A stretch of DNA of 64,000 nucleotides from Isoetes taiwanensis (lineage: Eukaryota; Streptophyta; Lycopodiopsida; Isoetales; Isoetaceae), in the NCBI GenBank assembly GCA_021234155.1, contig JAJEKV010000130.1:1097962-1161961 (forward strand), written 5' to 3'. Position 1 is the first letter of the stretch; the number at the start of each line of letters is the position of its first letter. The notes beneath the pieces are model-generated. The model saw only the letters and a program-made list of their open reading frames with translations. It ran no database searches and was not told the DNA's origin. Positions 1 through 64,000 of this stretch are shown here, one piece after another. A program made the position numbers and the translations under genes.

Positions 1-1295
1 TAGTCGCCGCACTCTTCATCCAGCATTTCCGGCGCCATGTATTCCACTGTGCCTCTTAGTGTAGTGTGCCCACTTTGTGCAGTCTGGAATTTCTTAGAAG
101 TGCCAAAATCTGTAACTTTGATCCGTAAATTGTTCTCCTTAACCAGCACATTTTGGGGCTTTAGATCTCTATGAATAATCCCATTGGTATGCAGGTGCTT
201 CAGTCCTTTTGCGAGCTGAAGCATTATATCCACGGATTCTGCCAGATCAAATGGAGGATGGGGTTCTCGTTTGATCTTCCTGGTGTCGATCAGAGTTTTG
301 AGATCAGTGTCCATGAGCTCTAAGACCAGGCAGCGTCTGCCATTTTCCTTTCTTACGTGGCCGAGGATCTGCACAATATGGGGAAAATCAGCTCTGAGAA
401 AACTATCAACCACTCCTTTTTCTTTCTCGAATTCAACTTCAGACTCAAATTCCTTAACTGCAACAGGTACTCCACACCACACTGCCTTTTGAACCATTCC
501 AAAAGTGCCTCTACCCAATAATGATAAACTCTTCACTTCGAGGTCCCCATAAGCGATATTGGCGTTACATGGCAGAGATTCACCGGATTCCGTCTGTTCT
601 TCTCCTTGTAACACTGCTACCAAGGCAGAAGCCACAGGCGACGGAATTTTTAGCAGGATCCTTGACCGAAAGCTATTATCCTCCAAAATCAATCTTAGCT
701 CTTGTAACATCACCTGTTTATCATGCTCACTAGCCCATCTCAGAGTCTCCTGCAGCATGCAACAATCCAACTCTGTTTTATTTCTCAGCCTTCTGATTAG
801 CGCTGCTTTAAAAGGCCCCTCCTCTTCGTCGAACTCTGCATCACTGATTAGAAAATTTATCATCTGTGAGTACCTTCTAACATTCTCGACTATCTCGCTA
901 AATTCGGCAGCTCCGCCGAAAATAACAGGGGCTAGTTTGGGCCATTCCTGCTTTACACAGAGCTCCACAAGCTGAAGGCCATGGTTTAGAACTCCAAATA
1001 ACTCTCTTCCAACGGCAACAGCATTGGCAGCTCTAGTTTCTTCACGAAACACTCCGTTCCACCATAGCTCCACAGTGTGTGCTGTTAAATCTGCTAGAGA
1101 TGATATTGCAAAGCACTGGTTGCCATGCAAAATGTTGCTGCTGCTGCTCGGGCGTAGAAGTTTGTGGAATTTTGGTGGAAGAGCAATTAAATCAGATGCC
1201 CAAGTAGCAATTACGCTGCCTTCTCCTTTCTCCATAGCTAGCTCTAGTGCTAAGACCAGGAGCTCTTTGGTCTCCTTTCTTATTTTATCTACCAT
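1..1295 (-). CDS. Protein kinase with N-terminal helical domain (3' end outside window)
   Basis: The minus strand is open from an ATG at 1295 to the window edge, about 430 residues without a stop or obvious intron. Residues 1-245 form a helix-rich, kinase-unrelated domain beginning MVDKIRKETKELLVLALELA. A protein kinase domain follows. All key elements are visible: glycine loop GRGTFGMV (about 260), VAVKEF lysine (about 280), catalytic loop HRDLKPQN (about 374), DFG (about 395) and MAPEML (about 419). It should therefore be catalytically competent and act as a Ser/Thr or dual-specificity kinase. No signal peptide or membrane segment is seen, so it is probably cytoplasmic. A helical N-terminal domain plus kinase is also the layout of plant MLKL-like and other helical-domain kinases, but I cannot place it in a named subfamily. 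The start is supported by a second copy of the same first exon at 4056. The C-lobe beyond APE is outside the window. Confidence 0.88.
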   Translation of the reverse strand, partial: MVDKIRKETKELLVLALELAMEKGEGSVIATWASDLIALPPKFHKLLRPSSSSNILHGNQCFAISSLADLTAHTVELWWNGVFREETRAANAVAVGRELFGVLNHGLQLVELCVKQEWPKLAPVIFGGAAEFSEIVENVRRYSQMINFLISDAEFDEEEGPFKAALIRRLRNKTELDCCMLQETLRWASEHDKQVMLQELRLILEDNSFRSRILLKIPSPVASALVAVLQGEEQTESGESLPCNANIAYGDLEVKSLSLLGRGTFGMVQKAVWCGVPVAVKEFESEVEFEKEKGVVDSFLRADFPHIVQILGHVRKENGRRCLVLELMDTDLKTLIDTRKIKREPHPPFDLAESVDIMLQLAKGLKHLHTNGIIHRDLKPQNVLVKENNLRIKVTDFGTSKKFQTAQSGHTTLRGTVEYMAPEMLDEECGD

Positions 1296-1636
1296 TATTA
1301 ATAGCAACTCACTGACCTTTAAAATGACTAAGATACTTACACGTCGTGAAAATGCAAAATTGGTCCAAGATTATTGTCCTTCAAAAAGAAATATCAGAAA
1401 TATTTTGATCATGCTATGTTTCCACAAAACCATATCTTATTGAGTCGTGAAAAGCATTGTTGCTCATATCCCAGCAGTGGAGGGCCGTTTTCCGTTGTAA
1501 AATATTTCCACTTGGATAAGTTATTAACAAGTTGACCTTCATGCAATTTTTCCATGCAATTTTTCACCTTCACCAAAAACCTTTAGAGATTAATAGTTAC
1601 AATGCCCAGCATTGCTGGGAATAAGTTGGGGGGACC
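1126..1636. repeat. Duplicated segment, copy 1 (first exon and upstream flank of the kinase)
   Basis: This stretch is colinear and highly similar to 3867-4379, in the same orientation. It contains the first 60 or so codons of the kinase, about 300 bp of upstream flank (its presumed promoter and 5' UTR), and a decayed Helitron-like terminal hairpin at 1603-1619. Differences from copy 2 include a missing 27-bp in-frame segment after MVDKIR, an extra TTA just upstream of the ATG, and several substitutions. Similarity stops at the string of G at about 1636, exactly where a CACTA element begins in copy 2. Confidence 0.85.
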
Positions 1637-3866
1637 TGTAAGTTGGGTCTGTTGCCTTTCTTAGCATTGCCTTTTTTAGTTCATAATCGAAGAAAGTGGA
1701 AATAGAAATATTGAATTGTACACATGCCATTTACAATGTTGGGTAGATATTCTAACATTGCAATCACATATTGTAACATCTAAGTCACATTGATGTGTGT
1801 TAAATGAAACAGAAGAATTTAGATACTAAAAATTGGACAAATACGTTGGCTACAAACTTGACAAATTCGCTACGAACTTGACAAATTCACTAGCTAAGTT
1901 AAGCTTAGAAAGGCTACATTTACATATTACATAACCGAACAAATTTGTTGTCCAAGTTAAATATAGAAAGGTTGCACAATATCCAAACAAAGCATAAGTC
2001 ATCTTCTCCATTGTCTAAAACATATTTTAATAGCAAATTGTGACTTGAATGAAGGCTTTATTAAATTTATGACAAATTAATCGTAAAATGTCCTCCTTGC
2101 TTGAACCTTAACAAATTTTATAGATATCTTTTGCTCCCAAAACATAAGAGCCAAAGCTCAATTGTAGAACATGCTTGAATGCTCCATGCTGAATTAACTC
2201 AGGGTAAAAGCAATATTTTGTTCAATGTTTTGTATACTTGGATAATCCTCTGATAAAAAAATGAACTTGTACATTTGTTTTGTGTTCTTTTATAACTGCT
2301 ATGGTCCAGCTTCTGTAACTTGTAACTGACTGTTGCAAAATCTTTCACTATTCTTTCCATCAAACTTGCAACGTTTTAAGACTTTGAATGTTTGCATAAC
2401 CCTCAGAACTTTCACATTATTTTTTGTCCTAAGCGAAATCCATCTGGAATCTCCGCATAGTCCACTACTGTGCATAGTCCATTAAACCCATGGTAACATT
2501 AGTAACATAAAACAATCAAAAGAAGTTGAGGCGCTGGCAATTAGCAAAAGATAACTGTAGCATGTGCGCGGATGGTGAAGAAACATGCAGGAAGTTAGAT
2601 GGACCTCTACTCAGAGGGGAAACTGGATTGTGCGCCCAGGTGATTGCAAGCAATTCTTCATCATAAGAAAGCTCAAGAGGCCCAGAAGCTGCAGGGATAT
2701 CGCTGTCCTATACAGCAAGAAAATAACAGACTTAAGTATGGGTTGCGCTTTCTAGTAGTGTTGTTCATTATCAGACTGCATAAATCACCAAGACAAAAGC
2801 ATTAAGACAAAAGCATTAAGACAACATGTGAAGTGGAAAAAGAACCCCTGAACATTGTGGCAAGCAGTTGTAGCATGCATGCATCTAGTCATTTGTTATT
2901 CCGCTAGAAGAGCTTTATTAGAGAAGACATAGTGGATAATCCAAAGTGGATAATCTTGTGGTCTATGGATTTCTAATGGTGAGGATTCGTAAAAGGAACA
3001 GAGGCACATCATGATCCAGAACATATTGAGCTATGCCATTGCATTTACAAACATTTCAATATGCTTGAAAATATCCACAGAAAAGAAAATAGTGCATAGT
3101 GAAGCATGTCACCTTTTATAAAAAAGAGTGTCGCTAGGCCTTGTTCAAATCGCTTGCTGGCCTTCTTCAGCAAGTCATGACCACATGATTCAGTTCCTGC
3201 AAATAGCAAGAGAAAAGTGGATCAATTCTAAACCTCTGCCAACATCTGTAAAAAGACTTTCCAGACAGGCATTTGTTTAAAGCAAGAGGTTTTGTCTCAT
3301 TTGATTATAGCCATGTTCAACTAAGGCGGTAAACTTTGTATGTAGATGAGCTGAAAACCAATATATAGATTTCAGGACCCGCAAAAGCTTCTGTGAAGAT
3401 TCATTCCTCGTGCTATTTCTCTCCACCTTTTTACATAAAGAATATTAGCTAGCTCAATATCATTCTTAGTAAGAAATAAACAAATTACTTGAAGGTTAAA
3501 ACTCTAAATTGTCCTCACATCATGATAACATGTGAAGCCCAGAAATAAGAGAAGCTGCTTATCTCCCTGACATAATAGCTTGGTTTTGTGGAGACGACAA
3601 ATAGACAAATCTCATACATCAAAAAAATAAATGAACGTTGCTTATCGACTTATCCAGCACAATTGCATTATCCTCTGCTCCAGCTGCTATACCTTTGGGT
3701 TGGCATCAAATTTACCCCTGACAACTTTGAAGGCGTCAACTGCTGGCAATATTACCCCATGCAACCCATCCAAACTTTGTACTACTTGAATTATGCAGTT
3801 ATAAAGTACATGACAAACCATCCAATTGAAAGTTGATGAATAAAAAGGAATAGTAAAATAGTACAT
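1637..3866. other. AT-rich intergenic sequence, no gene seen
   Basis: No ORF with protein-like composition was found on either strand. The stretch separates the two duplicated segments. It could be Helitron interior left from copy 1, or ordinary spacer. I recognise no RNA gene or terminal repeat in it. Confidence 0.5.
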
Positions 3867-4056
3867 GCAAAATGTTGCTGTTGCTGCTCGGGCGTAGAAG
3901 TTTGTGGAATTTAGGAGCAATTAAATCAGATGCCCAAGGAGCAATTACGCTACCTTCTCCTCTCTCCATAGCTAGCTCTAGTACTAAGACCAGGAGCTCT
4001 TTGGTCTCCTTTAAGCATTGCTCTTCCAGCTTTGTTGTTCTTATTTTATCTACCAT
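3799..4056 (-). pseudogene. Partial duplicate of the kinase first exon
   Basis: The ATG at 4056 opens MVDKIRTTKLEEQCLKETKE, which continues like the intact kinase (ELLVLVLELAMERGEGS to NSNILH). It has nine extra residues (TTKLEEQCL) not present in the copy at 1295. Similarity ends abruptly after NILH at about 3867, after which the frame runs 20-odd unrelated residues to a stop. The base sequence at the break is GCAT followed by GTACTATTTT, which resembles a plant 5' splice site. Two readings are possible: a truncated gene fragment, or a complete first exon whose intron starts here. No downstream kinase exon lies within 2.5 kb except the other copy. I favour a non-functional fragment. Confidence 0.7.
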
Positions 4057-4379
4057 TAATAGCAACTCACTGACCTTTAAAATGACTAAGATACTTACAC
4101 GTCATGAGAATGCAAACTTGGTCCAAGATTTTCATTGTCCTTCAAAAAGAAATATCAGAAATATTTTGATCATGCTATGTTTCACAAAACCATATCTTAC
4201 TGAGCCATGAAAAGCATTGTTGCTCATATCTCAGCAGTGGAGGGCCGTTTTCCGTTGTAAAATATTTCCACTTGAATAAGTTATTAACAAGTAGACCTTC
4301 ATGCAATTTTTCAACTTCACCAAAAACCTTTAGAGATTACTAGTTACAATGCCCAGCGTTGCTGGGCACAAGTTGGGGG
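3867..4379. repeat. Duplicated segment, copy 2
   Basis: Matches 1126-1636 across exon, upstream flank and Helitron hairpin. The left boundary is the ATGCAAAATG shared by both copies; the right boundary is the CACTA insertion point. The shared flank includes the CATGCTATGTTT and GTGGAGGGCCGTTTTCC words in both copies, so promoter as well as exon was duplicated. Confidence 0.85.
4340..4379 (-). mobile_element. Helitron 3' terminus
   Basis: On the minus strand this reads CCAACTTG, then a perfect 8-bp stem TGCCCAGC / GCTGGGCA with a 3-base loop (4350-4368), then TTGTAA and CTAG (4340-4343) followed by T. A short hairpin 6-12 nt before a CTRR end inserted between A and T is the known hallmark of Helitron 3' ends. 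The plus strand shows A before CTAG, as expected. The element body would extend to higher coordinates. The matching TC 5' end was not found, and no Rep/helicase ORF is visible. A degenerate relative lies at 1594-1620. Confidence 0.65.
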
Positions 4380-4400
4380 CACTACAAGGGCTAATGGGGG

Positions 4401-4684
4401 TTTGTAACGGATTGAAATGTAACGCATATTAATTTGTAAAGCAATTTTAGATTTGTCACACGTGATAGAAAACATTGTATTTTGTAACGGGTGGCACACC
4501 ATGTATACTTGTAACGTGCTACTAAAATTTGTATAGACTTGTTTGTAACATGTGGCAAATAGTAAATTGTGTAACGAGTTACAACTTAAATCTGTAACGT
4601 GTGACAAGCATTAAAGTTTGTAGCACATTACAAGTCTCATTTGTAACGTGTGACAAATATTACTATTTTGTAACATGTTACAAA
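4401..4684. repeat. CACTA subterminal repeats (TGTAACGTGTGACAA family)
   Basis: Copies begin near 4401, 4481, 4508, 4541, 4567, 4591, 4618, 4640 and 4667; an inverted copy lies near 4451. The consensus is close to TTTGTAACGTGTGACAAA. The copy at 4667-4684 (TTTGTAACATGTTACAAA) is a perfect 18-bp palindrome. In En/Spm elements, arrays of short subterminal motifs bind an element-encoded protein; the same role is inferred here. Confidence 0.7.
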
Positions 4685-4790
4685 GATTTTTAGTAAATAT
4701 AGACGTTGGAAACTTGCTATTTGAGTTCTTCTAGGCACCCATTTGAGTTCTTCTAGGCGCTTGAGGCATTGAGCTTCCCTCTTAGGCGCC

Positions 4791-5072
4791 ATGGATGATT
4801 TATTTGCAGATTTGGCTGCAACCACTAGGAGAAGAAGATTGAAAGAGCTTGTTGACGCAGGTATGCTAGATTATAGTGCAATATCACGAGCTTCTAGAGG
4901 ACATTGTGCTGATGAGTTTGAAGTATGTTGATGTGCATCTTGTGTGGGCCAACATAATCGATTGCCTATGACGATTGAGAGACATCTTAAGTCATTTGGT
5001 ACCTATTGGAAAGCTTCTGAGAACTTTTGTAGTCGTTTTGGTATATCTTACAATTCGGCTCCACCAGAGGGA
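4791..5072 (+). pseudogene. CACTA-associated ORF, N-terminal part, interrupted by TGA
   Basis: The ATG at 4791 gives MDDLFADLAATTRRRRLKEL and reads 46 codons to a TGA at 4929-4931. The same frame then continues with CASCVGQHNRLPMTIERHL and a Y-W segment to about 5072, where AG|GTTAAT could be a splice donor. The Cys-x2-Cys plus ERHL plus YW arrangement is reminiscent of the transposase-associated zinc-finger-like domain at the start of CACTA proteins, but the match is weak. Its position just inside CACTA subterminal repeats supports a transposon origin. The in-frame stop makes it a pseudogene unless read through. Confidence 0.45.
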
Positions 5073-5114
5073 CAGGTTAATAATCCCCCCTTATTTGGTT
5101 TATTGGCTAGTTAG

Positions 5115-5207
5115 TCTATCTATCTATCTATCCATCCATCCATCCATCCATCCATCCATCCATCCATCCATCCATCCATCCATCCATCTATCTATCTATC
5201 TATCTAT
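5115..5207. repeat. Compound (CTAT)n(CCAT)n(CTAT)n microsatellite
   Basis: About 93 bp of tetranucleotide repeats: four CTAT units, some fifteen CCAT units, then five CTAT units. It lies inside the CACTA remnant, probably in a former intron. Confidence 0.95.
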
Positions 5208-5301
5208 TATACATCAACCATTAGAATATGCACATTACTTCTTATTTGTATCATAAAATACATCTATTGGTATTCTAACAGACTTTAACAAAACAAGCTA
5301 C

Positions 5302-5760
5302 AATTAATTTTTCGAGGAGAGTTTGGAGGCACATAGAGGTTGATGATGAGATGGATTCTGCACAGAGTAGTTCTCGTTATAGGACCCACAAGAAGTTGCA
5401 TATGGATGTTATTAGTGGAAGTAGAAACTATGCTATAGGTTGTGATATACCCGATCTAGTTATGCCTCATGAGATTGAGAAATTAATAAGGCATGTTGAC
5501 CGCACAAAAGATTGGGTCTGTTTATTGGTCCATTACCGAGTTTAGGTGAGGAATTCAGTTATTGGGGTTGTCGATATATAATAAAACAGTCAACGATCCC
5601 AAGTGCATGAAGAGGGTTATTCATTGCCCAAGATGTTCAAGTTCGCTTTGGTACAGTTATTCCTTTGATGATCTATGGAGGCCCAGAATATAATGCATTA
5701 GAGTGGGAGGCCTTAACTTATTATTCTTTCCGCAAGATGGTTTATGGCTGCAATAGCAAT
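5302..5760 (+). pseudogene. Transposon ORF debris (unidentified)
   Basis: Open frames coding FSRRVWRHIEVDDEMDSAQ and, to a stop at 5545, SGSRNYAIGCDIPDLVMPHE are followed after a frameshift by FGTVIPLMIYGGPEYNALEW near 5645-5720. Composition is protein-like, and the position between the CACTA start and the LINE suggests a second exon of the CACTA protein. I recognise no domain. The breaks show it is not functional. Confidence 0.3.
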
Positions 5761-6789
5761 GCATGCACCATGGTTGTACCATAGCGAGGATAAGAGAACC
5801 TTCATCGATGGTCGGGTTGAAGAACATGGCAATATAGCAGGGTTGATAAATAGTTGTGGTAGTAATAAAAATCAATCAATTCTATATTTGAGGAAAGAAG
5901 TAATGATCGTGAGGAGTTCATGGGGGCAAAAATGAGTGCTTCTCTCTTGCACCTCGGGATCCTGCACGAACTCGTGGTTGAACCAGTTCTTGTTTATCTA
6001 GAATGACCAACAAAAAGATCATTAATTCAGCAGAAGAGATGCTAATCTAGAAGTCACCCAACCCTGATGGATGAGGCTTTGCTCGAAGCTATTCTTCCCC
6101 AAAGGATTTTGTGATTCCCCCCCAAGGACATGAGAGAACCATTCAAGCAATTGATAATCTTATAGTTTTAACAAGGGATAATCATTCTAGAATAGGCTTT
6201 TGTAGGGTAGATCTTGAATTTTTTAATAGGTATTTTCTTAGCATCCTCCGCTTCAACAGAATTGGCTCTCTCAGGGTCACTACGCACAACTTTCAACCTT
6301 ATTTGGCTCTAGGCAACAGTTTCGAGAGAAATCTTTTCCTCCTTGAAGTCTCAACAGAATTCGAGGTGGAACCGATTTATCACTGGGCAAGATTCTTCAA
6401 TCTTCAGCCAGCAGAAGTCTTCTCGGATCTTGGGATTGTTTTGGAGGTTTGGGGTGGTGAATTGATCTTGTCATCCTTGTCCTTCTTACTTCCTGTTTTT
6501 TCTAGTTTAACCATTTGGCTTCCTTCCTGATGATTGATGGGACCCTTCTCCCCTGTTAGATCTCTGCAGTCGGTTCAGGGGTACGGGCAGTCAGTCTTGA
6601 TTAGAATAGCAGCTTTTCCTCTTTTTTCTTCATGATTTCTTTTCCCCTATCTTTTTTTCCCTTTATAGAAAATTAAAAGTTAATCCGGACCCCTTTCGCC
6701 TTTCTTTCTTTCAATTTCCTTCGGTTCTTTGCTCCGTTTTCCTGTTTTTTCTAGTTCTCTCTATTGAATCCGTGACCCTTCCCTGTACC

Positions 6790-8744
6790 ATGAAATCTAA
6801 GGGGACAACCAGCAAACTGGCAGTCGGAGGACCGTCGTCCTCCTCCAGAAGGGAACCTTATGAGTACAAAGACACCGACCCCCTCCTCGTCATTCAAAGC
6901 TGGGATCAAATCTTTGTTTTGGACGACAAAAGGACCCGGCCTGGATCAAGATGAAGGAGTTAAAGGCTGCTTTCGATATAATAAGGGAGCAGCAAGAGGC
7001 CGCTGCAAATTGCATGGGGGTGCAGAAGGAAGAACAGATCTTGGTGTGCAAATTGGAGATCCAAAGGATCGAGAACCAATATAAGGAGGAGAAAGCCAGT
7101 GACAGAGACCTGGTTTGGCAAATGCTATAGAAAATCCAAGAAATGGATATCCTTCTCTATCAGCTTTTAGGGTGAAAACCGGACACTCAAAGGAAGATTG
7201 CTGCAACCTCAAAAATCAGATATTTAGGAGGTCCATGATTGAAATGTTGCAGGCGGCTAAGACTTTAGCAGAGGAGCTTGAAGACCTCGGGTGGAAATCT
7301 AAAGCTTCCTTTCATCTGGTTAGAATTTGAGAGGAAGCAGATGATTATGTGATTGAAAATTTTCGGAAAGGCTTCAAAAATAGGCTTCCCCCTTTTGCCG
7401 TTGAGACCCTCAAGGAAGTAGAGATGGATTATAAAACTTACCAACTCCCTCTCGAAGCTCCTACTAAATGCAAAATCGATGACAGTAATGGTTACTTCCA
7501 TCCTACCGACTGCATGAATTGTGACTGCCAAAACTGTACCAGCATCAAAGAGAAGAACATGGACAAAAATAAAACAAAGGTTTCTAAGCAAGTACTCAAG
7601 TCTTCTGTTCCGATCATGGGCAAGTACGACAAGATCAATGGTAACTCTTACAAAAATGCCTTGCTCAATTCTTTGTGTTCTAATAATGCTGCCTCTGATT
7701 CTATGAAAACTGAAGTTAATAATGGAGGTGAAGCAGATTTTTTGGACCTCAGTGCTATTATAGATAATTCTGCTATTCTTAGAAATACTGATCATGGCAT
7801 TCTCGTTCATTTCCCTCAAAAGTGCCCCTCCTTAAGTGTTGTGAAGCATTGGGTGACCAAAACTCAGTTGATCCCCATCCTCTTCATCCTTAAGTTAGAT
7901 AGTAAAATTTTCCAGATCATTTGCAGAGAGGAAAGGAGCGTCCTTGTGATCTTAACCAAGAAAATATCCCTCATTTCGGGGCACCCTGTGTACATCATGC
8001 AATGGGACCCTTCTTACATTCCAAGTGACTTTTCTTCGATCTCTACTACCACCTGGATTTCTAGCTCCAATCTTCCTATGGGCTGCTGGACTGCTTCTCA
8101 TCTCAAAGCCATAGCCAGCAGTTTGGGTGAGATTATCCAAATTTCCATACCCCAAACTAAACTTCCCATTTGTCTGCATTCAAAAGAAAATTTTCTCCAC
8201 CTGGAAAGATAAAATCCCTTGCAAAATTCCTAATCGGGGCATTTTTAATCTTAACATCTCTTATTCCAAGCTTCCTTTGGCTAAAGCCCCGTCGGCTCCT
8301 CCCAAGAAAAACACATGAGGTAAGGAAGTACCAGTGCACAGGGATTTGGAGAAACAGCAGTGCAAACGAGTTTGGAGACCCAAGGCCAAATATTTGGAAG
8401 AAAACCATAAGATCAAGGCTGATTGCAGCACCAGCAATTTGGATCTCCCTAAAAAGTTTATTTCTGATGAAGGTATTATTTTCCAATTTCCTTCTAAAGT
8501 TGTTATCAAGATCGATCCCATCACTATGAGCATTTCCACTTTGGATCTTGGCATTTTAAATGATAATTTTGGTCTTTATGAGGAATCCAGGAAGGAAGAC
8601 TCGGAGGATGACCTTGACTTTCAGGTCAACTACAAGTCCTCCTCTATAGAGGAAGGGGCTTGGTCTACCATCAACAATAGAAGAAAAAGAAGGAAGAAAA
8701 TGATGAAAGACAATCTCCTGGAACCTCCAAGAAGATGCCCAAGA
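6790..8744 (+). pseudogene. LINE ORF1 (RNA-binding/gag-like)
   Basis: The likely start is MKSKGTTSKLAVGGPSSSSR at 6790. A charged coiled-coil stretch (KELKAAFDIIREQQEAAANC and onward) follows in another frame at about 6950-7125. The 7349-8212 frame ends with PMGCWTASHLKAIASSLGEI, the signature segment of DUF4283 in plant LINE ORF1 proteins (usually written W...LKAIGNSLG). The 8334-8744 frame contains VWRPK and GAWSTINNRRKRR, typical of the C-terminus. ORF1 normally binds element RNA to form the retrotransposition particle. At least three frame changes and internal stops make this copy dead. Confidence 0.65.
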
Positions 8745-8756
8745 ATAATCCTACCT

Positions 8757-10397
8757 TCTACCAATGAATATAGATGGAATATCCAAGGAATCAATTCGAA
8801 TTACAAAAGAGATAGATTGAAGGTTTGCCTTATCTCTATGAATCTTGATTTTATTTTTTTTCAAGAGCATAAAATTCATGATGATAATATACATAGCTTA
8901 ATTAATTAAAGAGGTTATGCCTGCCAATTTCTAGCATTGGTCTCTTAAGGCTAACAATACTTCTGCTGGTATTACTATTGCTTGGAATAATAGACTCAAT
9001 TTTGAAGATATTCAGATGATAAATGACAATAGTAGGAGATGGCAGATTATTCATGGAAGGATTGGAGATAAAAGACTTGCTTTTATAAATGTGTATGCTT
9101 ATCACCAGCCCTCTGAAAGAGCTAATCTCTGGAGTGTTATCAGCAGAAGTTTAGATAACATCCCTATGATGACTGCATTATAGCTGGTGAGTTTAATATA
9201 GTTACTCATAGCTACATGAAGAATATCAACTTTAAGTGCTTGAGTGGTAACGAGTTCTTGAGCTGGAGTTCCCTTTTATCTTCCCACCATCTCTCTTTAG
9301 CTAGAGTTGCCCTCATTCTTATAGTTGGAATGATCACAGAGATCAGCCTGTGTGCTGTCTCCATGATAGGTTTTACCTCAGTGAGACCCTTTGGAATAAT
9401 AGTTCTAGGGTTACTAATCTCACTAATTACACTATCTCTGATCATTTTCCTCAGCTTATCAATATTTATGGCAATAGTGTCCAAAGGAAGAGGAATTCTT
9501 ATTTTAAATTCAATACTAATCTTCTTGAGCACAGTGATTTTTTGCCTAACCTTGAGCTGGTTATTTCTCAAGAGGAGAAGCCTTTAGGTAATAGTGGCTG
9601 GATGGATTGGTGGGTCAGAGTCTCTAAAAAGATTAAGACATGGCTGAAAGTGTGGGGTAAAGAAATCCACAGGAAAGAAACTGCTCACCTCCAAGATCTG
9701 AGAACTCAGCTCAGTTTTGTCCAACGACAGCAAAAGGAAGACAATAAAGAAAGAGAGGAGGCTAGAATTGCCAGAGGATGGAAGATTAAGGCAAAGGTGA
9801 AAGAACTCAAGGAAGATGAAAGAAGTAACTCTAAATATTTTTTCATTAAGGCCAAAGGCAGAATTAAGAAGAATCACATTTACAGCATTCTATGGGAAGG
9901 TAACAGCATTGAAAATGACACCCAATTGAAATGTGCTGCTAGAGATCATTTTTCCAGAATTATGGGAACTGAACAAGACATTAGCAAGGCTGATATTGAA
10001 AATTTTGTGCATATCCAGCAGAAAGTTACCAATGGTATGAATGAGACTTTATCTAGATCCTTTACCTTTGCTGAAATGTTCAAGGTTTTCGAGGAAATAG
10101 AGAATGATAAAACTCCAGGCCCTGATGGCCTTCCACCCGAATTTTTTGAGGAGTCTTGGGAACTTCTTGGTAAGGACATTGTTTCCTTGGCTAATGAATT
10201 CTTGTCCCTCAAACAATTGGACTGTAGGAATCAACACCAATTTGATTGCTCTCATCCCCAAGATTGAGCTCCCAACCACTTTCTCGGATTATAGACCCAT
10301 ATCTTTGACTAATGTGACAGGTTTTATAGCTGCAAGGCTCAAGCCCATTCTCGAAGAGGTCATAAGTAATACTCAAAGTGCTTATCCTATATTGTAA
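8757..10397 (+). pseudogene. LINE ORF2, endonuclease and first part of reverse transcriptase
   Basis: The endonuclease begins RWNIQGINSNYKRDRL and has the DFIFFQEH motif (catalytic Glu). INVYAYHQPSERANLW follows, then AGEFN where the family has GDFN, and TISDHFP with the catalytic SDH. The linker carries WLKVWGKEIHRKE-type helices. The RT follows with NDKTPGPDGLPPEFF and, after a frameshift at about 10220, INTNLIALIPK and SDYRPISLTN. It stops at SAYPI (about 10392), just where another sequence begins. The ORF normally nicks target DNA and reverse-transcribes element RNA. Frameshifts near 8909, 9180 and 9350, and the D-to-E change in GDFN, show decay. Confidence 0.8.
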
Positions 10398-13300
10398 TGT
10401 TTTACTGTGTTGCATCCAGCCCTAGATTCAATGGCCACGATTTGATTGACGTAGTTGGACGATGAGGATTCAATTAAAACTCCAACCAAACAAGTTTTGT
10501 TACCCTATCAAGCCGATATTCGATGCCTACTTAGACACGGAGGTGAATATGGCGATGGATGTTGGTGCAACCTTTTGGCCATTGACCTCTGCCACCACAC
10601 CGGATTGCCTCAAAACAACTTCCGGGGATCCACTTTCGGTGGTGCTTCTTGATGAATTTTGGAATGCTATATCCAAAGATCTTGAGTAACTATTCTTTTG
10701 TGCATCCGAGGTTCAATCCACTACCTTATGTATGATTTTCTCACTTTGGCAGGCTTTGGCTTCTTGGTGATCATACCTTTAAATTTTCAGCCATACTACA
10801 AGGCATCAACCCATTGAGAGCAAATGGTGCAAACTATAGGGACTAGCGATGTGTGTATTCTTCCCTGAAGGAGTATTCCAAAGCTCTAAAGCTATGCTTA
10901 ACGAAGATATGAGGCCCCAATATAAAGAGAAGATTGAAGATGAGAAGAAACCAAAGATACCTGTTCTCATAAAGCCTCATAAAGTCGCCTTTTACAGTTC
11001 TAGTTATGCATTCATTTTGCAAAAATGCGCAAGATCATTTGTAGAAATTCGTAATAGGGATTGTTGATGGCAATATTACAAAAGGTTGTAACAATGTTTG
11101 CGGATAGATGTGCTTATTTCTCAAAATTAACAATTAATTTTATTGAAATTCGAACTTTGTTGTGGCATCAAGATTTAAATTTTAATAAATCTAATCTATG
11201 TACCCCATATAAGCTATTGGACATGATAATTTGAATTTGTGCATGATTGTTGGTTATGAATGTAGGATTTTAATCCAAATTATATAAGGTGCCTTTTGGG
11301 ACATTTTTTGTTTTGGGAGTTCCAAAGGGATATTTTCTTTGAAAGATGATCTAAGTGTATCATTTTGTTTTTCCACAATATAGATATAACTCTAAGGGAT
11401 GCTCCCATCGAGTCATTGCAAAAAGATGTACTTCATTGGCACGGCAGCTCACTAGCTCTATAGTAATGCCTTATATTGAAAAGTCATAAGAGGTGCTCTG
11501 CGGTTGTTCTCGGGGGTACTTCTTTTGCGGATGGGATTTGCTTAAATTGAATTTAATTGAAACATTTTTTAGAGGGAGATGTATAGTCATTATCCCTTAT
11601 ATTGAAACATTTATTAAAGGGATGTCGTATAATGCCATTATCGGGCTAGATTTTATTTTTAATGGGTTCGAGGGGGATGCTAAGGTGTTAAGGTAATATT
11701 TTGATGTTTGATTTTTTAATAGGTACAAGGGACATAATAGCATGACTAAGAAATTGTAAAACTATTGGAGCAGTCTCTTTTTCTCTTCAGAAGTTGTAGA
11801 ATTATGTAATGGATTGAACAATTGAATATATATAAAAAGATGAGTGTGAAATTCTATTTTCTAAAGGTAAATCCTATTTGCTATTTGAGGCTTTTTATTT
11901 TTTTCATCTTTCGGTTTATTTATGTTATAGAATTTATAAATTATCTTTGAATGGAGCATCCTATAACCGAATGGATAGTTGAGGAGAATTTGCAATTGTC
12001 TCAAAGCATAGGAATAGAAATTTCCTTGATAAGTTATAAAACTATCCTCCATATATTGAACGTGTATGTATTTTCGATATTATGATCGCATTTAAAGGCA
12101 TTGGTTTGAAAAGATAACGCTTCCAAACAAGATGAGCCAATTGCATATAATGGAAACAAGGTTATTCAAGATTAAAAAAGCACTTGAAATTATGTATCTA
12201 CAATACTTGAAAGTGTTGAGATTATTTGGTTTCCATTTGAGGCATTAATGATTGAAGTTATACTCGAATGTCGAGATGCTTTGCATGAAGGGCAGAGTTG
12301 TAGACTACTTTTTTCTTCATAATGTAGACATTAATTTGATAAAAGAGTGATTCCCATTGACAAGAGGCTGTATGAAATTGTAAGGAGCTAGAATGCGATA
12401 AATCAATAAATGGTCATAAGGGAAGCAAAATATTGCAACATCAAGTTGTTTGGACCAAATCATTCACCAAATTAAAATGTAAGACACGCTACTAAAGCCA
12501 TTGATTCTTTGACCATAAGTTATATAAAGACAAATTCAAATACCACTATTTTGTTGCATTGCACAAGCACATTTATTTGTTGAACATTGATCGTCCCTAT
12601 CTAGAAAAAGTGTACAAACATTAGGTCTCTATTTGTAGAGTATGAGAATGCTCTAATTGTTTGATGTAATTGTTTGATGCAGAATATATGGATTTCTTGC
12701 TCAATAGATTATACAATTTCTTGCTCTTCTTGATTCCTTATTTACATCGAGGTGATGTGCTGAAAAGCGTGAGCATACTTCAAAAATTAACCTCTTCAAA
12801 TGATTTAGAATCAAGGGGTAGAGTTAAGGATTAAGAATTTACTGACTTTTTCAAAGAATATGATTGAGGTGATATGTATATTTTGCCCTAAGGCTCGAAA
12901 TTTTCCATAATCAAACTCAATGACTTGCCCATTCCCACACTTAAATACAATTTCGAATGAAGACACATCCACTAATTAAGTTGGGGGTTTGGTTACATAT
13001 CCAAAGAACTTAGATTTCAAAACCAATGAATTGTTCACAATTGCCGCTTTTGGATCCTAATTGTTTCGAACTTGCAAGATGGCCCATTCTCTATTTGTTA
13101 ATCTCACCCTAAGTATACAATGGTGCTCTCTTTATAAGTACAATACATAACAATGGTGATTGCCACCATTCTAAGATACAAGGGTGGTCTTTATTAGGAC
13201 CGTAAATCATAAAGCCACCACCCAAAGTCCAAAGTGCTCTTCTCTCTTGAGGCGACCGTCATATGTCCTTGAGTTTACAAGTCTAAGTTTACAAGGATGA

Positions 13301-13724
13301 ACTTGCATTTAATAGCATTGAGGAATAATAACACTATTTGACATCTTCCACTTTGAACCACTATTAAGGTAAAAAAGAAAAGGAAAAGGTGTAAAAAGGT
13401 AAAGGTTACACCTTCATGATACAAGTGGTCCGCAAACACCATGTCAAATACATATTCACGTGGAGTTTTTAAAAGGCCATACCTTTTTTCAAAAAATGTG
13501 CCTTCCACCTTTTTCAAACCTTTTTGCCATATTATAAAATAGGAAGAGACTTTCAAAGAACTTTTCATTTCACAAGGCAAATGAAAGGCAACATAATCCT
13601 TCACACTGTGTTTCAACTTCCTCCGGCATTACACCATGTTTTAGTCCTCCACATGATATCCGGATAATGTGGTCTGGTTCCTTAGGGCATTCCTAGTATT
13701 TAAAGTACTCCAACCAACTGATTG
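10398..13724. mobile_element. Unidentified insertion splitting the LINE
   Basis: LINE coding sequence stops at about 10392 and resumes with RT motif A near 13725, so the intervening 3.3 kb was inserted, or replaced about 60 codons. The insert starts AATGTTTTACTGTGTTGCAT and CCAGCCCTAGATTCAATGGC, words related to the heads of the polypurine elements further right. It is AT-rich. Short open stretches at 10462-10689 and 10849-11067 show no recognisable domain. I see no LTRs, terminal inverted repeats or clear target duplication, so its class is unknown. Confidence 0.5.
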
Positions 13725-15562
13725 GCCTCCTAAAGCTCGATATTACAAAGGCTTTTGAGGCGGATTTGGAAGCCCAAATGGTGTTGAAAAATTGGGATTC
13801 TCATATTTGTTTTCCCTTATTTTGCAAAGATTAAAGAATTCTACAGAGGGCATTCTTATTAATGGAGAATGCAGTCCATTCAAGGATATGAAAAGAGATG
13901 GATTATCCCCTGGGTTGCCTCTTGCTCGTTTTTTGTTTCTAATTGTTAAGGAAAACCATCAATAGTAATTTAAAAATGGCAAGGAATCTTAACCTAATCA
14001 AAGGCCTTAGTCCTCCCCCTCCCCAGCCCCACAAGGGAGAATGAGATCTTGAATGTTCATTTTCCAGACGATACCTTTCTCTTTGTGCATCTGGAGGAAC
14101 AATCCATTCAGAACACTCAAGCTATCCTGGAGGACTTTGGTAAATGCTCAGGGTGCAAAATCAACCCCATCAAGACTAAGCTTATATCAAGGCATCAAGA
14201 GGAGGGTGAACAAGTAGCTTTATCTTTAGGATGTATATATCTCTCCCCTAGCACTAAGACCAAAATTCTTGGCATTTCTTATGCTATTAGAGTCAATGCT
14301 TGTGACCTCTGGGAGGACCTCATTGACAAGTTTTACAGGAAGGTTGATTCTCTTAATTCTAAGTTTCTGTCCAAGAATGGAAGAGCCATCCTGGCAAATT
14401 CGGTCATCCTCCTCTCAGGTTTACCAATCTTCAATTATCATGGCTCCTAAGAAAGTACTTACCAAGATGCAAAGCATTATTGGAAGGTTCATTGCAGGGG
14501 GATCAAGTCGAAGGTGTTGGATTCCAATCTCTATGGAGGAATGTTGCAAGCAAAAAAGTAAGGGAGGATTGGGGGTGATTAATATTGAGAAGCAGGCCAT
14601 TGCTTTGGCTGCAAAATATTTCTTTAGGGCCTGCAACAACCAAATTAATCACCTTGTAAGTGGTCTCATTAATTATTATATTGAGAAATGCCACCCCTTT
14701 GGATGGAGAAACCTCAAGCTGCAGCTCCCTATAGTATATATTTTGATTTCACTGTCCCCTCCTCCACACCCTTGATCATCAAGAAGTGGATCAGAGCTTG
14801 GGTTAAGATCAAAGGTATATATACATTCAGTATCAGCCAATTTTTTGGAGCCCCTCATTGATTCTAGATGATCCCAACATGTGCTTGGCTACTAACTTCC
14901 CTAAGTTAACCAAGCAATGGACTAATAGAGGCATAATCTACATTAGGGATCATCCATAATTTTAAATATCATGAGTCTGTTCTCAGGGATCTGGGTGATA
15001 ATTCCAAGCAGTTGTTCAATAGTATTTCCCTGAAATTGGCAGTTGGAGATTGGCATAACTCTGATGAATTTTGGCATATTAATGGTTTTTGTGGTTACAG
15101 GATCAACTTGGCTTACAGGTACCTTAGTAGGAATCAAAATATTTCCATTCATACCAAATGGAACATTGAGCGAGAGAGGGCTATCAGGAACTTAATTTTT
15201 ATGTGGCAGAGCCCCATCCATCCGAAAATCAAAGCTTTTATGTGGCAGTTCTGGCATAGAGCCCTTGCTACCAACAAGAAGAGATGGAGGTTAAATATGT
15301 CTAATTCTGATATTTGTATTAGGTGTGTGCAGGACTAGGAAAATGAAGAACATCTCTTGAAAAATTGTCTTTGGGCAGAATGGACACTGGAATTAGCTGA
15401 AACTGAGCTAAATATTCCTGATCTAGCCAATATGCAAGCCATTGACCTCTTTTTCCCAGCCAACCCAGTAGAATGGCGGAGGTACATTCTCCTATGGAGA
15501 ATTTGGAAGGGGAGAAATGCTTTAATCTTCAAGGACGCTATAACATTATAATATAAGATAGG
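13725..15562 (+). pseudogene. LINE ORF2, second part of reverse transcriptase and zf-RVT
   Basis: It resumes with LLKLDITKAFE (RT motif A), then DGLSPGLPLA (motif B region) and HFPDDTFLF at about 14060, the position of the catalytic FADD box. KINPIKTKLI and STKTKILGI follow. The thumb/connection region includes IIGRFIAGGSSRRCW and KSKGGLGVINIEKQA (14460-14600). The zf-RVT region PIHPKIKAFMWQFWHRALAT with C-x2-C and EEHLLKNCLWAEW lies at 15215-15390. Internal stops at several points and a frameshift near 14440 show it is non-functional. Confidence 0.8.
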
Positions 15563-15660
15563 CAAACCAATTTTTGAATTGCTTCAATAATATAAAAGCA
15601 CTTTCCATAATTTCCTTACCACAAATAAACTAGAATTCTAGAGTACACTTTAAATCCTCT

Positions 15661-16250
15661 CTGAAAATATATGCCAGTATCGCATTAAGAAGAATGTAAA
15701 TAATTCTCCTATATAACCTGGAAACAAGTAGAAATTAAGTTAAGAGCTTAAATAAAACTTGGCTATATAACATAAAAAACATAAAGGACTGTGATGTTTT
15801 ATGGTTTACACTTAGATTTAGCCTCTGGCCTCTTTCTTTTCGAGAGGTCACAACTAGCTTGTGATATGTCTGTTCCAATTTATCCATGTTTATTTAATGG
15901 TTGATGGATGCTCTAGTGTATTCCCAGCCGCAGGATGCAAGAATATTCCCTCGGATATTCCCTCTAGGAGCAGTGCAGCCGTACACGTCCGAGATGGGGT
16001 CAAACGCTTAGTTGGCCCTATTCTTTAGGGCCCTTGACAACCATTGCACAAGCAATTAATATTGCATTGACCCCAGATTAGAAGAGGGCCTGAAATAGGC
16101 AGCAATCTGAAAATAGAAGAAAGGCTAAGATAAACTTTCTATGTTTGCTACCACAAACACGAGGCACACGCTTGCGCCTACCAAAAGGGCTGCACCAACC
16201 GAACTCCCTACCTTCTGCTGCATCCAGGCTGCTGCAACTACAAGTGAAAT
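15661..16250. other. Spacer, no gene seen
   Basis: AT-rich sequence after the LINE. No protein-like ORF or structured repeat was recognised on either strand. Confidence 0.5.
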
Positions 16251-16254
16251 GAGG

Positions 16255-16330
16255 AAAATGATCGGGGATTCGAACCCCCAAGAAGCAATATAATGCATTC
16301 GCCTCTAAAGGGCAGGGGCTATTCCCATGC
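16255..16330 (-). other. tRNA-like B-box sequence (possible tRNA/SINE remnant)
   Basis: The minus strand has GGGGGTTCGAATCCCCG at about 16263-16279, a perfect TpsiC arm and match to the RNA polymerase III B box GGTTCGANNCC. Upstream, TTTAGAGGCGAATGCATT does not fold into a normal anticodon arm, and no clear A box or acceptor stem is present. It is more likely a tRNA-derived SINE fragment or decayed tRNA than a working tRNA gene. Confidence 0.3.
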
Positions 16331-16893
16331 ACATGCACATGCAATCACACGATGATTTTCCCTTTATTTTTTCAAATTTTCAGTTCTTTTTTTTTCCGCG
16401 ATCCAATCATATGAAGCCACAAAACACACCAAAATCTGGTTTTTCCAATCGTGAAACACTTTTTTTTCTCACCGCAATCCATTTCCACATCCCTTTTGAT
16501 TTTTTATTTCCTTTTCTGATGCATAACACCCGTAGCACACAAAGGACACACAGAAAGAAAGCAAAGCAAAGAATCATACAAGCATACCAGTATCTAGTAT
16601 GTTGTTCATAAAAGATTGTATGCCCCACGATAAGAAGAGCCAGAAGATTCATATCGCCCGATATGCCGGGCGCCATCTCTAGTGACCTCCACCTCTTCCC
16701 ACTCCATGTGGGAAACGACCCTCCTCCAATGCCGAAAACAAAGCGGCCAAGTCAAGCATCCTAAAAACAATGGACAGAGGCCGCCACCCAAGCAAGAGTA
16801 TTAATGTTAATAACAATGCTTGAGACCACTTCTAGAGCAACTCGACACGCCCCCGCTCGAGAGAATGCAACAGAGAGGGCATTGCATTATGAA

Positions 16894-17900
16894 TTACGCC
16901 ATGGATACTTGGTCGGGAGTAATAGGGCCCATGAGAGGGAAGATAGATGAGGCCTCTTCATCATTGTCAATGTTAATCACGCTATCCCCGACAGTTGGCC
17001 TCATCCCGACAACTCCAACAGCAATCTCCATCCCTACAGTCCCATTACCACGTTCCATCTCTAGTCCAGGCATAAAGAAATAACTGCAAACAAAGATGCA
17101 ACATCAAAACAAAGAGAAACATATGTACAAAACCTGCAGGCAGCCCCCCTACAACCACAGGTCAACCAACTGCCATTGTGTAATCCGTGGTGTCAAGAGG
17201 TATGAAATCAGTCCCAGGCATGTCCACGACAGCCTGAGGCCTGAAATCATCATCCTCCCCTTCCACGAAGTTCTCATCCATATCTCCAGGCGTGGCAGCC
17301 TCATCCCAATATTGTTTTCTACCCTTTCCAATCCGCTGAATGGGTTCCATCCTAGCCGAGATGCCATACGGCACACACCTCACATCACTTGGCAATGTGA
17401 CTTTGGGGTTTAGTGTCAGGTGCCAGGCGGCCTTCACCCTATGCTCAGATATAAATGCTATGTTAGAAGGAAGGATCCAGCTTACCAGTTCTAAGCATCC
17501 TAGTGACTGTGTACACAAGGCTAGAACTCAGCTGCCTTCCCCCATGATAGTTCACAAAATGAAGGGCTCTTCCCAAGAGGTTCCTGAAACTACCACATGC
17601 TTGATGCCCCCTGCACCATAGAGCAAGTACAGGTCCTTGCCCATCTCCAACTTGCGCTCAGACACATTCTTTGTGTGCAGCTTGAAGTGTGGCTTCCCCA
17701 TATCCTTCAAGCAATACCCTATTAGCCCCTCGAAACAATGGAGCTTGCTATTCTTTAACGCCTTACAAACAAGAACAATCCCCATAGGCTTCTTACCTCC
17801 CCACCCAAACCTCCGCTTCATGGCCAAATTCACAACTCTAGGGGACTTGAGTAAGCCTAAAAGACACACCGGTAATGCGGTGATCTAGTCTCCACGCCTC
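16894..17900 (-). pseudogene. Rep-like gene remnant, possibly replitron-type HUH transposon
   Basis: A frame at 17869-17552 contains KRRFGWGGKKPMGIVLVCKA, then FEGLIGYCLKDMGKPHFKLH, then a VSERKLEMGKDLYLLYG segment. After a frameshift, another frame continues NLLGRALHFVNYHGGRQLSS and VTRMLRTGKLDPSF. The order (I-GYC-KD-G-PHF, then YG, then the N-L-G-ALHF block) matches my recollection of Rep-like proteins of transposons in algae, mosses and protists, including replitrons. This is memory, not a search. A third frame (17518-17162) carries an acidic stretch, and a last exon-like piece (17083-16894) follows a good acceptor TTTGTTTGCAG and contains VINIDNDEE. The catalytic HUH and Tyr residues were not found, so the enzyme class is unproven. 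Frameshifts show decay. Confidence 0.4.
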
Positions 17901-18252
17901 CTCTCACGCCCGAAAGACTAAACATAGTCCTTCCTCACGTAAATTAAGGAGCAAGTCACGTAACTCGGGGTGCATCCATGCCTACCACACCCGATTGTCA
18001 CCTCACGAGGAGCGCCGAGGTCCCGTGGCTTGCCAAGGAAGCAAGCGCCCGTGTACTCCGCAGTCGCCATGATCGGCCAGGTCCACCGCGACCTGCCTTG
18101 CTCTACCGCGACGTTCCATCCGGGCGTAACCGATCTCTCTTACCTCCAACAGGCCCTGAGCCGCCAAGGGCCCATTATTGCCAGGCGTAAGCCAAAAAGT
18201 GGAGCCGAGCATCACCCATATTAACCACTTTCAAAATAGACGATGTAATGCA

Positions 18253-18786
18253 TCAAGGGTACGCCATCAAGCGGCAAGAATCGGTTTTCCGCAGCAGAAT
18301 CCGATAGGGGACTAAAGGTTTCACCCAAGTGCCCGTGCCAAAAATGCCTTTTCCACTGCCCAAGTCATTCCGTGTCGCCAAAGAGACGGCCAGGGCCCCA
18401 AACCTCGACCCCCTGCGAAGGACATGCTCGACCGGCCCAAAACAGATGTGACTGATGGCCCCAATCATAGAGTCTTCACCGTGGACTTGTTTCAAGATAG
18501 GGGTTTTGGATGTTGCTCTAGATATAAAATCATATGGAAGGGGGTCAAATATTCCTATCATGAACTTGTATACTAGGGGTTTTTTCACTACCCTATACAC
18601 GCGGATAGCATGTGTTGTATAAAGAAGGTGTCTCCCTCGGGGTTCATTGCAAAAAGGAGGTGAGAAGAGGGTGGTGACATCGGTTGGACAGGGTAGAATA
18701 TGGCCCATGAAGCACCTCTTAGTACAGATTTCTATCGTCTTCAAGTTGCTCCGGTAGCTTGGAACAAGTTGGAGAGCGTTGCACAT
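18253..18786 (-). CDS. Hypothetical ORF, 177 residues, no recognisable domain
   Basis: Open frame from MCNALQLVPSYRSNLKTIEI to a stop at 18253. It is longer than chance would usually give in this AT-rich window, but the composition is not strongly protein-like. It lies just upstream of the Rep-like remnant, on the same strand, and could be its decayed 5' part or an antisense accident. No motif was recognised. Confidence 0.2.
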   Translation of the reverse strand: MCNALQLVPSYRSNLKTIEICTKRCFMGHILPCPTDVTTLFSPPFCNEPRGRHLLYTTHAIRVYRVVKKPLVYKFMIGIFDPLPYDFISRATSKTPILKQVHGEDSMIGAISHICFGPVEHVLRRGSRFGALAVSLATRNDLGSGKGIFGTGTWVKPLVPYRILLRKTDSCRLMAYP

Positions 18787-18937
18787 GACATTGGCATTAG
18801 GTTGTCCGTGTGTGAAGAGGGTGTAATCGTTGTGATAGCATGACCACTACATTGTAATGAACCCAATTATAAATGTGACTTCTTGATTTTTATTGGAGTC
18901 TGTGATTTCTTGTCTACGCATCCCAGAAGAAAGTTCG

Positions 18938-19085
18938 AAATGTCTTGTTAAAGAGATTCACCTCACACGAAAAAATTTGTATTTTCAATGACTTGACTCG
19001 CATTCGAGAAAAAAGGGGTGAAATGTCTTCGTGTAGGGACCAAACCTCATACGAAAAAACTCGTCTTTTCAATAATTAACTAGAG
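18938..19085. repeat. Two imperfect tandem copies, period about 82 bp
   Basis: GAAATGTCTT begins at 18938 and again near 19020. Each is followed by ACCTCAYACGAAAAAA and TTTTCAAT words in the same order. It is a short local duplication of unknown role, followed by an A-run at 19109-19122. Confidence 0.6.
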
Positions 19086-19890
19086 CAAGAAAGCTTCACC
19101 ACGTCCAAAAAAAAAAAAAAACAATAAAACCGGACATAACTAGCCTAGACAACAACCTTACTAGCAACTCCCATAACTAGCAATGCTGGGCATCAATTTT
19201 AGTTCTCGAATATGATGACCCTGAAGGGTTGGTGTCATCCATGCCTTTAAATGCTTCACCCACCCAAATTGATGAGCTAAGTTGATATTTGGAATCCCGA
19301 ATAATAGCCCCTCCTCTGCATATGCAATCATCCCCAATGCTTCAAATATCCCAAAAATTAATCTAACTTATAATAAATGTGGAAAAAACCCATAAACCCA
19401 TTTGAAGAAACCCTTGGCAAAAACTTCTCCCATCCTGCAGAATTGGGAGAGAAGTGCTTTCCATTTTCATAATTTTAAATTGGTGGCCATTTCAATTAGC
19501 AATCTATAAATTGCCATTGCCTTTCTATGTATTTTTTTTGTACACACTATTCCGTTTGGATTCTCCATTGGTGTTGCATTATGAGAATATGGCATTTGCA
19601 TATGAAGCTACACTAATAGGAAACCCTAGTTTTGGCTTTTGCAAAATTGAGAAATATTTGAGAAGAATTAATATTGGATTATGTATACATCAAATTAACA
19701 TCAGATTTGAAAGCAATTCACATTAAATTACTAGAATACTCTTCTTATTTAGAAATGGACACATTCAAATCAACAAAAACAAAACGGGTCGTCTGGACCA
19801 AGCATGACCTTCAAAATATAATGTGCAACACTGGAGGATGAAACACTACCTTCCCTTAAGAAAAACTAACGTTAATATTTAATATCATTT

Positions 19891-20448
19891 TCATTTATCT
19901 AAACATAATATAAGGCGACAAGAAATAGCAACAAACAAGGAGAACCCAAACAACACGATAGCGCTGGTCGTTAAAAAAGCATCCTTTGGAATTCTCATTC
20001 TCTTGTCTCGTGGACGTTTTTCTCGAATTTCATCTATATTGAACCCTTCACCCTGTTCTTCAAGTTTATCAAGAGCATCATGTATTGCCGTTATATTTGC
20101 CTTCTCATTGTAAATTCCTCGTTCTAAATCTTTCTTAACTTTTAGCTTGTACCACACCCCGACCATTGTTGTAAAAGATGAAACGAGAGATAGAATCATG
20201 GGAATCCAAAAAAACTTGCATTCTATCCTGGTAGTTTGAGCGATCGCAGTTGATGATTACCCTTGGAAAACAAAATACAACCCTAGTAGTTGGTAAATTT
20301 CATTCGTAGTGCCACCCAAGTTCTCTTCTTTATGCTCTATGCGTTGGGCAAGTAGTTTCTCTTCCTTCTTCCACCGATCATGTCGTAATTTTAGGCAAGC
20401 ATTTGTCTCAATTTCAAGCAAGACATCTCGCCCTTGATGAGTGGACAT
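19891..20448 (-). pseudogene. Plant uncharacterised membrane-protein gene, one in-frame stop
   Basis: It starts MSTHQGRDVLLEIETNACLK at 20448 and reads through a charged helical region to NEIYQLLGLYFVFQG, where a TAA follows. The same frame then goes on AIAQTT, FFWIPMILSLVSSFTTMVG, a charged segment (KVKKDLERGIYNEKANITAI) and a C-terminal membrane helix (TTSAIVLFGFSLFVAIS) to a natural stop at 19891. The YFVFQG...A-AQ...SLLASLVT...VGV pattern matches a small plant family of uncharacterised proteins with three membrane segments. Total length, about 185 codons, fits a whole intronless gene. The stop seems to come from two nearby single-base indels that restore the frame. It could also be a very recently disabled gene. 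Confidence 0.6.
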
Positions 20449-20952
20449 CTATTGGATGAAACAAATAGATAATTTTAAGCCGAAGAAAGAAAAAAGCTTG
20501 GAAATCATATTCATGAATAAATCATGCTTACTAATTACTAAGCCTTATTGGCATAAGATGTTCCTGTTTTGTAGCCAGTTAAACTAAATGTGGAGTAATC
20601 ATGCAAAAAACTTATTTTTCTAATAGCTTTCGGGCCTTACGTTAAGCTACAGTTTTCTAGCCACACAAAAATTCTTCTGTTCAGTGCAATATCATAACTA
20701 CCTTGAAATAAGTCGTAAATACGTTGAGGATGCGCAGATCCTCTGCGACCTTCTCCTCCTGCTCTCTTCGGGCTTCCTTCCGTCTGCTCTTGGCCTTATG
20801 TAGAGTCCTCCATTATTTTATCTACGACGTGGTCAGCATTATTTTTACTAATACGACTTAGTCCAGATGAGCTGCCGTTGCTGTTTGTTTATTTGTTTAA
20901 ACAGGCCATGCTGAACATCTTTTATCTCATATGATAATGTTTTAGGGTCGTG
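20449..20952. other. Spacer upstream of the membrane-protein pseudogene
   Basis: AT-rich, with no gene seen. A CT-rich stretch with CTTCTCCTCCTGCTCTCTTC lies at 20748-20768. Promoter elements of the pseudogene would be here, but none is distinctive. Confidence 0.4.
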
Positions 20953-21230
20953 GATCCAGCCCGACAAAATAATGTTTTACGACCAGCAAGCAGAGCGGAG
21001 CAGTGCAAGGCTGACAAAATACAGAGAAGAAAATGTAGAGAGATGCCTTAGCTCAAAATCTTCTATTATAAATTTTTAGTGTAAGTGTTGGACCCAGCCC
21101 GACAAAATAATGTTTTACGACCAGCAAGCAGAGCGGAGCAGTGTAGAGAGATGCCTTATAGCTCAAAATCTTCTATTATAAATTTTTAGTGTAAGTGTTG
21201 GACCCAGCCCTAAATTGGGCGGCTAGGATT
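20953..21230. repeat. Tandem duplication with CCAGCCCGACAAAATAATG unit
   Basis: Units start at 20953 and 21091, and a third partial one at 21201. They share GACAAAATAATGTTTTACGA, the CAGCAAGCAGAGCGGAGCAG word, and an AGAGATGCCTTA...TCTTCTATTATAAATTT tail. The first unit is about 29 bp longer because of an internal segment containing a second CTGACAAAATAC. The third breaks off into GACCCAGCCCTAAATTGGGC. Confidence 0.8.
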
Positions 21231-22041
21231 CAGTCACGCCTAAATCGGATGGTGAGGATTTGATCTCCTTTCAATCATGCCACTAAACTAATCTAGGGTT
21301 CCGTTCAAAGTTTGTTCTTCAGTGCCGGAAGGTTTTTTATTTCTTCACTGTGCCGCTATTTCTTTAGCGGTGTTTCAGGTTTCCCAAAGCACTGTAAGCA
21401 GAGATTTGAAATGAATTTGAGATATCCTTGAGTTAAAATTATATATAGTATCCAGCACTCACCGACGCTCAACATGTGACTGTCCCTCCGTGATTTCCAT
21501 ACTTGCATTGGCCCTAAAGAGCTGGTGTATTGATCTTGAATCTGATGCAATGTCATAACAGCGTGGCTGTTTCTAGAGCTCCTGCAAAATGGAAAAAATA
21601 GTCGGATGGGCTCTACACAGGTCTGGCTCCTGCATCGCATCTCTATTTTTATGGGTTGGCTCATGCATTCATATCTTTATTTTGTGGATACAGATGTCAT
21701 TGCTCTGCCTTTCTTTCTATATACGTTACAGTATTGGTTTTTGGATTGTAGACCATGTTTCATGATCCGGATGCTGCAAGGAGAGCTTTTGTGGAATCGA
21801 TTCTGATAGATGGTTTCTGCAATAGAGCTCTGATCATTTTCGTAGTGGCCTTAGCAGGACCAGCCGATGTTAAGGAAAGGAATGGGCTTAACCGAGTTTT
21901 TCTGTTTTAGGGTATGGAAGCTCTCTAAACTCTTTACATAACGGTTTTTGCATGACAAATCCAGCATTAAAAGCTCTATCATGCCCAAAAGCTCGAATGT
22001 TTCAATCCAGTTCTTCCTGGCTCATGTATTTTTTGCTACAA

Positions 22042-22480
22042 AGGCCTATTCCATAATCCATTTCTGCTCTATAAATCATACATTGCTACGGAGCCAGAGA
22101 AGGCATAGATCTTGCTCTGTATGGCATTTTATAGACTTCCACATATCAGAGGAGTCTGGTGTCTTTCATGACTATATATAGATTACTGTAGTTCTTTGCA
22201 ATTACCATTGCAGAAAAATGGCCTTCAGCCCAGTGCATGCATTGGCAGTTTAGATTTATCTAGGCCTATTTCATAATCCATTTCTGCTCTATAAATCATA
22301 CTTTGTTATGGAGCCAGAGAAGGCATAGATCTTGCTCTGAAGGGCACTTTATAGGCTTCCACATATCAGAGTAGGCTGGTGTCCTTCATGATTATATCTA
22401 GATTGCTGTAGTTATTTGCAACTACCATTGCAGAAAAATGGCTTTCAGCCCAACGCGCAGTTTAGAGTTACCTAATGGTT
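22042..22480. repeat. 220-bp tandem duplication
   Basis: AGGCCTATTYCATAATCCAT begins at 22042 and 22262. The two units match over nearly their full length, including CTCTATAAATCATAC, GGAGCCAGAGAAGGCATAG and ACCATTGCAGAAAAATGG. They differ by scattered substitutions and an indel near the end. Each holds CTATAAATC, but no adjacent gene makes a promoter reading convincing. Confidence 0.85.
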
Positions 22481-22812
22481 AGACATATCAGCAACTTAGA
22501 TTATGAAGAAAAGCCACAAAAAACTAGAACATCCAATGATCATGTTACATGCAGCTAGAGGCCATTCTTGCAAAGAATTTTCAATTGGCAATAAACATCT
22601 TCCTCTGCTATAATATCTTTTTGTTCATACAAATTCCCTGTTTTACACATTTAAAACTTTTGGTATGGATTTCCAAACTGTAACATGCCCAGCGGATCCT
22701 GGGTGGTCTTGGAAGAGAAATCATAATGTAGATTAAACATTCACCTTTACCGATGGGATCCCTGATATGTACAATGCAGACTCATAATATTGTTTAATAA
22801 TTCTTTTCAAAA

Positions 22813-23667
22813 ATGATCCCTTGCAGTTGCAGGAGCTTAGCCTGGAGTACTGATGTTGTTTTGGGAGTTGGAAGATTTAGGAAAGAGCAACGTCTACCTG
22901 CAAATCCCCAAGAGAAGACTGTAGCATGGCCCAATGTTAACTTGGAAGTGGAAAGAATTGCTGCAAAATTGAAAGAATGTGCGAGCAGAAGGGCGCTTTC
23001 AGAAGGTAAATGCTTACATGATTACATCATTATGTATGGCTTGATGGGTGATAGGTTTTTAAGAAACCACCTTATAAACATGTATGGAAAATGTGGGGCT
23101 CTGCATGATGCTCGCAAGATGTTTGATCTGATAAAAAAAGGGACTTGGAACATCATGCTTTTTGCATATGTTCAGCATAGACAACTTGAAGACGTGCTGC
23201 ACCTATTTCAACAGATGCCTTCGCATAATGTGGTATCACGGGCTACAATCGTTGTGGGCATATTCTCAGCTTGGTTGCCTTGAGGATGCATGTCTATTTT
23301 TTGAATTAATGCCTAAGGGCAATGTAGTGATATGGAATAGCATGACTACAGGATATGGACAAAAGGGCCATCTAGAACAAGCATTGAGTCTATTTTACAA
23401 ATGCAACTGGAAGGCATGAAACCAGATAAATATACATTGGTGAACTTGCTTGAAATATGTGCTAAAAATGTAGCCCTTATAGAAGGCCAGAGATTGAGCA
23501 GATATATTAGCAATAGTGGCATGGAGTTTGATGTGGTTGTGTGGAGTTCTCTTTCTAACATGTATGCCAAATGCGGGCAGCTTGAGTATGCAGCATTTGT
23601 TCATTATGGACATGGCAGAAAAGCATTGCAAAATTTTCAGCAACTGCAGCTGAATGGTTCGCTATGA
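22813..23667 (+). pseudogene. PPR protein (PLS type) gene remnant
   Basis: Pentatricopeptide repeats bind organellar RNA for editing, splicing or stability. Repeat-like blocks appear in order: LKECASRRALSEGKCLHDYI, RNHLINMYGKCGALHDARKM, WNIMLFAYVQHRQLEDVLHL, then after a frameshift near 23240 AYSQLGCLEDACLFFELMPK and WNSMTTGYGQKGHLEQALSL. After another frameshift near 23400 come MQLEGMKPDKYTLVNLLEIC and VWSSLSNMYAKCGQLEYA. About six to seven 31-36-residue units remain. Two frame changes, loss of the E/DYW end and a short total length show a pseudogene. The upstream 22813-22940 part is not repeat-like and may be chance. Confidence 0.8.
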
Positions 23668-25070
23668 AAAATGCTATAGGCACCGGATCTCTGATCTACT
23701 TGCCCTAGATCGGGATGTGGTGGGTTCTTCTCGATGCATACGGACTCCCGCTCTTCCTTTGCTATGGTCTACTTCTGTGTGCTCTAAGGTAATCTCTTTT
23801 GGATTCAGAAATGCCAGCAATGCAACATATGTAACCCATGATAGCAACGGGCTTGCTGAATCAGTTGGCTTAGCACACTGGAATGCTTTTGCTTCTTTTT
23901 ATTCAGGTTCACGAGCTTCAGATTTCGTAACAATCCCTATTTGTCACTGCTATGATACACAGCAAAGCAGGAGCGACTGAAGTGGGCAGATGGGCAGAGA
24001 TGACAGCTTTTAGTTAAGTATATGCCTTCTCCTTTAAAAACAAATACTCTTAAAGCTGCAATGGAGCTGAAGCTTCTAAAAGATGCATAAATTCGTATTG
24101 CAGAATTATGGAATGCTGGCTTTGCCGGCTCCCTTAAAATAATTCAAATAGTACCTTGCAGAATTTGTAACATAGTTCTAGCTCGAGAATTAAGTCAGGT
24201 TTGCATCAAACAAATGTAATTGTCAAAACCATTGCATGCGGCAGTTTTGGCAGTTAGGTTTTCCTACGCCTTTTTATACCCTGCCTTCTCTCTCCATCCC
24301 CATCAGCTCATCTGCATCTCCTTCCGTTTAGCGGCCAGTCTTCCCCGCAGCCTTTCAGAGTTCCGTCTGAGTGTTTTTTTTTCTTGCTTACCTTGCCATT
24401 CTCGCCCACCTCGTCTATCCTTTTGCCTATTTTTTGTGTTGCCAGTTGGTCTTCTCTTACTCCAATCGGTTTTTCCCTTATTCGGCTTGCTCTGTTTTGA
24501 TTTCACCGTTCCGGCCTTGCCTCCTCCACCAGTGCGCTTGCTAGCTTTCCGACATCCTTGGGCTTTTTGGTTTTCCTGCTGCTGATTGTCAGGTTTTTGT
24601 GGCACGAAGTTGGGTATCGGGAACCCTAAGACGAGCTCTGCTGTGGTATGATCTTGGCGGTTGAATCCGGCCAGCAAAGCACCGCCGTTTGCCCTTTCTC
24701 TGATTATCCCACTTGTGTTTATTTTCGCTTTCTTCGGGTTTGTGGCTGCTCCATGGTTGGCGGGCGTTTTTCTGCATTGTTCTCTTGGATGCCAGCAATA
24801 GGAGAGCGCCTGGGTTTTTTTAGAAGGCAAATCGCAGACAAGACTCGTTGTCATGGTTTTCATAGTCCGGCAGTAGCATTTTAAGTGCAGACCGTCTTGT
24901 TCAAGGACCCTTATTTCTGTAAGGCACATCTGTTTCCCAGCCTGTTTGAATTCGCTGATTTCTGTAAGGCGGACCTGCTTCTCAGCCTTAAGGCAGGAGC
25001 AACCTCAGGAGTACAGGCCATTTAGTTTCTTTGCAGACCTGGTTTTTAGACTTTTTGTGATCTGTACAAT
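23668..25070. other. Spacer; pyrimidine-rich in the middle
   Basis: No supported gene. 24280-24600 is C/T-rich with long accidental ORFs on both strands. This could be the 5' UTR or promoter of the ORF starting at 25071. Confidence 0.35.
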
Positions 25071-25617
25071 GCCCAGATTGCCGAAGGGTATGTCCAAGGC
25101 TGAGGCCATTAGGCTGGGTAAACGCCCTCTAGGGGAGACCTCTGATCTACTGCAGGATGCTTTAGCGGACTCTGATGATCAGTCCCGGGCTCCAGCTTGG
25201 GCCAAAGGGATGGAACAGCGGCTGGCCTCCAATAGGGATGATCGTTTGGGTGAGTTGGATGCGAAGATAACAGCGTTGCAGCAAGAGATTGAGAGGAAAA
25301 GCAAGAAGTCCAGAACTCCAGCGCTGAAGTTTGAGAGCAATATGAGATATTTTGATTTCCTTAATGAAGTTGAGGATGTCTTTGCAGATATTGAGAGCAA
25401 ATTGAGGATCGAGAAGCACTTATCACCTTCTGTGCAACAGAGCATTGATAAAGGTAACAGTTTGATTGATAACCGGAAGCAATTGGTAATCATAATATCT
25501 CTTGTTGTTGTTAGTGGAGATGCCCAGATGTGGCTTTCTTTCTCTTGTGCTTTCTTCTACCCTTTACCTCTTCTAGTTAGCTTGCTGGTTTTGACAATTG
25601 AATTTATCTTCGTATAA
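25071..25617 (+). CDS. Hypothetical protein exon with central coiled coil
   Basis: The most likely start is MPRLPKGMSKAEAIRLGKRP at 25071, although the same frame is open from 24946. A charged, coiled-coil-like segment (LGELDAKITALQQEIERKSK) leads to a compact block TPALKFESNMRYFDFLNEVE and PSVQQSIDKGNSLIDNRKQL. This block resembles the region ending in RQKLIxIAD that I recall from some transposon-encoded proteins; the similarity is loose. After RKQL the frame becomes hydrophobic and low in protein character. A GT at 25486-25487 (AATTG|GTAATC) could be a splice donor, so the true exon may end at 25485. No downstream exon was recognised. It could be a domesticated or dead element gene. Confidence 0.4.
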
Positions 25618-27909
25618 CGATAAGAAGATAATGATAAATTTAGATGACTCGAAGTAAGGTACGTGCTCATGTGTACATATGTTCTCTAGCTTCTAGAGAT
25701 TTTCCATACTCAGTTTACATTATCAAAATATTATATGTTTTGCATCGACATTGCATCGACAACTTGAACTATGTTTTGTCATAAGGACTCAACTTCCATG
25801 GTTATATGAATGACTGCTGTTTTCATAAAAGGAACTTAAAACTATGTCATGCATTAATATTGCAATGGTTAGATATATAAGTATGATTGTGCAGCATCGT
25901 CTTGAACCATTGTGGCTAAATACATTCCATATTGTGGCTACATACATTCCATATTACATACATAAATTGTTGTATCTACATGAAAGTTTGAGATGAAACC
26001 TAAGAGATTGTCCCTTTGTTGTCACAAAAATTTTCGTAAAAAACATAACAAACTCGGGAAATGTATATTGTCACAAAATTTTTGTAAAAAACACAACAAA
26101 CTTCGAAATGTATATTGTTGAATTATATATTGTTGCATCAACCATATAATAACCATAGGGGCCTTACTATATTTTTCATAAAAACTCAACAATGGTTCAT
26201 ATTTTTTTTTCTTTCTCTAGCTTGGGCGCTATAACTATAGAATAAAATAGAATAGAATAGAAAGAGTGATAATAACAACATCAACAACTCTACTTACTAT
26301 CTACAGGGTTCCCAAAATGAGTTACTCTAAGCAAATGCCAATATAAGTTCCCAAACTATGCCAAAGAACTGGCTGGCCACCGGTCTAGTAGATTATTGTT
26401 TATTTATATCTACCGTTCTTTATGTAGATCGGACGATTTAAATGCCGGAGCTTTTTAAGGTTTTTTCCCAAATGACTTTGCCATGTGCTAGGGAACCCAC
26501 TTAGGAGCGAGGTTTCGATTGGGGAATTGGCGGGGCCTGCGGTTTCCCGAGGAAAACCCCGGCTCACGGCTTGTTCTTCGCATGGCCCAATGGATAGGTG
26601 GAAATTTCAGAACATGCAACAGCCGGCAAGATGGGAAAAGGGCGAAGACTTGCCATAGCGATGCAAGATCAGAAGTCTAATAACTGCGATAGCCTGCTTA
26701 ATCTTGCGATTGAAGAAAATGAGTACTCCGCAAAGGAGAATATCAGAGAAATCTAAGTGTGAAATTAGCTTCGACCTTTGGAGATGGAGGTTTTATGGGC
26801 AAGAAATTGCTCCGTTCATGAATCAAAGTGCTCGCCATAGCCGATTCGTGCAAGAATTTCCGCCATAGCCAATATAGATCCTATCCATTTTCCTTATGGC
26901 AAAGGAGATCAGTGAAAAGAAGAGTGAGAAACTAAGGATTACATCAGATCTGTATTCGGTGAGAAAAATATAAACAAGTTTCTATAGAAAATATGAACTA
27001 GCTCGAGGTGGAAGGGTCGAAGAAAAGAATCAAACAACTCCAACAATGGCGCCTTAAATATCATCCACTCTCCTCTTCTTCTTCGCCACGGAAGGAATGA
27101 AACTTCCAAAACTTTTTGGAAGTTTCTTAGAGCTGAAGTGGCACCGCCGAGCCTTTAAACTAGACACCTAAAAAAAAATAGACACCGTGAATCCATTGAG
27201 AAATTTCCACCTAGCGATTGGGTTCACGACAATATTCGACCTTGAGAACTTGGGTGTTTTCGAGGTGTAAGCAATCATTCATTTCTTTTTGTGTATTCAC
27301 TATGATTTTATTTCTTAAGCATTGAGAATAGGGAAAGGCCCACAGGCTTCTTTCAGGAAGGGAAAAGCGGCCCGTCTCTGTGGCGGAGAGCTTTGACCTT
27401 CTCGGAAGAATCGGGCCTTTGCTCCTGGAAAGGATCATTTGGGCTTTGTTCTGCCCGGTGAATGCGAGGGGTAAAATTTCGAATGCGGCGTAAAAACTCT
27501 AAATGAAGGGTAAAAAATGTCCGAATGGGGGTAGATCGTTGAGGCGATCGGTGGGCATAAGCTCTGTTCTTCTTCGTTCTTGGTCTCTTTTAGAGGCAAA
27601 GAAAAATTGCCATGTGGCATGCTTTGATTGGAGGGGACGAGGCGAGAGCGAAGCCCAATGATCCTTTAGGTATGTCGCAGGCACCAGTTGTTTGGAACCT
27701 CCTATGTTCTAACGGATCCATTTCCACATGCATTGTCCACTACTGTTTATTCAAAATGATTAAGGAAGTTTTATCATTATCTTTGTCTCTTGCTGCAGAG
27801 GACTGACAAGACAAGGTGCTGTCGCATACCGGGGGTTGCCCTTAAGGTGTTGTTACTTTGTCATCGAGCGAAAAGAATACATAGAAGTTGCTAAGATTGA
27901 GAAAAGATG
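25618..27909. other. Spacer, no gene seen
   Basis: AT-rich to about 26.2 kb, with near-duplicated TTTTYGTAAAAAACAYAACA words at 26030-26100. After that it is mixed composition to 27.9 kb. Small open frames on both strands at 27.2-27.8 kb look accidental. Confidence 0.4.
26239..26260. repeat. (AATAG)n microsatellite
   Basis: Four near-perfect AATAG units (AAAATAGAATAGAATAG). Confidence 0.8.
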
Positions 27910-28409
27910 ACCGTGAAGCATTATGCGCTTTTGTGCCCCCACTTGTAGGTCAGCCTGGGATTGGGCGGGGTGGCCTGCATTTGAGGTGAGATTGACTAGC
28001 CAACGATTCTTTCGCTTCATGTGTATCCTCGGTGCTTGGCCGCTCTTGCGGGCAAGAAGCCTTGCATCTGGCGTGGCTTGGTTGGTGTGGTTGATTTGGC
28101 GGCGGTTGTGGATCTTCGGGGATTCCTGGGCTGACCTTCCGGTCCTCGACTTCGGGTACAAGCTATTTCAAAGCTTTTTGGTGTTCGGGGATTAGTGGAG
28201 GCGGAAGGTTGCCATTTGGCCGGACTTTTGGGTGTTGTAGATGGCGATGGTCGGGTTTATACGGTAGAGTTGCGCTTTTTTGTGAGTTTGTTGTGGAGTG
28301 TCGAGGTATCATTGTCTCTTTGGGGCGAGTTCTCCTTCCTCCTCACTTGCTTTGTAACATTACCATTCTTTTAATATATTGATGACGGTTCTTCAAAAAA
28401 AAAAAAAAG
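27910..28409 (+). mobile_element. 5'-truncated LINE 3' end with poly(A) and target duplication
   Basis: A 500-bp G/C-richer block ends in TTTTAATATATTGATGACGG, TTCTTC and fourteen A (28395-28408), the usual tail of plant LINEs. AGATTGAGAAAAGATG at 27894-27909 and AGATTGAAAAGGATG at 28410-28424 are near-identical direct repeats flanking exactly this block, as expected for a target-site duplication. No coding motif remains; the copy is heavily 5'-truncated. Confidence 0.6.
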
Positions 28410-28549
28410 AGATTGAAAAGGATGCAATCCTTTAGTGAAGCATCTAACAATGCATGAAAACAAAGTCAATACAAGAGAATGAGGGTTCTCGCGTCGTAAA
28501 AAATCATCACATGGCCTTCACAAACACATAAGCGCCCGGACCTTCTTGT

Positions 28550-28697
28550 CGACGTTTTACTCGACGTTTATTTTTCGGACGATCTTTCGCATAAGAAATC
28601 GCCGAAAAATCGCCAATTTTTGACAATTAAGCATCAAGAAAATCGTCCGTAAAAAATGTTAAGGGTTCGATAAAAAATATTGTCGAGAAAAACGTCG
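28550..28697. repeat. Imperfect inverted repeat (foldback)
   Basis: CGACGTTTTACTCGAC (28550-28565) pairs with GTCGAGAAAAACGTCG (28682-28697) at 15 of 16 positions. CGGACGAT (28576-28583) pairs with ATCGTCCG (28642-28649). The block is CpG-rich in an AT-rich setting. It could be a small foldback transposon or the interior of the neighbouring Helitron's target. Confidence 0.55.
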
Positions 28698-28942
28698 AAG
28701 AACGCGTCAAAAAACTTGAAAACTCGTGATAAAAAAATCATCAGAGTTTTCATCAAACAATTCATCACAAATTTTGTTAAAAAAAATCGTCATAATAATT
28801 TTCACCAAATTATTCAAGCTGTTCGTCTATTTATAATTTATTTGGATTTGCATTTTGTCTACAATTTGAATCTTGTATCAATTTGCAGTATGTCTGTATT
28901 TTCAATTACACAACTTGTAATGATGCTTAAGTTTAATATGAA

Positions 28943-28990
28943 CTAGTTATGGTGCCAGGCGTTGCCGCGCTTTAATAGTAATTTGTTGGG
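28943..28990 (-). mobile_element. Second Helitron 3' terminus
   Basis: On the minus strand: CCCCCAACAAATTACTATTA, then an imperfect hairpin around GCGCGGCAACGCC, then TGGCACCATAA and CTAG (28943-28946) followed by T. The terminal CCAAC, the hairpin with its AAC loop and the CTAG spacing match the terminus at 4340. The element body should lie to the right. No 5' TC end or Helitron protein was found. Confidence 0.5.
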
Positions 28991-29189
28991 GGTTGATTTT
29001 GTAGTTGCATCTTTATGTGGTATTTGTATCATGTAATGTCAAAGGAGCAATATTCTTATAGTTAGAGATTGATGGCCTTGGCAACAACTTTTATGAATCC
29101 AAATAGAATGGAATCTTTTGATATTACATGATGTCTAAAAAGGAAGATAAGTTTTAATATGGAGTGGGACTCGGTTGAATTCTAGTATT

Positions 29190-30950
29190 GTTATGCTGTA
29201 TAGTCTTTCCATGGCAGAAGGGGGACAGTCTCAATTCCATCGCCATGGACATGGACCTTATCTTCCTCATGGAAACATGGGAACATGTCTGGTCGCGAGC
29301 TACCGATTTGCCGGGGATACCCGGCTACTCGCCTCTTCAATGAGTGCGGGAAACGAGGACGCGGAGGAATTGCGTGTTACTACTAGATTGATTTTGGCCC
29401 AATCGGTCTCCTGCGTGCAAAGGCGAGCGGGGCAAAAATATGCACGTGGGTGCAGTGCGAAACGTGCGATGGCGACCCTCTCTTTGTGGCGGCTTGCTAC
29501 TTCCCACATCTTGCCGAACAACTTTACCCACGCACTTGGATGTGGGCGGGCATGAGCCCTATGTCAATCTATATGATGACATACGGCAGCATGAACAATT
29601 GGGCAAGGTCATGTTGCTTGGAGATTTCAATGCGCGACGCGAAGCGAACGGATCCCAAAATTCGCACCTCTAGGCGAGGATGTGTTGCAAATGGACCCCG
29701 AGAGATGGTTTTGGCCAAAGGGCGTCGGATGGCAACCGGTGACCGCAGTATGGCAGCCATTTGCTTGTTGGCGGGCGATATCTTTCACCGATCATTTGCA
29801 ATGGGTCGGCGGTGCCGTAGTCCCTCGGCCGCTTCACTTGTGAGAGGAGTGGGGCTGCACCCGGTGGTGGATTACGCGTGCTAAAGGGCGCAGCAATGCC
29901 TACACTTGATCACCGCTTCGGTGTGGGGCGGGTGGCGGGGGCGAAGTAGACTTCGACCTCGGCCCTGTTCTTCGGCAGATAGATGGCGAGCCAGCAGAGG
30001 CACCCATTGCCCCAACACCCCATGTACCACGGTTTGCGCCCGGACTATGATCATCGGGCGGTCCTATGCGAGGATGCTTGAGCATGAGTTGCGGAGTGCC
30101 GCAACTCCCACATCTTCAACGTGAGCAGCCCGGTGAACCAGCTCCCTTGAGGGTGGGGGGGGATGCTTTGGGAGGGCAGCTCCCCGGCGATCCACGGGGC
30201 TGCAACCACCTTCCCCCATAATCACCGGGTTCGATGGCGAATGTCGAGAGCTGGAAGCGATGGCTCATGGACCCCTTTGGACCCACCATTAGCCCTTGTG
30301 AGGTCCAGTCAACCGGCTCCTTCCTTAAGACCAAGAAAGCCGGGTACCTTCGCGAACTCGCTAGCAGATGTTTGGTCTTCTAGACCCGCCACCCTAGGGC
30401 CTTACGGGAGAAAGGTCTTGAGTAAGCACCCCGCGACCCGAGGGACAGGTCAAAAGCGGCCCATTACAAGGAGCACATCAACCCGTGTTAGCCCGGGCCC
30501 TTGACTCATTGCGTTCCCGGCTGCCAAAGCGGAACTCTCATTGCCTCCATTCGACAGGTGCCCACCATCTTCGCATCGAGGCAGGCGGTGGATTGGGGAG
30601 CCCCGCCGGGGCGGGCTCTGTCGATCTTTGTCAAGCGGTGCCATTGAGGATGAGTCTCACACTTTCCGAGTTGCCCGGCGATGATTCGGATCCGGACCGG
30701 TCACGGCTCCGGAAATGCGGCGGACTTGCCCCTACATTTTGGCGATGAACACTGCCCGTCGATGCGTGCTCACGGAGTCGCACATTCGGGAGGTACTTGG
30801 ATCCGCGAGCTCACCTTTGCCCCACGCACCGCCAGGTCGGTCGGGCACAGATCACTACGGTGCATGAGTGTATATATTTGTGTTTTTGCATTTTGTATAT
30901 TGGAACGGTTTGTCGGCAGGCTGATTGTTGCCGCCCCGGTTTTTTGAAAA
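29190..30950 (+). pseudogene. GC-rich LINE endonuclease region, different lineage
   Basis: In shifting frames on the plus strand: MDMDLIFLMETWEHVWSRA (29245-29310, catalytic Glu in METW), LPGIPGYSPL, CDGDPLFVAACYFP, and LGKVMLLGDFNAR near 29605-29645, the diagnostic GDFN of AP-type LINE endonucleases. Later SMANVESWKRWL and SFLKTKKAGYLRELASRC resemble the linker before the RT. No RT motifs survive; sequence becomes T-rich (TTTTTGCATTTTGTATATTG) by 30900 as in LINE tails. It is much more G/C-rich than the LINE at 6.8-15.7 kb, so it is a different family. Many stops and frameshifts. Confidence 0.65.
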
Positions 30951-31480
30951 CCCCTTCGGGGGCGGGGTTTTAATCCGGGTAGTAATCCGCTTGCTAGGCT
31001 TTTGTATTGGGTCCCATAGATCGATTGGTCTCCGCGGACGATAAAAATACCTTCCTTCCTTCCTATGACCCCTAATATACATATGGAAAAAGGTCAAAAA
31101 CCTCCCCCTCCCGTTCATGCATGTGGTTTCGATAGGTTCCATAGGCTGAAGCCCCCTTGCAATGAACAGGTGTATTCAATCCTCACAAACATGTAATATC
31201 TAGTCGGGATAAGGAATGCAAAAAACAGTGGGAGTTAGTCGAGTGATGCTACATACAAGACAAATAAATGGGCGGATGTGCCTAAGAGGCAAAAGAAGTT
31301 TTTTTGGGAATTTATGGTGAATTTCAGTCAAGTTTAACACATTGAATTAAGGCAGTTAAATTTGCTATGCATTTAAATCTTTCCACTTCCTAACAACTAA
31401 CACATTGAAGATCCATATAATTATTGGACACAAGGCCCAAATGTTGGTCTAAGTGTAGCCGAATATTTTATCATGACATC
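30951..31480. other. Spacer with a hairpin at its start
   Basis: AAAACCCC (30947-30954) pairs with GGGGTTTT (30964-30971) across a 9-base loop. The rest is AT-rich spacer with no gene seen. Confidence 0.5.
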
Positions 31481-31483
31481 AGG

Positions 31484-31673
31484 AAAAAGTTGCAGAATAC
31501 CCTTATGTTTTGCTAAAATTGTCAAAATGCCCTTGGTTAGAAATGATGATCCAAATGAAAATTTTAGCAATTTGGAGGTATAAAAATCATATTGGTCATT
31601 TCAATAAAAATACCTCAAAATCAAGGGCATTTTGTAATTTAGCAAAATATAAGGGTATTTTGGAGTTTTTTGC
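31484..31673. mobile_element. MITE, about 190 bp, with about 50-bp terminal inverted repeats
   Basis: The left arm 31484-31534 (AATACCCTTATGTTTTGCTA, then AAAATGCCCTTG) is inverted at 31622-31673 (CAAGGGCATTTTG, then TTTAGCAAAATATAAGGGT), over 85 percent matching by eye. Long TIRs with AAAATGCCCTTG and no coding capacity indicate a non-autonomous DNA transposon, perhaps Mutator-like. No clear target duplication was seen. Confidence 0.75.
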
Positions 31674-32082
31674 ATAAAGAAAAAGGCAAAACTTCAACAT
31701 GATGATATTTTAGGTTGCGATTCTGAGCCATGGGACGTTTCCAAATAAGCATGAACAACTAATTTTCAGAGCCGTAGGTATGGTCGCTATCACCGTGGAT
31801 CGTACCTTGAGGCACGCGTCCGCTCTCTTTCCCCCCTCGAATGGTGACACCATCTGCAATCATGGCACATGTGCCCCTCGACCATCTGTGTAGGCCAGGT
31901 GTCCTCGATGGGACCCCGGCTTCCAGCAACCATCAGCGTTATATCTCTGGCGTGATCTCAGGTGCCAGACATCGCGGGCAATCGCGGATCTTGACTTGAT
32001 GACCAAGAATAGAGTTCTAAAGAGAAAAGCTGCATATTTGCATCATCATGGCAAAAAAGAGGTGTTAATTTGAAGAAAAATC
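31674..32082. other. Spacer
   Basis: Mixed composition with no gene or repeat recognised. Confidence 0.4.
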
Positions 32083-33525
32083 TTATATTATAATGTTTTA
32101 GCGTGTTGTATGAAGCCCTAATTTGAATGGCTAAGATCATTTAAGTGCATCCAAAGGCCCAGATTTATCGCACAAATTCCCATACCTGTGAATGGTCAAG
32201 CTTTAATATCTTATGGGGAAAGGGGAAAAGAAAAGGAGGAAAAGAAAATGGAGAATGTGAAGGCTAAAAAGGCAAGGGAAAAAAGGAAAAAACAGAAAAG
32301 GGAAAAGGGAAGGGGAAAAAGGGCATGGAAAAAGGAATGAGGGAAAAGATGAAAAAGGAAAAAATAAAGGGGAAAAAACTAAGATGAAAAAATGGAAAGG
32401 AAAAAAAAAAAAAAAAGGGCGGGAAATGGGAAGGGAAAAAGGGCATGGGGAAAAGGCTTAAGAGGAAAAGGTGGGCAAAGGAGGAAAAGAGAATAGAAGA
32501 AGGGAATAGTAAAGGGGTGGGGAGAAGAGAAGCCAAAAAAGCCGCATGGAAAAAGGAAAAGAAAAAAAAAGATAAGGGACGAGGAAAGGGGGAAAGGAAC
32601 TTGGGGAAAAGGGCATCAAAGGAGGGGGAAGAAAAAAAGGTGAAGAAGGGAAAAAAAGGAAGAAAAAAAAAAGCATGAGAAAAGGGAGAGAAAAAAGGGC
32701 ATGTGAAAAGGAGAAGAGGGAAAGGGTAAGGAAAGGGGAAAAGACATGGGAAATGAAAAAGGAAAAAGGAAAAAGTAAAGGAAAAAAGTTAGGGGGAAGG
32801 AAGGAAATGGGCACTGGAAAAGGGAAGAGAAAAGGATGGGATGGAGAGGAGAAAAAGGGAAGGGAAGAAGGGGAACATGGAAAGAATAAGGAGAAAAAAG
32901 GAAGGGAAAAATGGGAATAAGAAAAGGACTGACGGAGAGAAGGCAAGGAAAAATAGCATGGGAAAAAAGGATAGGGAAAGGCAAAAGAAAAAAAGGAGAG
33001 ACGAGAAGGGTGGAAGGGAATCTAGGAAAAAAGGGGATGAGGAAACAGAGAAGGGAAGGGAGAAAGGGCACGGGAAGAGGGAATCTAAAAAGGAAGGGGA
33101 AAGGGCAGAAAAAAGGGGGGAAGAGAAAAGATAAAGAAAAAGGGAAGCAAAAAAGAGAATATTAAAAGGAAAGGGAAAAACTGGGAAGGAGAAGGGTGTA
33201 AAAAGACCTAAAAGGGTACAGTGGAAAAAGGGAAGAGGAAGAATGTGTTGAAAAGGGCATGGGAAAGGGAAAAGTCAAAAAAAAAAAATGAAGGGAAAAG
33301 GGGGGAAGAAAGGGGAAAAGGGTGGGAAAAGGAAAAGGAAAAAGTTCATTGAGAAAAATGAAGGTGAAAAAAAAAAAAAAAAAAAGAGAAAGAAGAAAAG
33401 GAAATGTTTAAGAAAAATAAGAAAAAAGGAAAAGGAAAATATGGAAAAGGAGGAAAAGGAGGAAGAAACAAAGGGTGAAAGTGGGGTAGAGAAAATGGCA
33501 GAGGGAAAGAGAAATGGCGTCAAAT
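32083..33525 (+). repeat. Polypurine element A (head plus 1.3-kb purine tract)
   Basis: The head 32083-32212 starts TTATATTATAATGTTTTAGC and includes AGCCCTAATTTGAATGGCTA, GTGCATCC and AATGGTCAAGCTTTAATATC. From 32213 to about 33525 the plus strand is almost all A and G, broken mainly by isolated T and by GCATG. GGGCATGG-type motifs occur near 32321, 32441, 32541, 32611, 32671, 32697, 32741, 32871, 32951, 33066 and 33255. Long open frames here on either strand are composition artefacts. The head recurs at elements C and D, so this is a dispersed element, not a simple microsatellite. Confidence 0.8.
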
Positions 33526-33970
33526 ACTTTAACAATGGAGTACTTTTGGATTATTCATAATACATTTCTCTCATTACCACAAGCAGTATCATTTATGTGT
33601 TCTCAACGACCAAAGAACGCTGGTACCATTCCTAGTATTGATTATGGTGATATTTTGTGCTCTGCTCATGGTGAGATTTATTGAAATATTTTTGGAAAAA
33701 TTCCAAATATACCCTTGAATTTGTTCAAATTTCTAATTTTGCTCTTCAAGTTTCCTTAATTCCAAAAATGCCCTCAATTAACCAAACCCAACCAGCCGAA
33801 AGAATAGTCGTTAATGTGACGGATAGGTTCATGACAGTTAAAGGAAAAAGGCGCAAAGGTAGAATTTCGTCGGTGAAGAATTCTGAGAGAGAATTTTGTC
33901 TGAAAATCTTGGAAGCTATTGACCGATCCAACCTATTGGCCTTTGCATGATATAAGGTAAGATTTTCTCT
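33526..33970. other. Spacer with a MITE-like arm
   Basis: 33690-33780 holds AATATACCCTTGAATTTG and CCAAAAATGCCCTCAATT, similar to the arms of the 31.5-kb MITE, but no inverted partner was seen. No gene. Confidence 0.35.
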
Positions 33971-34734
33971 TCATTTCATTTCGTTGAAAAACTTTAGGTA
34001 GCTCTGAAGAATCGACAAACGCAGCGTGGTGGAAAAAATGTGGACCTTGATTTGAGGTTGAGCGTGGCCATTGAGGATAGCCAATGCCTCGAATTCTTCC
34101 ATGTGAGCTTGGGCACTTTGATCAAGAGGCTTTCCTTTGGTATTCCCAAAAGTGGGATACGTCATCTTAAGATTTTGAACAGGAGATGGAGGCGGACCTT
34201 GCGTGTAGATAGGTGGAGCATAAGCTGGAATATAGCTTTGTGGTACAGCCATGGGCTAGGAACAAGGCGTATAGAGACGTAAAACCCGGGCGAGAGAGGA
34301 ACGGCCCCGCTGGCTTAAGGATCGGGGAGCCTCATTTAACTTGAGATCGCTGAGATCAGAGATTTGACCGTGATGCTGAAAGGATGGGGAGGACTGATAT
34401 TCATGGACATGGGGAGGACCGAAAAAGACACGAGGATAGCCCATCCCCGCAGGAGGAGAAGAAGGTTACGAAGGCAAGGGAGTGTGACCCGAAGGGATAT
34501 GAATGTAAGTGGCGATTGGGGTTGAGAGCAATGCTTGCAAACAGGGGGAGGCCCTGGGCAAGAATGGACACGAGGGGTAGGTGGTGCCGACTGAGCTCTT
34601 GAGCGGACACGGCCCCCCTCAATATCAGAGTTAGGATCGTACATGTCGCGAGCAGCTTCTCGATGATGATGGCGCTCCAATCGTGCCGCCATTTGGCAAA
34701 GGAGTTCTTCAGGAGTGAAAGCACGAGCAGACAT
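33971..34734 (-). pseudogene. LTR-retrotransposon gag remnant
   Basis: It starts MSARAFTPEELLCQMAARLE at 34734, with REAARDMYDPNSD and a Pro-rich linker. After a frameshift it continues MGYPRVFFGPPHVHEYQSSP (34444) to an in-frame TAG at 34256, then MAVPQSYIPAYAPPIYTQGP and MTYPTFGNTKGKPLDQSAQA. The Pro/Tyr-rich region followed by TFGNTKG...AHMEEFEALA resembles the start of the capsid domain in plant Ty3/gypsy gag. It is cut off at 33971, with no protease, RT or integrase to the left and no LTR or primer-binding site identified to the right. Gag normally forms the element's particle; this copy is dead. Confidence 0.55.
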
Positions 34735-35250
34735 ATTGAGAAGAGAGAAAAGAGAATGAGACCCAGCAGCGGCGACAGTGTTTAGGGTCTGGGTTCGGGA
34801 TCTCCTGCAAGACAGCCCTCTATGAGGACCCTTGGATAAAATAAGGGAATCCTGGCTGAGTGTCACGCCGGATTTTGCAAGCGAACAGAAAGAAAAGATA
34901 AGACTGAATCAACACACAACAATGAAGATAAATCTGGCTTCCTTGATATCAATGTGCATACAAAAGCTCTGTCTAATAACAGATACATTGTTGTCTAAAG
35001 ATCAGAGGGGATATTAATTGCGTCTGTCTACTTAATGTCTATCTAGCAACAAAGGATCCGAAGGAATATCGGTTTTAGTAATAACAGATTCATGGTTCTC
35101 CAAACATCAGATGGCATATAAATTTTGTATGTCAGTCAAGAAAAGAGAGATTGTTTCTGCAAATAAAAGAAACAAATGCCTATGATTAAGGTCATTGGTT
35201 CAGGCCCAAGTTAAAGTGCTTACCTAAACAATCTAGGTGCAGGAAATTCT

Positions 35251-35562
35251 TCAAGCAGCCTCCCCATTTTCCTTAAGTCTAACGGATGCCCTGCATCCGA
35301 CAAAGCCCCTGCCAAGCTGTGTGCGAATGGATCTAATGTAAGGTATGCAATGGAGTAACCAGCTATAGTTTATGGCAGGGGACGATACCTGTAGGTTCCC
35401 CCAGTTGTAATAGCCAGTAAAACAATAGCCCACTGAGTCCTTAGCAAACAGAGCAACACTTCCCTTCTGGTTGAACTCAAGGTAATAAGGGTACGCCGCC
35501 CAGACTTGAAGTTTATAAAAGGGATGCAAAGTGGCATTGTGGAGCAGAGTAAAGAAGACCAT
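35251..35562 (-). CDS. Hypothetical exon-like ORF
   Basis: The frame reads MVFFTLLHNATLHPFYKLQV, then WAAYPYYLEFNQKGSVALFA, then GYCFTGYYNWGNLQ, and at that point the bases are CTACAG|GTATCG, a possible donor. It then runs to a stop at 35251. The aromatic-rich composition looks protein-like, but I recognise no family. An overlapping minus-strand frame (35591-35370) is also open, so chance is possible. Nearest neighbour is the gag remnant, same strand, 0.5 kb downstream. Confidence 0.25.
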   Translation of the reverse strand: MVFFTLLHNATLHPFYKLQVWAAYPYYLEFNQKGSVALFAKDSVGYCFTGYYNWGNLQVSSPAINYSWLLHCIPYIRSIRTQLGRGFVGCRASVRLKENGEAA

Positions 35563-35599
35563 GTTCCGCCAAGCATCCGGGCTACCGCCATAGTCGAAA

Positions 35600-38500
35600 A
35601 GCTTTAGAATCTACGCTTCCTCCAAAGCCTACATCCGCCACCGCCATACCAACAATTTAGCATCTAGAGCGCCTGGAAGCCGATGACGCCGCTTTGAGGG
35701 CTGAATTTTTTTTCCCAAGCGGAGTCTCGCCTTAGATATAAACCATCCAATTAATCTAGCCTTAGATCTAAGCCATCCGATCTAGGGCTGGATCCTTCTC
35801 TAGGACTTACAGATAAGCTGGTTTTCTGCTGCCGGAACCATCTCCACTGGATCACCGAGCCTAAAATGATGCCTTCCTCTGCAAGCGGAATCCTAAGCAG
35901 TCCTAAATTGATTTTCCACATCCACGACCTTCCTTTATTGGCTCCCTAAATTGACTGAAGAGGATCTACCTGGAGGATTCATGACTCGCCAATCCTCATG
36001 ATCTACACGCTTTAACCTCGCTTAAAGGATTCACCAAGGAAATCCTCCTAGTGGCAGTGTGTCGGGCTTTATAGGCCCGCCGCATGCTTTGATTGCACTT
36101 TATGGGCCCCATTGTGTTTTGCGTAACTTCCTTGTATCGAAGAATCTACTGGGTGAACTTCCCGGCCGCTCCTCAGTCAGCCAGAGCTGAGAGAAGGCCA
36201 CTCACATCGGGACCGCTTAGGTCTCAATTAGATTTTAATAACCAAAGCAAATGCCATCCGCCATTTATGCTACCGCATTTTAGAGAAAATACGGCCGCTA
36301 ACTGCATCGTGAGCCAGTACTATTTTGGAATTTTGACTAGAAATTTGGTTTACGCTTACTTTAGTAAATTGGATATTTCCCAACTTGACTGAATATCGTG
36401 AGCGCGAACCCCCTGCATGGGCCACCTCCTCTACTAACGCCTCTACAAAGCTGATTTATAGAATTTATGAATGAAAATGACATCTTAACGTTTCAGCGGC
36501 TATACGAGCATTCTGCTGAAAATGCGTAGTATTTAGTTACACAATTCCTTGTATGCTCATATATTTTAATAAATATGTCAAATAATGGTAATACACCTTC
36601 TTCTTGGCTATTTAGACTTCTAATATACGCCCGTACAACGCCAAGTACCTTTTATTGTGGGTCTTTTAATAAATCATCAAAACCACTTCAATCCTTCTAA
36701 GTATAAATAAATCTGAAGGTGTACCGCTTAAATTCCATTTTCAAATTTAGTATATTAAAATGCCCATGTTGTCTTGCGGAACCTAATTGATACTTCAAAA
36801 GCCTCAGTAAAACAACAAGAATTTATTATTAGTCAAATACCGCGTTAAACACGCCGCCACAAATACACTGCGCATGATCATCTTTTTGTTATTTTTATCC
36901 ATATTAAGGTCGATCACAAGCCATGGTAATTTCATGGCTGCAAATCCAAATCCTCTATAAGTGATGTTTTAAGACGAGTATTGACATTACTGGGCAAGCC
37001 AATCATGGGCTGGGGTGCAATGCTGCTGAAGGAAAGTGTTCACATCAGGCTAAGACTAATTGATATAGAGTCATTTGGAGTGAATTCAGTAATTTCCAGC
37101 GCTTTTTCTAAAAACACATCTCGTGATTCTATCTCTCAGTGCTTGGCTGTGAGGGGACCTTGGTTTAAATAAGCAAAACACTTGTTTCTGCTTGGTTGCT
37201 CCTGCCGCCTCTCTGCATTTTTGGCGACCTTTGCTTAAGCAGTATGGCCTCATCTCCATAACCCGATCTCTATGGATCCTGGTCTTTTCCCACGCAAGAG
37301 AGAGAAGTCGACTCATATTTTAGGGAATATGAAGTTGAATGGTACTCGGCTTTTGTGGCCAATATTTATTAGGTGAACTTTCTTTGCATTCGCCATTCGC
37401 CAACAAAACCATTTCGATATAATTAGTAGATAATTGTTTTGAGTTATAGAAGTAGCCACTGCGAGAAGTCGTGATGTCTTTAGCCCACCATTGTACAAAA
37501 CCATGACGCTCACCTGCCATTTTGTGACGGTTTTATTTACATGTCTCGGTATACTTTCACATCCAAGAATACAAAAATATGATTTGTATCAAATGTGCTG
37601 AGGGTGGCCCGAGGCAAGGTAGAGCTTGAGAATATGATTCTATGGATCCTGCTCATATTCTACTCTATTTTTCTTTTTATATATGAAAGTTTAACTGGTC
37701 TTATATTTTACTTCGCATTTAACCCAACATCTTGCACTTTGTCACAAATCGCCTAATGAACTCATTTCCGAATCTTGGCGGGGATCTAACATATCCCAAT
37801 AAAGTAACCTTGAAACTAGATATACTTTCACCAGGAATTAACCAGTTATGGTTGTGTTATAGATTTTATACTCAGTGCTATATGGTATTTTAGTTATTGA
37901 TTGCGTGATGTATTTAGTCAGAACCTAACATTCCATATTATTAAATGAATAAGAAAATCACGCACCTCCTATGGCCTTGCTTAAATCCCGCCATTAAAGT
38001 ATGCAACTTCACTGCTCTTTGCAAGTTATTTTTCTTATGTGGCCCAAATTTTTTTCTCTAATATGTTGCAAGACTAGTGAAGATGGGTACTGTATGCAAC
38101 ATCATTGAAACTGTTCAATTTTATGGTTTCTGTTGAATTGATCTTTAGCTTAAAAGCGATTTTCATTCATAGCTGGGTGACTCGCGACTTTTTTTGGGAT
38201 AGCTTTTGTTATATCTATATTTTGAGTTCATATCGCTCTGGTCGTATTTCCTGATTTTTATGCACCTTCCTCGCCAGTGTGGCCTCTCATCTCTTCATGC
38301 AACCTGTTTCTTTTGGTGGATCCTTGGCCCTTCCAGCCCTTATAGGCTCCATCTATATTTCTTTAGTCATGTGTTTTGACTTGGTACTTTTTATTTATAT
38401 TTTCATATCGTTACCACTAACAAATAAAACCACGACCAGACAATTACTCGAAATACAGCCAGTCACTCAGAGAAGGAACGAGTCTTATTGCACTAGCTTC

Positions 38501-39697
38501 CTAAGGTCACTTACTTAATCTTTACTTTTGTGACTTGGTTTTATTTATATTTCGTTCTTTAGATAACCGCCACATCCGAGCTCCATTATCTCCACCGTAC
38601 GCTGCACTCACTGCGTAGTTTGGTACCAACCTACCACAATGAGGGTTTAGATTCCAATTTCAAGAAAGTAATTGGGTGCCACTGAGACAAATCGGATCGC
38701 ATGCATCAAAATTTCTCTCGAAGTCAAGAGGAGAGAGAGAGACGGCCCAATGTAGACTCCTCTCGATCTAATCCAAAAGCTAGTAGCCTATTTATGCTTC
38801 TTGTTTATCAAAATTTTCCAACTCTATTTTGTATATATGGTTCAGTCCTATTTATAATGAGAATTTGATATTTAAAACATGTTTATGAATACTCTTGCAA
38901 GATCACACCAAAAGGCTCCCTGGAAAAATATTACTTTTACCCCAACTTCATTCTTTTCCAAGTATTAGCTTCATTATGACAAAATACCTCTGCTTACAAC
39001 TTATGTGAAACAAAAGCAATGACCTTGTAACATATCAACTCAGAACAGCAGCATTTGGGATAGCATAAAGAGGAAGCATATGCTCTTTGTAATTCTCAAC
39101 CAGTACTGCGTACATCTAACATTATTCCAGGTTATTGTTGCTAAAATATATCCTAAGTAAAAAGCAAATATTGTGGAAGGAAGAAAATGAAAGAGAGCGA
39201 TACTTATAACTAAATAAGATAACAGGTTCATTCTTCTCTGAAAATCTCAAAGATTACCTTCAAATTGTAATTTAACCAACTTATAGACCGCTTATACAAT
39301 GTAACCGCCAAAGTACTGCACTGCTGAATTGGCCGTTGTGAAAGTTATTATTCTTACCTTAGGAGCTGAATCACTGATGTAACCGCTCATTGTCATCTTC
39401 GCCGCTTGCAAGCGGGCTTCCATGGGGTTTTAATTTGGTCTATTCCATTTCATAGACCAGATGAAGCTTCTCTTGTCACTTTAGTCTCCTAATGTCTGCC
39501 GCTTGATTTTACCTCCCCGACACCGCTTGGCTCGTGATTCTATTGTTGTATTGTAGGGAAATGGCCATATTGTATAAGTTGGAATTTATATGGACGAAAC
39601 TCATTCAGCCAGACTTTTTCGCTAAATCTAATACGATAGAAACCAAGCCCAAAGATTACTTGATTCTAAGAGGCTTCTAAAAAGCGCATCGCATACC
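35600..39697. other. Long spacer, no gene seen
   Basis: 35700-35800 holds GATGG-type words (CCATCCGATCTAGGGCTGG) that are the reverse of a motif shared with 21201 and the polypurine heads. The rest is AT-rich and contains only short, composition-driven ORFs on both strands. Confidence 0.4.
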
Positions 39698-40180
39698 CTT
39701 CCTCCATTTCCTTTTGGTTTTTGTCATATTCCACATTTTTCCCCATTTCCCCATTACCACTTTCTTTTTTTCCTTTCCCATTTTTTTCTATTTTTTCCTA
39801 CACATCTTCTTCTTCCTTTTAACCCTCCACTTTCCTTCCTTTTCTTTTCTCATTTGATTTTTTTTCTCTTTTCCTTTTTATCCTTTTTCCCGCTTTTGCT
39901 TTATTTTTTTCCCTTTTTTCCTTCTTTCCTCTGAATTTTCCTTCTCTTTTACTTTTCCTCTATCCCCTTTTTTTTTGCCTTTTTTTTCCCACCTTTCTAT
40001 GTGCCTTCTTTCCCATCCTTTCCTCTTATCCTCAAATTTTTCTCGCTTCTTTCCATTTCCTCCCTTTCTTTTGTGCCTATTTTCCTTACCTTTCCCCTTT
40101 CCCGCCTCTACTTTCCTCATCTTTTTCTCTGCACCTCTTTCTGCTTTCCCCATGCCCTTTTTTCCTTCTCCTCCAAGGTT
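39698..40180 (-). repeat. Polypurine element B (tract only, about 480 bp)
   Basis: The plus strand is almost pure C/T; purines run on the minus strand. GCATGGGGAAAG-type punctuation is present (plus CCCCATGCCCTTTTTTCC near 40150). No head like those of A, C and D is recognisable on the expected (right) side, so it may be a fragment or a diverged copy. Confidence 0.65.
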
Positions 40181-43100
40181 CTATGGGTAAAACTCTTTGT
40201 TTATGGGTATATTCCGTGTGCATATGCCGCCCAGCATATGCTAGTGGCTAAGTAAACGCCATGACGCCTGTAAATGTCGTGTCATCCAACTCATCTTAAA
40301 AGTATGAATGTAATCTGCTTAGTCTCAGGAAATTGCCATCGGTATTAAAGTAAGGGCTGAGCGATTTATCGGATTATATTCTTTCCGGGCTCTTGCCAAC
40401 CTTGATCTTGTTCAACAAAGGTTCTTTGATAGACAATAGAAGCTGTATTTGCCTGGCCGGATGGTAATATAATCGTACTTTACCATTGTTAGTAATTTTT
40501 AATTGGGTCAGAATGATTTTTCGTTTCTGAAAATGGAGAGACCAAAATCCTCACCATTACCTGATAAACACTAATGGGTAAATCTTACCATGTATGTTTG
40601 ATACAGACATACTACAAATGCATCTCCTGATTGGTAGGGAATACGCTGTATTTGTGGCCGCTACAGCAATGTAGCAGGGTTTATTTGGGTATTTTTTTCT
40701 TGTTTGTATTTGCGGTGTGCGAGGCTCGTTTTTCTTTTTATTTTTTCCTCAATGTACCAGTGCCGAGAGAAATATTATCCATTTAGCAGATCAGTTGAAT
40801 ATGAAATGAATTACTTTGTTGTCATTGTCAGATAAGCTATCGCAAATGGTCTATCTCGGATGGCATCTTTGCTGATTCAGTGTCCAGGCTATTATCTTGC
40901 TACAATGTTGATTTGATTCATTGCAAAAACCCCATGGAGTTGACCTTCAAGAGTTCGCTGAAGACAGAGGAAGCCGCTACAACTGCTTTCCGCAGACGGT
41001 GTACCTTTTACCTGCTCAAATTCCTGCCCCGAGCATAATAAAGAAGTAAATTTTAAGCGTTAGAGACCGGTGGCAAGTGCGTTCGATGAAGAAGCGGCAT
41101 CTAAACAAAGAGGTCTCTTCAGATTGATTAGGCTCACTACGCCGCATCTCTTTAAGCACCGGATCATATACCTAGTTCAACGGTCCAAAATATGTAACTG
41201 GAGATCAGATAGGAGATGCACTTCCCATTTTATTAATTCTTGATCTGCGCCGTTACGCAAACATTAAAAGCTTGTAGCTTGGAAACATTTCACCACGATG
41301 CGTATTTTGGTGCAAATGCCAAAACTCATTGTTTCAACTTACACCGCCTCATTTGGGCAATACAAGTGACGTAAACGAAAAGGTATGTGTAAAATATCTC
41401 TGGTAGCCGAAACAAATGAATAAATAGATGCTTTCTCATTGATTTTTCTAACTTAAATCTAGTTTCATCATATAAAGCCGGTGCTGAGAGTACGGTCTCA
41501 ATGATTGCTTGATGTACCTGTGTCGTGTTTCTTTAATTTTCCAAAGATGCATCAAGCTCGCTTGCAAACCGATAGCATTACTTACAAAGATTTTGGTATA
41601 ATGCTTATATGTCATCTAGAAATTACGTGGACGAGAAAAGATTATAGCGATATGAGGAAGATGGTACGTTTTAAGTGAGGCACTTCCGGCTTTTGCGACG
41701 CTGACCGGCTGTTAAAGAGGTCCTAAAGAGGAATGCCACAGCTGGCCGTCTCCGCGTCTGCGGAAACTGGCTTAATCCTTCTGGGCTTAAGTGCTCGGCT
41801 GGCGCAGGCCATGGCGTATGAGTATCAAATTATGGAATGTAGTATACGGGAATATATTTGATAAGCAACTGTGAATTTGTTTCGAGTAAACTTGACCTTC
41901 GCAACCAAACTATGCAAATGCGACTGCGCTTACCGTGGCACAATTCGTGGCGATGCAGTTAGGATGATTCGTTTTGATGCTGATGTCATGCCGCAGGTGA
42001 ACCCAATTTCGCAATGATGCAACGTCACAGCTGGATTCCTGTGCCTGTAACCTGGCCTGACATTACACATAAATGCTGTTATTTTGAAACTCGATAACCG
42101 AAAATCAGACTTGAAAACCGTGACTTATCGGAAAAAGCCAGCTCCACGGCTACCCAAGATTATTAAAGAAGAAAATATTGAAGCTTTGATGTTAATGCCT
42201 ATTAATGCTTGACAGGCCAGAGCATCTGAAAATTTAATTTCAATGCAAACCTAAACATCTTCAAGACCATTTGATCGCGACGGTGATGGATTTGTGTAAC
42301 TAACTTTTTCATATATTCTTGTCCGGCCAATAAGCAGATGAAGCCTCGCGATTCTAACAGGCAATGAGCAGTATCATGGTTTTAGAGGCATATAGCAAAC
42401 CATGTGCCGCCAGCGCCATTTGGGTACGTGCCAAAAGCGCCACCTATTTTGCAATATTTGATAAACGCTTCAATTATAGGGAATCTGATTTCAAGCAAAA
42501 TCATTGTTATTGTTCTAAATATGCAAATTCTCGGCTGCTTATTATTTAGCTGCCTTCGCCTTCAATATCAAAGATATGAATTTCCTCAATGAACATCCAC
42601 TAGAGTACGTACCACCATGCTAAATTCGTGGCTGCGTAACGCCCTATAGCACTCTTACGACCTTGAGTCCGTAGATTACATTCATCTTCCACATTTGTTA
42701 CCAACCCATCCAAAGCGATGCACGCTCATATTACCTAACCTTCTAACCGATGTAAGAGGGGATGAGATAATGCCAGCGCTTTGTCATGAAAATACCGCGC
42801 GATGAGCTTATAGGTTAACGATGACACTCAAAGCCGCAGGAGCCACAACCCGTAATGGTTCATAAATTGATGCAATCTTCAAAATTTTGACGCATTTTCA
42901 CCAAACGCGCTGAATGCAAATTGGGTTTGCGTCACGATTGAATATACGTTCATGTACATCCACAATCTACTAGTAAGCATCTTCAAAATCAGCCGCTATT
43001 TGGTTTTAAATCTTGGACAGACGGTGCCTTTCAATCATGGCTGGGATGCTGTTATGATGCAAAGGCAATTCCAGGATTCGTTTGACTGCGCAACTTCGTG

Positions 43101-46100
43101 CATTCTTTGCCTGCCCACCAACGTGCGCGTTCCTTTCGTGCTTGCCGTTTTCTGTTGGGACTTCAGATATTGCTGTAAATAGGAGCTACCGCCAATTTGT
43201 TAGGTGCAGCTTAAAAGTATGTAGCTAAGATTCATTCCCGCTCTCCACTACGCGGCGGAACATTATATCTGCATATGTATTTAAAATTTTTCCTGCGACA
43301 TGCTATTTACGGTTTTACCACGGAACTCTCCAACAAAACCCTACATCTCCAGATCCAATTATTATCGCCACCACGATCGCCGCCCACAATTTCGGATCAT
43401 GGCAACAAACGTATCTCTTTGTGATGGTTTCTTTCTGGTGATTAACCTAGGGATGGGTGGGGCCAGTGCCCTCTGTATATGAGGCATGTCTTGAGGCTAT
43501 CGCCAGCGAGATTGGTACTGTGTATCGATGTGATTGCCGTACTACTTATCTACTCAATACGGTAGTGCCTGCACCCGCTGCTGTTGTTATGGAGTAATCA
43601 TTAGTTTTGTTGAATGCCCGCGGCTTTTCCATTTCGCGGCGGCCGCCCCGCTCGGAGATGCCGGCTGGCCTGCGTACTGGAGAACTCTCATGATACTAAG
43701 GGGCTAAATGTGCATTGAGAAAGCCAAGCAGCGCCTTTGAATTCATTTACTAATCAAGATGGAAGCTTTGTTTCTTTTGACTCGTGCCCTCTCATACTGT
43801 TTGGCTATGTTTTGCGTAGCGGTACGCTGTGAGAACGTAAGTAAATCTAATTTAATAGCTTGAAAATGCGCTGCTTATTTTGCCTTTCATATAGATGTGT
43901 TTAATCCAAAACTTCCAGATGCAAGAACGTGTTGCCTTTGAAAACGTGATACTACAAAAACCAAGTGCTATGCCTGCTGGCCCTCGGCACCAGTCTCTGT
44001 GCTGCTATTTGAATCGTGATTATATTTTTACAAAAAACCACAAACTAGAAAGAGGCTTTTTTGTTTTATTCTTTGGCAGCAATCTTCCTGCCTCAGCTTG
44101 GACAGACACTTGCCAAATTTGAGGAGTTTTACATTACGTTATGCACTTATCAATGTTGGGCCATTCATTGGTTCTACCTATGAGGAGCTTATATTTAGCA
44201 CCTACTATCGACCGAGGTATCATCCATCCATGAGTCACAAGCCTCTAGAGATATTGCGCAAAAAGAAAACTAAACGGCGAAATCCAAAGAAACTTTGTCT
44301 CGCCACCGCCCGCAAAGCGATGCTCTACTCGCTTTCTTTAAAAGATCATGAGCGTTTTCCTTTCACGCCCGCTTCTTCAACAGAAACTACCAACTGTGAT
44401 GTTATAATCAGGCATCTATATTGATAAATACTATAAGCTACTGCGTGCGAGTGCGCCGTGCCAGTCGATTAAGAGCGGTTTGATTATAACCGATACAAAA
44501 CGGACCTTATCGGGATATGCTTACGCCACACGCTTTTGAAAAACGGTACGGCTCAACACGCCCATACCCAGATTTATCGTTAGAAGGCAGTATCTGCGAG
44601 TTAGCTTCCACACTAGGGAACTCAGGCCGCATGCAAGATGTTTCAGCTCGCAGATGAAATGGTACCGATTGCTGACTTTTAATTTTTCCCAACAAAGATG
44701 ATATAATGACAGTTACAACATCCCACGGCCTACCTACATGGAATTGTGTTCAGTGTCATCCGTGCATGATCAAAGGCCAAAAACTATGTACTATAGCACG
44801 GAGGCATATTCGCTAATGATGGCATTCTGTCGCACCGCCTAACAATCAAGGCGTTTCATCATTTGTGAAATTTTCAAGTTGGAAAGTCATGGTAGGAACC
44901 CGCATGATGCTAAGAGGAAAGAAAATGCCTCAGAAAGTATTAGTTACACTGACAAACTCTTTTAGTAAGATAGTCACCTTGAGGGTAAGGTGAACCTAGA
45001 GGGCAAAAGTCCGAGGCAACTGGTTGTAAGATTGCAAAGGAGCCATATCAAAGAAATGTTTAGAAAGACTCCGGCAAGCAGGTGGAATTCCCTCAAACGC
45101 CTGCTGTGGACCTCGCTTATGCATTCTCGTGAATCAAAGATGCAGCATTCTCAGCAGTTCCTATAATTAGCTAGCAAGTAAGCCCTTGAGTATGTTCTGC
45201 AACAAGATAAGACACTATTGTTTCAGGAAATCTTTTTTAGAAAATTCACGTTTTACAAACTATCTCGGTACCTTTTGATGCAAAGGCATGCCGTAGCTAC
45301 GGTACTTAATGTGTTTTCACCAATCATAGCAATACGTGTATTATGCCATGACTTACAACTTTATGCCTGTGTGAATGCTCCTGAGCTACTTACCTGTGGT
45401 CAAGACTTCTACACATTGAAATGTCAACTGGACAAAGATTCTTCCCTTTTACTCTATGCTCTAAGATTTTCTCACTACACATTTCTCCCATTTCAAAAGG
45501 TTACTTGACATTGAGTAGCCATCCTAATTTGGACACAGAAGGAGATTAACTTCCCAGCTCGATATATACATCTCCCATCAATTTTAAGTAGCCTTTGCCA
45601 ACTTCTCACTTTTCTTTCTGCACATCGTGGGATGGCTGGCACCGCATGAGCTCTCAACTAGCTTATGAAGAGCTTCCTATTGGCCAAGGACAAGCCACCA
45701 GAGAAGTGGCCCAATTGTAAGGACGATATTTCTAACTTGAGATTTCTATGGTTATGTATAGGTATTGTACAAAACAATCGAGAAGTATTCAAATAAATAA
45801 ATCAAGATAGTAAGCATTTAGATTTGCGAGTGTGGAGCATTGGCCTGCTATGTGCGCTGCATGACAAAATACGCAGAAACGGACAGATCGCTTTTAGTGA
45901 AAGGAGGGCCATAAACATAATGTGAATGCAATCCATAAAGAGGAGTTGAGCGCGTACAAAAACGTTCTCTCAAACCAGCTAACCCAGAATAATTAATGTG
46001 GTTTAGTACAAGTATGATTTGAATTCAAGTGCAGTTAGTTTAACTCTTCTTCAAACAAACTACCAGGCGAAGATGTGCTCCAAAGTGTGGTGCGTCTTTA

Positions 46101-46916
46101 AAACAAGACGATAGGATATAGCTTGCATTTCTTTCCGCTGGTTTCCAGGGTGCGCATTTTAGAAAAGCCTTGTAGCTAAGTGTTTATTAGTTATATCATA
46201 GAATATACAGCAAATCAATACTCCCAGGCACAACGATTACCTACCTCGTACATATGATTGTCTAAATCCCATATATTCAAGATCACTTCAAAATTGAGAT
46301 ATACCACCGCTAAAAATGTCGAACATTAATAATGGATTCAACCTTTGTAGTTTTTAGAACCAAACAAATGCCCCACACCAGTGTTCATTTTTATGTCCTT
46401 TATCCCCTAATTTAGTACTAAATCAATAGCGTGGTTGGGAAAATCCTGGGAGGCAAATTATTTCAAAATTTAGAAACAAAGGCCGAAAGTAAAATCAATT
46501 CTTTGAATCTTGGAGAACTGCCAAGTAAGTGCGTATGCTCCTGAGCCCCGACAGCCGAAAATCACCAAAAACAGTAAATCTAAATTAATGGTCTTGTTTC
46601 GCCTTTCGGAAATATGTTCCAAAGTTTGAATGGAACCAATGATTGTGTTTTTTCCATTGTGTCATTCAATTTTGCGGGGAGTTGTTTACGATGGAATAAG
46701 CTCCGCCTATGAATTATGAATTGGGTATGAAAACAGCATTCCACCGCCGCTGCCTATCTCATTATTTTAAGGTTCTTTATGGGATAAGGAAAACCTCATC
46801 CAGCGGGTTTGTGGTATATTCCAAGTATATGTCGCGATATGCCCTAAAACATGACTCTAGCGTGACGAAGCCATTTCATTTCGGTCACTAGAGGGCAACC
46901 TTCCGCGTATGAGCGC
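40181..46916. other. Long spacer, no gene seen
   Basis: AT-rich single-copy-looking sequence. All open frames are short and lack domain-like patterns. No RNA gene, terminal repeat or LTR was recognised. Confidence 0.4.
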
Positions 46917-48125
46917 ACTCCTGAGCTTTTTTCTTTTTCATGGCTTTTCTTTATTCTTTTTCTACCTTTTATGGGTTCCATTTTTCCTCTCTTTTTCCTA
47001 ATTCTCTTTCTTTTTCCACTTTTCTCCGCCTTTCCCTCACTCTCTTCCCTTTTCCTATGTCCTTTCTCCCCTTCCTCCTCTTTCACCCTTTGCTCACCTC
47101 TTTCTCCTTTTTCTTTTCTTCGTCAAGCTCTCTCTTTAGTGATGGACTTTTTCCTTTCCGCTTTCCATTCCTCGAATTTTTTCCTCTTTTCTATTACCTG
47201 CAAATTTTTATCTTTCCTTCACTTCATTTTTTCCTTCCTTCCTTCCTGGCTTCCTAATATTTTTTTCTTTTTTTCTTTTTTTTTTTATGTGTCTATTTAT
47301 TTTCCACCCTTTCCCCTTCCCCTTCTTTCCATGTCTCGCCTTTTTTTCTCTTTTTCACTTTTCCTTCTCTCTGTTTTTCCTTCCCTTTCTATTTCCTTCC
47401 TTTTGTCTAATGCCTTTTTTCTTTAGGTTCTATTTCTCCCTTTTGGTTCTCCATTTTTCGCTTTCACATTCCCCTTTTCACGCATGCCTCCTTTTTCTCT
47501 TCCTTCTTTTTGTTCTTCCTTTCCATTTTTTTTCTCTATTTCCTCTTCCTAACTTTTTCACTTTTTTCCTTTTTCTGCGCCCTTCCTCTCTCTATTTCCC
47601 TCTTTTTCTCTTTTTCCTATGCTATTTTCCTTCCCTTTTTCGCCTTTTTCCTCTCTTTTTTTTCTCTTTTTTCCACAGTTCTTTCCCTTCCTCATGCTCT
47701 TTTTTCTCCTTCTTTCCTTTCTTTTTGACCTTTCTTTCTCCCACTTCTCTCCCCTTTTCTTTCATGCCATTTCCTCCCCTCACTTCCCCTCGTATTCTTT
47801 CTCGGTGCTCTCCTTTCTCCCTCCTTTGAATTTTTCTTTTTCTCTTTTTCCTTCTTTTCCTACATTTGTCTCTTTCTGATCCTTTTCTCCTTTTCCTCTC
47901 TTTTCCCCTGGGCTTCTTTTGCCCTTTTTATACTGCCTCTTCCTTTTTCCTTTTCCTCTCTTTTTTCTTTTTACTCCTTTTCTCAGAGATCAAAATATGA
48001 CCAATCACGCAGTGAGTAAAGCAAAGAAAATCTCGCCTTGATGCATCTTAGATGATTCTCATGATCCAAATTAGGCCTAGCTGCATTCATAGACTTATGG
48101 CATAACATTATAATATAAAGATGGA
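46917..48125 (-). repeat. Polypurine element C (1.07-kb tract plus head)
   Basis: Plus-strand C/T tract at 46917-47985. On the minus strand the head 48125-47985 reads TTATATTATAATGTTATGCC, then AGGCCTAATTTGGATCATGA, GATGCATC and GATTGGTCATATTTTGATCT before the purines start. This is the same order of words as element A's head, in inverted orientation. Tract punctuation includes CATGCC and CATGTC words. Confidence 0.75.
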
Positions 48126-51100
48126 GTTCCAAATTCTGTTTCTTCACCTATGAACTATCAAAATGCTTGATGAGGCGTAAAACAAGACAAGCGAAAGTAA
48201 ATAATTCAGGTATCCATCCAAATTTTAGTATCATTAAGTGCCTAATAGTACTCCGCCAAACCTGATTTCCGCCATCCGCCACGTCCTAATGCGCCCATCT
48301 TTAGTGCCTCGCGACCCGACGCAGTTCCGTGAATAATGTTGTCTACTCGCTCTTTAAACAGTAGTCATCCGCCGCCCGCGTATTTATAAGTAGATCTCTC
48401 GATTTAGACAATAACATCATACGTCAAATCTATACCTCCTTCCTACTCTGCCTCAGTTCGCATGAAGCCTAATCAATCGCAATGCTGCCATCATCCAACA
48501 TCATAATCCCAAGCGCAATATCGGCGAAATAATAAAACTTTGAGTGAAAAACCTTTTTCTTGGTTTATAGCTATAATCCCGTATTTTCATGTGATAATGA
48601 TTTGTAAGAGATTACGTTAATAAATACCAAATAATACGCGATTCTTTATGCAATCAAAGCTCTTTGCCAAAAATCTCTATCGGTTATTTATTACTTTATA
48701 CTTACGCCGTAAAATTTCTAACCTCTGCACGGCTTCGTGGTATCTAAAGGTCAAAAGAGGTTACAATACCTATATATATCCGTAATTTCTTTTTTGATGG
48801 TGTTTCATTTGCTAATTTTGTATAAAGTTATGCACCTTCTCTTTCTAACTGGGAATAGCGAATGTATAAGTGAAAGATCCCAAGATTGCATAAGAATGGG
48901 CCATGGTGCTATGTTTATGAATGAAATGGCTAAATAATTCCAAATCTTCATCTCGAATATCGGTGCTCTCTATAAATGATGATATATCATAACCCAAAGA
49001 TGAGAATTCTCAAAAGACCTTCCAATGAAAGAGTCAATCAAAATGCACATATCCTAACACGAGAAATATAGATAGTACTCTCTCGGCGGCTAATTCTTCT
49101 AGGAAATGGCGCGGCGTAGACAAAGAATGATTGCGCTGAACCTTACATCGTCGCGATTATAAAACCTCTGGTATCTGTGAATAAATGATATCTGCAAGTT
49201 AACTATATCTACACAATTCTATGGAGCAAACAATCTCGCAGAAGAGATGAGCATGGTAGACCATACACCAAAACAACAACTATGCGTATTGTATGGTATG
49301 TCACTATTTCAGCAGCGATTGATTTGCACCAGAGCGAAGAGTTTCCGCTGTTTGTTTAGTACACAACTGGCTGTTAGCGAGCCTAGTGATGGGGGAAATG
49401 ATCGCCGTACTGGATGCTGATGAGACTTCAAAGGCTGGGAGGTTATGATGGGCAGCGTATCACGCATAAGATAAGTAATTGTAGTGAATGACAGTCAAAA
49501 AGTCAAGGTGAGAGGCAGAGAGAAAGAAGAGTGGAAATGTTTGGGTGACTTAATGCCAGCTTGCTGCTACTGTCACCGGAGGAAGGTGGCATTTGCAAGT
49601 ATAATCTAGTGTTAGTTTATAAATTCATAGGTTAGAAATTGCTGCGATTCTATTTTATCCAAAATTTCTAAATAAAGGTATACATGGATTTGGGGTAGCA
49701 ATAGCTTCGAATAATTCATTAATTCAATGCCTAAACGATGAAGGAGAAGCTGCCAAAAGTTGGTAGACATGCACGTCAGAGTTCCTGATGCATCGCTTTT
49801 CACTATCATGCCCCTCGAGTCAGCTATCTTCTCATTGTCTAGCATCATCACGCACGCAGCTGTTTTCCCTGGTAAATCTTCTATGCTGTAGTTTTACCCC
49901 GTAGAATGACAACAGCTCTATTTACGGTCCTATGACTTGGTCTGTGACGCTAAAAAATCTATTCTATTCTATCTCATTTGTTAAACCATGTGGATCGGCG
50001 GCAGAGCATGATGAGAGGCTCGTGATGTACATCGGGCCAGGATGCATAATTATTTAACTATAGGTTTGTTAATCACTAGGTTCTGTTGAGGCAGCCACCA
50101 TTTCACCCTTGATTTCCTGAGCGCATCAATACCGGATAAGGAATTCATAAATCCAAATGATGACGTTCACCCAATAAATCGGACATTGACTGTTTAAATA
50201 GGCCGCGGCCGGATAAAACTTTACTTATCCCATGAGGAGGATTCAATTTACGCTTCCGGAACAAGTAATACTAAATAACTTAGTCTTTAAACCATCTGAT
50301 TTCGTGACCTCTTTCCTTTAAAGGACCCACAAAGTTTTGTGAAGTATCGAGATATATAGCTGGTCACAATTATTAATCTCTAAATCTATGTATATCGCTG
50401 GCTCACTGCGGACCTTGCCCTAACTGGGCAGCACATCCGTAGTGTTTCTCTGTTTATTTCGACTCGTTTTGGGAGCGGTCCTAAATAGGAACGCCACCTA
50501 CTGTACTTATTGCTAGTTGATGCCGCCAGCCGCATTGTGATGACAAGAAAAGAGAACCGGCATTCTGGGATGCATGCCTTCATTTTCATCAACCATCAAT
50601 TTTGAGTTCCTTTCTATTCTATCGACCACCCAGTAAGTTACTAATCTGATCCTAATGGGGCTGAGCGCATCCGTGTAATGCCTCTTTTATGTAGATTCAC
50701 CGAGGTTTATTATTTCAACTTCGCATCAACCGCGTTTTTCAATCAGCGTCTATAATCGATTTCCTTTCGCCAGATTTTGCCTGAGAAACCTCTTCATGTT
50801 TCCTCTTTCATTGATCAAAATTCACCTCTATAGATAGATCCAATCCCGCATACACAAAGTCTCCAAGCTATCGCCTATTTTGTTTTTCTTCAGCATGCCC
50901 TTCTAAAAGTATAAGTTCTTAGCTTTGATGCGCTAAAACTGATGTGAGCTAAGAGGCCACAGGAACCTTCGTGAAAGTGAGAGGTTTTAGGTTTCTTCCC
51001 CACTATAGAGGTCATATCTCTTTACCTAACCCATACTTACAAACAAAGTCCAAAATTCTCCGATACACCGCTTGCAACCAAGGAATAGGTATAGGAGGTG

Positions 51101-54100
51101 CCCTTCTACCTCCAATTCCTTCCAACGCCTCTATTGCAGGTTAACACGTACTTTACCCTGATAGTTTCAATTTGCCCTCTTTAATTAGGCTCCACTCTGC
51201 CTTGACAACGCACCCAAGAACTCTGTAAAGTTATTTCAAAATGCATACCACCATAAGTACATTCTAGTCCAAATTAATGCCACCAGAGGACATGGTCCAT
51301 TAGAGTGGCTTTTTGTGGTCTACTGAATGGTCGGGGTCTATTATGGCCAAAATTCATCATTAACTTAAAAATCTTATAGTAACTCTTCCCATCGGTCACC
51401 GTAAAACGACTCTGTGGGCGTAGCATCAACCGTAGCCAAACTTTAAAATTTGGCACGTTATTCTAAAATAGATTGTGTTGAAATTATTGTATTTCTTGAG
51501 TTTAGATTACTAAAATGCCCTTATGGAGTTTCAACATATGCACTGGTAATACACAAACCTCAGGCATTTAGTTTTCCTGTGCCACAGACCCATCCAATAA
51601 AAGTTTTAAAGTTTAATTTGTGGTCAAGTGCTACCCCAGATATTTCCTCGGCTTAGCCGCGGGACGGTCCGTGAGACTTCGCCGCACTTTTTGAGTTCTT
51701 AGTGTTTTAATCGTGCCGGGGTCCTTTCTGATAATATTTTATTTTTTTCTATTCTTTCTTACGATTTGTGTAGATCCTATGTCCAAAGCACCGGCCTGAG
51801 GAATTTTTTCTATTCCCAGCCATGTGCTGACCCAGAGGTGACTTCCATTGCGTGTATGAAGCATGACGCTGGCGATTTCTCATGATCCTGTTTACCTCCC
51901 TTTGATAAAGATCGTACCGTCTACCATATCCAAACTGTACCAGCAGCTTCGTCGTAGACGTTTTCCTACCTGTGTAAATATATTAGTCGCCTAGGTCATA
52001 TATCCGCTAGTTGAAATCCCCCCATCCAAACTCTTTTTATTTATAAGCCTCCAATGATCCGCTCTAATACATCTAAGTATCCCCAGAAAGTGAAGAGGCA
52101 ATGCATAGTGTCTTGCCGCCTCTTTCTCCTATGGGCTCCTAACGGAAGGCAATAATGTTAGAATACCAACAACAAATACATCTAACTACTACATGGCAGT
52201 ACACCTGTATATCCATAGATACAGTCATGATGCCAAATTATGCTATAAAACACATGGGAGTCTATAATGCTCAAACTTTATATGTAGTGACTGAGTGGTT
52301 GGGCCATAAGATAGAGTAGACTGTGAGATTAAATAAATTAAGGGCTAAGCAGGTATTAAATGGCTAGGTTGACTTACCTCCATCCGCCTTCTCGGTATAC
52401 TCTTTGCAAAGTGACGGGCTGGAATCTGCTCCCGCGGATCTATAGTCCGCTTTCGCAGGACGTAATCCTATGGCGCATCACCTTATTGGGACTACTAAAG
52501 CCAAAATTCCTCGCCTGATGAGCGAAGGCCAGTTCCCCTTCCCGAAACGCAGTAGCCCTACGTGGGCTGCTTAAAGACCGCGCGCCATACATGATCCATA
52601 TGATATGTCGGCGGCCCTGCACGGGAGCCCAACATTTATTGATAACATTGCATTACATGACTGCTAAGTGTCATCCAGTATGTTCCAAGCCTTGGCGCAT
52701 ATCAAAGAGAGTTTCAAAATAAACCTTGATCTTTATCTGCAGTGCCGCGCCGTTACCTACAAACAGAAGGACAACCCTGAGACGTGAGCACCTCCGCCAC
52801 CACAACCCAGGAAAATCGCTTTATCCACTTTTTCGGGAAAGCCCGAAGTCTTCCAGATTATATCACTGATGACCTTATTTGGCGTTATGCCCAGAAAGCA
52901 TAGAGTCTAAGTTGATCCACAACGGATCCGCCTTGCTGATGATGTTCTATTCTTATTCTTCCGGCGTATCAATCTCATGTCTCAACTGTCTTGCCAATAG
53001 CATTCATATCGATTTTGATAGAAGGATAAATCTAAGATTCGCAACCTGCATCTCACCATACTGATCAAATGTCCGGGCATTGTGAGAATGTGGAACTCCA
53101 AAGTAGCGCCAGAGAAAGGACAGAGTATATGTGCAAACAATGGTAAACTTATGATTGTGCTTATTAAAATAGCTTCCATAAATGGCATCCAGCCACACAT
53201 CAAATAATGAATAAGACTTATTTACTTACTAATAAAGTTACCGCTAGCCAAAAGTTGTTAGGATTTTCACCCAAACGCAAGGATATGTGTATTGAAGCCG
53301 CCACAAAGATACCTTGCAGAGAATAGGCAAGATGAAAAATAGGCTCTCCGTCTCTTCATGGTCCGAGCAGGATTCTAACTCCTGAGATTTCTAGGCTGAA
53401 TCTCCACGCAGGAACCGCATACAACCTTGTCTTCTAAATACATTTAACATCAAGAACATTACTGCATCTAACACATGCAATCTACGTCTCGTAAAACATC
53501 ACGCAAATTTTAAGGCAATGAACAACATCGTAGCCATTTCAAAAGACGGACTACAAAGAGATAGTTATTGGGTTGATTTATAAATAAACAAAACATGTAT
53601 CAGTAGAAAGAACAAGATAATAAACGAATAATCCATAATATCTTGGCCATGTCCCCAAAGTAATATCACATATCAAAGTAAATATTATGAGCTTCTAAAA
53701 GTTCTAAGCAATGCTTACTTTATCCAACATCAGCTTTAAGCTTGGCAATAATCTCAAATCCCATCTAGTTTTACTTCTTTTCCTACTACTCTTTAAGTAA
53801 AATCAAGTGATCTATAATTCCTTCAAAATATATGATGTAGAATATATCTCAATCACTTAAGCGAATTTTACGTACGATTATTTGATGATAAGAACTTAGA
53901 AGATGAATATCCTTGCAGCTTGTGGGCCCATCGAAACCTCAAGCACGTATATGTATATAAAATGCCGCCACAGCTTGGCAGATTCTTCTAATTCAAAAAA
54001 TAAAAACATTGAGGTTCATCCAAACTATCTTGAGGGCTAGTGTAAAACAATTTGGCTTCCAAATTCTACCTCGCATTGTACATCCGGCACGATCTTATTT

Positions 54101-55585
54101 GTTTAAATTCGTCCAGTTGGTCTTCCTCGGCTTTTACCCATACTAATTCCATCTCTCTGGAGCATGTACCCAGACTTAATGAATCCAAATTCGCCCTACC
54201 GCGAAGCACTACCGCAGACGTGTCCCATTTGAACGCTCGGCATTAAGCAATTAATTTAAAAACAGACCAAAATGCCACTACTTAAAAACAGAGGATCAAA
54301 AGCTCCTTTACATCCTCGCTTTAAAAAGATCATGAAAGCAATGCAAAAGAGGAAAACATCTGGTGAGATTTCCTACGGTTGGTATCATGGATCTTGCGAG
54401 CATGCTACAAAATATTAAATATTGTACAGAGCAGCCACTCTAGAAGTTTTGGATATTAGGTAATTATCTCCCATTGTCTAAGACTGCCCAATTACCGCAG
54501 ATCTTTACGATATTTACGCATCGGGCAGACTTCCATTCTGTGCTGCACGAACGAAGCGCTTTTGCAGAATGTATTATACAGTTAGTTTTTGATATCGTGG
54601 CCCTCTCCGCTGCTGAGATTGAGTGGCTAGCCGGTGCCTCCCACGAGGTCGTGATAAATACTCCAAGGTCCCGCTGGTTCGCTTCCAAATTCAGGGTTGC
54701 TACCGTAAAACTACCAGCCAGAGGTTGTTTGTTTGTAAAGAATTTTCAGATGTATGCAGTTAAGAAAAATTGATCACGTACAACGAATGAGAGAATGTGT
54801 CCTCAATAGACAATACCTCATGGCTATAGCTATGCTATTGGTGTTCGAAAGAAACCGAGGAGGTAGCCGCTTCAATAAAAATCTCTACTCAAACAGCATA
54901 CGCAAAGATGATCAAACTGGATATCAGAGACACCCAGTTTTCCTCCATTCGACCCTTTGTTCAAATCTAAGAGCATTGTGAAAGGATCTCGGTACCCAAA
55001 CGCCATTATTACAAATTAGATTTTATCAAACGAAGCTAGCCGTATCCATAAGATTGTTGTTGTAAATAACGCCTCCACTTCTCCATTCGCGAAGATCTGC
55101 ACCGGTGAAAGTGTGATGATAGTGCCGAGCAGTTATGTACCCGTGATTTTTCCTGGTTAAAAATCTTTTAATTCCAAATGACGCAAAAACTGAGCGACAT
55201 AGATAGAATATCCACTTGCCAGTAAGAAAGGCAGTTATCTTTCTATAACCGCCGTAATTCTTTGCTGGCGCGCAGAAACCGTCGCAGAAATCGGCAAACC
55301 ACTACAACAAAAGAAGATCAAAAGCACAAGAAAATATTAGAAAAAAAATGGACTAAAACGCACGACCTCCAAAACACAATCCATTATCTAAAATAGTCCC
55401 CGCGAGGAAGAGGTACCGATGCCCGCGGGCGCTCCGTAATAAAGTCCAAAGCCTACCATTTTGGGTAAGAAGAGGAAAGGTCTCATTGAAAGTGGCTTAG
55501 TAGAGTTTCGGCATGAAATGTACATTAGCATTTATTATGTTCCTCATTATAATGAGGTTGCGATTCTAATGCAAATGAAGATAAT
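48126..55585. other. Long spacer, no gene seen
   Basis: AT-rich, with scattered CCGCC words. Short ORFs at 49.6, 50.4, 52.4, 53.0 and 54.5 kb show no family resemblance. 51480-51530 has a lone AAAATGCCCTTATGGAGT, similar to MITE arms. Confidence 0.4.
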
Positions 55586-55589
55586 TCAT

Positions 55590-57345
55590 AATATAAATGT
55601 TACAGGCTGTAAGCGCAGTTTCAGTGAATGAAACCTTAATTTGAATGGGTCGGCATCATCTGATTCATCCGTAGCGTTTGATTGACAGTAGACGCACTAC
55701 CAACAATCGCGATTGGTCACGCTCTCATCTCTGCTGGAAAGCGCAAATGAAAAGGAGAAAGTGCCGAAGCGTGGTGAGAGAAATTTAGCGCACAGAAAAG
55801 GAAAAGGAAAGCATGGAATCATCCATATGTAGGCAGTAAATGGCAAAGCAAACAGAAAAGGGGTTTAAGAGAGAATCGAAGGGGCAAAAAGGCATGGGGA
55901 AAAGGTGGAAAAGTAAAATAGTAAGGAAAAGGGTGGGGATAAGATGAACAGTAAAGGTACAAAACAAAAGGCAGTGAACCCGGGGAAGTAAGGGTACAGG
56001 AAGGAGTGAAGAGATATGGAAAAGGTAAAATGGAAAGGGCATGAAAAGTAAGGAAAGATAGTATAAGAAAAGGAGGAAAATGAAGTGAGAAAAAGCACGG
56101 CGCGGAGGAGAAAAGCATGGCGCTGAAGCGATAATGCAGCATGTACAGTGCCATTTCATATGGCATGAAGGACAAATGCAGACAGGAAGGGAGAAAAGAT
56201 AGCGTAAGGGAAACGATCAAGGAAAACGCAGCGCCGGCACCGGAGGAAAGCAGCGACGCTATTGGGGAGGGGAAAAGTTAGTAAGGCAAAATAGTAAGGG
56301 AAAGGTAGAGAAGAAAGAAAAAGAAGGGGAAAGGGGAAGGTGGAACCCAGGTAAAGGTCAAGAAAGAGTAAAACCAGAAAAGAAGGAAGGGCATGAGCAG
56401 TGCCGAAGAGGAAAAACGTAAGAAAAGCAAGGGAAAAGTAGTAAGGGGCAAGAGAGAAAGGGTGGGGAAATGAGGAAAATGGGTAGACAGGAATTAAGAG
56501 AATAAAACAAATGCGCAAAAAGGCGCATGGAAAAGGGAAAAGGAAAAGGAAAGGAAGGGAGGCGTGAACAGGAAAGGATCGGCAGTACGATAAAACGGGA
56601 AAGAAAAAATCTATCAAGAAGTAAAGGAAACGTGGAAAGGCGTGGAAAGGGAAAAGGGAAGCAGGGATGGATGGAGGGAGAAGGTGCCATTACGAGGAAA
56701 GGAAAAGAGAAAAGAAAAGGAAGGGCTGGTGCCAGCGAAAATTGCACGAAGAGTGGTGTATAGGGAAGTAAGGAGGTACGAATTTAGAAAGGTTAGGAAA
56801 GAATAGTGGGAAGGCATGTGGAAAGGGAAGAAAAGAAAAATGGAAAGAGGGTATGAGAGAGAGAATGGAAAAAGAAATGAGGAAAAAGAGAAAGGGAAGG
56901 AGAAAGGGAATACGGAAAGGGAAAGAGGGAAAGGACGAGGAGATGGAAAAGAGAAGGTAAAAAGGCATGGAAAACGGGAGGAGAAAAGAAATGGAAGGGC
57001 AAGGCACACAAAAAGGAGGAACAGAGGGAAATAGAGGGCGGCGCATGTGGGAAGAGATATGGAAAGCCGCTGCTGAAAAGAGTAAAAGGTTGAAAATATT
57101 ACGGAAAAGGTGGGGAAAAGAGGAAGGTATAAAAGAGAAAGGGAAGGGAAGGCTGGCAAAGAAAAAAGAGAAGAGGGTAAGGCGTGAGAAGGAGCAGTGC
57201 AAGGGAAGGGAAAAGGGGTTATTTGAACAGTGGAAGGGGGAAATGGTGCCGACAAGCACGCTGTCACGCATATATTTGCGCAGCAGCGCAGAGAAAATAA
57301 GGAAAATGAACACGGGATAGAGCGTGGAAAAGTGGAAATGGGATG
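55590..57345 (+). repeat. Polypurine element D (head plus 1.6-kb purine tract)
   Basis: The head 55590-55745 reads AATATAAATGTTACAGGCTG, then ACCTTAATTTGAATGGGTCG, GATTCATCCG and GATTGGTCACGCTCTCATCT, colinear with A and C. The purine tract runs from about 55745 to 57345, with GGCATGG words near 55890, 56035, 56810 and 56965. It has more pyrimidine interruptions (GCAGTG, GGCGC) than A and is probably older. Confidence 0.75.
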
Positions 57346-60300
57346 TGGGGTTTTCCACCGCAGCATCCCAGCATTGCCGTGCTCAATCCGGCGCCCGCCA
57401 ACGTTGGCACCACATTACTAGCAGGCAATAATGTCATTTGAATGAGTCTGGCGATAGTCCCATCAAAATGACCAACCACGATACTAAAGTATATTTAAAT
57501 AGATATTATGTTCATCAATTGACTGTGCTTGTAAAGTAGGTTATATTTAGAAGCACTTTTCGCAGCGCAAAGAATAGACATTCGGTACTACCCCCAGCTT
57601 CCATTGTAGTCCGTGAGCACCCTGAATAAGCTTTGATCGTGGAGTAATTTAATGCGGTAAGTATATTATCTTGAGCACATGTATGTGCCTGAATATAGAT
57701 CTAATGCCACCGGCATGAGCCTCGCAAGAAGAGACCCATTTTCATTTTCTTTTGCATCTTTGCCATTATGTGTATTTCAAGTTACTCATATGCATGCTGC
57801 AAAGGTTTGTATAGATGTTCACCTATTCGCTTTAATATTAATATTTCATCCGCCTAACAAGAATTGAGGTATGTCGCCGGTATGTCTCCAAACGTGAGGC
57901 AAATTTAAATGTTTGACTTTCATTTTTCCTTCTTGTTGTGCGCACGCGAAAAGCCATTTGTTCCTTTTATAAAATAGATACGCCATCTGTGAATTATGGG
58001 CATTTATGTGAGGTTTTTGTGATTTATACGCATGGTTTATATAGATTTCATAATGATAATGAGTAAGTATACTAATCAAAGAGACGCAGGAGTGCACTAA
58101 ATTTTTTGCACATGCAATTGTAAATTGTTTCATGCTTAATGAGTTATGACCGGTGGCTTGCAAGAAAGCCCTGAATCCAAAAAGATCCGGCAAGCAGCCC
58201 TTTTTCTCATGAATTTGAAGACAAAATTTACCTGGGCAAGAATGGTAGAATCAGATTTATGGCTCCATAACCCGCTCCCTGCTATAACTTTAGCCCCCTT
58301 GCATGAGCCTCTTTCGCGGCTATGGCAATCGATATTGTTATTGTAAGAGTTTCTATTGAACTCGCTTCTTGGGAGAGGATAAAATGCCATTTCATCATCT
58401 TCGCCGCATCGAGTATAATGCATGAAGAATCCTCTTTAACCGGACGATTTCAAAGCAAAACAGCCCACAAAGATTTTTGCGCTTCAGCGCAGACAAGTGA
58501 GCGGAGAGCAGCAGTAGACGCAGAGGATTTCATAATAAATAGTTTGCGGTTTCTTGAAAAGCATCTTAAGGAAACTTTATCATATTGCAAGTTTAATTGA
58601 TCGAGGATGAGACAGTATCTAGATTTATTCCGAATCAGATTCGTTTGCCAGGCTCTCTCCCCAGCTGCAGGACGTAATGTGAGGTCTATCCAACGATGCA
58701 TATGGCAAAAATATTAGGGCCAATGTCCTCTTTTTTCTGGCTTATAGAGTCGAGCTGACATGCATTTAAAACAGATATGGTGTCTACTGTCATGATCTTA
58801 AGACAGCCAAAATAGTTATTAGAGACGATTTACTATGCAAATTTCATGTAAAGAAAGATACGGTGCTCTGGATAATTTTGGCAAAACAAGGCGAATGATT
58901 TGATTCGATCCTCGAGACGATACATGACCTGAGTATAAGAAAACTTGCCAGGCCTCGACCTTCCATGGTATCAGTTGTCTGTTTTACTGTGAATGAGGAT
59001 TTCCTATAATAAAACAAATATAGTTTTTGAAAAGATCTAAGGAAATCCTATTATATAGCCCCCTGTGGACTACTATTGGGTAAGTTCTGACTTGACTGGC
59101 TGATGAGATGTATAAGTATTTATTTAGAGCAAAATGTTGAATTCCGCTGAAGTCCTTAACAGCTTATTTCTTCTTTTGGGGCCTAATTTTCTTTCCAGAT
59201 TTATTTACAAAATATATACTGCTGTGAAAGAAACCGTAAGTGACAGAGCAAGCCTCAAAAGACTATGAGAAGATCCCAAACACTAGGGCTTCGATACGCG
59301 ATCTGCACGCTTCTATCATATGGCAGTAGATCCTTTTTATTTTTCTCCTTTCCGATTATCCGCTTAAAGCTTTAATCTATCCATGAAAGCCACCTTCCAT
59401 CCGCCATGCTATGTCGCTATTCACATCTGGAGGCTACCATCATTTTATCATATGACCTCGCTGTAAATATATCAACAGATCTAGGTGCGATGAGACAAAT
59501 TTATCCTCAGATTAACAAGAAATTCCTTGATGCCAAACGTACGGTTTAAAATTCCCCAAATAAATGCTTCTTTATAAAAGCACATAATTATATTACATTA
59601 TACCTATGTTTTATTCTTATATACCCTTTTTTCTTAATGCTGGTTACTACATAAATACATATTGCTACATGTTTTAAATTGTCTTTTTATATTCTCACGC
59701 TCTGTTTTGTTTTAGTCCAAGGGCCAAAGTGTTTTAGTATAATAACGCCAACATATTCACTACTGATAATAAATATAAACTTACTGGATCCAAATACATT
59801 TAAATTAGTGCAATCCTCTTAAACTCCCTTTTGGTTCTGGGCGTATATTCTACATCGGGTAAGGGGATGAGGGTTACCGTAGAGCTCCTCTATAATTCAG
59901 GGCTTCCCTGCACGCACGCAAATCAACACCCATACAGTATTCCGCCGAAACTATATATATTTTAATCATTATACAAGATAGCAAATCTTGCACCTGCACA
60001 CCCACAAACGAGAACTTTACGCACGCGTGTAGTGATTTCCGAAAAGAACAAGCGCCAATACGCCAACCTGCACCGCATGCCCCAGAGTCACCGCAAGTAA
60101 TATGCAATCTAAACCAAAGGGGTTTAAGCGGGATTTAACTTAAATGTGTTGATCCAATGGTTATATTTATTAATGTCAATGGTAGTGTTTGTGTGTTATG
60201 GGTTTTATAAGGGGATTTGGTGGCCGATTTTGTATGCTGTTACCGCGCATCTAGAGCGCGACTGGGGAGTTTACTTCCTAATTTCTATATTTGTGGCTGG

Positions 60301-63300
60301 TTTAGGACTTGCGTTTGCGCTTATCAGTATATAAGTATTTGATGGCCGTGAGTCCACCGATGGGCCTTCCACAACAAACACCCTATTTGCCAGCCCATGC
60401 ACTGCTTCTTTGCACCGTGCCAACATGCATGCAGGACGAGTCAGACTTAGGAGCCATTCTTTTGCTCTTCCAGTTGGTTACCTGCACTCGCCAACATAGT
60501 ATAACAGCCCCTGCTTTACCGCTAAGTGTGAAACAGCCGCTTGTGGTCTGGTTCTCGTGACAAACCAGAGTGGGCCTCTTTTCTTTTTTTGTTGTTTGGT
60601 CGGTAGGTAAAAGCGCACAAAGAGGCTTCTCTTGCTGGGTCTTCCGTGCTCTTCCAAAAAGCCAAGCGTTTCGGAAGGCTACGCTACTACTCGCTCGAGT
60701 AGGCGTTCAAGTCTTGTTGCACTTTCTTTCGTAGTTCTAAAGAAATATTACCAGCCCATTTGCATCGTAGGTCGGATCTGGGAGTATCTCCTGGCTTTGG
60801 CTGCGAAGCCCTCCTTTTTCTTTGCAATACTGAAATACCAGCCGAGAAATTCTATACCCAGCCCACATGAACTCTGAACCCGAGCCATCCCAATACGTTT
60901 TCATTTTCAATGCAAGATCGCTTTATTTCAAGATGTAGGGTATTTATTATTGCCAGAATTCTGGTATGAGGAGCATACGTTGATATTGCAGGTAAATCTC
61001 ACTGCCAAAAGCTTGCGCTTATAATTCAATGAATCTACACAGAGAAAATCCTAATAAGTAGATATTATGGTTTCAAATTTCCGCCGCCAGACAACCTCGT
61101 GAAGTCCTTAGCCAGCCTTTGTTCGACTTCGCTTTCCGCCAGTAACACTTGTGCAATGCAGCATGTCTGATATTAAAAACTGGATGAATTATTCTGCGCA
61201 ACGGAGCGCCGCCCCTTTTTCCTGCCTTTACCTCTATAAAATTGCCATTTTGGGTAAAATTGCAGGTAGACGGGCTTCCTACCGCTTTGATTTATTATCG
61301 GGTACCAATTTCTACGCCTAAACTCCTACAGCCCTAATTTCCAGAGTGCGTCTTATGGCACTTTCCAGCCTTGCGATGGGTTGAACTGAGAGTAAAGGTA
61401 AACCTGTGATGGAAAGAGGCTAGATTTGCGTACTCAGCGCCAAAATGAGAAGGCTGCTTTTACATAAGTAGAAAAACTCTCATTTTCTTGCTTCTAAGCA
61501 GACGGACGATTGCTGTTGGGCTTTGCAGATATCTAATGCAAATACCATATTGCTGAGGCCGCGCATTCTAGAAGTCTGGCCAGATCTATGGGTTATGTTA
61601 GATATTGGGCGACCGTGAAGTGCTAATTTGTCGTATTGAGTTTTATTTTCACCATGCATACACTCTTTGGTCACCGCAAGATGCCCTGGCTCAGTGTTCC
61701 TTGTCATACCCCGCGTTTTCCATCTCTTCAGCGTGCAGCCTTACATTAAAAGCTTTTTGTTTCTAGAAAATGAAAAGAATACTTAATTTCTAACTTAATC
61801 CCATGATGCAGCATAAAGGTGCCGAGGAGGAAGTATGGCGCAAGTTTATAAGGAGGAAGAAAGAAAGTTTATATCGCCCTTGTTAGAAATCCCAATTCAC
61901 TGTCAAGGTTGTGGCCATGAAATGACTTTTGCCAGGGTTGAAGGCCAATGCGCCCAACTCTCATCTTTTAAAAACCCGTGCCAGCTCGGCGTTGAGTTTT
62001 AAGATCCTATGCTAGTTTGTTAGTTGGACCGCATAGAAGAGAGAACCCATATGAATCCCTGCCTAAAAATAGAAACGCATTTCTAGCAATTAAATCCAGC
62101 GGCGTGAAAGTGATAGTTGCGTCCTTTTATCCGGTGATAAAGCATGTTCTTTTTATCAAGAATGTTAGATATTCCTTCACATTTCCAAAAGGCTGCGCAT
62201 GACCTACAAAACAGAACCCAAGTCCACACCAAACACTTTTGTGGTGCCATAGAATGTGGATTATAGAATTTATTCTTTTCATTGCAAAATATCTGCCACG
62301 ACCACATACAAACACATTTCCATAAATATATGCCTAAATGTGCGTCATGTGTGGCTATCCGAAGCCGATTCATTTTAGGATATGGTCCAACCACCATCTT
62401 CTTTTTGCGAATAGAAAACCTTAACACTAGAGTCGCAGACAGATGAACGCAACCAGAAAAGGTATCGGTACCTGTTTGCTTCTTAAATTCATATAAATCA
62501 AAGGTTCAATTAACTACCAAACCCTTCTTTATATGTTATTATGTGCTAAATTAAGCATTGGTAATGTGGGAAAAATACCTAAAAACTATTGGTCCCCATT
62601 CATATGAGCCATTACATCTTCTAGGTAGAAACCCGTATGCGCTTCTGTGTCCGCCGTCGCTAGTTATTGTTTAGATAAAGCAAAACCCGGTAAAGACACC
62701 TTTATATTTTTTCTGGTCATTTTGCATTTTCACACCCAGCTGGTGGAGAGGGCAATATTTAAAACCGCGACCTTCAATCCGGGAGGTCCCGTAGAAGGGA
62801 GATAGGGCTGCTCTGAATATGACAGTGGTCAAACTGCTGTTTTGTCTTCAGGAAATCAATGGTCTGGCTCGCTCCCAAACCCAAATCTCAACCTCTTTTA
62901 GCAGGAAACGAATTCCGACCCGTGTACCCTGAATATAAGTATTAGGACAACTTGCTTTTTATCTAAGAAATGTCCATTAGCCTTAGACACAGAGGCTAGT
63001 TCTTGATTTTAGTTTTTCTACCTGGCGCTGAATGATGTAACTGCGGTCTATAGAGCAAAAACGATCCAAAAGTCATCCTCAAAAATCATATTATGAAAGG
63101 CTACCATGATAAGGAATCACCCCAAAACAAACACTTAAAAAGTACATGCTGGTTTTCAAGAAATCAAGAAAGGTTCAGATACCTCGAGACCATTACCGTC
63201 CACCTTTCTTTTTAAAATTAAGAACTCTCATTGCACTTTCACTCTACTTAATTATGATATATACTCACAGATACCTTATTCACAAAAAATAATCAATGCC

Positions 63301-63368
63301 CCTCATCTTGAGGTTTGGTGTTACTAAACTATCATTCGTTATTCCGCGCGAGGTAAATGCTCCATGGA
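57346..63368. other. Long spacer, no gene seen
   Basis: AT-rich. A slightly more GC-balanced patch at 60340-60720 contains AAGGCTACGCTACTACTCGC and GCTCGAGTAGGCG, wording I associate with plant organelle DNA, but no organellar gene is recognisable. Confidence 0.35.
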
Positions 63369-63560
63369 TTATAACCTACGTATCGTAGGAAATCCTAAAC
63401 TTTGTATTTTATCTCTCGTTATGGGAAGCAATGTGAATAAAACAAATATAAAAGCCAGAACTATGAAAAATAAAGATAGATCATGAGGTTCTTCTATAAC
63501 CCATTTTGGGGTTCCTCGCGGACGCCAAAAATTTCTTCCTTCCTGAGATTGCTGGTCCAT
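63369..63560 (-). CDS. Small single-pass membrane ORF, 63 residues
   Basis: It starts MDQQSQEGRNFWRPRGTPKW at 63560, a polar N-terminus rich in W, R and P. One clear hydrophobic segment LSLFFIVLAFIFVLFTLLPI follows, then a basic tail with RDKIQSLGF and a stop at 63369. The organisation (soluble WRPRGTPKW motif, membrane helix, basic tail) is more protein-like than other short frames nearby. I cannot name the family. It could be a real microprotein, a fragment of organellar origin, or chance. Confidence 0.3.
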   Translation of the reverse strand: MDQQSQEGRNFWRPRGTPKWVIEEPHDLSLFFIVLAFIFVLFTLLPITRDKIQSLGFPTIRRL

Positions 63561-64000
63561 ATGGTTTATGATTATTCAAGCAGTTTAACATCCTCTCTAT
63601 CTAATCAGCCGTCGCTGTAGAATTGCATTTTTATTTAATGGTAAAGTTAGCTATTGCCAACCGTAACCTATATGAATCTCCAGCCACCCTTCCTAAAAAT
63701 CTTTCATATATATGCGAAAATCGTTTGTTATCATTGTATAAGTGACACAAATGAATAATAAATGGCACTGGTAATCATAATTTTATGATTTCGAATCGGC
63801 ACTAATTGTTAATTGTGAACTGAAGCAATGGTCCACGCCCACTATATATTCAAATCTTGCTACATAGCAGTATTGCTATTTTTAAATAATCAGCCTGAGA
63901 TCTATGTTGCTAATGAAGCTTGAACCTTATAAAAAATTACAGTTCATCATGAAAGACAAGCTAAATTAGTAATACGTAACTGAACGGGGCGTACATTGAT

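Follow-up and report, generated by a model that had tools for sequence, protein, structure and literature searches.

How did a 64,000-nucleotide stretch of the Isoetes taiwanensis genome (contig JAJEKV010000130.1, positions 1,097,962 to 1,161,961; hereafter the window) come to hold four long, strand-pure purine tracts, three of them preceded by a similar non-repetitive head? We propose that one non-autonomous subfamily of a DNA transposon family without terminal inverted repeats (TIRs), most likely Helitron-like (rolling circle), left these three, T1, T3 and T4, as decayed copies with a minisatellite body as cargo. We give this reading about an even chance.

The tracts are 0.48–1.6 kb long and 80–90% purine, and lie two in each orientation, as a preliminary description had it. 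T1 (32215-33514, 1300 bp, 89.7% purine) and T4 (55736-57350, 1615 bp, 80.3%) run on the plus strand, and the purines of T2 (39696-40174, 479 bp, 88.3%) and T3 (46926-47984, 1059 bp, 88.1%) are on the minus strand. At the strictest penalty T4 no longer forms one tract and yields pieces measuring 219 and 116 nt. The longest pure-purine runs reach 29–39 nt, so that triplex formation is plausible as judged from sequence. A coding origin was considered and rejected: long minus-strand open reading frames are present, yet lag 3 falls outside the eight strongest autocorrelation lags in all tracts. Under order-2 resampling all six tract pairs stay within 2 s.d. of expectation, the closest being T1-T4 (220 versus 191 ± 16) and T2-T3 (131 versus 116 ± 8), which indicates that no long order is common to the tracts.

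The heads of T1, T3 and T4 can be aligned. The T1 head (32081-32214, +) begins A|TCTTATATTATAATGTTTTAG, two nucleotides before the start at 32083 first assigned to it, and is placed as the 5' terminus of the element; the T3 head (47985-48121, -) begins A|TCTTTATATTATAATGTTATG, and the T4 head (55591-55735, +) is decayed at its extreme 5' end. Four short words named in the preliminary description are colinear in all three, with mismatches. In a comparison of tiles, self-matches aside, T1 and T3 are each other's best match (35.0) and T4 is closest to T1 (35.2); in the T1 list the tract-less tile 10351-10700 (34.0) precedes T4 (30.4), with which 21151-21500 is level. As a single nhmmer query, the T1 head matches T4 (E 1.7e-4) and T3 (0.02), and is itself matched by T3 (E 0.022) and T4 (E 0.0018), the best reversed-window match for the three heads being E 2.7; T3 and T4 fail to match each other. 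In 2-kb head-side alignments T1-T3 alone exceeds all 60 shuffles, and T1-T4 and T3-T4 do not. Because head identity is just 45–58% over 127–134 columns, we regard the copies as old. These comparisons bear out the earlier view of a copied unit, found in either orientation, whose copies share a non-repetitive head.

Could purine minisatellites simply have grown independently near similar heads, by chance and with no joint unit? T2, which has no detectable head, would fit such an account, as would six head-like sites without a tract, some of them weak. The spacing argues against it: three of the four tracts follow a head in matching orientation, beginning 134, 137 and 145 bp past its start (T1, T3 and T4, respectively), and in none of 200,000 random placements, a post hoc test, did three of seven heads come to lie upstream of a tract, on the correct strand and no more than 150 nt away; two weak matches, at 15558 and 35.8 kb, are outside the seven. 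A GGGCATGGG unit is, moreover, common to the tracts. We consider independent growth highly improbable.

The composition of the body bears on its origin. GGCATGG, described earlier as punctuation shared by all four tracts, occurs exactly in T1 (three copies), T2 (one) and T4 (two) but is absent from T3, where the shorter GGCATG appears twice. GGCATG counts of 4, 1, 2 and 6 in T1 to T4 amount to 13, against 1.34 expected under order-1 resampling, with enrichment in T1 (p 0.003), T3 (p 0.01) and T4 (p 0.003) singly and none in T2 alone (p 0.15). The majority consensus around CATG is AAAAAAGGGCATGGGAAAAGGGAAAA, drawn from 25 of 26 CATG sites (one lay too close to an edge) and with the CATG itself fixed by construction. 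A/G autocorrelation in T1 peaks at lags 13, 14, 7 and 6 (0.141 at lag 13, s.e. 0.028), lag 1 being higher still. At lag 13 T3 is weak (0.069, s.e. 0.031), and in T2 and T4 lags 13–14 are outside the eight strongest listed; T4 peaks at lags 62–63 (0.087 and 0.079, s.e. 0.025), lag 63 recurring in T1. The 13–14 nt period is thus clear in T1 only, and the core unit is common to the tracts. The earlier statement that the element is not a microsatellite is not supported: T1 periodicity and a recurrent AAAAGGGCATGGGAAAAGGG unit give the body the look of a minisatellite in decay, with evidence uneven across tracts. The T1, T3 and T4 bodies are best read as a minisatellite of (AAAAGGG)n/GGGCATGGGAAAA type, now degenerate. 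In an exact-pattern scan of viral contigs, the body word matched three contigs, in stretches 48–56% purine, and the head pattern none.

The outer part of the head also occurs without a tract, in relatives of these elements. One clear case, e10 (10385-13694, +), has the same 5' terminus, spans about 3.3 kb and interrupts a LINE reverse transcriptase gene, whose reading (...NTQSAY) continues up to the TC. Its 3' end is ambiguous, with two candidates at about 13645-13694: a filler of 12 residues from the window and one added V scored 17.5 bits to RVT_1, unknown residues at equal length scored 16.0 and the sequence with no filler 13.7, so that both candidate ends are possible. Further tract-less heads lie at 21169-21263 (e21a, +), with a truncated duplicate at 21059-21103 (e21b), and at 20925-20964 (e20.9, +; truncated), and at 35763-35812 (-) a tract-less fragment matches no more than the inner portion of the outer head. 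Since e21b repeats e21a, and e20.9 and e21b have a nearby 55-bp duplication in common, these heads are not perfectly independent. An nhmmer model of the three tract heads matches e21 (E 0.005) and e10 (E 0.008); conversely, a model of three tract-less heads matches T1 at E 1.1e-10 and T3 at E 1.5 only, and leaves T4 unmatched. The preliminary description bound the head to its purine tract and held that heads found, genome-wide, as often without a tract as with one would count against the unit. Within the window this applies to the outer 40–60 bp, which are tract-less clearly at 10385 and 21169 and at the truncated sites besides, and not to the full 135-bp head, whose three occurrences all adjoin a tract.

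On the far side of the tracts the copies have little in common. No pair among T1 to T4 exceeds the shuffle maximum on the tail side, T1-T2 equalling it (44.0, mean 30.9, 60 shuffles). In longer regions downstream, scores match the reversed control or pass it by a few points; apart from the e10-e21 heads, the widest margin is 3 (e10-T3, 19 versus 16, in A/G-rich sequence). Outside head and tract, then, we found no clear similarity among copies and no conserved 3' end. The lack of a clear common sequence past the tract is what a retroposon would leave, with a 5' head and a purine-rich 3' tail from reverse transcription, and headless T2 could then be a 5'-truncated copy. Against this, e10 and e21 carry the same outer head without such a tail. 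Target-site duplications (TSDs), whose presence had been raised as a check, were looked for at T1, T3 and T4 and not found: the best match between 20 nt upstream and 270 nt on the 3' side was 6 nt in each, shuffle means were 6.0–6.2, and none of the three copies rose above shuffles. To our knowledge, 0.5–1.6 kb tails like these are also unlike those of known SINEs or LINEs. A retroposon origin is unlikely.

At the 5' boundary TC directly follows A at five of six head loci (T1, T3, e10, e21 and e20.9, with boundaries placed from alignments), the sixth being the decayed T4, and no common sequence is evident upstream of the five. Among nhmmer matches to the head model on both strands, up to E 50, no inverted head lies opposite T1, T3, T4 or e10, a search that short TIRs could escape. 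On the 3' side, CTAG ends lie 121, 38 and 71 nt past the T1, T3 and T4 tracts (916 nt for T2), and the sequence upstream of the first three ranks only 106, 57 and 64 by folding energy among the window's 330 CTAG strand-sites; at T4 the base after CTAG is C, not T. A scan for CTRR with a hairpin within about 1.5 kb gave best scores of 7.0 (T1), 5.5 (T3) and 7.5 (T4), with none of at least 5 at T2, values not exceptional among 1529 sites. We withhold the family name Helitron because this 3' end, CTRR with a hairpin 10–12 nt upstream, was sought and not found at T1, T3 or T4; decay could account for its absence. Nor did Pfam detect a Helitron protein in the 21 window frames or pieces scanned, from a window with 110 frames of at least 90 aa. 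Elsewhere in the window, strong Helitron-like 3' ends at 4340(-) and 16682(+) rank first and second of the 330 sites, which suggests that Helitrons are present in the genome.

Alternatively, the heads might be the ends of a TIR-less transposon unlike a Helitron, for example a Replitron-related HUH element or a member of an undescribed group, again with the purine body as cargo. The absent Helitron 3' end is consistent with this, as are a Replitron_HUH relic in the window (17555-17884(-), E 3e-9) and a possible TTA or TA duplication at e10, seen by eye. The relic also points to a host among the non-seed plants. Replitrons lack TIRs and make 2–8 bp TSDs (PMC10741241). T1, T3 and T4 would resemble them as TIR-less HUH elements; they may differ in TSDs, not found above shuffles at these copies, and in the direct terminal repeats of 5–11 bp that Replitrons carry, of which inspection by eye showed none at e10. 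Near the relic there is a single head-like match, at 15558(-); it is weak (26 bp, E 0.06), reads A|TC and may be LINE coding sequence, for which reason it was set aside. The TC start after A is a Helitron mark. We regard this alternative as possible, though doubtful.

Does the purine body persist by virtue of a function, for example through triplexes or R-loops that expose single-stranded DNA to an HUH nuclease? The long pure runs would suit such a role, as would tracts still 80–90% purine beside heads just 45–58% identical. Transversions alone erode purine content, and this is why a tract can stay mostly purine. From head transversion distances, in an alignment of about 130 columns, we expect 4.9, 19.9 and 22.7% pyrimidine in T1, T3 and T4 (sum 47%) and observe 10.3, 11.9 and 19.7% (sum 42%). 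The single fits are poor: T3, at about 0.6 of expectation, favours maintenance, but T1 has twice the expected value and T4 about the expected one. The summed impurity is near neutral decay of a once-pure tract, so a function is not needed. In addition, the tract-less e10 was inserted as well, and no tract shows a significant excess of G-quadruplex motifs (T1, 121 bases versus 54.7 expected, p 0.07; zero in T2, T3 and T4). Functional maintenance is improbable, and we rate as very doubtful the stronger proposal of a plant family whose non-autonomous members are nearly all strand-pure purine, about 1 kb long, and aid their own transposition in this manner.

Under the Helitron-like interpretation that we favour, the head would be the element's 5' terminus, recognised by a transposase supplied in trans, and the family would be marked by this terminus and not by its body. 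A founder body, (A3-5 G2-4)n with recurrent GGGCATGGG, would have grown by slippage or rolling-circle copying and travelled as cargo; copies would have landed in either orientation and decayed afterwards.

Comparable architectures are described (PMC7492417, PMC4067079) for HINE and Cg_HINE, non-autonomous animal Helentrons of oyster, mite and Drosophila (DINE-1) in which a conserved end adjoins a satellite- or microsatellite-like core. T1, T3 and T4 are likewise apparently non-autonomous and have a 5' end conserved in three copies beside a core with a common unit; no conserved 3' end was found. HINEs occur in animals, insert at T-rich targets and carry subterminal inverted repeats along with a 3' palindrome, whereas our elements have a strand-pure purine core and an A|TC start, a 3' palindrome not being established. 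With canonical plant Helitrons they share the 5' TC after A, and neither TIRs nor TSDs were seen; they differ in that CTRR with a 3' hairpin and, in the frames scanned, a RepHel protein were not found. They resemble known repeat-core transposons, in an unusual, purine-only form. In the open-licence literature, represented mostly by titles and abstracts, we found no Helitron or plant transposon family with a polypurine or purine-rich core. If confirmed genome-wide, these copies would extend repeat-core rolling-circle elements, described from animals in the sources available, to a non-seed plant. In them one could also follow, as in a natural experiment, the spread and decay of kilobase purine tracts and ask whether such tracts disturb replication or transcription.

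In a maximal-segment scan run at several penalties, we identify exactly four purine/pyrimidine tracts in the window at the middling one, the four of the preliminary description; all counts refer to this single 64-kb window. On the purine strand, forward in T1 and T4 and reverse in T2 and T3, the purine fraction is 0.897 in T1 (32215-33514), 0.883 in T2 (39696-40174), 0.881 in T3 (46926-47984) and 0.803 in T4 (55845-57218 at the middling penalty, 55736-57350 at the loosest). The loosest penalty adds three segments of 94-319 nt, each weaker than T1-T4. The longest pure runs measure 39, 29, 37 and 34 nt in T1, T2, T3 and T4, and 22 nt outside the tracts, sampled at 1-32000 and 58001-64000. GGCATG, tested for the GGCATGG punctuation described, is enriched in the four tracts pooled (13 observed, 1.34 expected) but not significantly in T2 taken singly; the consensus AAAAAAGGGCATGGGAAAAGGG derives from 25 of the 26 CATG sites in the tracts. 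A/G autocorrelation in T1 reaches 0.141 at lag 13 and 0.104 at lag 14 (s.e. 0.028), is weak in T3 (0.069 at lag 13, s.e. 0.031) and peaks at lags 62-63 in T4, lag 63 recurring in T1; lags 13-14 are outside the eight strongest listed for T2 and T4. GGG runs are in excess in T1 (51 against 29.4, p 0.005), with no significant excess in T2, T3 or T4.

Each head, the alignable non-repetitive sequence beginning before a tract, was compared with tiles that cover both strands of the window, self matches set aside. The best tile was T3 for T1, T1 for T3 and T1 for T4, and no head was detected for T2. The head described as common to three tracts stands, at pairwise identities of 58, 58 and 45% and transversion fractions of 0.23, 0.25 and 0.34, but its outer part also occurs without a tract, at the start of e10 (10385..13694) and in e21 (21169..21263). 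In T1's ranking the tract-less tile 10351-10700 falls between T3 and T4, and 21151-21500 is level with T4. With nhmmer, the T1 head as single query finds e10 (E 2.1e-5), T4 (1.7e-4), e21 (0.0017) and T3 (0.02), and the e10 head finds e21 (5.6e-5) and T1 (1.4e-4). A model from the three tract heads recovers e21 (E 0.005) and e10 (E 0.008); one from three tract-less heads recovers T1 (E 1.1e-10), T3 only at E 1.5, and not T4. Reversed-window controls of seven head models gave no match below E 0.41. A five-seed model, which includes its own matches, was used for site location only.

Similarity of e10 and e21 to T1, T3 and T4 ends after the first 60-90 bp of the head, and the 500 nt from 135 nt inward are 45-48% purine in e10 and e21, as against 76-90% in the tract-bearing copies. 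T1, T3 and T4 are therefore best read as a subfamily, with the outer head end as the family mark. Given the head transversions, the pyrimidine content predicted for a tract that was once pure is about 4.9% for T1, 19.9% for T3 and 22.7% for T4; we observe 10.3, 11.9 and 19.7%. The totals roughly agree, but T1 and T3 singly disagree, a misfit that may simply reflect the short alignment, about 130 columns, in which the outer end of T4 is placed with uncertainty. Constraint on the tracts is compatible with these data but not needed to account for them.

A decayed LINE (7331-15500, +), with DUF4283 and a weak RVT_1 match, is interrupted by e10. Its frame reads ...RPISLTNVTGFIAARLKPILEEVISNTQSAY up to the e10 head boundary and picks up again near 13650-13700 with ...YLKYSNQLIGLLKLDITKAFE. 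The upstream DUF4283 (E 8e-15), a domain associated with plant LINEs, marks the LINE independently, as does an RVT_1 match of the joined flanks, itself below the cutoff (E 0.0035 with filler, 0.053 without). That the e10 head cuts this frame identifies the terminus as part of an element that inserts, in keeping with the earlier suggestion of a mobile or copied unit.

Several other features lie in the window. A Replitron HUH endonuclease relic (17555-17884, -; Pfam PF21859 Replitron_HUH, E 3e-9) exceeds the curated cut-off (37.8 against 28.5 bits), with no ends of its element found; PMC10741241 places Replitrons in green algae, liverworts, mosses, lycophytes and ferns, not in seed plants or hornworts. 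There is also a PPR match (E 6.6e-12). Taken with DUF4283, the relic and the PPR match suggest that the host is a non-seed land plant. Strong Helitron-like 3' ends, a hairpin followed by CTAG|T, occur at 4340 (-) and 16682 (+), ranking 1 and 2 of 330 CTAG strand-sites. A duplicate of about 0.5 kb (1124-1635 and 3864-4382) overlaps a kinase-like frame (3-1370, -) and is possibly a gene capture; its 3864-4382 copy contains the Helitron-like CTAG end, whereas the CTAG of the other copy is altered. The word AGGTTGCGATTCT, noted by eye at 31712 and 55555, lies about 369 nt upstream of the T1 head and about 36 nt upstream of the T4 head, there just after a hairpin, and may be left over from a neighbouring element. 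Immediately beyond T2 on its head side, on the strand opposite its purines, an 8-bp-stem hairpin precedes CTAA (40220-40251), third-best of 1529 CTRR sites.

The 3' sides of T1-T4 do not confirm Helitron identity in the CTAG and hairpin-energy test: a CTAG ends 121, 38 and 71 nt beyond the T1, T3 and T4 tracts, but by hairpin energy these sites come only 106th, 57th and 64th of 330, and T2 has its first CTAG 916 nt away. At the other end, TC(T/C) directly after A begins the heads of T1, T3, e10, e21a (the main e21 copy), e21b (its truncated duplicate, 21059-21103) and e20.9 (a further tract-less relative, 20925..20964). The five A|TC starts counted, with e21a and e21b taken as one, are not perfectly independent, because e20.9 and e21b have a nearby duplication in common; upstream of the heads there is no evident similarity, save between the duplicates e21a and e21b. 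Helitrons, as described in PMC10741241, start with TC after A and have neither TIR nor TSD; the TC start after A seen here, with no TIR seen and no TSD found at T1, T3 and T4, points to them. Without claiming Helitron membership, we propose that this element family most likely works like a Helitron.
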